55,488 nucleotides of DNA from a virus: positions 1 to 55,488 of IMG/VR virus record IMGVR_UViG_3300037586_002804. One strand, written 5' to 3'. A program made the position numbers and the translations under genes. The notes below the pieces were generated by a model, which did no database searches, was not told the origin of the DNA, and was given only the letters and a program-made list of their open reading frames with translations. Below are positions 1 through 55,488 of this stretch, in pieces (the stretch's first letter is position 1; every line of letters starts with the position of its first letter).

Positions 1-2
1 CA

Positions 3-221
3 TCAAACGTTATCCCATTCAAGAATCTTTCCGATGTTCTTAATCTGTCCAAGATCGTTAATTTCAAGCCACTCTTCAGTGCCATCCCTCCAACGAATTA
101 GTGCCCTATCTTGTGGGTACATGTCAACGATGACGCCATCCTCTTCCGTTTTTCGGTTAAACACTCTGTCATTGATAAAGAAGTCTGAGAGATAGCTAAT
201 AACTCTTGTTTTTGTCGTCAT
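3..221 (-). CDS. Small SH3/Tudor-like protein, 72 aa
   Basis: The ATG at 219-221 is preferred over a longer open frame reaching 401, because that extension runs antiframe across the neighbouring SH3-like gene. The protein begins MTTKTRVISYL. Its centre (DGVIVDMYPQDRALIRWRDG) has the hydrophobic-strand then W-x-D-G pattern of the SH3-like proteins upstream, but it lacks their MKVGDLV start. It follows the preceding stop by four bases, so it is probably the distal member of that operon. Function is unknown. The gene is complete, with its stop at 3-5. Confidence 0.7.
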   Translation of the reverse strand: MTTKTRVISYLSDFFINDRVFNRKTEEDGVIVDMYPQDRALIRWRDGTEEWLEINDLGQIKNIGKILEWDNV

Positions 222-225
222 GGTT

Positions 226-468
226 CTAAACCCTCTCCGCAACAAGTTTGAGTGATGTCCGAGATACAATAAGCGTGCTGCCATTGCCAACCTTTGAGAA
301 TAGAACGCACCACATTCCTGCCAAACGAGGCAAAATCGCGTCTGAACTCCAGGCATCATAACCCTTCTCACGAATGGTGTAGTCCTGAAAAGACTCAACA
401 ATCACTCCCATACCCCAGTCTTCGCCTTCCAATTCATCATTCAGTTCCACTAAGTCACCGACTTTCAT
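226..468 (-). CDS. MKVGDLV-family SH3-like protein, 80 aa
   Basis: It starts with ATG at 466-468 and reads MKVGDLVELNDELEG. A GMGVIVES strand and the end LKLVAERV follow. The start lies inside the 14-base overlap with the upstream gene, whose ENESR-type end is read from the same bases in another frame. The C-terminus has drifted from the family end LEVISESR, as expected for a gene no longer followed by another family member. A KOW/SH3-like barrel is inferred from the spaced G-x-V/I strands; function is unknown. Confidence 0.75.
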   Translation of the reverse strand: MKVGDLVELNDELEGEDWGMGVIVESFQDYTIREKGYDAWSSDAILPRLAGMWCVLFSKVGNGSTLIVSRTSLKLVAERV

Positions 469-682
469 TGCGAACCTCTAAGGCTCGGGTGACATGTCCT
501 GTCATAACAGGATCGCCAGCCCAGAGGACATCGGCTACACACTGACAAGTCTTTCCAATCCAGTTTCTCTCTTCTGCATCGTGTATGCAATAGAGGGAAA
601 TCACAATTCCTGGAGTGTAATTTCCTTCAGGGTTTGAAAAGGGAACGTCACCTTTGTAAATAACTAAATCACCGACTTTCAC
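455..682 (-). CDS. MKVGDLV-family SH3-like protein, 75 aa
   Basis: The chosen start is the GTG at 680-682, giving VKVGDLVIYKGDV. A longer open frame to 781 would run back through the upstream family gene. The protein contains PGIVISLY and VADVLWAGDP strands and ends LEVRNESR. Its stop lies 14 bases inside the next gene, so the last residues and the next gene's MKVGD share DNA. The family function is unknown. Confidence 0.75.
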   Translation of the reverse strand: MKVGDLVIYKGDVPFSNPEGNYTPGIVISLYCIHDAEERNWIGKTCQCVADVLWAGDPVMTGHVTRALEVRNESR

Positions 683-842
683 TAACCACCTTCCAGTCAA
701 TCTGAGAGAAATATCTATTGCTGCCGCCAACGTATTTTCCATTGTTGGCGATAATCTTAATCCATTGGATTTCATTGGCAATCATGACTTCCGTAATCAG
801 TCCGACAACATCTCCTCTTTGAACCAAATCACCGACTTTCAC
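669..842 (-). CDS. MKVGDLV-family SH3-like protein, 57 aa (short)
   Basis: I found this by translating between neighbouring family genes; it is one of the shortest members. It starts with GTG at 840-842 (VKVGDLVQRGDVVGLI) and ends WKVVSESR. Both ends lie in 14-base overlaps with flanking family genes. The strand pattern GLITEV then IKIIANNGKY matches the family, although the usual W-x-D-G is replaced by N-N-G-K. Function is unknown. The fixed overlaps and family ends make a real gene likely despite its size. Confidence 0.7.
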   Translation of the reverse strand: MKVGDLVQRGDVVGLITEVMIANEIQWIKIIANNGKYVGGSNRYFSQIDWKVVSESR

Positions 843-999
843 TAATCACCTCCACACGATGCGCGATGATCCAACTTGTGCGCCCGTCATTCCAGTGTAT
901 AAGAGGGAAGCGCCCATGGGTGGAGACATGCCAGCCCACAATAACTCCCAGCAGTCCACACTCCGAGTTAAGGTTGTTTACTAAATCACCGACTTTCAC
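829..999 (-). CDS. MKVGDLV-family SH3-like protein, 56 aa (short)
   Basis: The start is GTG at 997-999 and the protein reads VKVGDLVNNLNSECG. GLLGVIVGW and PLIHWNDGRTSW strands follow, then the canonical end VEVISESR. It is close to the minimal family member: one barrel with no insertions. The bases encoding EVIS contain GGAGGTGAT, a full match to the anti-Shine-Dalgarno, placed to drive the next gene's GTG at 842. Function is unknown. Confidence 0.75.
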   Translation of the reverse strand: MKVGDLVNNLNSECGLLGVIVGWHVSTHGRFPLIHWNDGRTSWIIAHRVEVISESR

Positions 1000-1183
1000 T
1001 AATCACCTCCAGTTTGGCTGCGTGCCAGTGAGTCACCTTGCCCTTCGTCCAAATCTCTGCCACAGGGACGCACCCGCTGTGTTCTTGGCGGATATTCAGG
1101 ATGATTCCAAGATATTCTTTGCGTTTCCCATAATATTCAGGACTTGTCTTGCTTGTCCATTTTACCAAATCACCGACTTTCAC
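986..1183 (-). CDS. MKVGDLV-family SH3-like protein, 65 aa
   Basis: The chosen start is the GTG at 1181-1183; the open frame continues to 1240 but that extension overlaps the upstream gene. The protein reads VKVGDLVKWTSKTSPEYYG. It has a LGIILNIRQ strand and ends LEVISESR over GGAGGTGAT. The start overlaps the upstream stop by four bases (GTGA). It is a clean member of the first array. Function is unknown. Confidence 0.75.
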   Translation of the reverse strand: MKVGDLVKWTSKTSPEYYGKRKEYLGIILNIRQEHSGCVPVAEIWTKGKVTHWHAAKLEVISESR

Positions 1184-1419
1184 TCTACCACCTCGAAGTT
1201 TCGAGAAGCACAGTTCTCGTTCAGTTTTCCGTCTGCCCAAAGAATGTCAATGCCGGGACCAACAAGAGCGATGAAACGCTCAGGGTAGTCAGGGTTGCGC
1301 TCCCTAACTTTAACGATGAGTCCAATCCTGCTGCTCTTCTTTCTCTGCACTTCGTTGCCAAAGTCGTCATAGAATTTGAGCATCCTGTTTGACTGCCTTA
1401 CTAAATCACCAACTTTCAC
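1180..1419 (-). CDS. MKVGDLV-family SH3-like protein, 79 aa, first of array
   Basis: GTG start at 1417-1419, reading (M)KVGDLVRQSNRML. It contains RIGLIVKVRERNPDYPE and IDILWADGKLN, and ends RNFEVVE. This is the promoter-proximal gene of the first array: a sigma70-type promoter lies at 1450-1478. Its end lacks SESR because the next start overlaps by only four bases, which shows that the SESR end depends on the 14-base junction. Function is unknown. Confidence 0.8.
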   Translation of the reverse strand: MKVGDLVRQSNRMLKFYDDFGNEVQRKKSSRIGLIVKVRERNPDYPERFIALVGPGIDILWADGKLNENCASRNFEVVE

Positions 1420-1449
1420 AAATTGCCTCTTCGCTCTTTCATTGTATAT

Positions 1450-1478
1450 AATATAACACAGTTGTCAGAGGAAGTCAA
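1450..1478 (-). promoter_or_regulatory. sigma70-type promoter for array 1
   Basis: -35 TTGACT at 1473-1478, spacer of 17, and -10 TATATT at 1450-1455 preceded by TGT. It points at the gene starting at 1419. Confidence 0.8.
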
Positions 1479-1481
1479 GAA

Positions 1482-1844
1482 TTATTTCTCCATTATCTCC
1501 AAACAATTCTGACTTGTACTTGTGGTGTCCCCATCATTCCAATACAAGACACATTCAGGAACATAGTAAGGGCTCACCGGATTATCTCCATCTTCCCATC
1601 TCGTCTCATGATCGCAGAGTGTCCACCTCACCTTTCGAACGAGTGCTGCTTTCTTTCTACGCATCCAAGGACTTGGGCGTCTCCCAGTCAATATGTCTCG
1701 CTGGATAGAGCGCTTGAACTGAACGAGATCTCCAACCTTGAAGGTAGGCTCTCCTTGTGTCTCATAGGGTAGTTCTTCCGCAGGGAGAGTGATCGGCATG
1801 TGCCTATAGTGAGAATAATGCTTTTCCGAATTCCTCAATCCCAT
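1482..1844 (-). CDS. SH3-like protein with N-terminal extension, 120 aa
   Basis: ATG at 1842-1844 overlaps the upstream TAA region (TAAATG) and has a GGGAG ribosome site. About 34 residues precede the family motif FKVGDLVQFKRS, so this member carries an N-terminal extension. A basic patch (RRKKAALVRKVRW) and VLYWNDGDTT follow, and the protein ends LEIMEK. A start at Met16 is also possible. It belongs to the family by the KVGDLV and W-N-D-G motifs; function is unknown. Confidence 0.7.
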   Translation of the reverse strand: MGLRNSEKHYSHYRHMPITLPAEELPYETQGEPTFKVGDLVQFKRSIQRDILTGRRPSPWMRRKKAALVRKVRWTLCDHETRWEDGDNPVSPYYVPECVLYWNDGDTTSTSQNCLEIMEK

Positions 1845-2123
1845 TTAGTTCTCCCAGCCTTCATCATCACCCGGAACTGTCTCCGCATATTGTCGCGCCG
1901 TTTGTTGTGCCGTAGCATACTCAGAAGGAGTTAGCACTTTGACTGCGAACGTTCCTTCCTTTTCCGGAACATGAAATAGTCCGAGAAGATCAGATTGATC
2001 AACTTTCAACAAATCTTCCTCCGTGAACTCAATCGATCCGCCGTTCTTTTTGGCAAGTGTAGCGAGGAGCACCATCAAGAAACTTGGATCTTTCAGGAAC
2101 TCATTGGGGTTGTTGCTATTCAT
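1845..2123 (-). CDS. Hypothetical acidic protein, 92 aa
   Basis: The start is ATG at 2121-2123 (MNSNNPNEFLKDPSF); it overlaps the upstream stop by eight bases. The protein has a hydrophobic segment SFLMVLLATLA followed by an acidic tail ending DDEGWEN. The ATAQQTARQYAE stretch is predicted helical. I do not recognise a family. A longer open frame to 2249 lies inside the upstream gene and is not used. Confidence 0.6.
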   Translation of the reverse strand: MNSNNPNEFLKDPSFLMVLLATLAKKNGGSIEFTEEDLLKVDQSDLLGLFHVPEKEGTFAVKVLTPSEYATAQQTARQYAETVPGDDEGWEN

Positions 2124-2331
2124 CTTCTTTTCCTTTCTTTCGAGATTTGGTAGCTTCAAGAATTTCATCAGTTGTGAGATCATGTGCCTGTTGCAACTGA
2201 AATAGAGATAACTCAATCTCTTCCGTGATATTGTCGCAGTCCTCGACATGAATGGTTTCTGAACTCTCCGGCTTCTTTGGATAGTTCAAGTCAAAGACAT
2301 CAACTTTCTGCTGTTTTGTTCGATTGCTCAT
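2116..2331 (-). CDS. Hypothetical protein, 71 aa
   Basis: Starts MSNRTKQQKVDVFDLNYPKK and ends with a lysine-rich tail (KSRKKGKEDE). The LSLFQLQQAHDLTTDEILEATKS stretch is probably helical, and together with the following acidic gene it reads like a small phage structural or assembly pair, but that is inference only. The ATG overlaps the upstream stop by four bases. Confidence 0.6.
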   Translation of the reverse strand: MSNRTKQQKVDVFDLNYPKKPESSETIHVEDCDNITEEIELSLFQLQQAHDLTTDEILEATKSRKKGKEDE

Positions 2332-3131
2332 TTTCCCTCCAGTGATGGAATAATGTTATCTTCAATGATACGAATTGTCTCTTCTGGGCTCTCCGTCTTA
2401 AATCGTCGGCAAGTTGGGAGGGCGTTGTAAAGAGCATAATCATTTCCTCCGGGATCGCACCTGTCTCCAACGAAATAGGTGTTGACAGATGTGTCAACAT
2501 GTCGGAGAGCGAATGTCTTGTCCCACCCAGTGGGGTAGATATCGATGCTCGTATTCCCTCCGAGAGCATGAGTGATTCCTGAAACCGATAGATCGCCAAG
2601 AGCGTCCGAGAGTTCCTTTGACAGAGTTTCTCGAATGCCCTGCGCCTTGTCCGCCTTCACAAACTCTGCTCGCTCTTCCGTTGAGGCGTCTCTACCAATC
2701 ATGCACCAGTTGAGCATGCTTCCTCGATATGAGATGAAATTTCCCGTTAGTGGAATGTCGTAGTGCTCTGCAGCTTGAGCTTGAAGTTTGAGGAGAGTCC
2801 AAACTGTCTTCCAGTAATCTCGCCCCTTTAGTTCATTCTTCATGTCAACGGCGCTCACAAGCTCGTAGTCCTTCCGTGAGCGCTTCCAGGTAAATAATTG
2901 AGTTCCGTTACAGGGCATTAACGAGACGCCAGCAGACGCCAAACAGGGACGCCAGAGAGGCATTGCCTGCTCCCTGACATACTCCATTGGACTTCCGGTG
3001 ACGATGCCGATGTCGGCGAGGTGAGATAGCTTCCGAAGACACTTTCCCACCTCTTCCGACATTTGCTCTCGGGCAGGAGTCAAAGTCCCGTCCAAGTCAA
3101 ACAGAACGATGCTGTCTGATTTTGACTTCAT
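2328..3131 (-). CDS. HAD-superfamily phosphomannomutase-like enzyme, 267 aa
   Basis: This resembles eukaryote-type phosphomannomutase, a HAD-IIB enzyme that interconverts mannose-6-phosphate and mannose-1-phosphate. Motif I is FDLDGTLTPAR near residue 11. The cap has an SYRGSMLNWCMIGR segment similar to the substrate-binding cap of that family. Later come SIDIYPTGWDKTFALR and the acidic motif YFVGDRCDPGGNDYAL. Length matches the family (about 250). With the cupin at 21814 and nucleotidyltransferases at 45820 and 47668 it suggests sugar-nucleotide synthesis. Phosphatase activity cannot be excluded. Confidence 0.85.
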   Translation of the reverse strand: MKSKSDSIVLFDLDGTLTPAREQMSEEVGKCLRKLSHLADIGIVTGSPMEYVREQAMPLWRPCLASAGVSLMPCNGTQLFTWKRSRKDYELVSAVDMKNELKGRDYWKTVWTLLKLQAQAAEHYDIPLTGNFISYRGSMLNWCMIGRDASTEERAEFVKADKAQGIRETLSKELSDALGDLSVSGITHALGGNTSIDIYPTGWDKTFALRHVDTSVNTYFVGDRCDPGGNDYALYNALPTCRRFKTESPEETIRIIEDNIIPSLEGK

Positions 3132-3328
3132 TAGAATACCAGCTTAATAGTAGCTGTCGTGAGCGCATAGACGAGAATTAGAATTGCTGTGTTGCGATTG
3201 ACGATTTGATCCACTTGCCTATAGGACTCTTCCCGAAGCGTTGAATTCTCCTCACTTACTTTCTCATATAGTCCGCGATAATATTCATGCAATGCAGCAT
3301 CGATTTTGGGTTGGGATTGTTTACTCAT
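3131..3328 (-). CDS. Small membrane-anchored coiled-coil protein, 65 aa
   Basis: The start is ATG at 3326-3328 (MSKQSQPKIDAALHEYY), overlapping the upstream stop by four bases (ATGA). A heptad-like region (YEKVSEENSTLREESYRQVD) leads into one C-terminal membrane segment, AILILVYALTTATIKLVF. Its stop abuts the next gene's start. A spanin, holin accessory or tail-anchored membrane protein are all possible; I cannot choose between them. Confidence 0.65.
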   Translation of the reverse strand: MSKQSQPKIDAALHEYYRGLYEKVSEENSTLREESYRQVDQIVNRNTAILILVYALTTATIKLVF

Positions 3329-3624
3329 TTCTTCTCTTCCTTCTCTTGTTGTTCCAGCCATCGCTGTTTTTTGCACGCAGGATCGGTGCAAATTCGGTTC
3401 TTGTCCTTTTTCGTTCCGCTCAACCACCAGTTCCAATGTCCACATTCAAGTCGGTGAGGATGGGTTCTGGTCTTGGGCTCTCTAAATTTAGCATTATCGG
3501 GCGGTAGCTTCTTCGGAGGAGATGTTATGACAGCCTCTTCTGGTTCTGCATTCAAGTTCTGAAGCAACTCTTCGAGCTTTGCCATTTTCTCGCTCAGTTC
3601 TACCTTTGGCTTCTTCTTTGTCAT
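3325..3624 (-). CDS. Putative zinc-binding protein, 99 aa
   Basis: A lysine-rich N-terminus (MTKKKPKVELSEK) is followed by a C/H cluster between about residues 58 and 82: LECGHWNWW then ICTDPACKKQRW. The C-G-H and C-x4-C spacing suggests a small zinc site. The C-terminus is charged (EQQEKEEKK). Function is unknown; a nucleic-acid-binding role would be typical. One-base overlap with the upstream stop region. Confidence 0.6.
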   Translation of the reverse strand: MTKKKPKVELSEKMAKLEELLQNLNAEPEEAVITSPPKKLPPDNAKFREPKTRTHPHRLECGHWNWWLSGTKKDKNRICTDPACKKQRWLEQQEKEEKK

Positions 3625-3836
3625 TAGACGACATTCTCGTCGTCGTGAATCGGATCGTGAAAGGGGCTTACCACCCTTTCGTCTCCGAGATCAAATCCAT
3701 ACATATCATTTTCAGTGTCTGAAGAGTCTCCTGTCCGCTCTATTATCTTGTCCAAGGCATAGCAAGTAATATCTAATGCAGCCCTCCAGGAGACGCCCCA
3801 AGCCCAGCGTGCAGGCTTAAGAAGTTCATTTAACAT
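3624..3836 (-). CDS. Hypothetical protein, 70 aa
   Basis: MLNELLKPARWAWGVSWRAALD is amphipathic and tryptophan-rich, and the C-terminal half is strongly acidic (DSSDTENDMYGFDLGDE). It overlaps the upstream gene by 11 bases and abuts the downstream gene. No family is recognised. Confidence 0.6.
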   Translation of the reverse strand: MLNELLKPARWAWGVSWRAALDITCYALDKIIERTGDSSDTENDMYGFDLGDERVVSPFHDPIHDDENVV

Positions 3837-4071
3837 TTTTCTTCATTCCTCTTTTTCGTTTGTGTTTCTTGGGATAGTCCTCACTGACGGCTCGTCGAAG
3901 TCGAAGGTTCTGCATCTCAAGAGATGCCTTCCATTTCATGATCCGGCGTTTGGCGTTCTCTTCTGTGTCTGGATGGGCTAAAAGCACCTCCGTAATCTTC
4001 GGCACACCATTCTCATCAGGTTCAATTCGATTCTGAATAATTACATATCGTTCTGCTGTTCCAATATCCAT
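3826..4071 (-). CDS. Hypothetical protein, 81 aa
   Basis: MDIGTAERYVIIQNRIEPDENG leads into an ALEMQNLRLRRAVSED-like helix and a strongly basic tail (KKHKRKRGMKKNVK). The TEENAKRRIMKW stretch is also basic. This could be a small nucleic-acid-binding protein, but no family is recognised. The ATG overlaps the upstream stop by one base. Confidence 0.55.
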   Translation of the reverse strand: MDIGTAERYVIIQNRIEPDENGVPKITEVLLAHPDTEENAKRRIMKWKASLEMQNLRLRRAVSEDYPKKHKRKRGMKKNVK

Positions 4072-4316
4072 TACATTACCACCTTAAATCCCTTTGCCTT
4101 TAAGCTTTTCAATCTCGCCCATCTCAATGTCTCGATGACTGTCTTGGAATCCATGTCCGAATCAAGTGTGAAGACAGACTTTATTATATCTCCTTTCTTA
4201 TTGTTGACAAAGACGGAGAGCTTGATGTCACCCGATTCGTTATCCACTTGAACTTGAAGATTGATTTTACCCTCTTTGGGATGGAGAGTGATATTATAAC
4301 TATGATTAATCACCAT
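4071..4316 (-). CDS. Hypothetical beta-rich protein, 81 aa
   Basis: Alternating strands (NITLHPKEGKINLQVQVDN, DIKLSVFVNNKKGDI) are followed by a C-terminal helix ending in basic residues. It overlaps the upstream gene by seven bases. No family is recognised. Confidence 0.6.
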   Translation of the reverse strand: MVINHSYNITLHPKEGKINLQVQVDNESGDIKLSVFVNNKKGDIIKSVFTLDSDMDSKTVIETLRWARLKSLKAKGFKVVM

Positions 4317-4618
4317 TCTTCTCGCGGTTTAATAATACTAACTCCCAGAGGTAATTCTCCCTCGACAACACCACCGTGTTTGACAAGAATAAGATTAACA
4401 ATGGATGCAGGGACATATCCAAATACAGAATTTGTCATATCCTCGTGATCATCATCTTGATAGGGCTTGAGTAGAGATTCATCTCTGCTGGGGAAACCAA
4501 CTTCTACTTTATGGTATCTCTCCGCGTCGTCTATCCGAGGTGAGCAGTATGCAGCTTTATTTGCCTGAACAGACATGGAAAATCCATTGGAACAAATGAC
4601 ATGACGATTATGTTTCAC
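4310..4618 (-). CDS. Hypothetical protein, 102 aa
   Basis: MKHNRHVICSNGFSMSVQANK opens the protein. A segment near residue 22 (YCSPRIDDAERYHKVEVGFPS) resembles parts of phage proteins of unknown function. It has a C-terminal hydrophobic patch (VPASIVNLILVKHGG). The start sits one base from the ATPase stop at 4619, so it is co-transcribed with the MoxR-type ATPase. Confidence 0.65.
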   Translation of the reverse strand: MKHNRHVICSNGFSMSVQANKAAYCSPRIDDAERYHKVEVGFPSRDESLLKPYQDDDHEDMTNSVFGYVPASIVNLILVKHGGVVEGELPLGVSIIKPREEW

Positions 4619-5683
4619 TTAAGCCTCCTCTCCGGTAAGCAACTCCACGATGAAGGAGCACACTGCTTGTCCGTTGGTGCCGATTGATTGATGGAGGATG
4701 ACGGTATTATCAACGCTCCCTTGTCCGAGGACAGTCCAAAGTTTCATTGCCACTTCGGAAGGCAGAGTCAGGAAGTAATCAGCGAGATTCTGAGCCTGTG
4801 CCTCCGTGAGTTGCTCGGTGAACGCCTTGGTTGCTTCCATCTTTTCGACGAGAGCAGAGTGATTGTTAATTCCAAAGTCCTTGGTTTTGGAGATCAATCC
4901 CTTGTCAAGGATGTCTTCGACGGTGACTTGACGCTCATACTCTTCAATGAAGTCTCGCAAAGCAACGGCAGCCTCGAAGCCAACGAAAGAGTTCGTCAGA
5001 TTATAGACGACGCCCAAATCGGAGCCCTCGCTCAACAAATCGCCTTTAGTGAGGCATTCGCTAAGACGATGCCAGGAGCGACGAGAAGGGTAAACCTTGT
5101 TTGGCTCATAATCGTCGGTGTGCTCCAAATGCATGTGGTTCTGGTTAATGAAGTCCCAGATAACCTCATGAACATTGTCTTGCGCCCAGTTGAGCCAATC
5201 TTCAGTGGTAGGCTCGACATCGAAGACAGTCCAACGATCCAATTCAGCAGGGTCCATTTCGCCAACCTGATATTGGTCGCCGTGTTCGCCGCCGTTGACA
5301 GCGGCAAAGATGAGAGTGTCAGGATGGAGAGAGTATCCCGCGAGTTTGCGAGAGTCAGTCAACTCGAAGATCCCCTGGCGGACTTCAGGAGTCGCACGAT
5401 CAACCTCGTCGAGGAAAAGAGCAACAGGGTGCGTACAAGCAGTCTTGTACCACTCAGGCGGGTTCCAAGAGGTAACCTCACCGTCAGTGGAAGGTAGTCC
5501 CAATAAGTCTCCCTCAGTCATTTGTGAGGCACGACGCTCAACTACCGGCAAGCCGATTTCTTTCGCAAGCTGATAAACGACTTCGGACTTGCCAACGCCA
5601 TGGCGTCCGCGAACAAGCACAGGCTTTTTAACTGCAGTAACGTGAGGAACAACTTGGATGAAGGTTGAAAAGTCAATAGCCAT
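4619..5683 (-). CDS. MoxR-family AAA+ ATPase, 354 aa
   Basis: The P-loop RGRHGVGKSEVVYQLA is near residue 26, Walker B ALFLDEVDRA near residue 89, and sensor-1-like FAAVNGGEHGDQYQVGEMDP follows. The substitution of P-E-V-R-Q-G-I-F-E after Walker B is typical of MoxR ATPases, which act as chaperones or remodelling factors with a VWA-domain partner. Such a partner is encoded at 6620-7834 under its own promoter. Length fits the family (about 300-370). The substrate in this phage is unknown. Confidence 0.9.
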   Translation of the reverse strand: MAIDFSTFIQVVPHVTAVKKPVLVRGRHGVGKSEVVYQLAKEIGLPVVERRASQMTEGDLLGLPSTDGEVTSWNPPEWYKTACTHPVALFLDEVDRATPEVRQGIFELTDSRKLAGYSLHPDTLIFAAVNGGEHGDQYQVGEMDPAELDRWTVFDVEPTTEDWLNWAQDNVHEVIWDFINQNHMHLEHTDDYEPNKVYPSRRSWHRLSECLTKGDLLSEGSDLGVVYNLTNSFVGFEAAVALRDFIEEYERQVTVEDILDKGLISKTKDFGINNHSALVEKMEATKAFTEQLTEAQAQNLADYFLTLPSEVAMKLWTVLGQGSVDNTVILHQSIGTNGQAVCSFIVELLTGEEA

Positions 5684-5745
5684 TTTTTACTTCCTTTGGT
5701 TTGGATTTGCCGGGGAACTCTCGCCCCCCTCTTTATTACATATAT

Positions 5746-5773
5746 AATGTATCACGTTCTGGCAGTTTGTCAA
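5746..5773 (-). promoter_or_regulatory. sigma70-type promoter for the MoxR operon
   Basis: -35 TTGACA at 5768-5773, spacer of 16, and -10 TACATT at 5746-5751. It lies in the gap before the ATPase gene. Confidence 0.75.
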
Positions 5774-5806
5774 AGCTTTTTTTTCGTCTTGACATCAATT
5801 TTACAT

Positions 5807-6541
5807 TTAAAACGGTTCACTGACAAACTTGCTGAGCTTCTCGCTCTCCCAATCGTCGGGGCAGCCGGCGAGAGGCTTTGTGGAATATCCAATAACTGTT
5901 GTCGAGCCATAATCTGGATTTGCCCATCTGCGGTCGTCACTGATAAGTGCAGAGATGAGACAATGTCCTTTTCTGGCACCTAATCCATTTCTCACGTTGT
6001 AAAAGTCTGCAGCGGCGTTGAGCCAATGAACTGTCATCACCGGGACACCAGGATCGTCAATAACAACTTGACTCCAATCGATCTTCTCGATCATTCCGAC
6101 AATCTTGTGCTGAGTGTAGTTACCCTCTTTGTCATAGAACCAGTCAGTAGATTGAATGAGCGATCCCACGCCGATCTTAAGAGCTTTTGCTCTTTCCTGA
6201 ATGGCGTAGCGATATGCTTTGTTCTCGCGGTTCTTCATAGCGAGCCAAGCGTGCCGGCGCTCACAGGTACGTCGATTGTGTCCATCCCCGTCATATCCAC
6301 CATTTTTGCACCAAGAGCATTGTCGGCGACTGCGACGACGGTATCGCTTCGGCTTCTCGAACGGCTCTCCTTCGACTGTTTCTCCGGCTCGTTTTGCATA
6401 GAGTTCAGCATAGTGTCTGCGCGTGTACGGGGGCATATTTGGATCTGTAGCCAGTCTCTTAATGTTTGCTGTCATCTTCTCGCAGGTTGCCCGGTTGTGC
6501 CCGGCATCATAGCAATATCCGCAATGTCTCGATCTTCCCAT
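5807..6541 (-). CDS. Double zinc-knuckle protein with SH3-like segment, 244 aa
   Basis: Two related Cys/His clusters are visible: CGYCYDAGHNRATC (residues 7-20) and CSWCKNGGYDGDGHNRRTC (near residue 75). Both have the C-x2-C ... GHN-x3-C form of a zinc knuckle. Between and after them the protein is basic (KPKRYRRRSRR). The C-terminal half begins IGVGSLIQSTDWFYD and contains VGMIEKIDWSQVVI and MTVHWLN, which follow the SH3-like family pattern of this genome. RNA or DNA binding is a reasonable inference. It sits between the ATPase and its likely partner. Confidence 0.7.
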   Translation of the reverse strand: MGRSRHCGYCYDAGHNRATCEKMTANIKRLATDPNMPPYTRRHYAELYAKRAGETVEGEPFEKPKRYRRRSRRQCSWCKNGGYDGDGHNRRTCERRHAWLAMKNRENKAYRYAIQERAKALKIGVGSLIQSTDWFYDKEGNYTQHKIVGMIEKIDWSQVVIDDPGVPVMTVHWLNAAADFYNVRNGLGARKGHCLISALISDDRRWANPDYGSTTVIGYSTKPLAGCPDDWESEKLSKFVSEPF

Positions 6542-6569
6542 TTCGTACCCCTTTCGTTATTACCTATGT

Positions 6570-6623
6570 AATGTAACCCGTGTGCGCTTCCTGTCCAGCG
6601 AAACATTGTCAAGAGAATGTCAA
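6570..6623 (-). promoter_or_regulatory. Double-TTGACA-box promoter (zinc-knuckle gene)
   Basis: Core promoter: TGGACA at 6592-6597, spacer of 16, TACATT at 6570-6575. Two extra TTGACA boxes lie upstream at 6607-6612 and 6618-6623, 11 bases apart, nine bases above the -35. The distal box contains the TGA stop of the gene ending at 6620. Confidence 0.75.
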
Positions 6624-7834
6624 TCAACCACCAGGACGATTTCTGAAGTAGTAAAATAAGGACGATCAGCATATTCTTTAGTAGTCAGCCAGATGCGGCG
6701 GACTTTACAAGGACCGGGTTTCGGCGCTTCCATGTCTGTGGCAATCACAAGTCCATCAAAATTATGCTTGTTAACATAATCGGTGGGAGCTTGAAAGTCA
6801 GTGCCACCGCAGGAAACTCTCTCCGCTTTAAAGCGTTGCCCCTTCTTCCACACCTTGACGTGATCCAAGGCAACTTCAGTATCAAATGGCACAATCGTAA
6901 AGGTGGCAATCTTGGACAACTTATCCATCGCGGCAAAGATCTTGACGAGCATTGCATCGGAGACAGAGCCAGACTGATCAACAGCGATTGCGATGTTAGC
7001 AGTCCGGGTAATCTTCTTTCCAGCATGGATATATGGGAATCGAGAATTGATTCGACGGACGGTAGATTTCTTATTTGCCCGCTGAGATGTCTTCACAAAA
7101 TAGCGAAGAGCTTTTTCCCAGTTGACTCTCACCTTCATTCGTTCCATGATATCTTTTCGAGTAGAAGAGGAGACGGAACCCCAAGAGCCTGCCTGTGCTG
7201 CCTCCTCGGCTGCTTTCTTAAGAGCTTCCTTCAGTCGCTCCTTTGCAATCTCATTAACAGTGTTATCTCCATCGGCACCATCTGCCCACTGAGAGTGATC
7301 ATCAAAGGAATCAGAAGGCGAGCCTTCTCCAGATTCTCCTTCGCCCTCTTCCTCTTCAGGATCTTGCCAGTTGGCGAGATACCATTCGTAAGTCTTGCCA
7401 TGCTCAGCCCATTCGAAGTTCTTGCCTCCGGGCATGCAGCAGAAGTCAGGAAGCTCTCCAATAAGATGGGAATTGATCGCGAGATCCATACAGATGTTGT
7501 CTTTCTTCGTCATCTTGCCGGAAGGGCGTCGTCCAGTAACATGCTCGAAGATAATGTGGTAGAACTCATGCTTGAGAACGCCAAGCTTCTCTCTCTCAGG
7601 AAGACTATTCATGAAATCTGGATTGTAATAGAGCTTGAACTGTGCCGTCTTCTTGTCGATGGTGACACCAGCAGTTGGGATAGATCTGGTTGACACCTTG
7701 TCAATGCGTCGAGAGAGAGCAGCGAAAAATGGCTCGTTCATCAAGAGGCGAGCGGTGTGCATGTTCAAGTCAAACTTTTCAGCGCTCTTCACGGCGTTCG
7801 TTTCGGACTTTTCGGCTTCATTTTCTTCAGACAT
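6620..7834 (-). CDS. VWA/metallopeptidase-like partner of MoxR, 404 aa
   Basis: The start at 7832-7834 (MSEENEAEKSETN) is chosen because the promoter at 7860-7887 lies just upstream; a longer frame to 7900 would cross it. The N-terminal half has KHEFYHIIFEHV, a zincin-type HExxH. A low-complexity acidic linker (near residues 180-205) follows. The C-terminal half has IAIAVDQSGSVSDAM, the D-x-S-x-S metal site of a VWA domain. This arrangement fits the predicted metallopeptidase plus VWA-like family often linked to MoxR ATPases. Whether the peptidase site is active is unknown. Confidence 0.88.
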   Translation of the reverse strand: MSEENEAEKSETNAVKSAEKFDLNMHTARLLMNEPFFAALSRRIDKVSTRSIPTAGVTIDKKTAQFKLYYNPDFMNSLPEREKLGVLKHEFYHIIFEHVTGRRPSGKMTKKDNICMDLAINSHLIGELPDFCCMPGGKNFEWAEHGKTYEWYLANWQDPEEEEGEGESGEGSPSDSFDDHSQWADGADGDNTVNEIAKERLKEALKKAAEEAAQAGSWGSVSSSTRKDIMERMKVRVNWEKALRYFVKTSQRANKKSTVRRINSRFPYIHAGKKITRTANIAIAVDQSGSVSDAMLVKIFAAMDKLSKIATFTIVPFDTEVALDHVKVWKKGQRFKAERVSCGGTDFQAPTDYVNKHNFDGLVIATDMEAPKPGPCKVRRIWLTTKEYADRPYFTTSEIVLVVD

Positions 7835-7859
7835 TTCAACTCTCCCTTCTTGTATATGT

Positions 7860-7887
7860 AATGTATCACGCTGCGGCGCTTTGTCAA
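7860..7887 (-). promoter_or_regulatory. sigma70-type promoter for the VWA gene
   Basis: -35 TTGACA at 7882-7887, spacer of 16, and -10 TACATT at 7860-7865. It is very similar to the promoter of the MoxR gene, so the two partners are probably co-regulated. Confidence 0.8.
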
Positions 7888-7910
7888 GCAGATTTCTCAA
7901 TTATTTCAAT

Positions 7911-8159
7911 CTACCATTCGATTGGATCATTTGCGAGATCGCTCTTCGAATCTTCTCTCGCATCGATTCCGGCTTGGACAAAATCTCCCTCTGCATCATT
8001 CCAATCGCTAAAGTGCCCGGCGTTTTCCGCACGGAGCCAATCGGACAAATTGGTGGCAGCCTCGCGGACAGATGAATTCGTCCCTGGGCTTGTCATCAGG
8101 GAGAATAACCCCTTTTGAATCGTTTCCACTTCCTCGTCCGTCAAAATAGCTTTTACCAT
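7911..8159 (-). CDS. Hypothetical acidic protein, 82 aa
   Basis: MVKAILTDEEVETIQKGLFSLM opens an all-helical acidic protein with a WLRAENAGHFSDWNDAEGDF segment. It is monocistronic or leads the operon into the VWA gene, with its own double-box promoter upstream. No family is recognised. Confidence 0.7.
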   Translation of the reverse strand: MVKAILTDEEVETIQKGLFSLMTSPGTNSSVREAATNLSDWLRAENAGHFSDWNDAEGDFVQAGIDAREDSKSDLANDPIEW

Positions 8160-8190
8160 CTCAGTGCTCCCTCTTTGTTATTACCCCTAT

Positions 8191-8245
8191 AATTTAGCAC
8201 AGAAATGGATAGATGTAAAGAAGTAAGTTGTCAAGAGAGTGTCAA
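8191..8245 (-). promoter_or_regulatory. Double-TTGACA-box promoter (82-aa gene)
   Basis: Core: TTTACA at 8214-8219, spacer of 17, TAAATT at 8191-8196. Extra TTGACA boxes at 8229-8234 and 8240-8245, with the same 11-base period and nine-base gap as the promoter at 6570. The distal box again contains the upstream stop codon (8242-8244). Confidence 0.75.
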
Positions 8246-8448
8246 GAGTCTTCCTTAGTGAGTACGGGCTTGCACCACTCTTTCTTATAGTATACGACTC
8301 TGCCGGTTTTCTGGACGAGGACATCAAATCCCGGAGCGATATATCCAGTCTTAATCTCGTGTATGATAATTCCCAGTCCCTCTTCCATGTCAAAAGATGG
8401 ATATTCCCTGTTCCAGATCCTAACCCTTACCAAATCTCCGACGTTCAT
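8242..8448 (-). CDS. MNVGDLV SH3-like family protein, 68 aa
   Basis: ATG start; MNVGDLVRVRIWNREYPSF, then EGLGIIIHEIKTG and FDVLVQKTGRVVYY strands. It ends VLTKEDS, not SESR, and is not followed by another family member. It is a solitary member between a membrane protein and a promoter. Function is unknown. Confidence 0.75.
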   Translation of the reverse strand: MNVGDLVRVRIWNREYPSFDMEEGLGIIIHEIKTGYIAPGFDVLVQKTGRVVYYKKEWCKPVLTKEDS

Positions 8449-8485
8449 TCACTGCTCAATAGCGCCGGGTGAGCATGATTGATAT

Positions 8486-8719
8486 TCATTCATATCGGAT
8501 GCCGGTGTCTGGAAGCACCTCTGTATTTAAGTCACAAGCCATCATTATTTTGTCACCTCTGACGATTAGCGCTCCCTTTGGTACAAGACGGTAAGCAAAG
8601 ATGCCACTGTCCCAGCGGAGAATTTGCCAATCTCGATTATCAAACATGGTTCCCTTCCACCATGCTCCGAAAGCAAAGCCAATGTTTAGAGATATGAATC
8701 CAACAAGAAATACGAACAT
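8486..8719 (-). CDS. Small membrane protein, 77 aa
   Basis: ATG at 8717-8719 (TAATG overlap with the upstream stop) gives MFVFLVGFISLNIGFAFGAWW, a membrane segment at the very N-terminus. This is followed by a soluble part with NRDWQILRWDSGIFAYRLVP. It may be a signal-anchored protein. No family is recognised. A longer frame to 8821 overlaps the upstream SH3-like gene and is not used. Confidence 0.65.
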   Translation of the reverse strand: MFVFLVGFISLNIGFAFGAWWKGTMFDNRDWQILRWDSGIFAYRLVPKGALIVRGDKIMMACDLNTEVLPDTGIRYE

Positions 8720-9000
8720 TAGACGCTCCTTCGCTTTGAAACAAACTTTAAATCTTTCCGGAGGAATCCTATTTCGCTGGATAGGGCTCCATGGCGAGAC
8801 GCCGGTCCTTGCCCTATCCAATGCACTTTGTAAGAATCACAAACGGTTTTATATCTACGACATTCCTGAATCGCCGTCACCATTCCGACGAGTGTCTTGG
8901 CTTCGCCCGTTACTGCCTTGATGTAGCGAGGCGAATAGCGGCGGAGAGCGTGCGTGCTTATAGCATATTCTGATAACGTCACCAAATCACCGACTTTCAT
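8719..9000 (-). CDS. MKVGDLV-family SH3-like protein, 93 aa
   Basis: The chosen ATG is at 8998-9000, inside the 14-base junction with the upstream family gene (ATGAAAGTCGGTGA). A frame four codons longer exists. The protein reads MKVGDLVTLSEYAISTHALRR, with a long insertion before the TLVGMVTAIQE strand, and ends FVSKRRSV. It is the distal member of its two-gene array. Function is unknown. Confidence 0.75.
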   Translation of the reverse strand: MKVGDLVTLSEYAISTHALRRYSPRYIKAVTGEAKTLVGMVTAIQECRRYKTVCDSYKVHWIGQGPASRHGALSSEIGFLRKDLKFVSKRRSV

Positions 9001-9202
9001 TGAGTGCCTCACTGATCAGGATGAGATTATCTATTCTCGCATAGCCGTCGTCGATTCTGCCTGGGGTGGTGGCATCCACGCCGGGGGACATATACTTGAT
9101 CCAGACACCACCGGGATCCCATGTCTCGGTGCGAACCACGATAGCCATGCGATGTTTGTTCGTACACCACTTCTGAATCTTTACTAAATCGCCGACTTTC
9201 AT
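8987..9202 (-). CDS. MKVGDLV-family SH3-like protein, 71 aa
   Basis: ATG start; MKVGDLVKIQKWCTNKHRM, then AIVVRTETWDPGGVW and ends ISEALNESR. The NESR end is read from the next gene's start region. It is promoter-proximal: a consensus promoter lies at 9220-9248. Function is unknown. Confidence 0.8.
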   Translation of the reverse strand: MKVGDLVKIQKWCTNKHRMAIVVRTETWDPGGVWIKYMSPGVDATTPGRIDDGYARIDNLILISEALNESR

Positions 9203-9219
9203 TTCTTACTCCAGTACAT

Positions 9220-9248
9220 AAGATACCACATTGTAGAGACATTGTCAA
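9220..9248 (-). promoter_or_regulatory. sigma70-type promoter for array 2
   Basis: -35 TTGACA at 9243-9248, spacer of 17, and -10 TATCTT at 9220-9225. The -35 contains the TGA stop of the upstream gene. Confidence 0.78.
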
Positions 9249-9613
9249 GCATTATCTCCTCTTTCTTCAATAATTTCATTAAGCATCTCTTGTGCTGCTT
9301 CTTTTCTTTCGAAAAAGTCGTTCTTATTTATCAAATGTTTGATGAGCCACTTTACTTCAGAAGGGGAAAGCATCGTAAGATCACACGCTGACAGATAATC
9401 AAAGTGCATGTCTTCGAGAAGAGTGTCATCATATTTTCCACTACTCTCATAGGCTTCTCTCCAAACTTCCTCCTCCTCATGGAGATTATGTGGAGGCAGC
9501 ACTTCATCCATCACTTTGCCTATCAGTCTGCTCCAATCGGCATCGTCCCAGGTGCCTTGCTCAATGCGGCGTTGTTGTACTCTGTATTCATCTAAAAAAA
9601 CTAGCTTACCCAT
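9245..9613 (-). CDS. Hypothetical acidic protein, 122 aa
   Basis: MGKLVFLDEYRVQQRRIEQGTW opens a mostly helical acidic protein with EVLPPHNLHEEEEVWREAYES in the middle and a charged end (IIEERGDNA). The MGKLVFLDEYR start resembles a common phage or proteobacterial small-protein N-terminus, but I do not know its role. It follows the SH3-like gene by one base. Confidence 0.65.
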   Translation of the reverse strand: MGKLVFLDEYRVQQRRIEQGTWDDADWSRLIGKVMDEVLPPHNLHEEEEVWREAYESSGKYDDTLLEDMHFDYLSACDLTMLSPSEVKWLIKHLINKNDFFERKEAAQEMLNEIIEERGDNA

Positions 9614-9614
9614 C

Positions 9615-9845
9615 TCATTTTGCCTCTGATACTATTTCTAACTCGTCTTCATAAAACCAGCATGCCCTATTGCCCTCAATTGAACAAACATAATACATTG
9701 TATCTCCCGCGCCGAACCACGGACCCACTTGCGAGATGATGCCGATTGCTCCAATCTTGGTTGTAAACCACTCTTCCGAAGGAAAGTGGAAATAGAGTTG
9801 CTCTCCGCCGGTGAATCTAACCAAATCACCGACTTTCATTTTCAT
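9615..9845 (-). CDS. MKMKVGDLV SH3-like family protein, 76 aa
   Basis: Two in-frame ATGs (9845 and 9839) precede KVGDLVRFTGGEQLYF. The second lies exactly in the 14-base junction. Strands IGAIGIISQVGPW and YYVCSIEGNRACWFYEDE fit the family, and it ends LEIVSEAK. It is the distal member of array 3a. Function is unknown. Confidence 0.75.
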   Translation of the reverse strand: MKMKVGDLVRFTGGEQLYFHFPSEEWFTTKIGAIGIISQVGPWFGAGDTMYYVCSIEGNRACWFYEDELEIVSEAK

Positions 9846-10029
9846 TCTTTACCTTACTTTCTCCGATCACTTCTAAAATAATGTTCCTTTCTTCTGTTTC
9901 CTTCTCAAGATCGAGCCAATACACTCTTGATCTCTCAGTTTCTCGAACAGATGCCTTTACTACGATTCCAATAGGATTTGGACTACTGCTTCCGATTGCC
10001 CTCACCAGATCTCCAACTCTTATCTTCAT
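9826..10029 (-). CDS. MKIRVGDLV SH3-like family protein, 67 aa
   Basis: The start MKIRVGDLVRAIGSSSPNP at 10027-10029 is homologous to other family starts; a seven-codon extension to 10050 exists. GIVVKASVRETERSRVYWLD follows and it ends LEVIGESKVKNENESR. The extra KVKNE before NESR shows how the C-terminus absorbs bases of the junction. A consensus promoter overlaps the start (10030-10058), so its own transcript may begin inside the gene. Confidence 0.7.
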   Translation of the reverse strand: MKIRVGDLVRAIGSSSPNPIGIVVKASVRETERSRVYWLDLEKETEERNIILEVIGESKVKNENESR

Positions 10030-10058
10030 AATATAACAAGGAACGCTCATGCTGTCAA
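10030..10058 (-). promoter_or_regulatory. sigma70-type promoter overlapping a start codon
   Basis: -35 TTGACA at 10053-10058, spacer of 17, and -10 TATATT at 10030-10035 with TGT before it. The -10 abuts the ATG at 10027-10029, so the predicted start of transcription falls inside the gene. Confidence 0.75.
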
Positions 10059-10061
10059 CGA

Positions 10062-10340
10062 TTATTCGTCATCAGTATAAGAAAAGTTCTTGTCCTCCTC
10101 TAGAATTATGTTGTAGAAAGAAACACATGTTCTATAGCCAGCGAATCTCATTGGAACTTTTGGTCTAAGCTCTTCTGCAGCCTCTGGGGTTTCGACGAAC
10201 AGTTCAAGATATCCTCCGCCGTCGTCGGTTCCAATGCGGTAGTTAATCTTATTTCCAAGCACGGAGAGTCCAAATTCTTTCTTTGCAGACGCTATTGCTT
10301 GGCGAGCTTTTAGCTCTTGCCCTGTGTATCTCTTTGCCAT
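10062..10340 (-). CDS. Hypothetical protein, 92 aa
   Basis: ATG at 10338-10340 (MAKRYTGQELKARQAIASAKK) with AGGAGAA seven bases upstream. The middle (YLELFVETPEAAEELRP) alternates strand and helix; the end is FSYTDDE. No family is recognised. The ribosome site lies in a predicted hairpin (10348-10374). Confidence 0.65.
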   Translation of the reverse strand: MAKRYTGQELKARQAIASAKKEFGLSVLGNKINYRIGTDDGGGYLELFVETPEAAEELRPKVPMRFAGYRTCVSFYNIILEEDKNFSYTDDE

Positions 10341-10347
10341 CAATCTC

Positions 10348-10393
10348 TTCTCCTAAAGTATATAGAGAGGAGAAACTCATAGACTACTTTAGG
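10348..10393 (-). promoter_or_regulatory. Hairpin covering a ribosome-binding site, with TATATACTTTAGG element
   Basis: AGGAGAA (10348-10354 on the minus strand) can pair with TTCTCCT at 10368-10374. Alternatively CCTAAAGTA at 10352-10360 can pair with TACTTTAGG at 10385-10393, which spans the upstream stop codon region. The same TATATACTTTAGG sequence precedes the protease gene at 25490. Two exclusive pairings would suit a translational switch; this is inference. Confidence 0.5.
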
Positions 10394-11964
10394 CTGAAAT
10401 ATCTTTTCTCTTCGGCTTCTTCTTCTGGATATCCGCACTCTTCAATGGAGTCATCCTCGCTCTCTTCCAAGTCCATGTCCGCAACTTGATCCGTTCCAAA
10501 TCCGTGAACAATTTCCAATACTTCTTCAATGGAGTATCCCAAGTTCTGAACAAGGGAGTCTACTGCTGCAGTTAAGTTTTCGAGGGCGACGTTTTCTTCC
10601 GGCTGTCCTTGGAACTCCTGTTCCATTCCGAGATTCTCTCCAGATTCGTCCAATCCACGCTTTGGCTTCTTGTCGTTGTGAGGACCGAGCCCGCTTTTAT
10701 GCAAGCGTCTCTCTCCCTCTTCGTGATCAGGAACAGCGGTGACGGCAGCTTGTGGAGAATAACCTTTCTTTCTATTTTTGGTAAGCTCTTTCGCATGAGA
10801 TGACATATCATCGCGCTTGTAGGCTTTGTAGCCTTCTGCTGTTACGGCAGCAAGTTCTTCTTGAACGATTTGTGCAAGCTTGGATTTGGTGATTTTACCT
10901 TCCCAATATAGGCGTCCTTTCCTTTCGGCAGCCGATTTTTTGGCTGCGTGCATTGGCCAATCTAACTCAGTGCCTCCACCATTGATCCACCTATCTTTCT
11001 CGCGACTGTTTATTACACGCTCCCACTTGCCATGTGCGTCCTCTTGAGAACCCAATCCAGCATTTTTATACCACCATTCCTTGGCGAACTTTCTTTTATC
11101 TCTTAGTTGTATTTCCGCTTGTCGCTTGGCAAAATGCGCTCTTTGCTTGGCACCCGCTTTCCAACGCTTGTCAGCCGCTGCTTGTTTTTTCATCTCAGCA
11201 GCCTGCGCCAACTTTCTCGCGTCTTTGGATGCCTGTGCGATTGCTGATCCAACTGCGCGGGTTGATTCCAATGCATCTTCCCACCGTTTCGTTGCCATAG
11301 CTAACTTATCCTTCTTGTGACGATTATGTACGTAGTATTCCATCCTCTTGGTAGCATCTTTTAGGGCGTCGATCTCGCTGTCTGCTTTTGCCTTGACTTT
11401 GCCTGATTGATCGGCTGCCATGAAGAGTGCGGATTTGATTGCTCGTTGAGCCGTCTCTTCCATCCAATCCAATTCTTCTATGGGCATCTTTCCACCAAAG
11501 AATGGAAGGTATATTTCATTTGTCGCTACAGCAGTTGTAGCTTCAAGTTCTTCTTGAACGATTTGTGCAAGCTTGGATTTGGTGATTTTCATTTTGTTTG
11601 TTCCTTCGCTGTATGTAGCTTCAAAGTCAAGTTCTGCTTCGGATGCTTCTATATCTGCATCCGTCTCGGGCTCGGGTGGGCGGTTGAGTTTGCGATCAGC
11701 GACATTCTGCTTTAGCCTATCCATTTCGTTTTGCCAGCCTTTGTTGTATGCGTCCTCTTCTTCTTGGGTTTCCTCGGTTGTGTCAATCTGCAATACTTTG
11801 CCACCCGCTTGTATGCGTGCAAAGTCGTCTTGAGCGGCTGCTATGCCTCTTTCTTTGGCATCTTTCACTGCTGATAGGGCACCTACGAGCCCAAAGCCTT
11901 CCGTCATTGTGTTGCTTAGTTCTTCTTGGACGATTTGAGTTAGTTGTGTTTTAGTGATTTTCAT
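10384..11964 (-). CDS. Multi-tag protein with three MKITK-type repeats, 526 aa
   Basis: The start at 11962-11964 (MKITKTQLTQIVQEEL) is chosen over a longer frame to 12147, whose first 61 residues are antiframe to the upstream gene. The tag recurs in frame at about residue 126 (MKITKSKLAQIVQEEL) and about residue 362 (GKITKSKLAQIVQEEL). Between tags are alanine/lysine-rich helices (ASKDARKLAQAAEMKKQAAA) and acidic segments. The end is acidic (LEESEDDSIEECGYPEEE). It may be a polyprotein of three tagged units, or a structural protein processed at the tags; a run of internal proteins packed in the head is one possibility. Confidence 0.75.
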   Translation of the reverse strand: MKITKTQLTQIVQEELSNTMTEGFGLVGALSAVKDAKERGIAAAQDDFARIQAGGKVLQIDTTEETQEEEDAYNKGWQNEMDRLKQNVADRKLNRPPEPETDADIEASEAELDFEATYSEGTNKMKITKSKLAQIVQEELEATTAVATNEIYLPFFGGKMPIEELDWMEETAQRAIKSALFMAADQSGKVKAKADSEIDALKDATKRMEYYVHNRHKKDKLAMATKRWEDALESTRAVGSAIAQASKDARKLAQAAEMKKQAAADKRWKAGAKQRAHFAKRQAEIQLRDKRKFAKEWWYKNAGLGSQEDAHGKWERVINSREKDRWINGGGTELDWPMHAAKKSAAERKGRLYWEGKITKSKLAQIVQEELAAVTAEGYKAYKRDDMSSHAKELTKNRKKGYSPQAAVTAVPDHEEGERRLHKSGLGPHNDKKPKRGLDESGENLGMEQEFQGQPEENVALENLTAAVDSLVQNLGYSIEEVLEIVHGFGTDQVADMDLEESEDDSIEECGYPEEEAEEKRYFSLK

Positions 11965-11965
11965 T

Positions 11966-12226
11966 TTAGGAATGCCCCATTTCGTAGTCACGTTCGGCAT
12001 CTGCATCGGCGTCATCTCGACCGGCTTGGTAGCCAGCGTCATAATCATCGCCAACATCAGAAGCAGCAGGCTCGCCATACTTGCCATCCTGATAACCGCG
12101 TTGGTATTCCTTCGAAGTAGCTTTTGATCCAAGTCCAACACCGGCATGGCGAGTGCCGTATTCCTTGAGAACGGCTGTGAACTCTTCTTGGACTATTTGA
12201 GCAAGTTTTGATTTGGTGATTTTCAT
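11966..12226 (-). CDS. MKITKSKLAQIVQEE-tagged protein, 86 aa
   Basis: The N-terminal tag MKITKSKLAQIVQEEF is followed by TAVLKEYGTRHAGVGLG and an aspartate/glycine/tyrosine-rich body (YQDGKYG, YDAGYQAGRDDADADAERD). One base separates it from the next tagged gene. The body looks disordered and acidic. Function is unknown; targeting by the tag is inferred. Confidence 0.75.
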   Translation of the reverse strand: MKITKSKLAQIVQEEFTAVLKEYGTRHAGVGLGSKATSKEYQRGYQDGKYGEPAASDVGDDYDAGYQAGRDDADADAERDYEMGHS

Positions 12227-12236
12227 CGGGGTTCTC

Positions 12237-12473
12237 CTATGCCAACTTAGCCATAGATTTTAAGTTTAAGCCTTTTTCAGCAAGTGCTCTAAACAATATT
12301 AGATATGTATCTGTCATATCTGGGTTTGAACGTTCCATCTCGTATACGGCTTCAGTTAATTGGCCACAAAGTTCTGTGACTTTTTGTTGTTCGGGAGTTA
12401 GCTCTGAGCCGCCGAAGAACTGGTTTAATTCTTCTTTGATGAGTTGAGTTAGTTGTGTTTTTGTGATTTTCAT
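12237..12473 (-). CDS. MKITKTQLTQLIKEE-tagged protein, 78 aa
   Basis: Starts MKITKTQLTQLIKEELNQFFGG and continues as a helical protein (QQKVTELCGQLTEAVYEMER). First gene of three consecutive tagged genes. A hairpin terminator and an AACTATTTATA motif lie between it and the upstream gene. Function is unknown. Confidence 0.75.
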   Translation of the reverse strand: MKITKTQLTQLIKEELNQFFGGSELTPEQQKVTELCGQLTEAVYEMERSNPDMTDTYLILFRALAEKGLNLKSMAKLA

Positions 12474-12486
12474 TGTAGTCCCCGAA

Positions 12487-12517
12487 AGAAAAAACAGGCA
12501 ATGAGAATCATCACCTG
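12487..12517 (-). terminator. Probable intrinsic terminator or attenuator
   Basis: Nine-base stem with two G-T pairs (12495-12503 with 12509-12517), five-base loop, then a run of Ts on the minus strand (12494-12487). It lies 14 bases above the first tagged gene. Confidence 0.6.
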
Positions 12518-12519
12518 CT

Positions 12520-12530
12520 TATAAATAGTT
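12520..12530 (-). promoter_or_regulatory. AACTATTTATA motif
   Basis: The minus strand reads AACTATTTATA. The same 11 bases occur at 15952 and 29226, with a near match at 54209, each time in the short gap before a gene. The plus-strand reading TATAAATA is the T4 late -10 sequence, so orientation is uncertain. Confidence 0.35.
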
Positions 12531-12569
12531 GCGAGACAGACTAACTGCCTTGCTTTATTCAACAATATG

Positions 12570-12905
12570 TCATCGAGCGTAAACAACTCCATAGGGAGTT
12601 ACGGAGTTTAATCCATTGCTGGAGTCATTAACATATCCTCGGACTGCAGATGGTCCTTTTGTGAAGGGAGCATCCCAGTTCGACGCCTTCAAAATTGCAC
12701 CGTCAGACTTGCGGACAAATCCGAAGACGGCGCGGCTTCTGTGGCTATATCGGACAACCTTCCAATACTTCCTGCCGGGATTAACTTCTATTTCAACTCT
12801 ATCCAGTGTTGGGAAGTTCTCGCTCTGATATTTATCAACTAACTTCTGAACTCCGGCGACAAATGTTTCGAATGCGAATTCAATTTCTTCTTTTGAGCGC
12901 TCCAC
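12570..12905 (-). CDS. Conserved phage protein of unknown function, 111 aa
   Basis: The start is the GTG at 12903-12905, spaced six bases from a perfect AAGGAG; a longer frame to 12980 lacks such a site. The body has KYWKVVRYSHRSRAVFGFV, then RKSDGAILKASNWDAP. The pattern K-Y-W-K-V-V-R ... S-R-x-V-F-x-F-V ... G-x-I-L-K-A-x-x-W is common to small phage proteins often annotated only as hypothetical. Function is unknown. Confidence 0.75.
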   Translation of the reverse strand: MERSKEEIEFAFETFVAGVQKLVDKYQSENFPTLDRVEIEVNPGRKYWKVVRYSHRSRAVFGFVRKSDGAILKASNWDAPFTKGPSAVRGYVNDSSNGLNSVTPYGVVYAR

Positions 12906-12915
12906 TACATTCTCC

Positions 12916-13128
12916 TTACAGCAGAACTTCTGCTGGTTCATCTTCAGGTGGACTCTTGATGATGAGTTGCCCTTCTTCAATCATCGCAACTGTAGTACGT
13001 CCGAAAAAGCCCTGAAGGTTCCAGCAAAGACCGGTGTCCAGCAAGTACTGCCATGCTTCGATAACCTGTTCTTCGCCGTCTGATTCGATAAAACCTTCTG
13101 CGAGTCCGATTGCTTTCATTGGATCCAT
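12916..13128 (-). CDS. Hypothetical protein, 70 aa
   Basis: ATG at 13126-13128 with AAGGAG seven bases upstream; it overlaps the preceding SH3-like gene by 13 bases. MDPMKAIGLAEGFIESDGEE, then a WQYLLDTGLCWNLQG segment and VAMIEEGQLI. The segment resembles short phage proteins of unknown function. Confidence 0.7.
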   Translation of the reverse strand: MDPMKAIGLAEGFIESDGEEQVIEAWQYLLDTGLCWNLQGFFGRTTVAMIEEGQLIIKSPPEDEPAEVLL

Positions 13129-13334
13129 TGTTTAGCTCCTTTGCTAATAATAATTAAATTGTCTTCCCATTCGCAACACTGTGTGATTCGTCCCCTGTTG
13201 TCAGGGCTTGTCCAAAACCATGTTACAACCCAGGCGTCTGGCGTCGTACTGTAGTTTGGATCCTTGCCAAGAACAATGCCAAAACAGTCATCGTTTTCCC
13301 AATCTGTTCCCCTTACCATATCACCGGCTTTCAC
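13116..13334 (-). CDS. MKAGDMV SH3-like family protein, 72 aa
   Basis: GTG start in the junction AGTGAAAGCCGGTGA; (M)KAGDMVRGTDWENDDCFG, then IVLGKDPNY and WVVTWFWTSPDN strands. It ends IISKGAKQWIQ, so it is the last family gene of this array. Function is unknown. Confidence 0.75.
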   Translation of the reverse strand: MKAGDMVRGTDWENDDCFGIVLGKDPNYSTTPDAWVVTWFWTSPDNRGRITQCCEWEDNLIIISKGAKQWIQ

Positions 13335-13497
13335 TGATCACCTCCAGTCCGTCTTGACCGATGACACGAATCACGCTGCCGAAGAGAACTTCCCAGCACT
13401 TTATCATGCGAGGGTATCGACGAATAATCATGCCAACTTCGCCGACTTCCCCCTTCGGGCCAAAACATGTTGTCTTTACCAAATCACCGACTTTCAC
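13321..13497 (-). CDS. MKVGDLV-family SH3-like protein, 58 aa (short)
   Basis: I found this by translating between neighbours. GTG at 13495-13497 gives VKVGDLVKTTCFGPKG; EVGMIIRRYPRMIKCWEVLFG follows and it ends LEVISESR over GGAGGTGAT. Both ends lie in 14-base overlaps. Function is unknown. Confidence 0.75.
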   Translation of the reverse strand: MKVGDLVKTTCFGPKGEVGEVGMIIRRYPRMIKCWEVLFGSVIRVIGQDGLEVISESR

Positions 13498-13696
13498 TAA
13501 TCACCTCCACCCTGGAAGCCAGAAGCCACTCTGGTGCAGACTCTGTTTTTCCATTAGACCATTTTACTATAAGCCACAGCCTTTTGTAGCCCGGTGTTCC
13601 CATCATCTCAGCACAGGTAACAAGACCATACCCTTTGAACTCGCTCTTGTCTCTCTCACGCGGGTTACACCATGTAATCAAATCACCGACTTTCAC
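13484..13696 (-). CDS. MKVGDLI SH3-like family protein, 70 aa
   Basis: The chosen start is GTG at 13694-13696 (VKVGDLITWCNPRERDK); an open frame extends to 13804 through the upstream gene. It has YGLVTCAEM and LWLIVKWSNGKTE strands and ends VEVISESR over GGAGGTGAT. Function is unknown. Confidence 0.75.
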   Translation of the reverse strand: MKVGDLITWCNPRERDKSEFKGYGLVTCAEMMGTPGYKRLWLIVKWSNGKTESAPEWLLASRVEVISESR

Positions 13697-13883
13697 TGAG
13701 CACCTCGCATGATTGTTCGATTTGCCTTCCAAGCTCAAGATACCTGCCGTCGATAAAAACTCTCCAGTCGTATTCCAGCCTGTCGTTTCTCGGCAACTTC
13801 TCAACTAAGAGGGCAGCGCTTGATTGCAACTTCCAGTGGTTGCGACAACCGCTTCCTATTTCTATCAGATCACCGACTTGCAT
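13683..13883 (-). CDS. MQVGDLI SH3-like family protein, 66 aa
   Basis: ATG at 13881-13883 (MQVGDLIEIGSGCRN) aligns with other family starts; a TTG two codons earlier would overlap the upstream stop by four bases. It has a DWRVFIDGRYLE strand and ends CEVLSESR. Function is unknown. Confidence 0.7.
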   Translation of the reverse strand: MQVGDLIEIGSGCRNHWKLQSSAALLVEKLPRNDRLEYDWRVFIDGRYLELGRQIEQSCEVLSESR

Positions 13884-13885
13884 TT

Positions 13886-14077
13886 TCAACTCAACACCTC
13901 CACAGCGCTCGGGCGCACATCAATATAAGTTTTGCCTGTTGACAAGCACAGCAACTTCAAACGCGGTGCTGGGTTACGATACATTTCAAGAAGATGAAAC
14001 AGCCCACAAAGCGGCGGGTTGGTGCCCGGTGCTGGTTGAACTGTTTGGCGCATATTTACTAAATCACCGACTTTCAT
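13886..14077 (-). CDS. MKVGDLV-family SH3-like protein, 63 aa
   Basis: ATG at 14075-14077 in the junction ATGAAAGTCGGTGA; MKVGDLVNMRQTVQPAPG, then LFHLLEMYRNPAPRL, ending AVEVLS. The end is truncated relative to LEVISESR, matching its non-standard junction with the next gene. Function is unknown. Confidence 0.72.
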   Translation of the reverse strand: MKVGDLVNMRQTVQPAPGTNPPLCGLFHLLEMYRNPAPRLKLLCLSTGKTYIDVRPSAVEVLS

Positions 14078-14249
14078 TGAGCACCTCAATATGCTTATCC
14101 CACATGAGGTGGGTAAAGCCATTGCCCCAAAGCACCCACCAGTGACCCGCTACCGTCTCGGATGCCCGGAGAATCACGCCGGGGGTGCCGCCGTAAAGAA
14201 TCCAATCGGGATCTTTTTCCACTTCTCTTACCAAATTGCCGGGTTTCAT
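14064..14249 (-). CDS. MKPGNLV SH3-like family protein, 61 aa, first of array
   Basis: ATG start; MKPGNLVREVEKDPDW, then TPGVILRASETVAG and WWVLWGNGFTH strands, ending IEVLNESR. It is promoter-proximal to the third array and has diverged at the start (P-G-N for V-G-D). Function is unknown. Confidence 0.78.
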   Translation of the reverse strand: MKPGNLVREVEKDPDWILYGGTPGVILRASETVAGHWWVLWGNGFTHLMWDKHIEVLNESR

Positions 14250-14271
14250 AGTAACTCCTTATTACATATAT

Positions 14272-14326
14272 AATGTAACATGGAGTATGAGCCTTGTCTA
14301 TGTAAATGTTGTCAAATAGATGTCAA
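14272..14326 (-). promoter_or_regulatory. Double-TTGACA-box promoter for array 4
   Basis: Core: TAGACA at 14295-14300, spacer of 17, TACATT at 14272-14277. Extra TTGACA boxes at 14310-14315 and 14321-14326, period 11 and nine bases above the -35. Confidence 0.78.
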
Positions 14327-14328
14327 GT

Positions 14329-14553
14329 CTATTTGGGTGCGCTCCTCTTAATTACTTCAATAATTTCGCATTGATACACTGGAACGATATTTGACCGTCC
14401 TGCGAAGAGCACATCATATTCTGAATCCTGGGGTGAATCTGATGTTATTCCCCACTCATCCCTTCCTTCTCGGACATTGACAATGAGTCCAACATAGCCG
14501 TAAGCCCAAGTGAGTCCGCCGAAGTCAACTTTGACAAGATCACCGACGTTCAT
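14329..14553 (-). CDS. MNVGDLV SH3-like family protein, 74 aa
   Basis: ATG start; MNVGDLVKVDFGGLTWAYG, then YVGLIVNVREGRDEW and YDVLFAGRSN. It ends IIEVIKRSAPK. Its start shares the junction ATGAACGTCGGTGA with the end (HERR) of an unrelated AbrB-like gene. Function is unknown. Confidence 0.78.
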   Translation of the reverse strand: MNVGDLVKVDFGGLTWAYGYVGLIVNVREGRDEWGITSDSPQDSEYDVLFAGRSNIVPVYQCEIIEVIKRSAPK

Positions 14554-14743
14554 GCTTTTGGCGCTCTTTGACAGAAAGATTTACGACACGGAATCCCTTG
14601 CCTGCGCCGATCCACTCAACCTCATCCCCATCTTGCCAGCCAAGCTCAGACAGTAGCTTCTGTTCCAGCGGAATGTAGACGCTGCCGTCTTCTCGTTCCT
14701 TGAGTTCCAAGCGATAGTGGCGAGATGTGATTTGTTTTTTCAT
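14540..14743 (-). CDS. AbrB/MazE-like small DNA-binding protein, 67 aa
   Basis: ATG at 14741-14743 (MKKQITSRHYRLELKERED) is preferred over a GTG four codons earlier. YIPLEQKLLSELGWQDGDEVEW matches the SpoVT-AbrB swapped-hairpin pattern (I-P-x(5)-L-x(3)-G-x(2)-x-G-D-x-V-x). Such proteins bind DNA as transition-state regulators or antitoxins; no toxin gene is adjacent. It ends KHERR, and its last 14 bases are the start of the next SH3-like gene. Confidence 0.7.
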   Translation of the reverse strand: MKKQITSRHYRLELKEREDGSVYIPLEQKLLSELGWQDGDEVEWIGAGKGFRVVNLSVKERQKHERR

Positions 14744-14776
14744 ATTGTATTGCACTCTTGTGTTTGTGAGATTTAT

Positions 14777-14782
14777 ATTATA
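14777..14782 (-). promoter_or_regulatory. Extended -10 promoter for the AbrB-like gene
   Basis: TATAAT at 14777-14782 preceded by TGT. The -35 position has TTAAAA, so the -35 is weak. Confidence 0.6.
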
Positions 14783-14820
14783 ACATGGATTGCTTATTTT
14801 TTAAGCTATTGGTTAAAACT

Positions 14821-15282
14821 TTATGACTGAATTGGCAGTGCTCCGAGCATTGCAGAGATTGCCGGGGCGTCATTCATCCTATGGCAGTCTCCCACTTCGA
14901 TGAACTTAGTGCCAGGAAGGGAATTTGACAAATGGATGCTATCCGACACCGGGACAACCTCATCGTTCACAGAGTGCAATATCGTTGTCGAGCCTTTCGG
15001 CTCTGGACGAGTACTTGCTCCAAACTTTCTCCACGCTGGGGCAATGAGCACCAGGGGAACCGTTCCTGTATCGATGTTTAGCGCGATGGCTCCGCCCCGA
15101 GAAGAAGCAACAATCACATCGGGCTGAATTCGGCTGATCATTTCAGCGGCAATGGAAAGAGACTTGTCCCAGTCATCTTTGGGGAGTGCTGGTGCGAAAA
15201 CATGATGCCCAGCTTTTTGAAGCTCTTTTCGCTTACTACTGTTGGGACTCGATAGTCTGCCATGCAAATAGACGATATTCAC
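14821..15282 (-). CDS. Alpha/beta-hydrolase-like protein (YqiA/RBBP9-like), 153 aa
   Basis: GTG start with GGTGGAG upstream. MNIVYLHGRLSSPNSSKRK has the Y-L-H-G oxyanion strand. VIVASSRGGAIAL is the nucleophile elbow (S-x-S-R-G-G), LHSVNDEVVPV gives the Asp and DCHRMND gives the His of a triad. Length (153) suits small single-domain hydrolases such as the YqiA or RBBP9 families. Substrate unknown. Confidence 0.8.
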   Translation of the reverse strand: MNIVYLHGRLSSPNSSKRKELQKAGHHVFAPALPKDDWDKSLSIAAEMISRIQPDVIVASSRGGAIALNIDTGTVPLVLIAPAWRKFGASTRPEPKGSTTILHSVNDEVVPVSDSIHLSNSLPGTKFIEVGDCHRMNDAPAISAMLGALPIQS

Positions 15283-15314
15283 TATGTCTCCACCTATCTC
15301 GGAAGTTCATATGT

Positions 15315-15343
15315 AATATAACACACTCAGCGAGGATTGCCAA
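15315..15343 (-). promoter_or_regulatory. sigma70-type promoter for the hydrolase
   Basis: -35 TTGGCA at 15338-15343, spacer of 17, and -10 TATATT at 15315-15320 with TGT before it. Confidence 0.75.
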
Positions 15344-15947
15344 GCATTATTTTTAAAATTCCCTTCTTTCCGCCGATTTCTCTTGTATACCATCCATTTC
15401 TGTCTGGATATTTCCCTTCAGGATGTGCGCCGAGCCAGTTGATGTCCTTTCCAAGGATTTTTCGCACCTTTTCAGGATCTTCAACCGATGGAACATCATA
15501 TTTTGTCATCATGATGTGCGCAATCGCCTTTGACATCTCGGCATAATACCCAGGAGTCTTCAGCATATCTGCCGTCTTATCCTTGTATGCAGCTTTCGCT
15601 GAGCGAGTCCCATCATGTCCTGATGCTGTGAGTTTCTTACCAGATGGCTTCGTCTTCGCAACTCGAAGAGCATCCGGTTCGTCGTCATCGTCCATATCTA
15701 CTGCCATCCATATATCGGACTTGCCGGGGACATCCTCCGAAGACTTGAAAGAAAAGTTTCCACCAATATCTTTATAGGCATTGTGAATAAGGGAGTATAT
15801 CTCATCCGTCAAATCAACGTTGTCAGGTTCTCTTGAACTTTCGATATCATTCTTCGATACCTGAATCCACTTTCCCTTGGGGACATCTAAGTCTTCCCAC
15901 TTTGTTTCATTGACGAACTTACGCCACTCGGTTAACAATTCTTTCAT
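15327..15947 (-). CDS. Tagged protein, possibly acetyltransferase-like, 206 aa
   Basis: It starts MKELLTEWRKFVNETKW, an N-terminal tag of the MKxLLxxWRxxxNE type also seen at 26818. The body has LTDEIYSLIHNAYKDIGG, SDIWMAVDMDDDDEPDALRV and LTASGHDGTRSAKAAY. The order of a helix, an acidic strand and a glycine/basic segment is reminiscent of GNAT-type proteins annotated in phages, but I cannot confirm the acetyl-CoA loop. An AACTATTTATA motif ends four bases above the ATG. Confidence 0.6.
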   Translation of the reverse strand: MKELLTEWRKFVNETKWEDLDVPKGKWIQVSKNDIESSREPDNVDLTDEIYSLIHNAYKDIGGNFSFKSSEDVPGKSDIWMAVDMDDDDEPDALRVAKTKPSGKKLTASGHDGTRSAKAAYKDKTADMLKTPGYYAEMSKAIAHIMMTKYDVPSVEDPEKVRKILGKDINWLGAHPEGKYPDRNGWYTREIGGKKGILKIMLGNPR

Positions 15948-15951
15948 GTCT

Positions 15952-15962
15952 TATAAATAGTT
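15952..15962 (-). promoter_or_regulatory. AACTATTTATA motif
   Basis: The motif lies only four bases before the ATG at 15947. If it is a -10 element, the mRNA would be nearly leaderless. Confidence 0.35.
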
Positions 15963-15994
15963 ATCAACTACTAAATTTATTCTTGCAAGATGAA

Positions 15995-16117
15995 TTAACA
16001 GGCGCAGGTGACGAAATAGTGCCACCCAAAGAATGCGAGGGCTGCCCAACCTGCAATATCTGCGGCAATGATAAGGCAATAAAGGTTGGGCGAGAAGCCA
16101 GGAAAACTACGATACAT
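15995..16117 (-). CDS. Small membrane peptide, 40 aa
   Basis: I found this by translating the gap downstream of a perfect promoter. ATG at 16115-16117 with AAGGAG upstream gives MYRSFPGFSPNLYCLIIAAD, then IAGWAALAFFGWHYFVTCAC. The second half is a hydrophobic membrane segment rich in aromatic residues, ending in Cys. The match of promoter, ribosome site and membrane segment supports a real gene. Function is unknown; a lysis or membrane-potential role is possible. Confidence 0.7.
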   Translation of the reverse strand: MYRSFPGFSPNLYCLIIAADIAGWAALAFFGWHYFVTCAC

Positions 16118-16144
16118 AACAAACTCCTTGTTTATTCTGTTGAC

Positions 16145-16173
16145 ATTATAGCACAGAGAGTGCCAAGAGTCAA
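16145..16173 (-). promoter_or_regulatory. Consensus sigma70 promoter for the 40-aa peptide
   Basis: -35 TTGACT at 16168-16173, spacer of 17, -10 TATAAT at 16145-16150 with TGTGC before it. It is one of the best promoters in the window. Confidence 0.85.
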
Positions 16174-16358
16174 CACTTTCTTTTACTTATTATTGAAAAA
16201 TTACGATGAGATATCCAGCAAGATTCGGCTCCGATATCAACCCAGACAACAACGATGTAGGGTCCGTAGTGATAAGGTTCTCCATCTGCCCAATACACAT
16301 TCTTCACAAGACCGATGTGTCCGTTATCATTTGAGCGAACGAGATCTCCAACTTCGAT
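16170..16358 (-). CDS. SH3-like family member lacking a standard start codon, about 62 aa
   Basis: An open frame reads IEVGDLVRSNDNGHIGLV then YIVVVWVDIGAESCWISHRN and ends ISKRKC. This clearly belongs to the (M)KVGDLV family. Upstream, the frame has no ATG, GTG or TTG before an in-frame stop at 16380-16382. The start position given is an ATC codon aligned with the family start. It may use a rare start codon, or be a decayed copy. The stop overlaps the promoter at 16145. Confidence 0.45.
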   Translation of the reverse strand: MEVGDLVRSNDNGHIGLVKNVYWADGEPYHYGPYIVVVWVDIGAESCWISHRNFSIISKRKC

Positions 16359-16372
16359 TTTCTCTTTCGACT

Positions 16373-17056
16373 CTATGATTCATGTTTCCTAAGCCTCGCA
16401 ATACCATCTTTGATCTCGACATATGTCATGTGATAAACCCAGTCTCCCGAATTAACATATGTCTTAATTACTTGATTCTCATCTACCCAAATGACGCACT
16501 CCGGCTTGTGTGAGTGTCCCATAATGAACACATCCACATCACTATTTAGGTTAATGATGTCCCAAATGCGAATAAGTTTTCGTTTTTTAATATTTCGATT
16601 TGCCCACCATGATGTCAGATCAATTTTGAAAGTCCTTTCAATCCAATCCTGACAGAGAGATATCATCTTAATCAAGAAACCTTCGGTATGTCGATGGAGC
16701 CAAGAAAGATCATACTCATCCCCATGAACTATTCTGAACTTTCTTGGGCTTCTCCCTTCTGCAGCTTCGATAAACTCGTGCTTGCTCATAAACTCAACGT
16801 TGCCGACATAACAATTTACACAGTCTTCAAAAGCAATATCATGATTTCCAACGATATAGATAATGCGCTCAAATTTCTGAAGAGAACGGAGAATCCGGAT
16901 AGACGATGGCGTGAACGAAGGAATCTTTATGAAGTCGATGACATCTCCGGCAAGAATAAGCTCATCGCATTCAATACCATCAAGGAATTCCGCCAACTGC
17001 ACCTCCTTACAATAAGAGGAACCAATATGGAGATCCGATATAATTATCCTTTTCAT
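16373..17056 (-). CDS. Calcineurin-like metallophosphoesterase (LpxH-like), 227 aa
   Basis: ATG at 17054-17056 (MKRIIISDLHIGSSYC), overlapping the upstream stop by four bases (ATGA). Motifs in order: DLHIGSS, GDVIDF, GNHD near residue 75, HGDEYD, and GHSHKPE near residue 185, each a metal-ligand block of the calcineurin-like fold. The layout resembles UDP-2,3-diacylglucosamine hydrolases (LpxH), but substrate cannot be told from sequence. It is larger than typical phage Nin221-type phosphatases. Confidence 0.88.
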   Translation of the reverse strand: MKRIIISDLHIGSSYCKEVQLAEFLDGIECDELILAGDVIDFIKIPSFTPSSIRILRSLQKFERIIYIVGNHDIAFEDCVNCYVGNVEFMSKHEFIEAAEGRSPRKFRIVHGDEYDLSWLHRHTEGFLIKMISLCQDWIERTFKIDLTSWWANRNIKKRKLIRIWDIINLNSDVDVFIMGHSHKPECVIWVDENQVIKTYVNSGDWVYHMTYVEIKDGIARLRKHES

Positions 17057-17268
17057 TTCTTCGTCCAAATGGGAGCTTGGAAAGAAGGCTCAAATGAACT
17101 GCTCTCATGAGCAGAATCAGAGATATCAGAGAGTTCAGAGTTCTGTCTTGTTAACGAATCACAAGCAGAGACAATGGCAAAACGCAACGCCTTATTCTCT
17201 GCCTCTAGTTCGCAAACTTTTTTCTCTAAACTCTCAATGAGTTCTTTAATGTCATTGATTTCTTTCAT
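17053..17268 (-). CDS. Coiled-coil protein, 71 aa
   Basis: MKEINDIKELIESLEKKVCE is followed by LEAENKALRFAIVSACD, giving a heptad-like start. The C-terminal part is serine-rich and polar (SDISDSAHESSSFEPSFQAP). Overlaps the phosphoesterase start. No family is recognised; a regulatory or adaptor coiled coil is possible. Confidence 0.65.
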   Translation of the reverse strand: MKEINDIKELIESLEKKVCELEAENKALRFAIVSACDSLTRQNSELSDISDSAHESSSFEPSFQAPIWTKK

Positions 17269-17293
17269 TTAATTGTTGGTTTATATTTGAAAA

Positions 17294-17488
17294 TTAGCGG
17301 GCAGAGGCAACTTGATATGCCATTATCCATATGATAGATTCTAAAGAACCATCGTCGGAGTCTCCGTCAAGCTTCACCGAATATATCCCCGGACGAACGC
17401 AGGCAACAATAGTTCCAGACTTATCATAAAATACAGATGTTTTGTCGAAAACAGTTACCCTATTGCCGACTCTAAACGCGCCGTTCAT
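17294..17488 (-). CDS. SH3-like family protein (FRVGNRV), 64 aa
   Basis: MNGAFRVGNRVTVFDKTSVF, then SGTIVACVRPGIYSVKLDGD. It ends AYQVASAR. The R-V-G-x-R-V start followed by strand pairs places it in the SH3-like group, with a drifted start. It overlaps the upstream gene by four bases. Confidence 0.7.
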   Translation of the reverse strand: MNGAFRVGNRVTVFDKTSVFYDKSGTIVACVRPGIYSVKLDGDSDDGSLESIIWIMAYQVASAR

Positions 17489-17892
17489 TTTTCAATATTC
17501 CCTCCAGCTTCCGATTTAAATTTAATCTCGACTTCTTCCCTAAACACCCAGTAATCTACACCCTCGACAAGAATCACAATAAGTTCGCTATAGCATATAC
17601 CGAGAGGATTTGGGCTGTCCACGGGTTTCGAAGACTTTTTGTTGATTCTATCACCATCGAGATTATACTCATAGTCGCACACTTTTTCTGCATCTATCTT
17701 ATTCTCAGCGCCTTGGGGGGCGTTAGTATCGGCATTGGCATTGGCATATGTTGTAAATTCCTTATTCAAAGGACGGACATCAACGACGAGTCCAAGTTTG
17801 CCGTAGGGAAACGTTGGTGGGCGATATATCCCATCGCCGTCTGCTACTTCTGACCATTCCATTACCTCAACTAAGTCGCCAACGCCTATCAA
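17485..17892 (-). CDS. SH3-like family protein with long insertion, 135 aa
   Basis: TTG start at 17890-17892 with GGAGGG about nine bases upstream: MIGVGDLVEVMEWSEVADG. The LGLVVDVRPLNKEF strand is followed by a 60-residue polar insertion, then YSELIVILVEG and VDYWVFREEVEI. It ends AGGNIEK. It is the largest clear family member. Function is unknown. Confidence 0.7.
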   Translation of the reverse strand: MIGVGDLVEVMEWSEVADGDGIYRPPTFPYGKLGLVVDVRPLNKEFTTYANANADTNAPQGAENKIDAEKVCDYEYNLDGDRINKKSSKPVDSPNPLGICYSELIVILVEGVDYWVFREEVEIKFKSEAGGNIEK

Positions 17893-17954
17893 CTACAACG
17901 CCCTCCGGATTTATACCAATAAATAGGGAGCTATCTTGATAAGAGAGACTTTTA

Positions 17955-18224
17955 TTAAGCCTCGAAGGAGCCCAAAAAGACTTGGCGATTAATATCACCC
18001 TGGAGCTTGACAAGTTCTGCCATCTCTTGACAATCTCCGCTCATAATTGCGTCGAGGGACGCTCGCTCAAGCCTCTCCATTACGGGAGCATACCGAAGCA
18101 TGATAGAAGATGTTGACATCATTTCGGCAAATTCACGGGCACTCTGTTCGGATTTCTCGAAAGGGCTTAATTCCGTTAGAGCGGTAGGTGGGCTGTAATT
18201 AATATTTGTTTTTTTATTTGACAT
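17955..18224 (-). CDS. Hypothetical protein, 89 aa
   Basis: MSNKKTNINYSPPTALTELS, then a helical body with SAREFAEMMSTSSIMLRYAP and EMAELVKLQGDINRQV. It overlaps the upstream SH3-like gene by 11 bases. No family is recognised. Confidence 0.65.
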   Translation of the reverse strand: MSNKKTNINYSPPTALTELSPFEKSEQSAREFAEMMSTSSIMLRYAPVMERLERASLDAIMSGDCQEMAELVKLQGDINRQVFLGSFEA

Positions 18225-18477
18225 TTTTGATTTCTCCTGTTTTTTTATTTATTCTCATTTCAATTGATTTAGTTTTGGAGTCGATGCTTCCCGATGCCGC
18301 AAGGACGGAAGAGGCTACGAGGACGAGATCGTCAATCAGGAAGTCGTGTGGCGAGCCGTTGGGCATTAAAATTTTGGCACAAGGTTTGTCTCCTATCTGG
18401 TGGACGCGGAGGGCGACACCGAGAGATGAGGATGGCATATACGTCCAATTCACCAAGTCGCCTTGCTTTATTGTCAT
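18214..18477 (-). CDS. SH3-like family protein (IKQGDLV), 87 aa
   Basis: ATG at 18475-18477 gives MTIKQGDLVNWTYMPSSSLG; a longer frame to 18576 overlaps the upstream gene. GVALRVHQIG and CAKILMPNGSPHDFLIDDL fit the family. A C-terminal extension with K-T-K-S-I-E-M-R-I-N-K-K-T-G is basic. Function is unknown. Confidence 0.72.
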   Translation of the reverse strand: MTIKQGDLVNWTYMPSSSLGVALRVHQIGDKPCAKILMPNGSPHDFLIDDLVLVASSVLAASGSIDSKTKSIEMRINKKTGEIKNVK

Positions 18478-18484
18478 TGATTCC

Positions 18485-19279
18485 TCACTTGATACGAGCA
18501 GACTTGAGATAACGCTCTTCGATGATAAGGGTGGATGCGGCTCCAAATGGTAGGATTTGATAAATTTTCGCGCCAAGGGCTGGGGTTCGTGGATATGCCG
18601 CGTTCACTTTCACAACCACACCTGCTTTCTTAAAAGTGCGGCGGGCGCTGCCGGGGGCTGTTGCTCGAAGTGAAACATACTCACCTAACTCAAACTTCGG
18701 AGAATCATACCAGGCAGAAAGAATCTTCTTAGCATATTTATTGCCCGTGATTTTGGTGAACTGTTCATGGGATGGAACAAACTCACTATTAGAAAGGATG
18801 TTCTGAGACAAAGCGCTGAAGTATCCCGCTGCAGAATAGTAGGTAGCGCAAATCTTAGCCATCTCCTGCATCCGGCTATCGCCACTATATTCAGATATCC
18901 ACTTGGCTTTACTCGCGATAGCTTTATCAGAATGTCGATGTTCAATCTTCTTAAGAACTTTGATTTGATTATCGGACAGCATCCGTCCGCGAGCAACTTG
19001 AAGGGCGAGACTTTCCACGAAGCCTGCATCCCAGGTGCCCTTGCTGACGCGGAGTCCAAGAGCAGAGAGGCGCTCATTCATGGGGTTCTCTGCCGCTTTG
19101 GCAAGGTTCTCGTCGCTATATCGCTCCTCAAGGCGGCGGACTGCTGCAGCCCGTCCTGCGGACAGGGAGCGCTTCTTGGAGTAATGATTAGTAAGGCTCT
19201 CAACAAATCCCTTATCATAATCAGACAAAGGTTTTTTGGCGAGAGCTTCAAGACGGTTGGCATAAGTGATGCGAGCCAT
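18485..19279 (-). CDS. Two-repeat helical protein with SH3-like C-terminus, 264 aa
   Basis: Two helical repeats of about 55 residues share the pattern D-x-G-F-V-E-S-L ... LS ... R/KI-E-x-R-x-S-D: SDYDKGFVESLTNHYSKKRS and TWDAGFVESLALQVARGRML. After a linker with CATYYSAAGYFSALSQNIL, the C-terminal 85 residues contain FELGEYVSLRATAPG, AGVVVKVN and IEERYLKSARIK, an SH3-like module. The C-terminal half is paralogous to the protein at 30826. Function unknown; the LS-x-x-Q-x-x-x-L-x-K-I module occurs in many phage proteins. Confidence 0.72.
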   Translation of the reverse strand: MARITYANRLEALAKKPLSDYDKGFVESLTNHYSKKRSLSAGRAAAVRRLEERYSDENLAKAAENPMNERLSALGLRVSKGTWDAGFVESLALQVARGRMLSDNQIKVLKKIEHRHSDKAIASKAKWISEYSGDSRMQEMAKICATYYSAAGYFSALSQNILSNSEFVPSHEQFTKITGNKYAKKILSAWYDSPKFELGEYVSLRATAPGSARRTFKKAGVVVKVNAAYPRTPALGAKIYQILPFGAASTLIIEERYLKSARIK

Positions 19280-19309
19280 TATTCATTCCTGTTCTTTATT
19301 AACATATAT

Positions 19310-19363
19310 AATATAGCAAGAAACTGCAGCTAATGCAAGTTCTATATGTCAAGTAATTGTCAA
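19310..19363 (-). promoter_or_regulatory. Double-TTGACA-box promoter (264-aa gene)
   Basis: Core: TTGCAT at 19333-19338, spacer of 17, TATATT at 19310-19315. TTGACA boxes at 19347-19352 and 19358-19363, period 11, eight bases above the -35. The distal box contains the upstream stop codon (19360-19362). Confidence 0.78.
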
Positions 19364-19620
19364 GGCTTTACTTTGATTGCCCATATTGGCAAGACTCCCT
19401 CTGAAGATAACCCACTTGGCTGCCTCCAAGATACTGTTGCCCATGTTTCTACATTTTTAGAATATTCGCTCTCTCGAAGATAAACATTGATCACGGTGCC
19501 AACCATTCCCCTATCATAGTCGGACTGCGGATCTGCTAACACAACCACATCCCCATCGGTGATAGTTATTTGAGCATCTTTATCCAAAATGCCAGTCTTG
19601 TCGTTGTCAACCTTCTTCAC
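19360..19620 (-). CDS. SH3-like protein, 86 aa
   Basis: GTG start overlapping the aminotransferase stop by four bases. After a polar start (KKVDNDKTGILDKDAQITIT) it reads DGDVVVLADPQSDYDRGMVG, then TVINVYLRESEY and WATVSWRQPSG. The order of strands, with G-x-V/I at the centre, matches the SH3-like family, though the K-V-G-D-L-V core is replaced by D-G-D-V-V-V. Function is unknown. Confidence 0.65.
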   Translation of the reverse strand: MKKVDNDKTGILDKDAQITITDGDVVVLADPQSDYDRGMVGTVINVYLRESEYSKNVETWATVSWRQPSGLSSEGVLPIWAIKVKP

Positions 19621-20864
19621 TTATGCTCTTCCACCATTTGCTTGAGCCTCTTTAGCCCTTCTTCTATATTTAATATATCTGGTCCATATGATAGGCGCAA
19701 GTAGTTTTTGAATCTGGAGCCTGCTTTTTTCATTCTCTTTCCCGGATTTACATCGAAGGCTGATCCCGGTATGGTTATCACCCTCCTCTTCATTGCTTCG
19801 TTTAAGAAGTCTTCTCCGGTGTTTATGCCGTCAGGAAGGTTAGAGACATTTATCCACATATAGAAAGATCCTTCTGGCTCTCTATCAAATGTTATTCCCA
19901 TTTCTTTTAATTCTCGCACCATTAGTTGGCGCTTCTTGTCAAAGGCGAGTTGGAGTGCCTTGGTTTCTTTGGTGACGTTCTCTGGTGTGAGGAGAGGGAT
20001 ACACGCTCGCTGTATTGGGCGGGGAGCACCTCCGTCAAGAAAGGAGCCTGCGGAGTTGATAGACTTAATAACTTCTTTCGAGGCGACAACCCAAGCGACG
20101 CGCCATCCTGGGTATCTCTGGTTCTTGCCTACGCCGTTCACTATTAGTGCTCCGTCTGTTTCGATGTCGTGGATGTGCTGTGCTGATGATAGAGTCTCTC
20201 CGTGCCCTACCTTGTCGTAGACATATGAAGAGTAGAACTCGTCAAAGATAATAGAGCAGTCTAAGTCTCGCCCTGCATCTACCCAACCTTTCAGTTCTTC
20301 GCCAGCAATGACGGCACCTGTTGGGTTGCAAGGGTTGCTTACAAGCAGTGCAGATAGCCCTCTGCCCTGTATTTCTTCTCTTAGTTCATCAACTGTGAAC
20401 GAGTAGCCAGTTTCTGGCTTGAGCATAATGGGAATTGTATTGAAGTCTGCGAATGTTGTTAGGAGTTCTTCGTAGGCTGTGTAGTCTGGAAGGAAGTGTC
20501 CGACGTTGCATCGTCCGATAGAGGCGAAGAGGCGAGTTAGTGCCGCCCTTCCTCCTGCTGCGACGGAAATGTTTTCAAAGGTGAACTTGTGTTCCTTGTC
20601 TTGGCGATAGAGTTCGTTGTACATCTCTGCTATGGCTTGGCGTAGTTCTTTTAGCCCTCCGACTGGTGCGTATTCCTGGTCTAGTTCAGACACTGGGATA
20701 TTGCCTATTCTCTCGACTCCACCTTCTAACATACCTGTTTCTGCTTGACCCTGAGCCATCGTTACCCAATTTTTGTTTCCACGATAGAAACCCAACTTTG
20801 CTGCTTTGCCGTTGGCGTAAATAACTCCCGTCATCGGGACTTTCTTGAATGCGTCGTTGCCCAT
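19617..20864 (-). CDS. Class I/II PLP-dependent aminotransferase, 415 aa
   Basis: It has the fold-type-I aminotransferase landmarks in order: SVAAGGRAALTRLFAS (cofactor phosphate region), SNPCNPTGAVI (the N-P-x-N-P-T-G motif), FDEFYSSYVYD, and NGVGKNQRYPGWRVAWVV with the Schiff-base lysine. A conserved arginine near the C-terminus lies in KNYLRLSYGP. Length is typical (about 400). It resembles aspartate/aromatic aminotransferases; substrate unknown. Full-length metabolic aminotransferases are uncommon in phages, and its neighbours are SH3-like genes rather than amino-acid genes. Confidence 0.9.
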   Translation of the reverse strand: MGNDAFKKVPMTGVIYANGKAAKLGFYRGNKNWVTMAQGQAETGMLEGGVERIGNIPVSELDQEYAPVGGLKELRQAIAEMYNELYRQDKEHKFTFENISVAAGGRAALTRLFASIGRCNVGHFLPDYTAYEELLTTFADFNTIPIMLKPETGYSFTVDELREEIQGRGLSALLVSNPCNPTGAVIAGEELKGWVDAGRDLDCSIIFDEFYSSYVYDKVGHGETLSSAQHIHDIETDGALIVNGVGKNQRYPGWRVAWVVASKEVIKSINSAGSFLDGGAPRPIQRACIPLLTPENVTKETKALQLAFDKKRQLMVRELKEMGITFDREPEGSFYMWINVSNLPDGINTGEDFLNEAMKRRVITIPGSAFDVNPGKRMKKAGSRFKNYLRLSYGPDILNIEEGLKRLKQMVEEHK

Positions 20865-20901
20865 CTACTCTTCCTTTTCTATTGGTTTCCCATAACTAGT
20901 T

Positions 20902-21204
20902 TCAGTCTCGACTATCTTGTCGCCCTTTCTTATGTTCGCCAATTATTTCAATATATCTAAAGAGTTCAAAATTAAATATCCAGTCAGACTGTCCATTCTT
21001 TAATATTCTTAAGTGCAGTCCCGGCTGCATCGCTTCATTTCGTGGACTCTCCAGCACTTCAAGTACGAGAGCGTATTCCCACTTACTCTCATCACCTGGA
21101 AGTCCGCGATAGTCATGCCCATATATCAATTCCAGAGGAAGAGGCTTCCATCGAATATAATCACCTCTCTTGATTTTGCCGATTGTTGCCCTATTGTCGG
21201 ACAT
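20902..21204 (-). CDS. SH3-like protein (KRGDYIRW), 100 aa
   Basis: ATG at 21202-21204 gives MSDNRATIGKIKRGDYIRWK, within a 14-base overlap with the upstream gene (ATGTCCGACAATAG). EYALVLEVLESPRNE and HLRILKNGQSDWIFNFELF follow, ending in a charged tail. Function is unknown. Confidence 0.7.
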   Translation of the reverse strand: MSDNRATIGKIKRGDYIRWKPLPLELIYGHDYRGLPGDESKWEYALVLEVLESPRNEAMQPGLHLRILKNGQSDWIFNFELFRYIEIIGEHKKGRQDSRD

Positions 21205-21448
21205 CTTGCCACTGCCCAACCCTCAATACCTGCAGTTCCCCCAATTCCACCAACAGATCCAAAGAAAGCCAAAAGGATTGCTTGTATCCAGAGTCAAGCA
21301 GAAGAATTATTCTCCCGTCCATGTCTTTTTCAAATCTCGCATCCATCACCAGTCCGTAGGAATATTCCCTTTTTTGCATGTCTATATATCCCATTGGATA
21401 TAGCCACCTTACATAATCTCCTACTCTAATATCTCGACTTGTTTCCAC
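21191..21448 (-). CDS. SH3-like protein (IRVGDYVRW), 85 aa
   Basis: ATG start; METSRDIRVGDYVRWLYPMG, then EYSYGLVMDARFEKD and IILLLDSGYKQSFWLSLDLL. The end LGELQVLRVGQ precedes the overlap. It and the next gene form a pair with the IRxGDYxRW variant of the motif. Function is unknown. Confidence 0.75.
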   Translation of the reverse strand: METSRDIRVGDYVRWLYPMGYIDMQKREYSYGLVMDARFEKDMDGRIILLLDSGYKQSFWLSLDLLVELGELQVLRVGQWQDVRQ

Positions 21449-21452
21449 GCAC

Positions 21453-21827
21453 CTATGCAGTTCCGTCAGAATCAGTTTCCACTTCCGGCAATGTCACTTC
21501 TTTTGTCCCATTGGGAAGATAGGTGTGTTGCTCGCCGTCTTCGAAAGTGATAATCGTTTTGTTCGCCAAATGGCTCTCGACATGGATTTCCAAAAAATCT
21601 CGTAGAGAATCGAAAATAGCAATGCTGCCATTTTTCGCTGGCAAGAGCCAGTGCGCAACACATTGTCCGGTGGCGTAAACAACACCCTCGACGACAACTC
21701 CTGTTCCGGAGATTCCTGTCTCGTCGGACTGACGACACATTGTAAAAGTCCTGATTCCCCTTGGTGCAAGTTTTGCAGGCGGGCGGGGCTTCAAATCTTC
21801 CTCTTCTTGTCTTTTATTCTCTTCCAT
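21453..21827 (-). CDS. Conserved phage protein of unknown function, 124 aa
   Basis: ATG at 21825-21827 (MEENKRQEEEDLKPRPPAKL); an ATG two codons earlier is possible. The core RTFTMCRQSDETGISGTGVV, then VEGVVYATGQCVAHWL and SLRDFLEIHVESHL, resembles small phage proteins with the pattern D-x-T-G-x-S-G-T-G ... V-x-E-G-V-x-x-x-x-G-x-x-V-x-x-W. Function is unknown. It overlaps the cupin gene by 14 bases. Confidence 0.7.
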   Translation of the reverse strand: MEENKRQEEEDLKPRPPAKLAPRGIRTFTMCRQSDETGISGTGVVVEGVVYATGQCVAHWLLPAKNGSIAIFDSLRDFLEIHVESHLANKTIITFEDGEQHTYLPNGTKEVTLPEVETDSDGTA

Positions 21828-22236
21828 AATCATCCTCGATTCGAACCATTTCTTGTCTGTCTGAATTGGAGGAATTTCCAATTTCGACTATCTTTACGTC
21901 AGTAATCGCAGTGAGGCGATAGGGGCATCCTGACTGAACATTCAAAGCATCTCCGGTGGAGAGTACTCGACTTTCAAATGGATATTGCACTGGATCCTTT
22001 AATGATAGCTCTGTTCCATATTCCGCTTCGACTGTGCCGGCAAGAACAAATAGACACTCATCCTTCAGCACATTTAACTTCAAGCTATTTCGGGAACCCT
22101 CCTTCATATAGAGTATTTTTCCACGAACGGAAGGGAGTGCGGACCAGATAACCTCATGTCCCCACGGCATTTCATCTATTTTAGACTTTGATACCCAAGA
22201 ACTCTTAACATGCTTAGTTATTTTCATCGTTGACAT
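21814..22236 (-). CDS. Cupin, mannose-6-phosphate isomerase-like, 140 aa
   Basis: ATG at 22234-22236 (TGATG overlap with the upstream stop). MPWGHEVIWSALPSVRG is the P-W-G-x-E-V start of sugar-phosphate-isomerase cupins; LYMKEGSRNSLKLNVLKDEC and VLAGTVEAEYG give the first cupin motif, and LSTGDALNVQSGCPYRLTAI the second. It ends VRIEDDYGRE, the tail characteristic of the small mannose-6-phosphate isomerase type II cupins. The usual metal-ligand His is not obvious in the first motif (S-L-K-L-N for H-x-H), so catalysis is uncertain. Confidence 0.8.
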   Translation of the reverse strand: MSTMKITKHVKSSWVSKSKIDEMPWGHEVIWSALPSVRGKILYMKEGSRNSLKLNVLKDECLFVLAGTVEAEYGTELSLKDPVQYPFESRVLSTGDALNVQSGCPYRLTAITDVKIVEIGNSSNSDRQEMVRIEDDYGRE

Positions 22237-22439
22237 CAAGCCTCTCCGATGGGCTTGGAGGAGAATACAGCAAGACTCTCAATTGCATCGTTCTCCGCTT
22301 CTTTTATCTCTTCCAGCATGTCCCAAAGACTCCCGTTCTCGTCCCGAAGGGATATCAATTCCTCTTTCATCCTAATGTTCTCCTCTTGCAGTTCTCTTAT
22401 TCTATTATAGGGATTTAGTAAATTTACAATGAATTTCAT
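22236..22439 (-). CDS. Coiled-coil protein, 67 aa
   Basis: ATG at 22437-22439 (MKFIVNLLNPYNRIRELQEE), chosen because AGAGG lies about nine bases upstream and the preceding gene ends at 22444. The rest, IRMKEELISLRDENGSLWDM, is a coiled coil ending in FSSKPIGEA. Length and coiled coil are like small phage adaptor proteins. Function is unknown. A longer frame to 22475 exists. Confidence 0.6.
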   Translation of the reverse strand: MKFIVNLLNPYNRIRELQEENIRMKEELISLRDENGSLWDMLEEIKEAENDAIESLAVFSSKPIGEA

Positions 22440-22443
22440 ATTA

Positions 22444-22677
22444 TCAACCTCTTGAAAGTACTTCCATCTCGCCATCTCTAATTAGTTTGCACATTTCATT
22501 TTCGTCAAATGTGAGAGTTCCCATGTTGTGCCCATCTCTGAAAAAGTTTAAAGTATAATGCCACACTTGCTCTTCGCCGAAAAAGACAGGAAAATAATCG
22601 AGAACTATAATACGATAAGTATGATTTTTCTCAACAATCTGTAGCAGTGTGCCTATTGGGTAAACCTCGTTCTTCAC
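22444..22677 (-). CDS. SH3-like protein, 77 aa
   Basis: GTG start; MKNEVYPIGTLLQIVEKNHT, then YRIIVLDYFPVFFGEEQVWH and YTLNFFRDGHNMGTLTFDEN, ending MEVLSRG. The end E-V-L-S-R-G is close to the family end E-V-L-S-E-S-R. It is plausibly a distant member. First gene after a promoter. Confidence 0.6.
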   Translation of the reverse strand: MKNEVYPIGTLLQIVEKNHTYRIIVLDYFPVFFGEEQVWHYTLNFFRDGHNMGTLTFDENEMCKLIRDGEMEVLSRG

Positions 22678-22693
22678 ACATATAACTACTACT

Positions 22694-22722
22694 ATTATAC
22701 CCTATTGCCTCATATATTTTAA
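22694..22722 (-). promoter_or_regulatory. Weak sigma70-type promoter
   Basis: TATAAT at 22694-22699 with TTAAAA at 22717-22722, spacer of 17. The -35 is poor. Confidence 0.6.
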
Positions 22723-22741
22723 ACTTATGTGATGTTTATTT

Positions 22742-23191
22742 TCAAGTTTCTTCGGACGACTCAGAGGTGGAGGCTGCCCACTCCAGGTACGGTGCCACAG
22801 CCGTCGCATCAAGAGAGCACGCGCAGGCGACTGCATCATAGATGCTGTATTCAATATTCCAGCATCTATTGCCTTTTTGCGTTATTTCCACCTCATATTC
22901 TCCTTCAATTAGGTAAATATCTTCATCTTCTGTATATTCCCACTTGGATTGATATGAAAAATAGGGCCACTCTTCGCCTTCTTCAAACTTTATCAGAGTT
23001 CCTCCATCGTAATCAACTTCATGAAGCATAAAACAAGCATCATAGATTTCATCCACAGGAGGACCGCTGACTACTTCCCACCATTTGTTTGTGAAAATGC
23101 TCGAATGAATTTCATTGGCAACATCAGCGGGCGCGGTGTCGGCAGGAATACAGGACACAAGCAAGGAGATCAATGTTAATATTATCGCCAT
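22742..23191 (-). CDS. Putative lipoprotein, 149 aa
   Basis: A short signal MAIILTLISLLVSCIPADTA has the lipobox L-L-V-S-C at residue 14. The mature part is acidic with EIHSSIFTNKWWEVVSGPPV, LIEGEYEVEITQKGNRCWNI and a Ser/Thr/Glu-rich end. No family is recognised. It is the last gene of a run that includes two more lipoproteins. Confidence 0.75.
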   Translation of the reverse strand: MAIILTLISLLVSCIPADTAPADVANEIHSSIFTNKWWEVVSGPPVDEIYDACFMLHEVDYDGGTLIKFEEGEEWPYFSYQSKWEYTEDEDIYLIEGEYEVEITQKGNRCWNIEYSIYDAVACACSLDATAVAPYLEWAASTSESSEET

Positions 23192-23451
23192 TCGAACAAA
23201 AACCTTCCATCTTCATTTTTAAATCGAACACTGCCATCCCACATTCGAACTGCGTACCCTCTCCAGTCACAAACTTCCACCGTGCCTGCTCTCACCTCTG
23301 CTCTTGAAAGAATGCGAGAACAGCTAACATTTCTTCCGCATTTGGCGGGGGCGGTTGCCCCGAGGGTGCCGCTGTATAATCTAAAATGGATGGAAGCCCT
23401 GCACTTCGGACACCTGTTGTTCCACTTCCTCATCTCGTCGAAATCTACCAT
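23182..23451 (-). CDS. Putative zinc-binding protein, 89 aa
   Basis: Cysteines in CPKCRASIHFRL and KCGRNVSCSR suggest a zinc ribbon. VEVCDWRGYAVRMWDGSVRF follows, ending in DGRFLFEWR. Its last bases include the ATG of the next gene. Function is unknown. Confidence 0.65.
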   Translation of the reverse strand: MVDFDEMRKWNNRCPKCRASIHFRLYSGTLGATAPAKCGRNVSCSRILSRAEVRAGTVEVCDWRGYAVRMWDGSVRFKNEDGRFLFEWR

Positions 23452-23675
23452 AGCACTGCTATTACTCCAAATGCACCCACGGCGATGACTCCGGCAAGGA
23501 TGCCTAAGAGCGCAGCAGAAATGACAAGCAATTTAACGTCTCTCTTGCTCATTCCAAGTTCATAGTTATACTCTTCGTCATCGTGATTATATTGGTGTAA
23601 GTCAGATTCAGATAGTTGATTGAGTGGCTTATTGCTGTCGATCAATCTTAAATGTGGGTGGCTTTCCTCATCCAT
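23445..23675 (-). CDS. Tail-anchored membrane protein, 76 aa
   Basis: A polar N-terminus (MDEESHPHLRLIDSNKPLN) is followed by a single C-terminal membrane segment, LLVISAALLGILAGVIAVGA, ending FGVIAVLW. It is an unrecognised predicted tail-anchored protein between lipoprotein genes. Confidence 0.7.
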   Translation of the reverse strand: MDEESHPHLRLIDSNKPLNQLSESDLHQYNHDDEEYNYELGMSKRDVKLLVISAALLGILAGVIAVGAFGVIAVLW

Positions 23676-23690
23676 TTTCTGACTCCTCTT

Positions 23691-24668
23691 CTAATTAAAT
23701 GGATTAGGTCTTGCAACAGGCTCCGGTTCCCACGGCAAATATAGATATGCTATTTCAACATGCACTGTCGCCTCTGGGACGACATCAAAGTAGACAGTAT
23801 TATCTGCCGACTCATAGTGCCAATCATTATTAGGAACTCCATCAAGAAATACTCGTATTGATTCTGCGTTGGAGGGAACATAGCTTAACTCATACCACTC
23901 AAAGGGCTTGATTTGGACTGCCGCATCGGCAACGCCTGCGCTCCAATCTTCAGAACAGATATCAACAATGATTCCTCCAAAGTGATTTGTCGCATCGATG
24001 GAATTATATGCTGTATCATAATATGGATTAACATGACATAGAGAGTCTGCAGGATCCAAATGAACTATACTTGCAAGGAAGACACTGGGACGTATAGAGG
24101 AATACCAAGAGGTAAACTCTGCGACAGTCTGGTTGCTTTGATCTTCTTCATCGGACACAAATACAACAAGGAGTGCGGCGTCGTTCCTCATCCAAGTTGG
24201 GGCGTATGTATTTCCTGTCATGTACGTCCTTAGTGCATCGAAACCTTCTTCTAAATGTCCTCGATTTATATTGTCATACATGTCTTTTGCATCTTGAGCG
24301 GAGTCACCAGGGACGAGCGGGAATTGCTGATCTTGTATAACCTTGAGCGGATCGTTGGATATCATGTTCAGTCTCCAGCCGGTTTGGGGAAGAGAATTCA
24401 TCATTGTATCAATTCCAAGTAGAAGCTCCGGTTCGTTGTTTACCATCGAACAAGAAGTATCAATAACCCAGAGAATATCCACGCCATTTACAGACGAAGG
24501 TTGATCAAAGGAGTCCACCCATATCTTCCCCTTGAGAGTGTCAGCATCGTCTCCGGGAACTTCGACAACGATTATTTTCGTCTCATGTTCGCCAATGATT
24601 CCGTAGTCCGGTCCACAAGAAACCGCCATTAACGTGAGAAACAACAATTGACAGACATGTTTGAACAT
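23691..24668 (-). CDS. VWA-domain lipoprotein, 325 aa
   Basis: Signal MFKHVCQLLFLTLMAVSC has a lipobox (A-V-S-C) at residue 18. NGVDILWVIDTSCSMVNNEP is the VWA metal site (D-x-S-x-S form D-T-S-C-S). LLVVFVSDEEDQSNQTVAEF supplies the conserved acidic loop, and a beta-rich C-terminal region has YVPSNAESIRVFLDGVPNND. It is a predicted surface protein that could bind a ligand or partner; it abuts the protease gene. Confidence 0.85.
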   Translation of the reverse strand: MFKHVCQLLFLTLMAVSCGPDYGIIGEHETKIIVVEVPGDDADTLKGKIWVDSFDQPSSVNGVDILWVIDTSCSMVNNEPELLLGIDTMMNSLPQTGWRLNMISNDPLKVIQDQQFPLVPGDSAQDAKDMYDNINRGHLEEGFDALRTYMTGNTYAPTWMRNDAALLVVFVSDEEDQSNQTVAEFTSWYSSIRPSVFLASIVHLDPADSLCHVNPYYDTAYNSIDATNHFGGIIVDICSEDWSAGVADAAVQIKPFEWYELSYVPSNAESIRVFLDGVPNNDWHYESADNTVYFDVVPEATVHVEIAYLYLPWEPEPVARPNPFN

Positions 24669-25490
24669 TTATCTCACCTCGACTCCTTGAAGTTCTTGCA
24701 TCAAAGTAAATATCTCAAGCATCTTTGTCAGTCCTTCCAAATCTACACTGCTGGGTGGTGACAACCAAACAACATTTTCATTAAGCTGGGGGTATGGAGA
24801 GAGGCTGTTGCGATTAACATCAATTGCCTTAAGAATTCCTACCAAATTTCCTCGGCTGTCGAATACGGATGAGCCAGAGGCTCCGCCCCACGCATAGGAC
24901 TGTAACACGATGCTTCCATCATTTGCGAATCCACTGATTGTCCCTTGAATTGTAAGCTGCTTGTGATGACCTGGATTTCCAGTATAGACTACATTTTCGC
25001 CAATCAAAGAATCTCTGTCTCCAGAGTATACTTTCAAATCCATTGGAGTTCTTGTCTGAAGAGGCTCTTGGAGGAGCAATACAGAATAGTCGTGCGAACC
25101 CCTGTTATCAAAAGCAAGAATCAATGCTGGCATTGGCTCGCCTTTCGGGGTTGATACCATCACTACTTCTGCTCCGCCGTCTACAACATGTGCAGCAGTT
25201 ATCACAATGTGATGACCATCATGGAGATAGTAAGTTCCTGTCCCTCTCACGCCTCGCTCAAGATTGTGGACTTCCACAGATGCAAGACGAGTCTTTGCTG
25301 CCGTTCTCTTCATCTTTCGAGTAGCGGCTGAAACTTCGGTGGGAGCAATCAATTGAGACACTTCAGGTGTCGATTGCTCAGTCGGTGCGGTAACTGACTG
25401 TGAGCACTGTTCCGATAGAATTTGGGCGTCTCCGCAAGCGAAAATACCTCCAAATAATAATACTAATACTCCCACTAAACGATAAGTCAT
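24669..25490 (-). CDS. Trypsin-like (S1-fold) serine protease, lipoprotein, 273 aa
   Basis: Signal MTYRLVGVLVLLFGGIFAC has its lipobox Cys at residue 19. The triad is visible: His in VITAAHVVDGG, Asp in SHDYSVLLLQEP, and Ser in SYAWGGASGSSVFDSRG (G-x-S-G). This is an S1-fold serine protease. ATG has GGGAGG and a TATATACTTTAGG element upstream. A predicted exported protease in a phage could act in superinfection or entry control; target unknown. Confidence 0.9.
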   Translation of the reverse strand: MTYRLVGVLVLLFGGIFACGDAQILSEQCSQSVTAPTEQSTPEVSQLIAPTEVSAATRKMKRTAAKTRLASVEVHNLERGVRGTGTYYLHDGHHIVITAAHVVDGGAEVVMVSTPKGEPMPALILAFDNRGSHDYSVLLLQEPLQTRTPMDLKVYSGDRDSLIGENVVYTGNPGHHKQLTIQGTISGFANDGSIVLQSYAWGGASGSSVFDSRGNLVGILKAIDVNRNSLSPYPQLNENVVWLSPPSSVDLEGLTKMLEIFTLMQELQGVEVR

Positions 25491-25499
25491 AGAACCTCA

Positions 25500-25516
25500 C
25501 CTCCCTAAAGTATATA
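25500..25516 (-). promoter_or_regulatory. TATATACTTTAGG element and ribosome site of the protease gene
   Basis: The minus strand reads TATATACTTTAGGGAGG, ten bases above the ATG. An upstream CTTCCC (near 25523-25529) could pair with GGGAGG. The TATATACTTTAGG sequence is the same as at 10352-10364. Confidence 0.45.
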
Positions 25517-25542
25517 TGGTGGGGAAGTTCTAAAGCACTTTT

Positions 25543-25752
25543 TTATTGGTTTTCCGCCTGCACGCCTGTATCAATAGAGGGAAGGGCTGTGTCGCTCAGA
25601 TCGCTTCTTGAAATACCTTCATCATCTATGTCTGGTAGAGGCTCGGGAGCTATTGTTTCTGAGATTCTTGCAACCTCTTTCTTGGGGCACGATGTGAGGA
25701 TAAATATTATCGCCAGCAAATACACTGCTACCATTCCATACTTTCTAATCAT
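25543..25752 (-). CDS. Small lipoprotein, 69 aa
   Basis: ATG at 25750-25752 (MIRKYGMVAVYLLAIIFILT), with lipobox L-T-S-C at about residue 22. The mature part is an acidic, proline-rich peptide ending GVQAENQ. It overlaps the upstream gene by eight bases and is next to the protease and VWA lipoproteins. Function is unknown. Confidence 0.75.
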   Translation of the reverse strand: MIRKYGMVAVYLLAIIFILTSCPKKEVARISETIAPEPLPDIDDEGISRSDLSDTALPSIDTGVQAENQ

Positions 25753-26818
25753 CTTTTCCCTCTCCAAAAGGTGCTCCCGGTGGGGCACTCTTAAATTTAG
25801 GTTTCTTTGGATTCTTTATTCCCGGTCCCTCTTTCTTATTATTCGCTCCCTTGTTCAGCAGGAAGTCAAGTTCTTTTGGGAGGTTTTTCTTCATGTTCTT
25901 TTGGAAGTCTGAGTCTTCGGACAACTCTTGACTCTGCTGTTGTATCTGAGTGTAGAGTTTTGTCCAGAACTTTCTTATCTCTTTTGAGTCTCGGGCTAAA
26001 GTGTCCATAAATAGTTGGACTGCTGAACTCTGTTGTGCTGCCCAGCGAATTCCTTTGCTTGTTCTAAGGTGGCGAATGACTGCTTCTGGCGACATGTATG
26101 TCAATAGTTGTTCTGCTGCCTCGTGAGCGTAGGCGTCTATCTCTCCGTGTCTCGTTACATATACTTCCTTTCCGTGATGATCCTCTGGTGGTGCTCTGCC
26201 GCAGCGTTGCTCCCACTCATCTCTACCTTCTTGTGATGCGCCGACTGGAACTTGTTCTGGATCGCATAGTAATTCTTCCCATGCCTCTTCGTCGCTCAAT
26301 CCTTTTGATTCTGCTTGCTTCTTCATCTGCCAGTAGTGAACCATTTCGTGATTTACGACTTGGGATATGAGGTTTACTAATTGTTTTGGATCGACAACTG
26401 ATATTTCGAAGTCCTCTTCAAGCGGACGGAGTTCAATGATTATCAAGTTCTTTCCGTTGCTGGGGTTTGGACCATTGAACTCTGCTCCCATAAGCCAGTT
26501 GTTCGGATAGTTCGCATCGCCGTCTCTCAAAACATATCCGTCACCCTTCTCGACAGTTACGACGAAGAACAAGTCTGTTCCGAGTTCCTGTGCCGTGGCG
26601 TTCAGGTATTCGGCGAGCGCTACGGAAGCAGGTGTCTCTCCTGCGTAAGATCCGTCTGGCATCTTGATCGATGTAGAGTCAACGACATCATACTCTTCGT
26701 GTGGATGTTTCCAGAAGTTGGAGTCTACAATAGCTTTCCTGAATCCTTGTTTCACTTCTGGTTCGAGAGTGGTTACTTCGTTTATGTGCTTTCGCCAATT
26801 TTCAAGTAGGAGTTTCAC
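25745..26818 (-). CDS. Tagged putative zinc metallopeptidase, 357 aa
   Basis: The N-terminus MKLLLENWRKHINEVTTLEP is the MKxLLxxWRxxxNE tag. At residues 150-165 there is a VNHEMVHYWQMKK helix, a zincin-like HExxH. A charged domain follows and the C-terminus is lysine/proline-rich (KNPKKPKFKSAPPG). A third zinc ligand is not identified, so activity is inferred. Neighbours on both sides are large or exported proteins. Confidence 0.7.
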   Translation of the reverse strand: MKLLLENWRKHINEVTTLEPEVKQGFRKAIVDSNFWKHPHEEYDVVDSTSIKMPDGSYAGETPASVALAEYLNATAQELGTDLFFVVTVEKGDGYVLRDGDANYPNNWLMGAEFNGPNPSNGKNLIIIELRPLEEDFEISVVDPKQLVNLISQVVNHEMVHYWQMKKQAESKGLSDEEAWEELLCDPEQVPVGASQEGRDEWEQRCGRAPPEDHHGKEVYVTRHGEIDAYAHEAAEQLLTYMSPEAVIRHLRTSKGIRWAAQQSSAVQLFMDTLARDSKEIRKFWTKLYTQIQQQSQELSEDSDFQKNMKKNLPKELDFLLNKGANNKKEGPGIKNPKKPKFKSAPPGAPFGEGKDD

Positions 26819-29193
26819 TTCTTTAGATGCTCGGCGATGACTTGGTGAACTCTGTTGCGAATGCTTTCAACCAAGTCGTCTCGCTTGCCGAGCCACTTGT
26901 ATCTTCCCTGAGCCCTGATTGCTGCGCCAATGTCTTCCATCTTACTTTTTACTTCAGATTCAAACCTAATTGGAACATCTGCGTCGTCCTCAATTTTATA
27001 AAGACCAGTAATTCCATTAGTGATATGTTGCCTCATTTTCACCAAGTAGGTTGTGGCAGCTTTTCGCTCGATTGGTGTCATCTTTTCAAAATTCTCTTGG
27101 AACCACTTAAGCACCGCGACGTTTGCTTCTCGGCGTTCGTCGTTCATTCCAGAAGCGAGGATGACTCCATCAATTAATCTGATAAGTTCCATTGCCTCTT
27201 TTCCGCTGTAAACCTCTTCGTCCTTTTTCGCGTCCTTGGCTTTTTGTTTACCCATCATCTCTTCAAAGATTTCCCTTGCTGACTTAACAATCTGATCGTA
27301 GTTGTCGTTAAGAGACTTCAAAGCCCCAAGATAATAAGAAGGCATTCTTCCCTCACCGATAGGGTATTGTAGTTTCATTCGTGTTTCTCCGTTGATGTCG
27401 GGAACAAGGTATATATCAAAGGAATAGGGATTCCAAGGAGCGTCTTTTGGTTTCTCATACTTGTCACCAAGAGGAAGGGACATTTGTTGAGCGGCTGCGG
27501 CTTTTGCCTCGCTGAAGTATTTGTCTAATTTTGTGCGGAGGGCGGTGTTAAAGTTCTTAGAGTTATAACCCCTGTCTGTGACAGAATTTGCCGCGAATAT
27601 TGTATATAATTGTTCTTTTTTGTTATCAAGCTTTCCTATCACAGGGGCTGAAGTCCCTTCTTCAACAAGCTCAAACAGGATAAGGTTGCCTAAGTCGCGA
27701 GATGTAAAGTGTGGTAGTTCCTCTACTTCAGCCTTTATATCTCTCTTCTTAATGTCCCACTCGGAGGGTCCAAGGACTTCTCGATTAACGAGCGTGTTGC
27801 GAAGCTCTTCTTTCTCTGCTTCATAATTATCGGCGTAGCTATAAACCAATCCGTCAATAAAATCGCGAGCACCCTGCACTGCTCTATCTCTTGCCTCGCG
27901 AGTGGGTCCGCCGTAGCAATCCTCACAATCCATATTAAGAGCGATGTAAAGCTTCTCGCCGTCGAAATCTACTTCAGCCTCACTGTAGTCTTGGGATAAG
28001 ACTTCGTCGATGGCTTCCTCCACCTCTGCAGGGTCATCAGTGAAGCCTTCCATTGCAGTTTCCATCGCACCTTCAGAATGGCGATCATAGTTAAGATCAT
28101 AGACATAAGAAATAACTCCATAGGCTTTGAGTCCATTTTCTTCATAATCTATTTCAATGCTAACATCAATATTTCCAGCAGCCTCTGAATTCGCGAACTC
28201 CCTATTGGCATATTCATGAAGCTCCTCTGCTGCCTCATACAAGTCAGCACCTGCTTCGGGCGGATCTTCATTAAGACTTTGCTGAATGGCGTTGAAGACA
28301 GCACTAATCTTCTCCTCACTCCAGGCATCGTCCCAGTAACCAGTAATATCGGCTGAATCAAGTTGATCGTCAACCGTGTCGTAGGCGTCCATAGGGAACT
28401 CGGATTCGTCGTGGTTCGTGTCGTATACAAGAGCAACTTTATCCCTTTCGGCTTCTCTTAGTTGCGCGTCTTTATCTAAGATGAAGAAGAATACAGCGCC
28501 TTGATCGTTTGCGTAGTCGTCCCAATAGTTGCGGCTGTTTGTTGCTGCGATGCACCACTGGGTTCCTTGTCCGTAATAGCAGGAAGCTTCTTCTGATTTT
28601 GGGCGGACGACGAGAGTTGTCTTATCTTGATAAATTCTATCTGCGTCTCCTCGGACCTTTTCTTTGTGAATTTTTTCCAACTCTTTCCTTTTAGCAACCG
28701 CTTCTGCGTTGTTGAGAGCTTGATTAATATCACCAAGATATTTGTAAGAGTTAAGATCTCTTCCGCCTTGAGCGGTGGGCATATACTTGTTTAGTTTATG
28801 AAAGTCGCGGACGGCAATCTTTATTTTTTCTGCCTCGATGTTCGCCTGCGCACCTTTTTGAATTTCATCTGGCGCTTGGTCTACCACTGCCATGCGCTTC
28901 TCCCAGTTCTGAAGTCCTGTGTGAAGCAGCTTCACCATCTTGGAGAGATATTTATTATTTCCTGACGGATCATTCTCTCCTGTAAAATAGTTCTCAATTT
29001 GGTTGGCATATTGTGGGTATTTTTTGAGGACATCTTCTTTTCTGCCCTCAAGTAAAGCGCGTTCATAAATGAGGCGATCAACTTTCCAATTTTCAGAACG
29101 TTCCCAGAGAAGATCTTTCATGCTCTTCCTCTGATTGGATTCTTGATGTCCTCCAACAAACTGTTGCCAGCCGTCGATGAAGTTGTAGCTCAT
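26815..29193 (-). CDS. Large protein with GTQWCIA motif, 792 aa
   Basis: It starts MSYNFIDGWQQFVGGHQESN; the D-G-W-Q-Q-F start resembles the tag at 26818 and 15947. At about residue 205, SCYYGQGTQWCIAATNSRNYWDDY precedes AVFFFILDKDAQ; the motif G-x-G-T-x-W-C-I-A-A is a recurrent feature of large unknown proteins in phage and environmental data. A second half carries acidic helices and a YKWLGKRDDLVESIRNRVHQ end. Function is unknown; a virion or host-takeover role is possible. It is the largest unknown in the window. Confidence 0.75.
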   Translation of the reverse strand: MSYNFIDGWQQFVGGHQESNQRKSMKDLLWERSENWKVDRLIYERALLEGRKEDVLKKYPQYANQIENYFTGENDPSGNNKYLSKMVKLLHTGLQNWEKRMAVVDQAPDEIQKGAQANIEAEKIKIAVRDFHKLNKYMPTAQGGRDLNSYKYLGDINQALNNAEAVAKRKELEKIHKEKVRGDADRIYQDKTTLVVRPKSEEASCYYGQGTQWCIAATNSRNYWDDYANDQGAVFFFILDKDAQLREAERDKVALVYDTNHDESEFPMDAYDTVDDQLDSADITGYWDDAWSEEKISAVFNAIQQSLNEDPPEAGADLYEAAEELHEYANREFANSEAAGNIDVSIEIDYEENGLKAYGVISYVYDLNYDRHSEGAMETAMEGFTDDPAEVEEAIDEVLSQDYSEAEVDFDGEKLYIALNMDCEDCYGGPTREARDRAVQGARDFIDGLVYSYADNYEAEKEELRNTLVNREVLGPSEWDIKKRDIKAEVEELPHFTSRDLGNLILFELVEEGTSAPVIGKLDNKKEQLYTIFAANSVTDRGYNSKNFNTALRTKLDKYFSEAKAAAAQQMSLPLGDKYEKPKDAPWNPYSFDIYLVPDINGETRMKLQYPIGEGRMPSYYLGALKSLNDNYDQIVKSAREIFEEMMGKQKAKDAKKDEEVYSGKEAMELIRLIDGVILASGMNDERREANVAVLKWFQENFEKMTPIERKAATTYLVKMRQHITNGITGLYKIEDDADVPIRFESEVKSKMEDIGAAIRAQGRYKWLGKRDDLVESIRNRVHQVIAEHLKK

Positions 29194-29225
29194 ATTTTAA
29201 CCTCGGAATATTCGTAGGGATTCTC

Positions 29226-29236
29226 TATAAATAGTT
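29226..29236 (-). promoter_or_regulatory. AACTATTTATA motif
   Basis: It follows a terminator hairpin and lies 33 bases above the ATG at 29193, with CCGAGG between. Confidence 0.4.
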
Positions 29237-29246
29237 ACTCAAGATA

Positions 29247-29275
29247 CAAAAAGAGGCACCAAATTGATGCCTCTT
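29247..29275 (-). terminator. Intrinsic terminator
   Basis: The minus strand forms an eight-base stem AAGAGGCA/TGCCTCTT with a loop of about nine bases, then TTTTT. It ends the operon that finishes at 29295. Confidence 0.85.
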
Positions 29276-29294
29276 AAAATAATGACAGTTACGG

Positions 29295-29516
29295 TTATAA
29301 CTTAAAATCGCTATCATTCTTAATTCTCGTAACTGAGACGCTTAAATCTGGAACGAAACATCCTCCCTTGTGATTCCCCTTCACGATAGATAGAACGATC
29401 TTATGGGAGGCGCCACTAATATCAATGTACGCTTTCTCTCCATCCATAGCTGCTTCAAAAACGTCGCAGTCGATCTTCTCAGTAGAGGGATCGAACATCA
29501 CTGCTGTCCAAATCAT
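29295..29516 (-). CDS. Hypothetical protein, 73 aa
   Basis: MIWTAVMFDPSTEKIDCDVF, then KIVLSIVKGNHKGGCFVPDL. It is beta-rich, has an acidic start and a short polar end. It overlaps the AT-hook gene by four bases. No family is recognised; followed by a terminator. Confidence 0.6.
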   Translation of the reverse strand: MIWTAVMFDPSTEKIDCDVFEAAMDGEKAYIDISGASHKIVLSIVKGNHKGGCFVPDLSVSVTRIKNDSDFKL

Positions 29517-29959
29517 TTCTTCTCCTTGCGAGGGCGTCCTCGTTTTCTCAATGTTTTTCCGAGATCACCAGAACCCCAAAACTTCTTACTTCGTCGCTGA
29601 TCTGTTGAGAGAGTAGCTTCAATGAATGAACCTCCCTCATCCTCTCGGAATCGGAATCGAAGAGGCTTTTCGCCAAGAGTTCCGAATTCTGGAATGGGTT
29701 TCTTCTTCTGATATTTCTTTCGAGGAGGGGGCTGGTTTAAGAACTCAATACATTGTCTTACGACATCTTCTTCTGAAGTGCCGCCTTCAAGATATTCTTT
29801 ATAATCAATATCGATATACACCCCGACTACCCAACGATTGACTCCAAAGCCCTTGAAGGCGTAATTTGAGCCAAGATATAGTCCTGATTTCGTTCCTTTT
29901 CCTCGGTTAGGAAGTTGGGTTCCATACTCCTCAATTTGTCGAAGACTGCACTCAATCAT
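29513..29959 (-). CDS. AT-hook-containing protein, 148 aa
   Basis: ATG at 29957-29959 immediately after the upstream stop. MIECSLRQIEEYGTQLPNRG, then YIDIDYKEYLEGGTSEEDVV and FRFREDEGGSFIEATLSTDQ. The C-terminus KTLRKRGRPRKEKK contains R-G-R-P-R, the AT-hook core that binds the minor groove of A+T-rich DNA. DNA binding is inferred from the hook only. Confidence 0.7.
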   Translation of the reverse strand: MIECSLRQIEEYGTQLPNRGKGTKSGLYLGSNYAFKGFGVNRWVVGVYIDIDYKEYLEGGTSEEDVVRQCIEFLNQPPPRKKYQKKKPIPEFGTLGEKPLRFRFREDEGGSFIEATLSTDQRRSKKFWGSGDLGKTLRKRGRPRKEKK

Positions 29960-29960
29960 T

Positions 29961-30263
29961 TTAACCTCGCAGGAGAGATGATGAATTGGACAGTTTGCCT
30001 TCAATAGTGTCAGGATCTCCGACAACTGTGATTTCAAAGGAGCCTTGTCCACTGTTCATTCGCACTTTTGTAAACTGATGCCTGGGATCTAGTCCAGAAG
30101 GAAGAGATGCTGACTCTTCTTGGAGAAGCCCTGTTGTTTGGTTGTCCTCTCGCAGACATACAACGAAATCGGGATTCACATATACTTGACGAACACTGTA
30201 TTCGTTCTCATTAGATGTAAATCGATTCTGCTTAAATACTTCTGTCAATTTCACTGTCGCCAT
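29961..30263 (-). CDS. Hypothetical protein, 100 aa
   Basis: ATG with AGGAG nine bases upstream. MATVKLTEVFKQNRFTSNEN, then EYSVRQVYVNPDFVVCLREDN and FTKVRMNSGQGSFEITVVG. This segment resembles short phage proteins of unknown function. It overlaps the upstream SH3-like gene by 32 bases, one of the longer overlaps here. Confidence 0.65.
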   Translation of the reverse strand: MATVKLTEVFKQNRFTSNENEYSVRQVYVNPDFVVCLREDNQTTGLLQEESASLPSGLDPRHQFTKVRMNSGQGSFEITVVGDPDTIEGKLSNSSSLLRG

Positions 30264-30495
30264 TTTGACTACTCCTAGTTATTGGATATAAATTCTTCTT
30301 CTCAACCATCCAGGTTTCTCCACGAAACAGGACTTGGTAATTTCCGCTCGATTCGCCGGCTCCAAGAACCACAACTGATGCCGGGATTTCAGTCTTGAAA
30401 TATCGTTTAAGATATGGCGTCTGTTCCTTTTTTCCCCTATCAAATTGTCTAAGAGTGACTTCCGAAGGAATATAGGCAAGATCACCCTTCTTCAT
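30232..30495 (-). CDS. SH3-like family protein (MKKGDLAYIP), 87 aa
   Basis: ATG at 30493-30495 is the start of the 14-base junction ATGAAGAAGGGTGA, shared with the end of the upstream gene (EDEEG). It reads MKKGDLAYIPSEVTLRQF and later SVVVLGAGESSGNYQVLF with R-G-E-T-W. A longer frame to 30585 overlaps the upstream gene. Function is unknown. Confidence 0.7.
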   Translation of the reverse strand: MKKGDLAYIPSEVTLRQFDRGKKEQTPYLKRYFKTEIPASVVVLGAGESSGNYQVLFRGETWMVEKKNLYPITRSSQNGDSEIDRSI

Positions 30496-30784
30496 CTTCT
30501 TCTTCCGGTAGCTCGTCTGGGGGGTTTTCAAGATAGTGCAAGTATCCGCTGAGAATTGACATACAGTCTTCCATTCTCGCGTCAACTCTTGCCATCTTCA
30601 GTCGGACATTGTGGAGACTTTCCATTGTCGCCTCTCCGTCGAAGTCCCCCATGCGCAAGCTGTTTGAGACATTATATGTCTTTCCAGATGTTTCCGACAA
30701 TTCCTTCTCAACAAGTTTAAGCATATGGGCAAGTTCATTTGGAATTTCTTCAAACTCAGTTGTCAAGTTAAGAGTTACATTCAT
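30482..30784 (-). CDS. Hypothetical protein, 100 aa
   Basis: ATG at 30782-30784 (MNVTLNLTTEFEEIPNELAH) with a GGAGGG ribosome site and a consensus promoter upstream. A helical core (MLKLVEKELSETSGKTYNVS) is followed by an acidic end (LPEEEDEEG). No family is recognised. Its last bases start the SH3-like gene. Confidence 0.72.
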   Translation of the reverse strand: MNVTLNLTTEFEEIPNELAHMLKLVEKELSETSGKTYNVSNSLRMGDFDGEATMESLHNVRLKMARVDARMEDCMSILSGYLHYLENPPDELPEEEDEEG

Positions 30785-30804
30785 AATTCTCCCTCCGTTT
30801 TTAT

Positions 30805-30833
30805 TATTATAACACAAGTCGTAACTTATGTTA
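30805..30833 (-). promoter_or_regulatory. Consensus sigma70 promoter
   Basis: TTAACA at 30828-30833, spacer of 17, TATAAT at 30805-30810 with TGT before it. Confidence 0.8.
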
Positions 30834-31503
30834 AGCGGTTTAATTTCAATATATGTTTCATTGCGGACTTAAGAAAGCGTTCTTCCACAATATGGGTATC
30901 AGTATCGTCGATTGTGAGTATCTTATATTTCTTTGAAGCCTTTGCTGCCGAAGTGACAGGCTCTGGGGCGACTTGCAGTATAATGAAAATATTACTATTA
31001 CTTGAAATATCATAAGGATTTTTCTTCCTTAGTGAAACATAGTCATTGACTTTAAATCTTGGTGGCGCAAAATGTGATTGGAGAACCTTCATAGAGTATT
31101 TATTCTGAGTCAAAGATTTGAATTGCCTTTCTGTCGGGATAAAGTCTTCTGAATTGAGCACCTTATATGACAAGTCTCCGAAATATGGAGGAATTTCTTT
31201 GTAGTATTTTGCACAAATCTCTGCTGTCTCTCTTTTGTCTGCATCATAATTTTCATTCCAGTTTTCATCACCCGGTGGCAAAGCATCGAGATAATCCTTC
31301 TCGATATCGCAGAATGCCTTGTACTGCTTCTCTGTGATGCCGCCATACTTCTCATGAGAAGCTGCGATGGAGGAGAGAAAGGAAGACACATTCGGACTAA
31401 CGTCGCATTTCCATTTCAAACTCTTAATACGGATAATTATCTCAGGATATATGCGACGGGGCTGTCTTATTTTAGCATATGATGAATAATAATCGTAGTC
31501 CAT
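30826..31503 (-). CDS. Helical protein with SH3-like C-terminus, 225 aa
   Basis: Paralogue of the C-terminal half of the 264-residue protein at 18485. Shared order: CAKYYKEIPPYFGDLSYKVL (versus CATYYSAAGYFSALSQNILS), a F-I/V-P-T/S-x-x-Q-F-K/T block, then FKVNDYVSLRKKNPYD and EERFLKSAMK. The N-terminus is a single degenerate LS/EKQ-type helical repeat. The conserved C-terminal pair suggests a functional module. Function is unknown. Confidence 0.7.
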   Translation of the reverse strand: MDYDYYSSYAKIRQPRRIYPEIIIRIKSLKWKCDVSPNVSSFLSSIAASHEKYGGITEKQYKAFCDIEKDYLDALPPGDENWNENYDADKRETAEICAKYYKEIPPYFGDLSYKVLNSEDFIPTERQFKSLTQNKYSMKVLQSHFAPPRFKVNDYVSLRKKNPYDISSNSNIFIILQVAPEPVTSAAKASKKYKILTIDDTDTHIVEERFLKSAMKHILKLNRLT

Positions 31504-31514
31504 TCCTTCTCCCC

Positions 31515-31793
31515 TTAATTACCCCCCGACAGGATGACATCCCAAAACATCTTAATCATCAACATCGCAACACTGGAAAACATCATCCACTGAACCTTCG
31601 AAGTGCTCTCTTTCCATTGCTCAAGTGAGCGTAACCTTGCGTATAGTCCAGAGTCTGGGTTGTATACTGCCTCTTTTATCTTGGAAATGTCATCGCTCAT
31701 TCGCTCCTGATTGGCACCGAGGGTATCAATTCCGTTCAGAAGTCGTTCGAGTTTTGAGTTTAATTCAATTAATGTCTCGGTGTGTTCATCCAT
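31515..31793 (-). CDS. Holin-like or coiled-coil membrane protein, 92 aa
   Basis: An N-terminal coiled coil (MDEHTETLIELNSKLERLLN) is followed by a Y-N-P-D-S-G-L-Y-A-R-L-R motif and a C-terminal membrane segment (VQWMMFSSVAMLMIKMFWDV). The order of coiled coil, L-x-S-L-E-Q-W and membrane segment resembles XhlA-type holin accessories. The endolysin-like amidase gene lies about 3 kb upstream. A lysis role is inferred. Confidence 0.65.
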   Translation of the reverse strand: MDEHTETLIELNSKLERLLNGIDTLGANQERMSDDISKIKEAVYNPDSGLYARLRSLEQWKESTSKVQWMMFSSVAMLMIKMFWDVILSGGN

Positions 31794-31819
31794 GTTGATA
31801 TATAGTTGCTTTATTCTAT

Positions 31820-33388
31820 TTATGACTGAATGATTGCGTAATTTGCAGTGATAAGCGTTCCGGCTGCGGAAGCTGCGTTTTGTAAGGAGCAGCGGACAAC
31901 TTTAGCTGGATCAAGGATTCCTGAATCGATTAAATCAACAAACTCTCCGGTTGAAAAGTTGTATCCCTGTGAGCCGTCAGATGATAAAACTTGAGTAACT
32001 GTTAAGTCAGCAGATGAACCTGCATTCTCTGCCATCTGTCGAATCGGATCTTGAACTGCTCCCCTGATAATATCGACTCCGAGTGACTGTTCTTCGTTAT
32101 CCGTTTGGACATCGACATCTGCGGCGGCTCGGATCAAAGCTGTGCCGCCGCCTGGGACAATGCCTTCTTGCTGAGCGGATTTAACTGCCTCAAGGGCGTC
32201 TTCAATGCGATGGCGCTTCTCGATCACTTCCACCTCTGTTGCTCCGCCAACTCGGATAATGGCAACGCCAGAAGCCATCTTTGTGATTCGATCTTGAAGT
32301 CTCTCACATTCGTGAAGATTGTCAGTTGATGCCAATTGGGATTTGAGAAATTCTGTTCTTTCTTCGATCTCGTCCGAATCTCCTCTGCCTCCGACAATCA
32401 TTGTTGCACCTTTCACAATCTCAATTTTGGTTGCGGAGCCGAGATCAGATAGCTTCACATCTTTCGTCTTTTGTCCACTAAGGCGGGAGACGAATCTGGC
32501 TCCAGTAGACACGGCGATGTCTTCCAAAATGCCTCGGCGTTCTTCTCCGTAGAAGGGAGCTTTGACTGCGGCGACTTTCATTGTCCCACGGACAGTATTC
32601 ATGATGAGAGCGGCGAGGGCTTGCCCCTCAATCGCTTCCGCAATAATAACGAGAGGACGGCTCTCTCGGGCGACAACCTCCAGCACAGGGAGAATCTGAT
32701 CTACCATTTCGATCTTCTCATCAGTGACGAGAAAGAGAGGGTTGCTATATCGGACTGCTGCTGCTCGCTCGTCTGTGACGAATGCAGACGCTGCCCAGCC
32801 GGAAGAGAACCTGAATCCTTCGACGAGATCAAGAGAGGTTTCGACTGAGCGTGCTTCCTCGATTGTAATGGCTCCGTCCTTGCCTGCCTGATCTACTGCC
32901 GTTGCAATCAAGTTGCCAATAGAAGTATCTCCGTTGGCTGAAATTGTGGCGATGCGTTCGATATCATCAAGAGATGAAATAGGGCGGGACATGTCATCAA
33001 TGTTGGCTACAATCGCCTGGACTGCCTTGTCAATGCCTCGCTTTAATTCGACGGGGCTCACGCCTGCTGTAATATATCGCTGGGCGTGCTGGAGGATTGC
33101 GCGGCACAATATCGTCGTAGTCGTGGTTCCGTCTCCGGCGTCGGAGTTTGTTTGCTCTGCCGCCTGCTTAATGACTTGGGCACCTGCATTCATGAACTCA
33201 TCTTCGAAGTCGATGAAGCGAGAGATAGTGACGCCATCCTTGCTGATGATGGGACGCTTGCCCTTCTCCTGTAGAATCACATTTCGCCCCTTCGGACCAA
33301 GTGTGGTGGCTACGTTATCAGCAAGCGTTTCGACGCCTTGCAGGATCTTGGACTGTAGTTGCTCATTGGAGCAAAACTTCTTTGTCAT
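31820..33388 (-). CDS. groL: GroEL-type chaperonin, 522 aa
   Basis: ATG at 33386-33388; a longer frame to 33430 would start above the promoter's predicted transcript start. LGPKGRNVILQEKGKRP and DAGDGTTTTTILCRAILQ are the ATP-site motifs (catalytic Asp in the GDGTTT box). ERRGILEDIAVSTGA and IVPGGGTALIRA match apical and intermediate elements, and VVRCSLQNAASAAGTLITAN the C-terminal equatorial part. It is about 25 residues shorter than E. coli GroEL, and it has no Gly-Gly-Met tail. The fold is a full chaperonin. A divergent GroES-like gene is at 48120. Confidence 0.95.
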   Translation of the reverse strand: MTKKFCSNEQLQSKILQGVETLADNVATTLGPKGRNVILQEKGKRPIISKDGVTISRFIDFEDEFMNAGAQVIKQAAEQTNSDAGDGTTTTTILCRAILQHAQRYITAGVSPVELKRGIDKAVQAIVANIDDMSRPISSLDDIERIATISANGDTSIGNLIATAVDQAGKDGAITIEEARSVETSLDLVEGFRFSSGWAASAFVTDERAAAVRYSNPLFLVTDEKIEMVDQILPVLEVVARESRPLVIIAEAIEGQALAALIMNTVRGTMKVAAVKAPFYGEERRGILEDIAVSTGARFVSRLSGQKTKDVKLSDLGSATKIEIVKGATMIVGGRGDSDEIEERTEFLKSQLASTDNLHECERLQDRITKMASGVAIIRVGGATEVEVIEKRHRIEDALEAVKSAQQEGIVPGGGTALIRAAADVDVQTDNEEQSLGVDIIRGAVQDPIRQMAENAGSSADLTVTQVLSSDGSQGYNFSTGEFVDLIDSGILDPAKVVRCSLQNAASAAGTLITANYAIIQS

Positions 33389-33418
33389 TGGATATACCTT
33401 GGGTTGGTGATTTCTGTT

Positions 33419-33447
33419 ATTATAGCACAAATGGCTCTAACGATAAA
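33419..33447 (-). promoter_or_regulatory. Promoter for groL
   Basis: -10 TATAAT at 33419-33424 with TGTGC before it; the -35 is TTTATC at 33442-33447, spacer of 17. The weak -35 is offset by the extended -10. Confidence 0.75.
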
Positions 33448-33451
33448 GGAC

Positions 33452-34603
33452 TTATTTCAAAATCTCTGCCACGAACTTATCAAGAGACTCAGGTTTATCC
33501 AAATCAACACTGGACTTGATCATTTTGCCGCTTAGTTTGACAGCTACGACAAATCCGGTTGAGCTATTTTCTCCATAAGATGGCTTCAATCTAAACCTAA
33601 GATATGAAGTCAGTCCGACATTATCAAATTCTGGAATTTTCAACTTTGATGCCGCGTCAGCTTCCAAAGCGTAGAGTCCCTTTCCTTTTATTTGGATATA
33701 CTCGTCACCTTTATTCCTGTAGTAATCGGCGATTTGCTCAAAGGGAAAGCTAACATGATAATCATTTTTCTGAAACCATGATAGTTGCAAGTCTCTTTTG
33801 AGATCTCCAGTTGTTGGCGTTCTTTTCAGCCCGTACACCGTATTGCCTTTGTCCAAGACTTGGGTTGCCAATCTACCATCAGTGACATCGGGAAATCTGT
33901 AGAACTTATTCATATGCTTCTGTAGATGATCGTAAAATAAAACATCAAATATCTCTTTATTCTTTGCATACCCTTTTGTCAATCTTGGTTCCCAGGTTTC
34001 CAAATCAGTATTATACTGTAGCCTGAATTGTCCAAAATCGGCGGACAGGGAAGTCTTAGCTTCAATAGTTACCGTACCCATTGGATGTTCTACCTTAATC
34101 GTTAGATCAGAGCCGTGTCCGGATCCTGCCGAGCTTGCTGTGACGCCAATATCGCTATATCTTTGATTTATTTCTGCCGCCAGGGAAAGCTCATAGTCTG
34201 CACCGGCGAGGGCAGGTGCTTTGCGAGAAATAGGTTTAAAATAAATATACACATTGCCAAAGTCTTTATCAATTATTTCAATTCTTCCTAAGCTGCTTCC
34301 GGGGGCGTCCACATTGTATCTAAATCCATGAAGTTCGAGGGAACCAATGACATCTTCTATCGCTTCTTGCCGATTGTCCGTTTTAACTACAATGCGGCGA
34401 CGGTTGTCGTCAACGATGTAGTCCAATCCTTCAGCGTCAAGAGCATTGGTAGCGAGTTCAATATTTCTCATCTCTCCTCTATCCGGCGCTGCTTCTAAAC
34501 CACTATCATATTCGGACGCTATCTGCTCAACCAATTGAAGGATGTCAGTGGCGTCAAGTGCGGGTGTGAAGTAGTTCTCTACTAACGTATCGAGTTCTTT
34601 CAT
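33452..34603 (-). CDS. Possible PD-(D/E)XK-like protein, 383 aa
   Basis: MKELDTLVENYFTPALDATD opens the protein; the M-K-E-L start may be a tag variant. SAGSGHGSDLTIKVEHPMGT then VTIEAKTSLSADFGQFRL has D-x(n)-E-x-K spacing of a PD-(D/E)XK nuclease core, but this is a weak hint. The rest (YIQIKGKGLYALEADAASKL) is beta-rich. Function uncertain; a structural role is equally possible. Confidence 0.55.
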   Translation of the reverse strand: MKELDTLVENYFTPALDATDILQLVEQIASEYDSGLEAAPDRGEMRNIELATNALDAEGLDYIVDDNRRRIVVKTDNRQEAIEDVIGSLELHGFRYNVDAPGSSLGRIEIIDKDFGNVYIYFKPISRKAPALAGADYELSLAAEINQRYSDIGVTASSAGSGHGSDLTIKVEHPMGTVTIEAKTSLSADFGQFRLQYNTDLETWEPRLTKGYAKNKEIFDVLFYDHLQKHMNKFYRFPDVTDGRLATQVLDKGNTVYGLKRTPTTGDLKRDLQLSWFQKNDYHVSFPFEQIADYYRNKGDEYIQIKGKGLYALEADAASKLKIPEFDNVGLTSYLRFRLKPSYGENSSTGFVVAVKLSGKMIKSSVDLDKPESLDKFVAEILK

Positions 34604-34612
34604 AATATATAA

Positions 34613-35545
34613 TTAGTCTTCAGTCTTCTCTTTGACATCATTAATCATATCTAAAATATCCAATCCGGCGCAGTCAATCTTCCTCTTTGTCAGATTATAG
34701 TGGTTAACGAACCCCTTGAACTCTGCCTTAGCGGATTTTGAACATACGCCAGTTACCAGCTTTCCATCCTTTGTCGGAACTTCAAGAGGGATTCCAACGC
34801 CACGGTGAATTGCTTCCCAAAGGGCTTTGAGTGCTCGTTTTTGTCTCGGATAGAAATCGGTAAATGGATCAAGCTTGCAACCGTGAACCCATGCTCCGTC
34901 TTGCATTGGGCGTTCGCCGAATCCGTTCTTAACGTACCAGTCTTGATACTTGGGATAGTAAGCGTTGCTGATTTCGACGCCTATTGACTTGTGATTAGCT
35001 CTGCCGTTGCCAGCATGCCAGGCACCGTGTTGTGTGTCGAGTAGTTGATAGATGGTTCCGTCGTTGTCGATGCAAAAATGAACAGAAATACCTCTTTGGG
35101 CGAGCACTTGAGCACACGATTCGGCAGAAAGACAAACATCCCAATGGTTTACAAACATTGTCGGCTTCCTGTCTGGCTTTCCTGCATAGCTGTAATAACT
35201 ATTATCTGCTGCCTCTAATCCATCTTCCTCATCCCAGAGAATGACTCTATTCCAGTCTATCTTGATAAATTCCCCATTGTGAACGATGAACTTATCTTTC
35301 TGCAGACATTGAGCTTCCGACTCTTCTGGAGAATACGGAACATAGTTGGATATTTCAGCTTCTCGCTCCGTCCAGATTCGACGATAAGTTGATGGACCAA
35401 TCAGTCCATCTACGGTGAGATTATTTTTCTTCTGCCATTTTCTTACAGCAGCAATTAACTCTTCATCATTATACTCACAGTCGAACCACGATGGGCTCCA
35501 TCCAAGCGAGTCCTGAGAAGATTTGTTGTAGAATACTTTGTCCAT
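34613..35545 (-). CDS. N-acetylmuramoyl-L-alanine amidase (endolysin-like), 310 aa
   Basis: The N-terminal third has a peptidoglycan-binding type 1 motif: VRKWQKKNNLTVDGLIGPST. The C-terminal two thirds are an Amidase_2 domain with HFCIDNDGTIYQLLDTQHGA, WHAGNGRANHKSIGVEISNA, and the expected His ligands. Such enzymes cleave the bond between muramic acid and L-alanine. It is very likely the endolysin or a cell-wall-degrading virion enzyme. Length (310) fits a modular lysin. Confidence 0.88.
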   Translation of the reverse strand: MDKVFYNKSSQDSLGWSPSWFDCEYNDEELIAAVRKWQKKNNLTVDGLIGPSTYRRIWTEREAEISNYVPYSPEESEAQCLQKDKFIVHNGEFIKIDWNRVILWDEEDGLEAADNSYYSYAGKPDRKPTMFVNHWDVCLSAESCAQVLAQRGISVHFCIDNDGTIYQLLDTQHGAWHAGNGRANHKSIGVEISNAYYPKYQDWYVKNGFGERPMQDGAWVHGCKLDPFTDFYPRQKRALKALWEAIHRGVGIPLEVPTKDGKLVTGVCSKSAKAEFKGFVNHYNLTKRKIDCAGLDILDMINDVKEKTED

Positions 35546-35553
35546 AAGTCTCC

Positions 35554-36201
35554 TTAAAAGATGATATCAGCAATTCCCAACTCAACTGCCTGCTCTGCTG
35601 TGAAGTAGGCATTCACTTTTCGATTCAGAATCTTCTTAAGATGAGTTTTCGTCATGTTCGTCTCTTGAACCATTGCCTCAATATAACGATCCTGAGTCCA
35701 TCGAATCTCGTCCATTTCATTTTCGAGACTGTGAAGTGGACCGTGATTTCCTCCAAGAACACTGTGAATCATTACTCGACAGTTCTTGCCGATCTTTCGT
35801 TTTCCTTGTGTGCCAGATGCTAGCAGCAGAGTTCCTGCAGAGAACACCTTTCCAAGTCCAACAGTGTAGATGTCGCAATCTTCACGAATGACTCGCATCA
35901 GATCGTGTAGTCCAAACATCTCCTGTGCGGATCCTCCAAGTGTTGAGACAATAAATTCAAATGGACGATAGTTTACCATAAGCTCTGAACTCTCGTCTTC
36001 TGGATTCTTCAGGGAGTATGTTGCGCCGTCCTCATACAGGGAAAGCATGCCATACATCAGTTCCCCTGCTTTTTCCTCATCGAGTTCTCCGCAAATTCCA
36101 ATAAGACGAGGAGCCTCATCTAACTTTTCAACGACATGCGTTGGAGCAGGTTCGAGGGCTTTTTCTAATTCTTTTTTTGACATCCGTGGTGTGAAAATCA
36201 C
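35554..36201 (-). CDS. ClpP-like (S14) serine protease, 215 aa
   Basis: GTG start at 36199-36201 with GGAG upstream and a four-base overlap with the upstream stop. The core matches ClpP: FEFIVSTLGGSAQEMFGLHD, then YTVGLGKVFSAGTLLLASG (catalytic Ser in G-K-V-F-S-A-G) and RVMIHSVLGG (catalytic His). Catalytic Asp is not obvious from sequence alone. C-terminal NRKVNAYFTAEQAVELGIAD matches the ClpP end. In phages ClpP-like proteins often serve as the head-maturation protease, but a ClpP-like role is possible. Confidence 0.88.
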   Translation of the reverse strand: MIFTPRMSKKELEKALEPAPTHVVEKLDEAPRLIGICGELDEEKAGELMYGMLSLYEDGATYSLKNPEDESSELMVNYRPFEFIVSTLGGSAQEMFGLHDLMRVIREDCDIYTVGLGKVFSAGTLLLASGTQGKRKIGKNCRVMIHSVLGGNHGPLHSLENEMDEIRWTQDRYIEAMVQETNMTKTHLKKILNRKVNAYFTAEQAVELGIADIIF

Positions 36202-36506
36202 AGCACATCTCCTTGTTTGATTAGTTTCTTATTTCGAACCAATTCATTTCCATGAGAAGTTACTTCTGTCAAGTGAATTGGAAATTTCTTTGCACAAATC
36301 AGCCATCGGCTGGGGCTGGCAAAATCTCTGGCGAACATGAATGTGTATTCTCTCGTATTGGCATTATATCCCTTTCCGACGACTTCCCATTCGGACAGAG
36401 TTTTTAGCACTTTGTTTAGCTTCTGCTTTCCCTTAATGTTTTCGACTTGGACACAATAGTTCGCACTATCGTTATCTGTTTCTCGTCTCCACGCAAACGC
36501 TCTCAT
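36198..36506 (-). CDS. Hypothetical protein, 102 aa
   Basis: ATG at 36504-36506 (MRAFAWRRETDNDSANYCVQ) with GGGAG upstream. LKTLSEWEVVGKGYNANTRE and FMFARDFASPSRWLICAKKF give a small alpha/beta protein. No family is recognised. First gene after a strong promoter, leading into the ClpP-like gene and the amidase. Confidence 0.65.
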   Translation of the reverse strand: MRAFAWRRETDNDSANYCVQVENIKGKQKLNKVLKTLSEWEVVGKGYNANTREYTFMFARDFASPSRWLICAKKFPIHLTEVTSHGNELVRNKKLIKQGDVL

Positions 36507-36530
36507 AGTTATCTCCCATATTACTCTATC

Positions 36531-36559
36531 AATATAGCACATATTTCAACGATTGTCAA
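36531..36559 (-). promoter_or_regulatory. Strong sigma70 promoter
   Basis: TTGACA at 36554-36559, spacer of 17, TATATT at 36531-36536 with TGTGC before it. Confidence 0.82.
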
Positions 36560-36571
36560 AGCATATTCTAT

Positions 36572-36618
36572 TAAAAATGCAAAAGCCGAGGGTGGAATTC
36601 CCTCGGCTTTCGTTTTTT
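36572..36618 (-). terminator. Bidirectional intrinsic terminator
   Basis: Eleven-base stem AAAGCCGAGGG (36582-36592) with CCCTCGGCTTT (36600-36610), seven-base loop, T-rich on both sides. It ends the scaffold-like gene. Confidence 0.85.
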
Positions 36619-36637
36619 AGGAGATCTGTTGCTTACT

Positions 36638-37207
36638 CTATTTGTTAGTAAGTCGTGCGATCACTCGTTTCAAAACTTCGTTAACGATAGCTTCATCGTC
36701 AGTAGCTTCTTCGAGTTCTTCTTCGTCATTTTCGGCGAGAGGTTCTTCGTCGTCCATGGCTAATTCCTCGCCGCCCTCGGGAGGTAGTTCAGCATCCATT
36801 TCCATGCCCATATCCATTTCGCCTTCTGGCTCCATATCCATTGCAGGCTCTGCCTCAACATCTACTTCGATTGGCTCGTCAAGTTGAAGTGCGCCTTCTA
36901 ACTCTTGTGCAACAGCACGGACGATATCAGCAGCAAGGGTTTCCTTCTGCTCTGGACTTAGATCTAATTCACCCCCTTCATCGGAAGCTTCCATGTCCAT
37001 GTCCATTTCCAGTCCGGTTTCTTCCGGACCTTCGTCTCCGGGCAATTCATCGCCCATTTCTAATTCGCCTTCTTCGGAATATTCCTCCTCGGGCATTTCT
37101 TCGTGAACTTCACCATAGGGTGTTCCACCCAATTCGTTTACAGCAGGGACGGCGGCGAGTGCTTGAAATCGGCGTACCTGTGATTCTGTTAAAAACTTTT
37201 TGCTCAT
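36638..37207 (-). CDS. Highly acidic scaffold-like protein, 189 aa
   Basis: ATG at 37205-37207 (MSKKFLTESQVRRFQALAAV). A basic N-terminal helix is followed by an almost wholly acidic, Met/Glu/Asp-rich body (residues 30-160) and a basic C-terminal helix (VNEVLKRVIARLTNK). Strong acidity and no folded domain fit a phage scaffold or internal head protein. The LTESQVRRF start is a recurring element in large-phage structural proteins by my recall. The ClpP-like gene nearby could process it. Confidence 0.7.
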   Translation of the reverse strand: MSKKFLTESQVRRFQALAAVPAVNELGGTPYGEVHEEMPEEEYSEEGELEMGDELPGDEGPEETGLEMDMDMEASDEGGELDLSPEQKETLAADIVRAVAQELEGALQLDEPIEVDVEAEPAMDMEPEGEMDMGMEMDAELPPEGGEELAMDDEEPLAENDEEELEEATDDEAIVNEVLKRVIARLTNK

Positions 37208-37286
37208 AATACTATCTCCTAAATGTGTTATTCTTGTGCAAAACAATCACTTATAATTAGAACGCTACTACCCGAAAAGAAGAAAA

Positions 37287-37511
37287 TCACACAAGTTTCT
37301 TTAGTTTAGCAAGAGCTTTCTTTTCAAGCTGTTGAACTCTTGCCGATGTTAGCCCGATCCTTTCTGCGATTTGTTTTAACTTCATTGAGCCATTCTTGTG
37401 AACGGATATGTCAACACAGTTCAAATCTTCCTCAAAATCGATCCAACTGCGACAGTCACCAACTGGACACGACACCTCTAATTCGCAACACTTCTTTGCA
37501 CATTCTATCAT
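37287..37511 (-). CDS. Small sigma-region-4-like protein with Cys cluster, 74 aa
   Basis: The N-terminus has CAKKCCELEVSCPVGDC, a cluster of Cys residues, then RSWIDFEEDLNCVDISV. The C-terminal half KLKQIAERIGLTSARVQQLE then KKALAKLKKLV matches sigma70 region 4 helix-turn-helix, the -35 recognition module. It lacks regions 1-3, so it cannot replace a sigma factor. It could be an adapter or antisigma-like regulator; this resembles late-sigma fragments. Confidence 0.75.
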   Translation of the reverse strand: MIECAKKCCELEVSCPVGDCRSWIDFEEDLNCVDISVHKNGSMKLKQIAERIGLTSARVQQLEKKALAKLKKLV

Positions 37512-37861
37512 AACTCAGGATGCTCCTTTGCAATCACATCAAATATGTCTTCAATGTCGCCATCGTTGATGCCGAACTGAGAGGAAAGTTCTTTGCCCGC
37601 CTCTTTGAGTTTTGAAGATTTCCTATGCTTGCCTTTTCCTTTGATCTTGCTATTGCGGAGCTTCCACTCGTCGAACCATGCCATAAAGAGAGCATCTTCT
37701 TGGACGAATGCTTTGACAATTGCTCGCAAGAACGGTGCCATTGATGCTCCGTGATAATGGAGTTTAATCTTCATCTCCGCTTTGTGAGACTGGGGGAGAT
37801 AAGCCTGAATTCTTTCAGTTGGCTCATCCCACTTTTTTCTTTTCCCGGTGCCTTTAGGCAT
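37508..37861 (-). CDS. Basic hypothetical protein, 117 aa
   Basis: ATG at 37859-37861 (MPKGTGKRKKWDEPTERIQA); an ATG six codons earlier exists in the upstream overlap. AYLPQSHKAEMKIKLHYHGA, then a helix and a basic stretch KIKGKGKHRKSSKLKEAG. Rich in Lys, it probably binds nucleic acid. No family is recognised. Confidence 0.6.
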   Translation of the reverse strand: MPKGTGKRKKWDEPTERIQAYLPQSHKAEMKIKLHYHGASMAPFLRAIVKAFVQEDALFMAWFDEWKLRNSKIKGKGKHRKSSKLKEAGKELSSQFGINDGDIEDIFDVIAKEHPEL

Positions 37862-38888
37862 TGGTGCCTCGCAAGACATGTGGATTGCTTTCTACAAAGC
37901 CTGCAGAAGTCTGTCGAACAAATTGAGCATTTGTCTGCAACTCAGTCAATGTTCGGGCACCTGCGTAAGACAGTCCGCTGCGGATTCCGTTTTCAAGCCC
38001 TTCGAGCACGTGAATAACTTTGCCTTTGTAGGGAACAACTGTTGCTACACCTTCAATAAAAGAAGCAGTTCCGCGCCAGTTTGCCTGTGCGTCTCTTGAT
38101 GCCATTCCTCGGAAAACCTTGTGACATTGCCCGTCACGACGAATAACCTCGCCAGGCGATTCTGCAGTGCCCGCAAGGAGAGAGCCAATCATTACAAAGT
38201 CCGCCCCTGCGGCAAGTGCCTTAACCATATCTCCTGAATTTCGGATTCCTCCGTCTGCAAGAATCTTGACACCTGGAAATTTCTCTTTAATCTTTACACA
38301 TTCAGTGACGGATGCTAAAGTGGGCATTCCAAATCCTGTCTGGATTCGAGTACTACAGCATGAACCTCCTCCAATTCCCACACGGACTGTGTGCGCTCCA
38401 GCTTCAGCCAAGGCGAGGGCTGCGGAATAAGTTGCAACATTGCCAGCAACTAAGTGAATCTTGGGATATCTGTCTCGCAGGTTTCGGAGAGCGACATGCA
38501 CAAAGACATGATCTCCATGAGCCACATCAACACAGAGCACCTTTGCACCTGCCTCAACCAAAGCCCTTGCTCTATCGAGATAGTCCCCAGTTGCTCCAAT
38601 TGCTGCGCCGACGGCGTTGTTTCCATTACTCGACGCTTCAGAAACCATTGTCGCCTGTTCATCAATTGTACTATAGCGATGAATGATACCCAAGGCTCCG
38701 AACTCAGAGAGGACACGACTCATTGTTGAGCCACATACAGTATCCATAGGAGCAGCAAAGATTGGAACACGGAGGCGAACTCCTTCAGATAGTTCAGACG
38801 ACAAGTCCACTTCACGTCGGGAGCGAATATCGCTGAATTGCGGTTTTAACAGAACATCATCAAATGTCAATAACGTTTCAAGAGTCAT
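37854..38888 (-). CDS. IMP dehydrogenase/GMP reductase family enzyme, no CBS, 344 aa
   Basis: LTFDDVLLKPQFSDIRS is the family start. VRVGIGGGSCCSTRIQTGFG is the active-site loop with the catalytic Cys, and VKILADGGIRNSGDMVKAL the phosphate-binding region. At 344 residues it lacks the two CBS domains of most bacterial IMP dehydrogenases and has the size of GMP reductase. The sequence does not tell IMPDH from GMPR with certainty. It would adjust guanine nucleotides with RNR and dUTPase. Confidence 0.88.
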   Translation of the reverse strand: MTLETLLTFDDVLLKPQFSDIRSRREVDLSSELSEGVRLRVPIFAAPMDTVCGSTMSRVLSEFGALGIIHRYSTIDEQATMVSEASSNGNNAVGAAIGATGDYLDRARALVEAGAKVLCVDVAHGDHVFVHVALRNLRDRYPKIHLVAGNVATYSAALALAEAGAHTVRVGIGGGSCCSTRIQTGFGMPTLASVTECVKIKEKFPGVKILADGGIRNSGDMVKALAAGADFVMIGSLLAGTAESPGEVIRRDGQCHKVFRGMASRDAQANWRGTASFIEGVATVVPYKGKVIHVLEGLENGIRSGLSYAGARTLTELQTNAQFVRQTSAGFVESNPHVLRGTNA

Positions 38889-39171
38889 CTTCGATATCCT
38901 CGACAGTTTTCAAAAAATTGGTAATTACTTCTTGTGCAGTGTTCCAGCATGGAGGGCAATAGATCCTTACGGGATTATCCTCGTCCTCCTTTCGGACGAC
39001 GACTCGCCAAGACTGAACCATTTCTTTGTCCGTCTTGTCGAAATCCGACTCGCAAGCAGTGCATTCATCTGGAATCTTGCCAAACATCGCTGCCTGTGCT
39101 GCCAGTTCCTGCTCCGGGTTTCCGTCTTTTCTCGCCTGCGCTTCTGCGGCTCTTCGTTGTTTTCTATTCAT
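38878..39171 (-). CDS. Putative zinc-finger protein, 97 aa
   Basis: MNRKQRRAAEAQARKDGNPE is a common basic N-terminus of small phage proteins. The C-terminal half holds ECTACESDF and RIYCPPCW, a C-x2-C plus C-x2-C pair likely to bind zinc. It overlaps the IMPDH-like gene by 11 bases. Function is unknown. Confidence 0.65.
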   Translation of the reverse strand: MNRKQRRAAEAQARKDGNPEQELAAQAAMFGKIPDECTACESDFDKTDKEMVQSWRVVVRKEDEDNPVRIYCPPCWNTAQEVITNFLKTVEDIEDDS

Positions 39172-39641
39172 CGGTTCATTGCTCCAAAGATTTGTTGTCG
39201 ATTTCCATTCTTAAATACCACGACGGCAGAGGGGAATGGTGCGGGGGTGCTTGCCTCTCCAAACTTAAGCCGTCCTTTGATGAAGTATACCTCATCGGCA
39301 TTCATCACATAGTTATGCCAGTATTGAGTGTCTGGACGTGCGGCGATGAGCATCACAACTGTCGTGTTATCCTTTTTGGACTCCTCAAATGCCTTTTTCA
39401 CCCAGTTGCCCACGGTGCGCCCATAGGGAGGATTGACAAACACAGTATGTCCACCCCAATCCATCGTAAGTCCATCGTCATCCTCTGTAAAGAATTTTGA
39501 ACACTTGGCGCTCTCAGGAGTAGCACAAGGATCTAAGTTAAATGGTCCAAACTGCCAGTTCAACTTGTCAAAGAATCCCTGCGGTGTTGCCCAATCTTGC
39601 TTCTTGCTGGAGAACATCACTTTTTGTGTTGCTGCGTTCAT
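39168..39641 (-). CDS. Phage-type DNA adenine methyltransferase (Dam family), 157 aa
   Basis: MNAATQKVMFSSKKQDWATP, then FNLDPCATPESAKCSKFF and FVNPPYGRTV. The order W-A-T-P ... L-D-P-C-A ... N-P-P-Y-G is the hallmark of phage N6-adenine methyltransferases of the small Dam type. Motif N-P-P-Y is catalytic. It overlaps the next methyltransferase by four bases. Likely modifies phage DNA; specificity unknown. Confidence 0.88.
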   Translation of the reverse strand: MNAATQKVMFSSKKQDWATPQGFFDKLNWQFGPFNLDPCATPESAKCSKFFTEDDDGLTMDWGGHTVFVNPPYGRTVGNWVKKAFEESKKDNTTVVMLIAARPDTQYWHNYVMNADEVYFIKGRLKFGEASTPAPFPSAVVVFKNGNRQQIFGAMNR

Positions 39642-40486
39642 TTGTTTGTTTCCTTTTGTTTTCTCGCGATATTCAAGCGTTCTTCTGCAATGTCACAATA
39701 TTCGGATGAAATCTCCATTCCAATATATTGCCTATCGTTCAGCAACGCGAGCTTTGTCGTAGTTCCTGAGCCGTTGAAGGGGTCCAAAACTACTTCTCCG
39801 GGCGTAGTCCAAGTCAAGATATGATCTTGAACGAGAGCCTCTGGAAAGATCGCAGGGTGTTCGAATGCCACTTTGTCTTTTGTGGAATAGTTCTTTCCGG
39901 TATTGTATTTCCAGATATTGTTTCTCGGAGAGAAGTCGGGAATGGGTTTGATATTCCTCTCGATGAGTTCTCCCTTTTTATTTCGAATTGTCCCTTTTCC
40001 AAAATGAGTGTATCCTGCCCAACGGTTCGGCTTGTCGCAAATCAGATTTGCCGTCTTTGGCTTGGCACCGTTGGAGAACACGAACATGTATTCGAAAAGC
40101 TGAGAGTAACGATTTCCGTCGCGGCGGGCAGGAAAGCTGCTTCCGTTCTTTTCATAGATCATCGTATCGTGGAGCTTAAAGCCTTGCTGCATGAAGTAGA
40201 GAGCTTGTCGGAAAGAAGAGCCGGTTTCACTGCCCTTGATTACGGCATCGCCGACTACCCAGACGACTACTCCGCCTTTCTTGACAACTCGCGAAAGCTC
40301 TGTGGCGATTTGCTCAAACGGGAAGGAGTAGCCGTTGAACTTCTCCTCCATGTCCTTGACGAGATCCTTGTATGAACGAAGCGTATCATAGGGAGGAGAT
40401 GTCACAACCAGATCAACTGAATTGTCTGGCAACTTCTTCAACTCTTCGACGCTGTCTCCACAGATGACTTGATTAAGCTGCTGCAA
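39638..40486 (-). CDS. DNA methyltransferase (beta class, TSPPY), 282 aa
   Basis: Motif IV VVTSPPYDTLRSYKD is at residue 30; motif I VLDPFNGSGTTT is near residue 240, so motif IV precedes motif I (beta order). The T-S-P-P-Y form is typical of N4-cytosine enzymes, but N6-adenine cannot be excluded. It overlaps the nuclease-like gene by 14 bases, as a restriction-modification pair would. Confidence 0.9.
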   Translation of the reverse strand: MQQLNQVICGDSVEELKKLPDNSVDLVVTSPPYDTLRSYKDLVKDMEEKFNGYSFPFEQIATELSRVVKKGGVVVWVVGDAVIKGSETGSSFRQALYFMQQGFKLHDTMIYEKNGSSFPARRDGNRYSQLFEYMFVFSNGAKPKTANLICDKPNRWAGYTHFGKGTIRNKKGELIERNIKPIPDFSPRNNIWKYNTGKNYSTKDKVAFEHPAIFPEALVQDHILTWTTPGEVVLDPFNGSGTTTKLALLNDRQYIGMEISSEYCDIAEERLNIARKQKETNK

Positions 40487-41183
40487 TTTCTTTTCCTCGA
40501 TATTGTAGCATGCTCTCTCTGAGGCATCTGCACCATTTTATCTTTGGTTCTACGGAACCAAGAGAGATGGACTTGCGATATTCGTCAACAGAGTTGACAT
40601 GTATCTTGCCGGTGGTGCTGCTATTATTATCTGTCGCCTCTCCGTTCCAAGCGACGGCACATTCGTCCAATACTGAGAAATGAACTGCCTTAATAACATT
40701 GGCGAAAGAGAAGGTGTTCTTGGGGATTGGAAGATCGTAGTCAAGCTCATAGCTTACTAAAACATAACTCTCTGCTTTTCCTTTACCCTCGGAATGAGTT
40801 GATCCCGTCCAGCCGTTGGCGCTTTGAGTGGTTTTAACCTCAAATGGGATAATACCGGCGTCTGACGTTACTACACGGAAGTCGTGCCCTGGTGCGTCAC
40901 CTTCCTCTTTGCCGAGGACGGCAATGCCGAAGTCCTTACAGGCTCTGACGAGTGCAAACTCAAAGTCATAGGCAAAACGAACACTTACTGCCGATGTCTG
41001 CTGACGCCTCTGCTCTTCGATGGCTTCTGCCCAGTCTCGGATAGTGACAATGCTGTCGTCCATTAGGGCTGCTGATGCGAAATGCGCTGCAGCAGTTCTC
41101 TCAACGAGACTAATGACATGGAGTGCAAAGTCCTTGCTCCTTAACGCCTGGAGTGTCTTATTTCGTGTATGCAGTTTGTTCAT
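40473..41183 (-). CDS. Putative restriction endonuclease, PD-(D/E)XK-like, 236 aa
   Basis: GHDFRVVTSDAGIIPFEVKT has D-x(n)-E-V-K of a PD-(D/E)XK core, near residue 105. ATG is first after a strong promoter and the gene overlaps the methyltransferase by 14 bases, in the order expected for a type II restriction-modification pair. Sequence outside the core (YDFEFALVRACKDFGIAVLG) is not diagnostic. Restriction function is inferred from core plus context. Confidence 0.65.
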   Translation of the reverse strand: MNKLHTRNKTLQALRSKDFALHVISLVERTAAAHFASAALMDDSIVTIRDWAEAIEEQRRQQTSAVSVRFAYDFEFALVRACKDFGIAVLGKEEGDAPGHDFRVVTSDAGIIPFEVKTTQSANGWTGSTHSEGKGKAESYVLVSYELDYDLPIPKNTFSFANVIKAVHFSVLDECAVAWNGEATDNNSSTTGKIHVNSVDEYRKSISLGSVEPKIKWCRCLRESMLQYRGKEIAAA

Positions 41184-41224
41184 CTAATTCTCCGAACTTG
41201 TGGTTCCGTTTTTCTTACATCTAT

Positions 41225-41253
41225 AATATAGCCCAGGTGGGCGAGTTTGTCAA
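41225..41253 (-). promoter_or_regulatory. Strong promoter for the nuclease/methyltransferase operon
   Basis: TTGACA at 41248-41253, spacer of 17, TATATT at 41225-41230. Confidence 0.82.
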
Positions 41254-41279
41254 CAAGGTTATTCACTTTTCCAAGTTTC

Positions 41280-41738
41280 CTACTCGTCAGTGGAGCCCAG
41301 GGCTCCGTCGCCGCGTTCGCTGATTGCGATTGGATACCATCCATAGAGATCTGGATTTGAAGTTTCCAATGCTCTGAATGATACGACTGGCGTCATTACA
41401 ACTTGAGCGATCTTGCTATGCGGCTCTACGACTTGCGCCACGGTGCCAACATTGTGAAGATTGACGAATACCTCTCCGTCGTATCCACTGTCTACTACGC
41501 AGGCTCCGACGAGGAGCGAGCGCTTGGAGGCGACGCTTGAACGGTTCTTCACTTCAAGCATGTAGCCGTGCGGGACTCCGAACTTTAGCCCAGTTCCAAG
41601 GATTACACTTTCTCCCGGATTTACCGTCACAGAGGTGTGTTCCTTGGGGCTAAAATAAACATCAAGCCCAGCGTCGGATGGATTTCCACGAGACGGTGGA
41701 TGGGCATTTAAGTGGGTTCGGTGGTATTCGACAATCAC
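41280..41738 (-). CDS. dut: dUTPase, 152 aa
   Basis: All five trimeric dUTPase motifs are visible: SDAGLDVYF, VKNRSSVA, GACVVDSGYDGEVF, VVEPHSKIAQVVMTP, and the C-terminal GDGALGSTDE (the flexible R-G-x-G-x-x-G-S/T loop). It hydrolyses dUTP to dUMP, keeping uracil out of phage DNA and feeding dTMP synthesis. Length is typical (about 150). Confidence 0.95.
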   Translation of the reverse strand: MIVEYHRTHLNAHPPSRGNPSDAGLDVYFSPKEHTSVTVNPGESVILGTGLKFGVPHGYMLEVKNRSSVASKRSLLVGACVVDSGYDGEVFVNLHNVGTVAQVVEPHSKIAQVVMTPVVSFRALETSNPDLYGWYPIAISERGDGALGSTDE

Positions 41739-41740
41739 TC

Positions 41741-42028
41741 TTACTGCCCCTGGAGGAAGTTGAACATCTCGACAAGTTCATCGATGTCCTGATCTTTCTT
41801 AAGCATGCGATACGCTTTGACTGCAAGAGAGATCTCGTCTCCTGAGAGCCAGTTCTGCTCTTTAAACTCTGCCTTGAGTTCACGCTTTTGTTCAGCAAAA
41901 GGCTCGATGGCTTCTTCTAACGCCTTGAGGCTTCGGATGTATTCCAAAACCCTTTGACGCTTTTCGCTTTCTTGTGTATTCACTTGTGCCTCCACGGCGA
42001 CGGGTGCGTTGTTAATATGATCAAACAT
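41741..42028 (-). CDS. Hypothetical protein, 95 aa
   Basis: MFDHINNAPVAVEAQVNTQE, then a helical charged body (LEYIRSLKALEEAIEPFAEQ) ending ELVEMFNFLQGQ. Two bases from the dUTPase start, so co-transcribed. No family is recognised. Confidence 0.65.
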   Translation of the reverse strand: MFDHINNAPVAVEAQVNTQESEKRQRVLEYIRSLKALEEAIEPFAEQKRELKAEFKEQNWLSGDEISLAVKAYRMLKKDQDIDELVEMFNFLQGQ

Positions 42029-42079
42029 GTATTTGCTCTCCTGATGTTGTTTGTATTCTCAATCTCAAATTACTCTTAT

Positions 42080-42108
42080 AATATAACAGAGTTTGTTTCG
42101 AGTGTCAA
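42080..42108 (-). promoter_or_regulatory. Strong sigma70 promoter for dut operon
   Basis: TTGACA at 42103-42108, spacer of 17, TATATT at 42080-42085 with TGT before it. Confidence 0.82.
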
Positions 42109-42113
42109 GCCTT

Positions 42114-45100
42114 TTATCCCACTCTTCTGAAATTATGTCGGATTGATCTCGATGAAAATCCCCAGGTTGGGTGATGATCAAGCTTTGCTATATATACCTT
42201 GTTAACATAGAGAATGTCGGTTCTTGAATTGACTCCCCAGCACTTGATTTTCGTCAAAGTTCCAGTATCGTCGATTGCTTCAACAATCCAATATTCTTTA
42301 TTGTTTTTCGTCTTTCTCGAAATGATCTTTCGGGGTATGAACCACGCAACCTTCAAGTCCTCGTCATACTCTCCAAGTGGAGGGACGAATCGAGATTCAA
42401 GTTTGTCTCGGATCTCCTGACTCATCACATCGCTCATCGGAAAGACACCCGTCAGATCAACAGAGTATTGAATCATCTGCTCGTCATCGAAATCGCCCTC
42501 GGGGAGATATGCTTCTATATTCTCCTGAAGGAACCTTTCTTTTCGGGGGCGATCCACCGCAACGGCACTCCAGAAATGCTTCAATCCGGTGAAGCGATCA
42601 TCAACGAGAGTATTCATTGCCCCTGATCGGATCAGGACATCGAGAGCCTTTTTGTTGAGCTTTGAATAAGTAATACCTTCATTGAATAGGAAATCTTCAA
42701 CCTTCTCGAATGGACGGTTGGCAAGAATCTGATCAATTGCTGCGTCCCCAAGTCCCTTAATTGCAGTTAGGGGCTGGATTAGGGTTTTGCCGTTCTCGCT
42801 AATCTCCCAGACTCGTCCGGAAGTGTTGATATCGAGTTTTCTAATTTCAAAGCCCGCTTTCTTGGCGAGCATGATTGCTTTCTCTTTTCGCTTCTCCGGC
42901 TCTTTCTGAAGAAAGGCTGCCATCCACTCAACGGGATAGTAATTGAACAACCAAGCGCACTGGTAAGAGATGAGACTATATGCGGTTGCGTGATTGAGCG
43001 AGAAGCCGTATGCTGCGAACGCCTCCATTTTGTCCCAGATTGAATTTGCCACGTTGACAGGAATGCCCTTCTCTTTTGCGCCGGCGATATACTTCTCGTG
43101 GATTGCATTCTTTGTCGCAACAGTTGAGCCTGTTCCCTTCTTTGTCAGGAGCTTTCGAAGCTTGTTGCCCTCTGTGAGAGAAATGTCCTTGCCGATCTTG
43201 TGGGCAATGTTTGCGATGTCCTCTTGAAAGATGATTAGTCCGTATGTCTTCTCCAAAACCTCTTTCAGAATCGGGTGCTCGTAAGTAACAAGCTGCGGGG
43301 CTCGCTTTGCCTCAACAAACTGTTTGTCCGTTCCCATTGACAATGGTCCGGGGCGGAAGAGAGATGTCACTGCTGATAGCTCTGTGAGATTATCGGGCTT
43401 TGCTTGTTCGCAGAAATTCCTCATTCCAGATTCGGCGAACTGGAATACTCCCGGTGTGCTGTCAATCTTGTGAAATACGTTATTCCAAACTTCCTTGTCG
43501 TTCAGATCAATAATGTCTGGATGAAGGTTTTCATCATAGTATTCATTGATATCCTCAATTGTCGGATTCTCGACTCCATGATGTCGCTTTAGAATATGGG
43601 ATACCGCTACCTGAATCATTGTCAATGTCGATAATCCAAGGATATCGAATTTGATAAAACCAAGTGGCTCCAGGTGACGAACATGTTGTCCCTCTGCCCA
43701 AGGAGTCTGCCAAGTCCCGCGAATCCTAATTAAGGGCATATGTTCATTTAGATTATCGGCGATCAGACAGCCTCCGGCGTGGCGGCTGTTTGCTCGGATA
43801 TTCCCATAGATTGCCTCAACATGAGTCTTGATGTGAGAGTGCTTGTCCAAAAACAAGCGGAGGGTAGGAGAATACTCCATTACCTCTTCGAAAGTTGGAA
43901 CATATACTCCAGCCTTGATTCCGTGAGCCTTTTTGGCTGCAGGAGTTGCCTCAATCATCATTTTGCCAGTTACTTCATTTACCTCTGTCCAGGGGATTTC
44001 ATAAAATTTCCCGATGTCCTTAATGAGCGACTTCAACTGAAGGGTATTCCAGTTTGAAATAGGGATTACAGTAAATTCTCCCCAGTCCTCTGCCAACTTT
44101 TCTTTGAGTAGTGCGGGTTCCGCTACATCGAAATCGATATCCGGCATGCCGTCCATATCTCTCGTCATAAAGCGCTCGAATGGCAAATCGAACCGAACGG
44201 GATCAACTTGAGTAATTCCAAGCACATAGGCGAGGAGACTTCCGCTTGCGCTGCCTCGGGCTGGACCGGTTGCCATCATCTCGTTTGCCTTATCTGCAAT
44301 GGCTTTCATTGTCAGGAAGTATTTCGAGAAGCCCTGAGTGCTAATGACATCAAGTTCGTATTTAAGTCGATTAACATACTTCTCAGAAGTCAAGCCCCTT
44401 GCTTTCAAGCCTTTGACGGCATTTTTCGCAAGGGCGCCGTCTGCCGTCTCACCTTCGGGAACAACAAAGTCTGGAAGCTGGATGGTAGTGTCTGGCTGGA
44501 AGTCTTCAATTTGTTCATGGGCGACTTGATGAGTGAGCGTTATCGACTCCATCACCAGGGCATCGTCATATTCCACGCCGCATTGTGCAGAATAGTTTTT
44601 GTAAGCGTCCCACATCTGTTGTCCATTTTTCGGATACAGTTCATATCCAATCTCTTCGACAGATTCCGGCATCTTTAATTTCTCTTCTGTAATCCACGAG
44701 GGAGTGCCCTTGGAAAGCCAGCCAAGGCGTTTATACATCTCCCTGTCTCGCCAAGCGTCTTGCCTGGGGTAGTGAGAATCTGCTGTAGAGATGATTCGGA
44801 CATTGTGACGAAGACATGCTTGGATGACATGTTTGTTAATCTCATGTTGCTCGGGAATGGAGTTCCACTGAAGTTCTCCGTAAAATCTGTCTCCGAAGAT
44901 GCCGACGAATTCTTGAATATACTCCGTCATTGCCAATTGGACGGCTTCGTCTCCCTCGTCTTTGTGCTGCCACCATAAGCCTGCGAGAGGACCAGACATG
45001 CAAGCAGTGGAGCAAATCACTCCTTCGCTGTATTTTCGGAGGAGGGCAAAGTCAACCCGAGGACGGCGATAGAAGTGCTTCTCATCGTGAGACTCCGAGA

Positions 45101-45548
45101 CAATACGATAGAGATTGTTCAGTCCTATTTGATTTTGGGCGAGGAGGATGAGATGTCGATAGCGTGGCAACTCGCCGACTGAAGAGTCTCCTGCTGAACC
45201 GTCTGTTTCGACAGCAGTTCCTGACTCTTTCGTCCTTAATTGTTTGGCGGCTTTCTTATCTTCCTTGAGTTGCTCATATTTCTCTCGCCAGTCAATAACG
45301 TCGGGAATGAAATAAGCTTCGACTCCAAGAATCGACTTAAACTTCTTCCCCTCGGCGTTCATTTTCTTCGCATTTAGAATCGCATAAGAGATTCCATTCA
45401 TCGTGCCGTGATCGGTTAGCGCGAGGGCATCCATGCCATTTTCGTAGGCGTATTCTTGATGTTCCTGTGGGTAGCCGAAGCCGTCGTGCGCTGAAAATGT
45501 GCTGTGGGCATGCAATCCCACAAATGGTATTTTATCTACTTTGTTCAC
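42114..45548 (-). CDS. dnaE: DNA polymerase III alpha subunit (DnaE-type), 1144 aa
   Basis: The N-terminal PHP domain starts VGLHAHSTFSAHDGFGYPQE. The polymerase site is visible in RGSASGSLLAYVLG and MPDIDFDV (the catalytic D-x-D). Fingers and tau-binding regions follow, for example GLIIFQEDIANIAHKIG. Length is full for the family (E. coli 1160). The C-terminal OB-like part has IPRKIISRKTKNNKEYWIVE. A phage with a complete C-family replicase rather than an A- or B-family polymerase is notable. It has its own consensus promoter. Confidence 0.95.
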   Translation of the reverse strand: MNKVDKIPFVGLHAHSTFSAHDGFGYPQEHQEYAYENGMDALALTDHGTMNGISYAILNAKKMNAEGKKFKSILGVEAYFIPDVIDWREKYEQLKEDKKAAKQLRTKESGTAVETDGSAGDSSVGELPRYRHLILLAQNQIGLNNLYRIVSESHDEKHFYRRPRVDFALLRKYSEGVICSTACMSGPLAGLWWQHKDEGDEAVQLAMTEYIQEFVGIFGDRFYGELQWNSIPEQHEINKHVIQACLRHNVRIISTADSHYPRQDAWRDREMYKRLGWLSKGTPSWITEEKLKMPESVEEIGYELYPKNGQQMWDAYKNYSAQCGVEYDDALVMESITLTHQVAHEQIEDFQPDTTIQLPDFVVPEGETADGALAKNAVKGLKARGLTSEKYVNRLKYELDVISTQGFSKYFLTMKAIADKANEMMATGPARGSASGSLLAYVLGITQVDPVRFDLPFERFMTRDMDGMPDIDFDVAEPALLKEKLAEDWGEFTVIPISNWNTLQLKSLIKDIGKFYEIPWTEVNEVTGKMMIEATPAAKKAHGIKAGVYVPTFEEVMEYSPTLRLFLDKHSHIKTHVEAIYGNIRANSRHAGGCLIADNLNEHMPLIRIRGTWQTPWAEGQHVRHLEPLGFIKFDILGLSTLTMIQVAVSHILKRHHGVENPTIEDINEYYDENLHPDIIDLNDKEVWNNVFHKIDSTPGVFQFAESGMRNFCEQAKPDNLTELSAVTSLFRPGPLSMGTDKQFVEAKRAPQLVTYEHPILKEVLEKTYGLIIFQEDIANIAHKIGKDISLTEGNKLRKLLTKKGTGSTVATKNAIHEKYIAGAKEKGIPVNVANSIWDKMEAFAAYGFSLNHATAYSLISYQCAWLFNYYPVEWMAAFLQKEPEKRKEKAIMLAKKAGFEIRKLDINTSGRVWEISENGKTLIQPLTAIKGLGDAAIDQILANRPFEKVEDFLFNEGITYSKLNKKALDVLIRSGAMNTLVDDRFTGLKHFWSAVAVDRPRKERFLQENIEAYLPEGDFDDEQMIQYSVDLTGVFPMSDVMSQEIRDKLESRFVPPLGEYDEDLKVAWFIPRKIISRKTKNNKEYWIVEAIDDTGTLTKIKCWGVNSRTDILYVNKVYIAKLDHHPTWGFSSRSIRHNFRRVG

Positions 45549-45573
45549 TTATTCCCTCTCTCAATATTCATAC

Positions 45574-45602
45574 AATATAGCACAAACCCCAGCCCCTGTC
45601 AA
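45574..45602 (-). promoter_or_regulatory. Consensus sigma70 promoter for the polymerase gene
   Basis: TTGACA at 45597-45602, spacer of 17, TATATT at 45574-45579 with TGTGC before it. The -35 lies in the loop of a hairpin that ends the upstream operon. Confidence 0.85.
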
Positions 45603-45612
45603 GAGGCTGGGG
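45584..45612 (-). terminator. GC-rich hairpin, probable terminator
   Basis: Eight-base stem CCCCAGCC (45587-45594) with GGCTGGGG (45605-45612), loop of ten bases. The minus strand continues with only three Ts, so it may act weakly or with the promoter. Confidence 0.65.
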
Positions 45613-45620
45613 AGCTTATT

Positions 45621-45842
45621 CTATAGAGAGCGATCAAAAACAGAATCAATCTCTCGGACGACTTGGGTGCGAACACTGTTCTCAAGTTCAAGGACTTCAA
45701 TGACGCGCATGCGCATTTTGCCCAAGTTCTGCGCAAAGTTCGTCGTCTTCTGACGTTCTGTGTTTAATTGTTTCGTCAAAGTATCCACCTGCTCTTGTAA
45801 GTTATTTACATCACCAGTGCTACTCGTCTTCTTCCTCACCAT
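45621..45842 (-). CDS. Coiled-coil protein, 73 aa
   Basis: ATG at 45840-45842 (MVRKKTSSTGDVNNLQEQVD) with GGAG six bases upstream. The coiled coil TLTKQLNTERQKTTNFAQNL continues and the protein ends REIDSVFDRSL. It is a small coiled-coil protein at the end of the operon. Function is unknown. Confidence 0.65.
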   Translation of the reverse strand: MVRKKTSSTGDVNNLQEQVDTLTKQLNTERQKTTNFAQNLGKMRMRVIEVLELENSVRTQVVREIDSVFDRSL

Positions 45843-46764
45843 ACTCAACTCCTACACCGTTCCATTCACGGTAGTTCATTATGCCCTTATATGGGCGGGT
45901 TACTGTCTTTGACTCTTCGGATGCAAAATAGTCAGAATATCCTTCCCAAGTGGAAATATTATGAAACCACTCTACTTCTTTCACATTCTCTCCCTCTATT
46001 ATAACAGGTTCAAACACTTTGTCAAGGGAAAAATGCTTTGCTGACCATCTTTCTTCAAATGGAAGTATATCAAAATTGCCAGAAAGTATATCTTCCGAAG
46101 TGTAATCCATACCAGGGACGGTTGTGCCTGTTCCTGTCCTTATTATGCGGCGGCATTTGACAAAATCGGACGGTCCAAAAGTAAAACTCAAATACTCGCC
46201 GTCTTTCACCGTCTTTCCATCATAGCTCAGAAAGAAATTATCGGAACTTGAGATTAGCTGTCGATGGGGGCGGAAAACATTCTCCGGAGACACAGAAAGA
46301 GGGAAAGAGACAAAATACTTATCTGGAGTCACCCATCTACTCATTTGGAGATTTATCCAATAAGCAGTGTTCGCTCCATGCAACACGCTCCAAGCATAGC
46401 AGTCAACCTTTTCCCTATCTTTCGGATGAATCGGCACATAATGTATTGGAATTGGCTTACGCTCTTCTGCTGGATATGGTGAGAGAACCCTACCGTGCCA
46501 AATGGGATCTTGAACATATGATCCCACTCTGTGGCGAATGAGGGGCTGAATGTCGGTATTACACACTATCCAAATGGTATCGCATCCAGCATAAGCACAC
46601 TCCATTATCGAATGTTCGATGGCGGTGTATCCCTCTGCGATGGGCATAAGGACATTATCCCATTGGAATCCGAAATCATGCTTGTGTCCTGCTACAGGAA
46701 TTATTCCTGCGAGATGGAATCTTCCCCATTGCTGCCCTCTTAGCGGTGTTGGTTTTCCTTCCAC
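45820..46764 (-). CDS. Nucleotidyltransferase-like (GT-A fold) protein, 314 aa
   Basis: The start FHLAGIIPVAGHKHDFGFQW and SIMECAYAGCDTIWIVCNTD have the pattern of sugar-nucleotidyltransferases (I-I-P-x-A-G ... I-E-x-x-x-x-x-x-A-G-x-x-x-I-x-I-V-x). The canonical G-x-G-T-R loop is altered (H-K-H-D-F-G-F). The remainder (WVTPDKYFVSFPLSVSPENV) keeps a second sheet. It probably binds a sugar nucleotide; activity is inferred. Confidence 0.65.
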   Translation of the reverse strand: MEGKPTPLRGQQWGRFHLAGIIPVAGHKHDFGFQWDNVLMPIAEGYTAIEHSIMECAYAGCDTIWIVCNTDIQPLIRHRVGSYVQDPIWHGRVLSPYPAEERKPIPIHYVPIHPKDREKVDCYAWSVLHGANTAYWINLQMSRWVTPDKYFVSFPLSVSPENVFRPHRQLISSSDNFFLSYDGKTVKDGEYLSFTFGPSDFVKCRRIIRTGTGTTVPGMDYTSEDILSGNFDILPFEERWSAKHFSLDKVFEPVIIEGENVKEVEWFHNISTWEGYSDYFASEESKTVTRPYKGIMNYREWNGVGVEYGEEEDE

Positions 46765-47681
46765 TACTTTATCCTCATCATGCTCATCAGCTTAGAATTA
46801 TAAGAATTCGTATTCAATTGATGATTCAAAATTATCTCTTCTGGAGATTCATATGAAAACTTAATTTTCTCGGTATCTGTATATCTTCCCATAGGGAGGG
46901 GCATTATTTCTCGTTCGGAGAATTCAATTCTTGGAGAAAGCCACTTAAACGGCTCTGCGGACTTTTCAGGATAATTGGGATTTTTACCATTTTTCATTCC
47001 TCGGATTCCGAAGGATTTCAGCAACTTAAGAATCTTAAATCTCGCATATGTATCTGAATAGTGATATTCCTGAACTGCATCTTGTGCTGGAAGATATGAA
47101 ATTACTGCCAAGTCTTTTGAGGCGGCAACAACATCCGGGCGGACGGATGAATATACAAATATACGATTAACGAAATTGTCCCCTGTTTCAATATAGTCAT
47201 ACTCTCTCAACCCAACGCAGAACTTAACATCAAACCAATCTAAAACTGTGGTTATCCTATTTTCATCATTTTCGGTTACCGACGGGAGTCCATAGACATC
47301 TTTATCATCAAATACTATCAATTCTTCATATTTGACTCGAAATGTCCCAGTTCCGGTGGAAATGCGCAATTCATCATCCTCAATGCGAATAGATTTGGCT
47401 AAATGAGAGAAAGGAACAAGTCCCGAAAGAGAAAGAAATGCTAACAGTTTGTCATTTACTTCTTGCTTTGACGTTCCGAACATTACATTTCCTCCGTCCA
47501 CCTTCTTCAAAGCATATCGTAGAGGATTCTCGTCCACAAGGCTCAAATCAACATCGATATCGTAAAAGTCAAACGGATGAGTCTGAACACTCTCAGCGAA
47601 TATGATGGGAGTGCCTGTTAAAAACGAATATAAGACAGAACTGAACGTTCCTCCTATTACTATTTTTTCATAACTCTTCAT
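46764..47681 (-). CDS. Rossmann-like protein of unknown function, 305 aa
   Basis: KIVIGGTFSSVLYSFLTGTP is a beta-alpha-beta N-terminus with G-G-x-x-S-S, like a nucleotide- or FAD-binding start (compare UDP-galactopyranose mutase-like enzymes). FCVGLREYDYIETGDNFVNR and YLPAQDAVQEYHYSDTYARF follow. The fit to any family is weak. It overlaps the cytidylyltransferase-like gene by 14 bases and is flanked by another nucleotidyltransferase-like gene. Confidence 0.6.
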   Translation of the reverse strand: MKSYEKIVIGGTFSSVLYSFLTGTPIIFAESVQTHPFDFYDIDVDLSLVDENPLRYALKKVDGGNVMFGTSKQEVNDKLLAFLSLSGLVPFSHLAKSIRIEDDELRISTGTGTFRVKYEELIVFDDKDVYGLPSVTENDENRITTVLDWFDVKFCVGLREYDYIETGDNFVNRIFVYSSVRPDVVAASKDLAVISYLPAQDAVQEYHYSDTYARFKILKLLKSFGIRGMKNGKNPNYPEKSAEPFKWLSPRIEFSEREIMPLPMGRYTDTEKIKFSYESPEEIILNHQLNTNSYNSKLMSMMRIK

Positions 47682-48120
47682 CTTCTTTTGGTACTGCGGC
47701 TGTTAACTCACTGCTGGACTGAATCTTTCCTCCTCCAACTCCCCACAGCATCTTAATTCCCAATTCTTCACATATCTTCATTTCCGGAGTGTTGTCTGTC
47801 GTTCTATCGCCACCATTGGCGAAAAAGTCTGGCTTATATTTTCGGAGACTATCGCATACAGTCCCATCTGAATCGTCTGCCTTAACTACGATATGGACAC
47901 CCTTGATATAGGAGACAATCTCCCGGCGTTCCTCGAATGGCATAAATGCGAAACCCTTTTTGCGTTTGAGCCATTCATCTGAATTTAGAACGACAACTAG
48001 ATTACCATATTTTGCCGCTTCCTGTAGCAGCCTGCAGTGTCCGACATGGATAGGATCCATTCCTCCGGAGACTAATACTGTTTTTGATTTTGCATCAAAC
48101 AAGTTATAATGATGTGCCAT
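47668..48120 (-). CDS. Cytidylyltransferase-like (HxGH) enzyme, 150 aa
   Basis: ATG at 48118-48120 (TGATG overlap). VLVSGGMDPIHVGHCRLLQE is the G-x-F/M-D-x-x-H-x-G-H nucleotidyltransferase motif, as in the HldE (RfaE) C-terminal domain. FMPFEERREIVSYIKGVH and NGGDRTTDNTPE (G-G-D-R) follow the same family pattern. It would transfer a nucleotide to a sugar phosphate or similar. Confidence 0.85.
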   Translation of the reverse strand: MAHHYNLFDAKSKTVLVSGGMDPIHVGHCRLLQEAAKYGNLVVVLNSDEWLKRKKGFAFMPFEERREIVSYIKGVHIVVKADDSDGTVCDSLRKYKPDFFANGGDRTTDNTPEMKICEELGIKMLWGVGGGKIQSSSELTAAVPKEDEEL

Positions 48121-48407
48121 CAAGTATTATCTCCAATTTCTGCGATAACATAGTTTGCTAAAATCAGATAATTTGTCTCTCCATCATATTCGACTTCTTC
48201 AATCATGCTGCGATCAACTAAAATGCGATCTCCCGCAAGGACATCAAGATTACAGTCTGAAGATACATTTACGACAGATGCCGCGCAGTAGCGACTCTCT
48301 ACCTTGGAATAGTCTTCTGGCAATAGGATTGTCGAATCTCGTTGTTTGTTTTGGCGTTCAATATATTCTGGCAATATTGACAAATGTCGGTTTCGGGGAT
48401 AAAGCAT
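48120..48407 (-). CDS. Divergent GroES-like co-chaperonin, 95 aa
   Basis: MLYPRNRHLSILPEYIERQN starts like the P-x-x-D-R-V-x-V-x GroES strand. DSTILLPEDYSKVESRYCAA occupies the mobile-loop position, with hydrophobic I-L-L where GroES has I-V-L. LDVLAGDRILVDRSMIEEVE and YLILANYVIAEIGDN give the barrel's later strands and end. The length (95) matches GroES (about 97). With GroEL at 31820 this suggests a matched phage pair. Sequence is too divergent for certainty. Confidence 0.7.
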   Translation of the reverse strand: MLYPRNRHLSILPEYIERQNKQRDSTILLPEDYSKVESRYCAASVVNVSSDCNLDVLAGDRILVDRSMIEEVEYDGETNYLILANYVIAEIGDNT

Positions 48408-48635
48408 TTATTCTCCTGTGTTTGAATATTTGGTTAGGGTGTTCTTGTGCATACCGTATGATTTCTTGTTCAAAAACTCGGTAGCCCTATTATAGCAGTG
48501 TTTGCAGTAAAAATCAACACGAAAATCCCCAGAAGGCGTCGCTTCCATTGTTCCCGTTGGTAGCCAATAGTGCCCTTCTCCAGAGCAGCGCGACTTGGCA
48601 TTGATTCGAGATACAAGGTGATTAAAGTTCATCAT
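48408..48635 (-). CDS. Putative zinc-binding protein, 75 aa
   Basis: ATG at 48633-48635 (MMNFNHLVSRINAKSRCSGE), 12 bases after the RNR stop. C-S-G-E-G-H and FYCKHCYNR give a C-x4-H ... C-x2-C cluster, likely a zinc site. No family is recognised. Its stop codon (TAA) is next to the GroES-like start. Confidence 0.65.
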   Translation of the reverse strand: MMNFNHLVSRINAKSRCSGEGHYWLPTGTMEATPSGDFRVDFYCKHCYNRATEFLNKKSYGMHKNTLTKYSNTGE

Positions 48636-48647
48636 AATTCTCCACAA

Positions 48648-51056
48648 CTATCCGCAAGCTGCAAATCCGCAAGAGCACGTTCTGCAACCTTCGATGTAGA
48701 CGAAACCGCTTGTTTGCCCACAAGAGGGACATTTGGCTCCGCCCGTTTTTGTTCCATCCTTGATGTATCCCTTTAAAACTCGCGCAACACATTTAGCGAA
48801 AGTGAACATATCACTATCTCTGTCCTTTTGCATCTGCTCAACAACATATTGGATATCAGCACCGTGCCGGAGCGAAAGAGAAATAAGTCGAGTGAATGCT
48901 GAATTGTTCGGATTATCGAACACTTTGACGATATCCTTAACGCGCATTGAATTTCCGCTTGTTCCGACTTTGAAATCATAGACTGAATTCATTGTCTTTC
49001 GAGGATGCTTGATTAAGATACCCTTGGTATGTGTTGAGGGGATCTCAATAAGATTTGATAATCCGCCCATTACTTCGTATGGCTTGCCATTTAACAATCC
49101 CACTAAGATTATCCATTTTTCACCCTGAATTGTCGTATGATGAATGTTGCAAGGAAGCTCTTCTGGACGTTTCGCTGCTGTATGCTGCGGAAAAGAGCCC
49201 TCCTGCCTATCCGTGACTAAGACACCTGTTCTCGATCCATCTACATAAACCGTAATTCCTTTTAGTCCCATTTTCCAGCCAGAGACATAAATCTCACTCA
49301 CAACATCAGATGAAGTTCCCTTCGGAAGATTAATCGTGCTTGAGATTGAATGATCAATATGCTTTTGAATTGCTGACTGGATGCGAACTCGATTCTTCCA
49401 ATCGATACTATCAGATTCGACAAAAAAGTCAGGAATTTCATCGGTTTGCATCAGTTCGAGATATTGTTTCAAATTGTGATGAAACACTTCATATTCGACC
49501 CACCTGTCTCCAAGGTCATCAGTAAAGTCAGGGTTGATGTGATTTTCATTATGAGACAATTTTCGACGGCGGATATATGAATTTCGAAAAACAGGTTCGA
49601 TGCCAGAACTGGTTTGAGACAAAATAGAAACTGATCCAGTTGGAGCATTCGTGAGAATCGAAATGTTTCGCCGTCCGTGCTTTGAAATAAGAAGCTGAAG
49701 CTCTCTCGGGAGAGACTGAATGTAGCCGTTCTCCCTCTCAGTCTCCCAATCAAAGACAGGGAAAGCTCCGCGTTGCTCAGATAAATGAACGCTTTCAGTA
49801 TATGCTGAAATCTTAAGTGTTTCGTATATCTTATCGATTATCGATATGGCTTCTTCAGAATCGTAGGCGAGATTCAAACAAGCAATTACATCTGCCAAGC
49901 CGTGGGTGCCGAGTCCGGTTCGGCGACCATTGACACATGCATCTTTCAATTTGTTCCACAGTTCCCGCTCATCATCAGTATCGCAGGCGCTCAAGATGTT
50001 AGCAAGTTTTTCAATCTCAAGCTCAACGAGATCGTCCGATAAGCGCATGGCGGCTGCTGCAACTTCGCTAAAATGTTTAAAATCGAAGTGAGGATTTTGC
50101 CCAAAAGAATCCTTTACGAAGTTCTTAAGATTGATAGAAATTAGACGACAACTATCATAGGCAGATAAGGGTATTTCTCCGCAAGGATTTGTCGTAAGTG
50201 TTTGAAATCCTTGATTTTTATAGGATTCTGCTGGAAGGTTGTTTGTAATATTGTCCCACATCAAAATACCAGGCTCTGCTGTCTTTGTAGCGGAGTCAAC
50301 GATATTGTCCCACAACTCCTTAGCGCGAATCGTCTTGCTAAAGACGGGAGAGTCGGAATCGACAGGAAACTGAAGAGTGAAGTCATCGCCAGATTCGACA
50401 GCCTCCATGAAGTCATCTGAAATCTTAACGGAAACATTTGCCCCTGTGACTTTGGACATATCATGCTTCATTGTGACGAACTTCTCAATGTCAGGATGTC
50501 GCACATCCATCGAAATCATTAAAGCTCCTCTGCGACCATTTTGCCCAATCATCCGACAGACATATGAATAGAAATCTGCAAAACTCCAAGCACCTGTTGT
50601 TGTTCCTGCCGAGTTGTTAACGAGAGCACCTTCGGGGCGGAGATTGCTGATATCTATGCCAACTCCACATCTCCTCTTAAATAGATTTGCCAAACACTTT
50701 CCAGAGTCAATAATGGAAGATACGTTGTCTGCTGGGGAGTCCACTACGACGCAATTTGATAGAGAAATCTTGACGTAATTGTTGCCGATTCCCATCATGG
50801 GTGAACCTTGCGGAACAATGAATTTGAAATCTCTTAGGAGTTCATAGATATCGCTCTCAGAAAGAGCATCAGTTCCTCCGAATTGCGACTCAATTCTGGC
50901 AAATTCAGAAGCGAGACGACGGTGCATGTCGTCGGGAGTATGCTCTAAAATGTTCCCTGCAGTGTCCTTTAGAGCATACTTCGTTAACCAGACATTTGTC
51001 GCCAGTTCATCGCCTTCAAAATATGATATCGTTTGTTCTTGCGGCTCGTAACTCAT
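48648..51056 (-). CDS. nrdJ: Class II (B12-dependent) ribonucleotide reductase, 802 aa
   Basis: Core segments ISLSNCVVVDSPADNVSSII, RRCGVGIDISNLRPEGALVN, TNPCGEIPLSAYDSC and GLGTHGLADVIACLNL are the class II core with active-site Cys. The C-terminus CPSCGQTSGFVYIEGCRTCS then CGFAACG is the NrdJ-type zinc tail. It reduces ribonucleotides with adenosylcobalamin. B12 dependence lets the phage make dNTPs with or without oxygen. Length is right for monomeric class II enzymes. Confidence 0.95.
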   Translation of the reverse strand: MSYEPQEQTISYFEGDELATNVWLTKYALKDTAGNILEHTPDDMHRRLASEFARIESQFGGTDALSESDIYELLRDFKFIVPQGSPMMGIGNNYVKISLSNCVVVDSPADNVSSIIDSGKCLANLFKRRCGVGIDISNLRPEGALVNNSAGTTTGAWSFADFYSYVCRMIGQNGRRGALMISMDVRHPDIEKFVTMKHDMSKVTGANVSVKISDDFMEAVESGDDFTLQFPVDSDSPVFSKTIRAKELWDNIVDSATKTAEPGILMWDNITNNLPAESYKNQGFQTLTTNPCGEIPLSAYDSCRLISINLKNFVKDSFGQNPHFDFKHFSEVAAAAMRLSDDLVELEIEKLANILSACDTDDERELWNKLKDACVNGRRTGLGTHGLADVIACLNLAYDSEEAISIIDKIYETLKISAYTESVHLSEQRGAFPVFDWETERENGYIQSLPRELQLLISKHGRRNISILTNAPTGSVSILSQTSSGIEPVFRNSYIRRRKLSHNENHINPDFTDDLGDRWVEYEVFHHNLKQYLELMQTDEIPDFFVESDSIDWKNRVRIQSAIQKHIDHSISSTINLPKGTSSDVVSEIYVSGWKMGLKGITVYVDGSRTGVLVTDRQEGSFPQHTAAKRPEELPCNIHHTTIQGEKWIILVGLLNGKPYEVMGGLSNLIEIPSTHTKGILIKHPRKTMNSVYDFKVGTSGNSMRVKDIVKVFDNPNNSAFTRLISLSLRHGADIQYVVEQMQKDRDSDMFTFAKCVARVLKGYIKDGTKTGGAKCPSCGQTSGFVYIEGCRTCSCGFAACG

Positions 51057-52477
51057 TTATTACCCTCCTTGTATGCTTTATATTTGTCTCTTAGATTCTC
51101 AGCTTGTTTTTTGGCGGTTAAAGCCTGGACTTCCCCAATTGTTTCTCCATTCGGAGGAAATACTTCCATTTTCGCTCTCGCCAAGTCAATCTTTGCTGGC
51201 AAAATAACTCCGTCCTCTCCGAATCTGTTCTTGGCAATGAAGAAACGTCCTGTTCCATTTTGCCTATCGTCAATTGTCCTCGATATAGTAAATATCAAGT
51301 CGGCGACAAAACATTTGTTAAATGCTTCTGAAATTGCTTCCATCGTAATGATTTCGGAATTTAGTCCTCCTCGATTTGTCTGAGAGACAGTGTATAGTGG
51401 GCACTTGAACTCCTGTGCGATGCCTCGAATCTCTTCGTAAATGTTTTCCAAGTCGTGTCGCTTTTCTCTCGTCTCTCGCACTGGACGGAGCAAATCTGCA
51501 TAGTCGAGAAGAATCATGCCGACATCAATACCTTGCTTCCTCAACTGCTCAAGGTGATTTGTAATAGTTTTCGTTGATGCCGACTTGGTTGGATATTCCT
51601 TGACTATTAGTTTACCTGGAATGTCCTGAATCTTGTCGTAAATCATCTCTTTGAACTGCCTGTGTTCTCCGAGGTGGACTCCCGTTAGGCAACTATCATA
51701 TCGGGTTGCTATAACTGTGTCCGAGAGTTCCAAAGTGTAGTGAACGACGGTTTTGCCTGCTTTGAGTGCTTGTGCGCCGAGATGAACCAGTGCGAATGAC
51801 TTTCCTGCGCCTGTTGAGGCGATGCCTACGCCCAACTCTCCGTTTCCGAGCCCCCCTTGCACCAGAGAGTCAATCGGCTCCCAGCCTGTCGAAACAACGT
51901 CTCTTGCCTTGAATTCAAAGCGTCGTTCAAAGTCTGCAATATAATCATATCCAAAATTGTTCTCATTTCCAAGACTCAAGGCATCATTGATGATTTTTGA
52001 AATCTCATCGAAAGATGATGTCCTAAGGAGAGATACAGACTCGATCATTGCTGTTTTTAGAACTTGTTTTCTGCAAAAGTCAAGCGCAGTGCTTTTGATA
52101 TATTCTGCGTCTTCTGTCTCCGTATGATGAATTCTCGCAAAGAAATCCCTTGTTTGTTTCTGAACTGCCGGTGGCTCATCCTCAAGCTCAGTCCTGAGAA
52201 GTGTCGTCATAATCTTTTCAGATGGATGGACTTCGTATTTTTCCTTATATTCAAACACTCTATCTACAAATGTTTGAAGATATTTTAACTCAAAATACTC
52301 TGTCTTCAGAACTTCAGATATTCTGTCCGCAAATGCCCTGTCTTCGAAAATAAGGGATGCGAGAGATTCTTGAAACGATTTTCCATAGCGACTGAAGCTT
52401 GTTTTTTCTTGCGGGCTCAAATATGCACCATTCTTTGTCTCTGAGAAGAAGATACTATAATATAACATATAGTGCAT
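51053..52477 (-). CDS. DnaB-like replicative helicase, up to 474 aa
   Basis: Walker A ASTGAGKSFALVHLGAQ, LLDYADLLRPVRETREKRHD (Walker B region), SQTNRGGLNSE and RFFIAKNRFGEDG fit a RecA-fold replicative helicase of the DnaB/gp41 group. The N-terminal domain is short, starting near LSPQEKTSFSRYGKSF. The true start is unsure: the promoter at 52459-52487 overlaps the first codons, so the start may be an internal TTG near 52420. It overlaps the RNR start by four bases. Confidence 0.88.
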   Translation of the reverse strand: MHYMLYYSIFFSETKNGAYLSPQEKTSFSRYGKSFQESLASLIFEDRAFADRISEVLKTEYFELKYLQTFVDRVFEYKEKYEVHPSEKIMTTLLRTELEDEPPAVQKQTRDFFARIHHTETEDAEYIKSTALDFCRKQVLKTAMIESVSLLRTSSFDEISKIINDALSLGNENNFGYDYIADFERRFEFKARDVVSTGWEPIDSLVQGGLGNGELGVGIASTGAGKSFALVHLGAQALKAGKTVVHYTLELSDTVIATRYDSCLTGVHLGEHRQFKEMIYDKIQDIPGKLIVKEYPTKSASTKTITNHLEQLRKQGIDVGMILLDYADLLRPVRETREKRHDLENIYEEIRGIAQEFKCPLYTVSQTNRGGLNSEIITMEAISEAFNKCFVADLIFTISRTIDDRQNGTGRFFIAKNRFGEDGVILPAKIDLARAKMEVFPPNGETIGEVQALTAKKQAENLRDKYKAYKEGNK

Positions 52478-52487
52478 CTTTCGTCAA
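52459..52487 (-). promoter_or_regulatory. Promoter overlapping the helicase start
   Basis: TTGACG at 52482-52487, spacer of 17, TATATT at 52459-52464 with TGT before it. The core lies inside the first codons of the open frame. Confidence 0.7.
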
Positions 52488-52518
52488 AGTATTTCTGAAA
52501 GTTTTTTACTTATTTTGG

Positions 52519-53364
52519 TTAGACTACCAATTCTATATACGGTGTGCCGTTTGCATCTATTGCGAACTTATATTTGTCTCCATTTGGAGCAGATAGAACA
52601 ACATTTGTTTCTGGAATTGCCGCTACGCTTGTTATCTCTTCTACACTCGGAGTTCCATTATTGTCAATAGAGAAGTGGTATTTCTTACCAGTTGGACCAG
52701 CAAGTATCATATTCATACCTGCTACGGAAGATAGAGTTGTGTTAGAGCCTGTGGTGGCGTATCCGTTCCCATTCATGTTAGCTATAGTGGAGTCAAAGGA
52801 TGACGAAACGTTTGTGAGAGCAGAGTCGAATGTATTGAACTCAGTTGCGAAAGATGACGAAACGTTTGTGAGAGCGCCGTCGAGGACGAGGTATTTGGCG
52901 GCTGTGGAGCCTGAGAGCACAAACAAGTCGGTTTGTAATGTGTTAAATATCGCTGCCCTGTCAGTGGCTGTGGAGCCTGAGAGCACAAACAAGTCGGTTT
53001 GTAATGTGTTAAATATCGCTGCCCTGTCAGTGGCTGTGGAGCCTGAGAGCACAAACAAGTCGGTTTGCAATGTGTTAAATATCGCTGCCCTGTCGGTTGC
53101 AGTAGTGCCCGAGAGATAAGTTATGTCACCTTTTAAGTCTGTAAATATAGCAGCCCTGTCTTCGGCTGTGGAGCCTGAGAGCGTTACCAAGTCGGCTTGC
53201 AATGTGTTAAATATCGCTGCCCTGTCAACGGCTGTTGATCCAGAGAGAGTGGTGATGTCGCCCGAGAGAGTTGTATCTGCTGATTTGTAGTCCGTCTCTA
53301 TTTCTAAGCGTTGTTGGGCGACGTATCTCGCCATAAAGCGCTTCCCGCCGCCTCTACCTCCCAT
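52519..53364 (-). CDS. Fibre-like protein with 22-residue repeats, 281 aa
   Basis: At least five repeats of about 22 residues have the form D-R-A-A-I-F-N-T-L-Q-x-D-L-x-x-L-S-G-S-T-A. C-terminal to them are two SSFxxxFNTFDSALTNV-type segments and two copies of the block GPTGKKYHFSIDNNGTPSVE / APNGDKYKFAIDANGTPYIE. Regular coiled or beta-helical repeats and a glycine-rich knob-like C-terminus fit a phage tail-fibre or appendage. It ends the structural block. Confidence 0.78.
   Translation of the reverse strand: MGGRGGGKRFMARYVAQQRLEIETDYKSADTTLSGDITTLSGSTAVDRAAIFNTLQADLVTLSGSTAEDRAAIFTDLKGDITYLSGTTATDRAAIFNTLQTDLFVLSGSTATDRAAIFNTLQTDLFVLSGSTATDRAAIFNTLQTDLFVLSGSTAAKYLVLDGALTNVSSSFATEFNTFDSALTNVSSSFDSTIANMNGNGYATTGSNTTLSSVAGMNMILAGPTGKKYHFSIDNNGTPSVEEITSVAAIPETNVVLSAPNGDKYKFAIDANGTPYIELVV
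52901..53098 (-). repeat. Three near-identical 66-base tandem repeats in a fibre gene
   Basis: Copies begin at 52901, 52967 and 53033. The first two are almost identical in DNA; more diverged copies continue to about 53250. Each encodes a 22-residue fibre repeat. Near-identity of DNA suggests recent duplication. Confidence 0.85.
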
Positions 53365-53771
53365 TATCCGACTCCCGAAGAGCCTGACCAGTTATGCTTT
53401 AATCTGTCGGCTGGGATTCCTGTCAATCCTGCTGAAATGGATGCAGTGCAGGCAGTTGCTGAACCTGCGAGGAGATAAACACGAGTAACCTTGAAGTCTG
53501 CCTCATATTCTTCTTCGTTTAGAAGTAGGACATAGTTGCCATCCTTTACTCCGTTTTCAGAAAAACCGAACTTCATTGGGGCGTCTGAACCCATAGCATC
53601 TGCTGTGTTCTTGATGATGATGAACTTAGTCACTCTGTCAAAGCTTATGACGATTGGATCGGTGGCTGATATAACGTCTATTGACGCACTTGCATACGGA
53701 ATTGAGCTAACTTGGAATGAACCAACATTGTGAAGTCCCGATTGGTATGAATTGAATGGCCCTGAGCCCAT
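53364..53771 (-). CDS. Probable virion structural protein, 135 aa
   Basis: MGSGPFNSYQSGLHNVGSFQ, then VSSIPYASASIDVISATDPI and TRVYLLAGSATACTASISAG. All-beta, Ser/Ala-rich and close to the fibre gene. No family is certain. The stop and start of neighbours share bases at both ends. Likely a small decoration or appendage protein. Confidence 0.65.
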   Translation of the reverse strand: MGSGPFNSYQSGLHNVGSFQVSSIPYASASIDVISATDPIVISFDRVTKFIIIKNTADAMGSDAPMKFGFSENGVKDGNYVLLLNEEEYEADFKVTRVYLLAGSATACTASISAGLTGIPADRLKHNWSGSSGVG

Positions 53772-54181
53772 TACTTCTCCTGCTTATTTTTCTTTGACTT
53801 TATTTTCTTTTTGATTTGTTTCTTTTTCTCGGCAGCTTTCTCTGTCGATTCGGCGATTTTGGCATTAATTTCATCCACTGGTATTTGCTCCCCCTCTGGG
53901 AAGGTTATATTTATCCTTTTGCTCTCCAAGAATAAATGCTCTTCGGTTAGTTCTCGAACTGCTTTCAAGTGTTGATGATATTCATCCACTTCCGCCATGT
54001 ATTCGTCCAAGAGAGACAACGCTAACTCTGGATTATCTCCTAAGAGCAATTGACTTGATTGTAATAGTTTCTTCTTTCCGTCCGCCTCGAAGTTAGAAAA
54101 CGCTAATGCTAAGAAGTTTTGGATTAACTTCTTCATATCTGCTTTGCGAGCGGTGAATGTTATTTCATTCATTTCCTTCAT
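53771..54181 (-). CDS. Helical basic-tailed protein, 136 aa
   Basis: MKEMNEITFTARKADMKKLI, then LLDEYMAEVDEYHQHLKAVR, and a strongly lysine-rich C-terminus (KKKQIKKKIKSKKNKQEK). An upstream ATAAGG fits this ATG. It is probably helical with a nucleic-acid-binding tail. No family is recognised. Placed in the structural block. Confidence 0.65.
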   Translation of the reverse strand: MKEMNEITFTARKADMKKLIQNFLALAFSNFEADGKKKLLQSSQLLLGDNPELALSLLDEYMAEVDEYHQHLKAVRELTEEHLFLESKRINITFPEGEQIPVDEINAKIAESTEKAAEKKKQIKKKIKSKKNKQEK

Positions 54182-54208
54182 TATATTATACCTTATGTTT
54201 GTGGGTAT

Positions 54209-54219
54209 TGTAAATAGTT
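54209..54219 (-). promoter_or_regulatory. AACTATTTACA motif
   Basis: A near match to the AACTATTTATA motif, directly after a terminator and 28 bases above the ATG. TTTACA within it plus TATAAT at 18 bases could alternatively be a sigma70 promoter overlapping the start. Confidence 0.35.
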
Positions 54220-54223
54220 TCTC

Positions 54224-54258
54224 AAAAAAGAAGGGAGGGTGAATTTCTCCACCCTCCC
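54224..54258 (-). terminator. Intrinsic terminator
   Basis: Nine-base stem GGGAGGGTG (54233-54241) with CACCCTCCC (54250-54258), then a T-run on the minus strand. It ends the fibre gene at 54316. Confidence 0.88.
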
Positions 54259-54315
54259 CAGATTGTCTTAGAATAGTAAACTATTCATTGAAAACCTTAT
54301 TATTTAGTGTTGTTG

Positions 54316-55488
54316 TTATCCAACTACAACGCTCATTGTGACAACGCCCATAGGAGAGATAGAGAACTCCATCTTTGGCTTTCCAGCGCCCCAACCCATT
54401 TGGTAGGCACCACCAAGAGATGATACGTTGAATCCGCCTGCAACGTCCAACTGACCCTTGGTAGAGTCAATATCACTTTGAAGAGCACTATCGCCACTAG
54501 CACGATCAAGCAATTCAGCAGCAAGAGCAGCGTCGTTAGATGTCTCGTATGCTACAAGATCAGCAGCGATGACACCTTCAGCAGCTACGCGAGCAGCAGA
54601 CTCGTTACCAGCTTCGGTACGAAGAAGGGCACGATCAGTTGTAGCAGCAGCGAAAGATGCTACAGAATCAGCTTCGTTTTGATCAACATCAGCTTGGATT
54701 GCATTTTCAGCATTGAGGCGGAATGCAGCTTCAGAAGCCATCTCAGTACGGATAAGAGCACGATCAGTTGTAGCAGCAGCGAAAGATGCTACAGAATCAA
54801 GTTCGTTCTGATCAACATCAGCTTGGATTGCATTTTCAGCAGCAACACGAAGTCCAGACTCAGTTGCAGCAGCAGCAATCATTACTCCACGAGCAGCAGT
54901 TGCAGCAGCGTGAGCAGCGTCAGAATCAGCTTCGTTTTGATCAACATCAGCTTGGATTGCAGCTTCAGCAGCAGCACGATCAAGAAGCTCTTGAGCGAGA
55001 TCAGCAGCGATGACACCTTCAGCAGCTACGCGAGCAGCAGACTCGTTACCAGCTTCGGTACGAAGAAGGGCACGATCAGTTGTAGCAGCAGCGAAAGATG
55101 CTACAGAATCAGCTTCGTTTTGATCAACATCAGCTTGGATTGCATTTTCAGCATTGAGGCGGAATGCAGCTTCAGAAGCCATCTCAGTACGGATAAGAGC
55201 ACGATCAGTTGTAGCAGCACCGTGAGCAGCGTCAGAATCAGCTTCGTTTTGATCAACATCAGCTTGGATTGCATTTTCAGCAGCAACACGAAGTCCAGAC
55301 TCAGTAGCCATCTCAGTACGGATAAGAGCACGGTCGGTAGAAGCAGCAGTGCTAAGTCCAGAGATTGAACTCTGAAGGTTACCATCAGCAGCCTCGTATG
55401 CAGCAACAACTTCTACGAACTGATCAAGTGACTCGGAAGAGCCAGAGAGCATAGCGTCGATGCGTCCTGCTTGAACAGCTTCAGCAGC
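54316..55488 (-). CDS. Repeat-rich fibre-like structural protein (partial, runs off window)
   Basis: The frame is open to the right edge, so the N-terminus is outside. The visible 390 residues are alanine-rich repeats of the form A-I-Q-A-D-V-D-Q-N-E-A-D-S ... T-D-R-A-L-I/L-R-T-E. A C-terminal segment (FNVSSLGGAYQMGWGAGKPK) ends FSISPMGVVTMSVVVG. Such repeats are known from large fibre or neck proteins and are probably coiled coils. A 221-base segment (54558-54778) recurs at 54999-55219. Confidence 0.8.
   Translation of the reverse strand, partial: AAEAVQAGRIDAMLSGSSESLDQFVEVVAAYEAADGNLQSSISGLSTAASTDRALIRTEMATESGLRVAAENAIQADVDQNEADSDAAHGAATTDRALIRTEMASEAAFRLNAENAIQADVDQNEADSVASFAAATTDRALLRTEAGNESAARVAAEGVIAADLAQELLDRAAAEAAIQADVDQNEADSDAAHAAATAARGVMIAAAATESGLRVAAENAIQADVDQNELDSVASFAAATTDRALIRTEMASEAAFRLNAENAIQADVDQNEADSVASFAAATTDRALLRTEAGNESAARVAAEGVIAADLVAYETSNDAALAAELLDRASGDSALQSDIDSTKGQLDVAGGFNVSSLGGAYQMGWGAGKPKMEFSISPMGVVTMSVVVG
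54558..55219 (-). repeat. 221-base direct repeat, 441 bases apart
   Basis: 54558-54778 and 54999-55219 read as identical when compared by eye. The 441-base period is 147 codons, so the frame is kept. Within it are shorter 43-codon-like units. Confidence 0.85.

Follow-up and report, generated by a model that had tools for sequence, protein, structure and literature searches.

The window, by which we mean the whole stretch of 55,488 nucleotides that was analysed (IMG/VR record IMGVR_UViG_3300037586_002804, positions 1 to 55,488), contains tiny genes for SH3-like proteins set in rows (Table 1). The carriers of such arrays are large uncultured phages, chiefly marine, and each unit, or cassette, is one gene encoding an SH3/Tudor/KOW-like protein of 50–90 amino acids. 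The original prediction of 12 sites at which the start of the downstream gene and the TGA stop of the upstream gene have exactly 14 bases in common was confirmed at 12/12 sites, all on the minus strand. The shared bases are exactly GTG/ATGAAAGTCGGTGA at nine of the 12, with variants at 13321, 14540 and 30482. When up to three mismatches are allowed, the junction word occurs 26 times in the window, against 9.65 expected occurrences, and 0 of 100 shuffles reach 26. The accompanying claim that these sites join SH3-like genes held only in part, since the upstream gene is not SH3-like at 14540 and 30482. Nor is the 14-base boundary universal: the passage from 1419 to 1183 is a 4-base GTGA, and that from 14077 to 13883 lacks a 14-base overlap. 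Unrelated genes found at the word are an AbrB-like gene in the window and an SSB-like gene in contig L009.

Table 1. Array units, junctions and associated genes in the window
Feature	Position	Strand	Remark
Unit A6, SH3-like, end of array A	226..468	-	Terminates in LVAERV, without ESR
Unit A5	455..682	-	88% nucleotide identity to one G002 unit
Unit A4, group F	669..842	-	92% identity to G002 unit except last ~19 nt
Unit A3, group D	829..999	-	95% identity to G002 unit; identity block stops at junctions; structure predicted
Unit A2	986..1183	-	
Unit A1, start of array A	1180..1419	-	4-nt GTGA overlap with A2, not 14
14-nt junctions of array A	455..468, 669..682, 829..842, 986..999	-	
Solitary SH3-like unit	8242..8448	-	
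Unit B4	8719..9000	-	
Unit B3	8987..9202	-	C-terminus EALNESR
Unit B2	9615..9839	-	C-terminus VSEAK; non-unit gene comes next
Unit B1	9826..10029	-	MKIRVGDLV..KNENESR
14-nt junctions of array B	8987..9000, 9826..9839	-	
Unit C7, end of array C	13116..13334	-	
Unit C6, group O	13321..13497	-	97% identity to one G002 unit, there in a different array context
Unit C5	13484..13696	-	81% identity to G003/G001 unit
Unit C4	13683..13883	-	
Unit C3	13886..14077	-	Without 14-nt overlap to C4
Unit C2	14064..14249	-	N-terminus MKPGNLV
Unit C1	14329..14553	-	N-terminus MNVGDLV
14-nt junctions within array C	13321..13334 (GTGAAAGCCGGTGA), 13484..13497, 13683..13696, 14064..14077	-	
14-nt junction of unit C1 with unrelated upstream gene	14540..14553	-	Variant ATGAACGTCGGTGA
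AbrB/MazE-like short gene, 71-aa ORF	14540..14755	-	Weak Pfam match below cut-off; stop within C1 start word
Distant MKKGDL gene	30232..30495	-	14-nt junction (30482-30495) to unrelated upstream 111-aa ORF; variant ATGAAGAAGGGTGA

An AlphaFold2 model of the unit at 829..999 (pLDDT 94.7) predicts a five-stranded barrel with strands at 6-9, 17-26, 29-36, 41-43 and 49-53, by which the criterion for an SH3-like small barrel is met in the model. Foldseek returns Tudor and KOW matches, several of them with TM-scores of about 0.7–0.8, and the predicted fold is like that of the SH3/Tudor/KOW barrels in the UvrD C-terminal Tudor, PetP, the PHF19 Tudor and the Spt5/NusG KOW. The units differ from these barrels in that no Pfam family, KOW and Tudor included, matches them above its gathering cut-off; there are weak and scattered matches only, and KOW proteins match the unit profile weakly. 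The best PHROG matches are families of unknown function, and neither Pfam nor PHROGs yielded a function. Small barrels of the Tudor/KOW kind frequently bind RNA polymerase or ribosomes.

In a set of relatives comprising 1,359 related genes on 169 contigs, with 759 unit-to-unit junctions, the overlap is 14 nt in 598 junctions, 4 nt in 109 and 10 nt in 16. Neighbouring pairs of non-unit genes on the same contigs overlap by 14 nt in 5/347 cases and by 4 nt in 67/347. Consider now a gene that runs into the start word ATGAAAGTCGGTGAT of its neighbour. This word has a TGA in each alternative frame, at positions 2-4 and 12-14, and when MKVGD is written as ATG AAA GTC GGT GAT, the +1 frame is closed at bases 2-4 and the +2 frame at bases 12-14. 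It follows that an upstream gene in either frame ends after 4 or 14 bases, and that the overlap is exactly 14 or 4 because the word permits no other. The start word thus forces termination 4 or 14 nt into the following gene. Left to explain are the choice of the GGT codon, the repeated use of the word and the homology of the C-terminal LEVISESR/Shine-Dalgarno stretch.

Where the +2 stop is not used, units nevertheless keep it in 76% and 74% of cases, where 29% is expected from synonymous codon usage. The Gly codon of the word is GGT in 74-78% even when the stop is unused, compared with 30% within units. That the GGT enrichment is an artefact of the search patterns was ruled out by excluding the units that these patterns had matched, after which the unused +2 stop is still present in 71-74%. 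The full consensus at unit starts is GGAGGT(g)AT(c)A followed by RTGAAAGTcGGTGAT, and the shared unit-start word of about 20 bp is (A/G)TGAAAGTCGGTGATTTGGT, with up to about 30 copies per contig.

A Shine-Dalgarno sequence (GGAGGTGAT) normally lies directly upstream of the word, within the codons for the last strand (LEVI) of the preceding gene, and Shine-Dalgarno matches of at least 5 nt are present in 76%, compared with 18% after shuffling. The C-terminal Glu-Val before a 14-nt junction is encoded by GAGGTN in 97%, and by GAGGTG in 43% as against 9% of internal Glu-Val pairs. GAGGTN is also found in 83% of the C-terminal Glu-Val pairs of those units that have no motif unit after them, and it is possible that part of the bias reflects ancestry or missed neighbours. 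The last units of arrays have tails without ESR (LVAERV, KQWIQ, VSEAK, SKRRSV, TKEDS); ESR was therefore rejected as a conserved protein tail and is a by-product of the junction rather than a fixed feature of the protein. With stop and start within a few nucleotides and a Shine-Dalgarno sequence in the upstream gene, the sequence criterion for translational coupling is met, albeit without expression data. In reporter data, coupling declines for overlaps longer than -4 (PMC12548453), and 14 is therefore no obvious optimum.

Phages exchange units one at a time or a few neighbours together, the breakpoints falling at the word; the units are imported and not duplicated locally. Individual units of the relative G002 match window units at 92-97% identity, and the remaining stretches that the two share are mostly 63-75% identical. 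At four-fold sites, two shared units are identical in 22/22 and 18/21 positions, and the genes for MoxR, VWA, DnaE, DnaB-like, dUTPase and GroEL in 26-46%; the silent sites of the G002 backbone are saturated with respect to the window. There are 58 single-unit islands of identity, spread over 44 contig pairs. Purifying selection acts on the SH3 proteins (in the islands, codon positions 1+2 are 94.7% identical, four-fold sites 86.1%), and non-unit DNA is less than 80% identical or unalignable in 38/47 sequence pairs. In blocks of at least 85% identity, the distance to a unit start is at most 25 nt for 94% of the 5' ends (random 20%), and that to a unit boundary is at most 25 nt for 75% of the 3' ends (random 21%). 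At the breakpoints the partners have 14-51 nt of sequence in common, and the length of the exchanged flank is variable. A few breakpoints fall inside unit ends, as when the match of window positions 669-842 to G002 ends about 19 nt before the stop.

Gain or loss of a single unit is seen between L043 and L039, which are 99.5% identical across 8,386 bp and wholly identical across 2,609 bp and differ by 176 bp, corresponding to one unit flanked by two copies of the 20-bp word ATGAAAGTCGGTGATTTGGT. L216 and L220 differ by 175 bp, also one unit, and in both indels the added unit terminates in the 4-nt frame. The order of unit groups is D=E=F in G001 and G003, two separate IMG/VR records with an identical order of 11 units, D=E=E=O=N=F in G002, and D=F in the window, where O is placed in another array. 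Neighbours within an array resemble each other no more closely than randomly chosen units do (median 0.205 in both cases), and the arrays therefore grow by import and not by duplication; tandem duplication as their origin was rejected on this ground and because only four unit copies on the same contig have at least 80% identity. Junction matches in five bacterial MAG records were rejected as prophage evidence, the array form being the same as in phage contigs and the match in the WOR-3 chromosome lying past a stretch of N in its scaffold. When unit proteins and junction DNA were searched against 50,697 phage records, no convincing match was found, only weak hits in structural or unrelated genes.

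The original prediction had further proposed that such arrays gain or lose units by recombination at the junction and always rebuild a working overlap. The cassette idea is supported in the relatives, with whole-unit gain and loss seen as one unit inserted or deleted in otherwise nearly identical phages, as the 58 islands and as reshuffled order. A freely varying junction length, which would have spoken against it, was not seen; 95% of the junctions are 14, 4 or 10. The proposal needs correction in that gain apparently occurs by import of foreign units. That a working overlap is always rebuilt held in part, 4 nt being a second state that both clean indels have taken, and the 14-base length is no separate feature, being tied to the N-terminal coding sequence.

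The arrays are, in our judgement with a probability of about 0.78, rows of one-gene cassettes joined at the frame-closing word, although recombination and coupled translation lack experimental support. The word would act as a frame-independent acceptor, and after insertion, deletion or swap each gene would keep its stop, Shine-Dalgarno sequence and start. Termination-reinitiation would keep the operon translated, an inference for which there are no reporter data. Exchange would occur in co-infection, by homologous recombination or annealing across the 20-40 nt word, and would probably employ the RecA-family recombinase encoded by most longer contigs. A RecA-family gene is found above cut-off in 13/21 contigs; such genes occur widely among large phages and are not specific to arrays. 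Profile search found an integrase (PF00589, tyrosine recombinase) in 0/21 contigs, which are fragments, several of them of 185-204 kb, a resolvase (serine recombinase) in 0/21 and RecT in 0/20. The cassette pool might supply variable proteins for host interaction or host takeover; this is proposed because small phage genes with fast turnover are expected to act so, and is weakly inferred, no biochemical function having been found.

A bolder reading, as likely to be wrong as right, is that of a gene-capture system whose recombination site is a coding sequence common to two reading frames. The word would then at once be exchange homology, stop in both frames, start and, with the preceding codons, Shine-Dalgarno sequence; a gene of any kind could be attached to any of the units, whatever the frame, without losing expression, the phages of a community would draw on one common stock of interchangeable one-domain proteins, and genes unrelated to the units would be captured via the same word. 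Single genes moving as cassettes via a coding word that assures stop, ribosome site and start in any frame would explain, in a concrete and testable way, the turnover of the many small unknown genes in the variable regions of large phages. If true, this is a cassette system without integrase and a natural frame-independent gene-joining element useful for synthetic biology, and the word offers a means of retrieving candidate phage-host interaction proteins by the thousand from metagenomes.

Ordinary mosaicism is an unlikely but serious alternative to the cassette reading. Here, illegitimate breakpoints fall anywhere, joints at gene boundaries survive selection, and the word is kept as translation signal and first SH3 strand. 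It is well established that phage mosaics have joints at gene boundaries. MKVGDLV is a natural first SH3 strand, KOW proteins weakly match the profile, and the SH3 proteins are under the purifying selection noted above. Against this stand the breakpoints in shared sequence, the clean indel between 20-bp direct repeats and the conservation of the word's silent positions, including the unused +2 stop. We regard it as very improbable that the 14-nt overlap is merely a passive outcome of the MKVGD peptide in arrays formed by tandem duplication and divergence. That ATGAAAGTCGGTGAT allows 4 and 14 alone does account for the exactness, but not for the frequency of GGT where the stop is unused, and the duplication part is already contradicted by the dissimilarity of adjacent units, the four similar copies and the movement of units between phages.

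A site-specific recombinase acting on the junction word, like IntI on attC in integrons, would fit the observation that nearly identical phages differ by single units inserted at one short site. We give it little credence, as neither a tyrosine nor a serine recombinase was found in the 21 contigs, the word is without obvious inverted-repeat structure and the exchanged flanks vary; an unknown recombinase is not excluded. The shuffling could also be an assembly artefact of short metagenomic repeats: every contig comes from a metagenome, the word recurs up to about 30 times in a contig, and repeats of 20-40 nt might in principle produce misjoins. This, too, is most improbable, because the separate records G001 and G003 agree in unit order, L043 and L039 are concordant at every junction except one, and misassembly would yield neither identities of 85-95% in single units nor signals at the codon level.

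That no system with this layout has been described held in part. No description of such arrays was found in the open-access literature searched (open-licence papers only), and the nearest analogy is shuffling mediated by PeSLs, the promoter-early stem-loop mobile regulatory cassettes of T4-like phages (Arbiol 2010; Comeau 2014; cited in PMC4503421). These are likewise short repeated regulatory elements beside small non-core genes of large phages, giving homology for gene shuffling, and the criterion of a repeated element at the breakpoints is met by the arrays (94% of 5' block ends; the 20-bp-flanked indel). PeSLs, however, consist of promoter and stem-loop beside varied gene families, whereas the array element is a translation signal of Shine-Dalgarno, start and stops within overlapping coding sequence of one protein family, with no intergenic room; the promoter and stem-loop criterion is not met. 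The start-associated sequences (SAS) of Cluster K mycobacteriophages, a 13-bp GGGATAGGAGCCC placed 3-7 bp upstream of starts and outside genes (PMC3203893), are likewise short and conserved, have a Shine-Dalgarno core and recur at the starts of many genes, there of different families. The array consensus does not meet the criterion of this 13-bp word, and SAS mostly occur at genes after gaps of more than 50 bp, not in overlaps (PMC3203893), at genes that are not paralogous and for which no cassette exchange is described. Like the arrays, integrons are rows of single-gene cassettes of varied content that can be added, removed or rearranged at a shared site. The phage arrays differ in lacking integrase (the IntI criterion is not met, with PF00589 in 0/21 fragmentary contigs) and in cassettes that overlap, have one fold and are, by inference, co-translated; the 14- or 4-nt overlap leaves no space for attC between genes, and attC-like sites and attI are presumed absent. 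NTGA (-4) coupling has the same stop/start overlap with internal Shine-Dalgarno sequence, and the second state of the arrays is exactly -4, one of the spacings -4, -1 and -8 that are enriched in gene coupling (PMC12548453). Their main state of -14 lies outside these spacings, and their start word closes both frames.

The window spans a virus record of 55,488 bases and carries three groups of short genes with an MKVGDLV start, here called units (see the table). The original prediction of 12 exact 14-base overlaps held, in that the TGA stop of the upstream gene and the ATG or GTG start of the next one share 14 bases at 12/12 sites. Its claim that SH3-like genes meet at all sites held only in part, because the upstream gene is not a unit at two of the 12 (14540 and 30482), and the junction is not strictly constant, since one unit pair overlaps by 4 nt (1180-1183) and the pair at 13883 has no such overlap. 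The word shared at the junction reads (S/N)-E-S-R-stop in the upstream frame and M-K-V-G-D in the downstream frame. Just 5' of the word, the upstream gene writes its final strand codons, usually LEVI, as GGAGGTGAT, which is a Shine-Dalgarno sequence.

Repeated genes and other features in the window
Feature	Position	Strand	Remark
MKVGDLV-start genes, array A	~226-1419	minus	
MKVGDLV-start genes, array B	~8242-10029	minus	
MKVGDLV-start genes, array C	~13116-14553	minus	
MoxR-type AAA ATPase and VWA/metallopeptidase-like protein	4619-5683, 6620-7900	minus	Between arrays A and B
MKITK(S/T)(K/Q)LxQIVQEEL ORFs	10384-12473	minus	Motif at starts of several neighbouring ORFs and at points within one 587-aa ORF
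AbrB/MazE-like short protein	14540-14755	minus	Weak match; adjoins array on its upstream side
Larger proteins with N-terminal (L)LxxWRKFVNE / DGWQQFVGG	15327-15947, 25745-26818, 26815-29193	minus	Three proteins, common motif type
Solitary SH3-like gene, IGVGDLVEV...	17485-17892	minus	No junction
Solitary SH3-like gene, MTIKQGDLVNW...	18214-18576	minus	No junction

Pattern scans of IMG/VR together with one homology scan gave at least 195 sequences from 169 contigs, with 1,359 distinct units and a maximum of 33 units per contig; one HMM family takes in 1,290 of 1,322 units. Among 759 close unit-to-unit junctions, the overlap is 14 in 598, 4 in 109, 10 in 16 and 1 in 8, while 347 non-unit neighbours on these contigs follow the common pattern (4 in 67, 1 in 25, 8 in 12 and 14 in only 5). 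Since the spacings reported as enriched in a review of coupling are -4, -1 and -8 (PMC12548453), the -14 spacing is peculiar to the unit family.

The length of the overlap is explained by the word itself. One alternative frame of ATG AAA GTC GGT GAT holds a TGA at bases 2-4 and the other holds one at bases 12-14, and from this follows that overlaps of 4 and 14 are the sole options; these are the two main classes observed. In class 10, as read from the sequences, ATGC.. replaces ATGA.. together with an ATA codon, and the next stop in that frame is TAG at 8-10. The exact overlap thus follows from the word, but retention of the word is not automatic: the 12-14 stop is kept in 74-76% of the units that do not use it, against 29% expected if these peptides were written with the codon usage found inside the units. 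The figure is still 71-74% when all units matched by the search patterns are removed, and 79-91% in two contigs located via an unrelated gene.

Gain or loss of whole units at the junction, the check proposed with the original prediction, was seen in two pairs of relatives. Contigs L043 (102.5 kb) and L039 (73.6 kb) show 99.5% identity across 8,386 bp and 100% across 2,609 bp, and a 176-bp length difference in this region corresponds to one whole unit between two copies of ATGAAAGTCGGTGATTTGGT; a second pair, L220 and L216, differs by one 175-bp unit. In both indels the added unit ends in the other frame, a 14-nt junction becoming one 14-nt and one 4-nt junction, which is how a word closing both frames should behave. 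The order of unit groups is D=E=F in two related sequences, G001 and G003, and D=E=E=O=N=F in a third, G002 (IMGVR 3300025082_000009); in the window it is D=F, with O placed in a different array. Eleven units stand in the same order in the separate records G001 and G003, which is evidence against assembly error. Adjacent units share a median of 20.5% of body residues, the value also obtained for units drawn at random from other contigs, and within contigs only four pairs attain 80% nucleotide identity, so that arrays grow by import.

When the window is compared with G002, shared stretches are mostly 63-75% identical, while single units reach 92, 95 and 97%, with a further one at 88%, and all ends but one of these high-identity alignments lie at or a few bases from junctions. 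Four-fold degenerate sites are identical at 22/22 and 18/21 positions in two units, compared with 26-46%, near saturation, in six backbone genes. Over all contigs, 94% of the 5' ends and 75% of the 3' ends of blocks with at least 85% identity lie no more than 25 nt from a unit boundary, compared with 20-21% for shifted positions. Fifty-eight blocks, from 44 contig pairs, each cover a single unit from boundary to boundary (85-99% identical), and for 38 of the 47 sequence pairs of this sort the available non-unit DNA is below 80% identical or unalignable. Identity within these islands is 94.7% at codon positions 1 and 2 and 86.1% at four-fold sites, from which follows that the unit proteins are under purifying selection.

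The simplest reading is that units would be exchanged by homologous recombination across 20-40 nt. A RecA-family (UvsX-like) gene scored above cut-off in 13/21 contigs; RecT was found in 0/20, and integrase and resolvase in 0/21, results limited by incomplete contigs. Upstream of 76% of 14-class starts there is a Shine-Dalgarno match of 5 nt or longer, compared with 18% in shuffles, and judged by position neighbouring units may be translationally coupled. Both recombination and coupling are inferred, all data being metagenomic, with no isolate found. Sources appear mainly marine, judged from a few record titles and the sequences rather than sample metadata. A phage-like stretch with arrays also lies past a run of N in a WOR-3 MAG chromosome (CP070664.1, 2136001-2144000), where it appears to be mis-scaffolded.

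The arrays work like the PeSL-mediated shuffling of T4-like phages (cited in PMC4503421) but are not an instance of it, as no promoter/stem-loop lies between their genes. Integron cassette arrays are similar in outline, but the unit arrays are not counted among them, integrase being found in none of 21 contigs, which are incomplete. The start-associated sequences of Cluster K mycobacteriophages (PMC3203893) likewise involve a start word used many times over, but mostly stand upstream of genes with intergenic gaps. No coding, frame-independent junction of this kind was described in the literature searched, with partial coverage.

The unit at 832-999 is predicted to fold as a five-strand small barrel (pLDDT 94.7). 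Its closest solved structures are Tudor, chromo, KOW and related barrels (TM ~0.7-0.8, E-values >0.01), including the UvrD C-terminal domain, an RNA polymerase binder; matches in a viral structure library are uncharacterised phage proteins. The turnover and small size of the units allow no more than a guess at host takeover or counter-defence as their role.

The MoxR-type/VWA pair is found along with arrays in G001, G002, G003 and G008 as well, and the AbrB/MazE-like protein could have a regulatory role or be one partner of a toxin-antitoxin pair. In another sequence, L009, a T4 gp32-type single-strand-binding-like gene (~8073-9089) has its start precisely on the junction word (VKVGEYDANGNGN...); its relative in G003 has a different N-terminus, and the word has perhaps been joined onto an unrelated gene. 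The MKITK genes are a second multi-copy family in the window phage, their motif possibly a targeting or capsid-packaging signal, and the motif of the three larger proteins differs from it.
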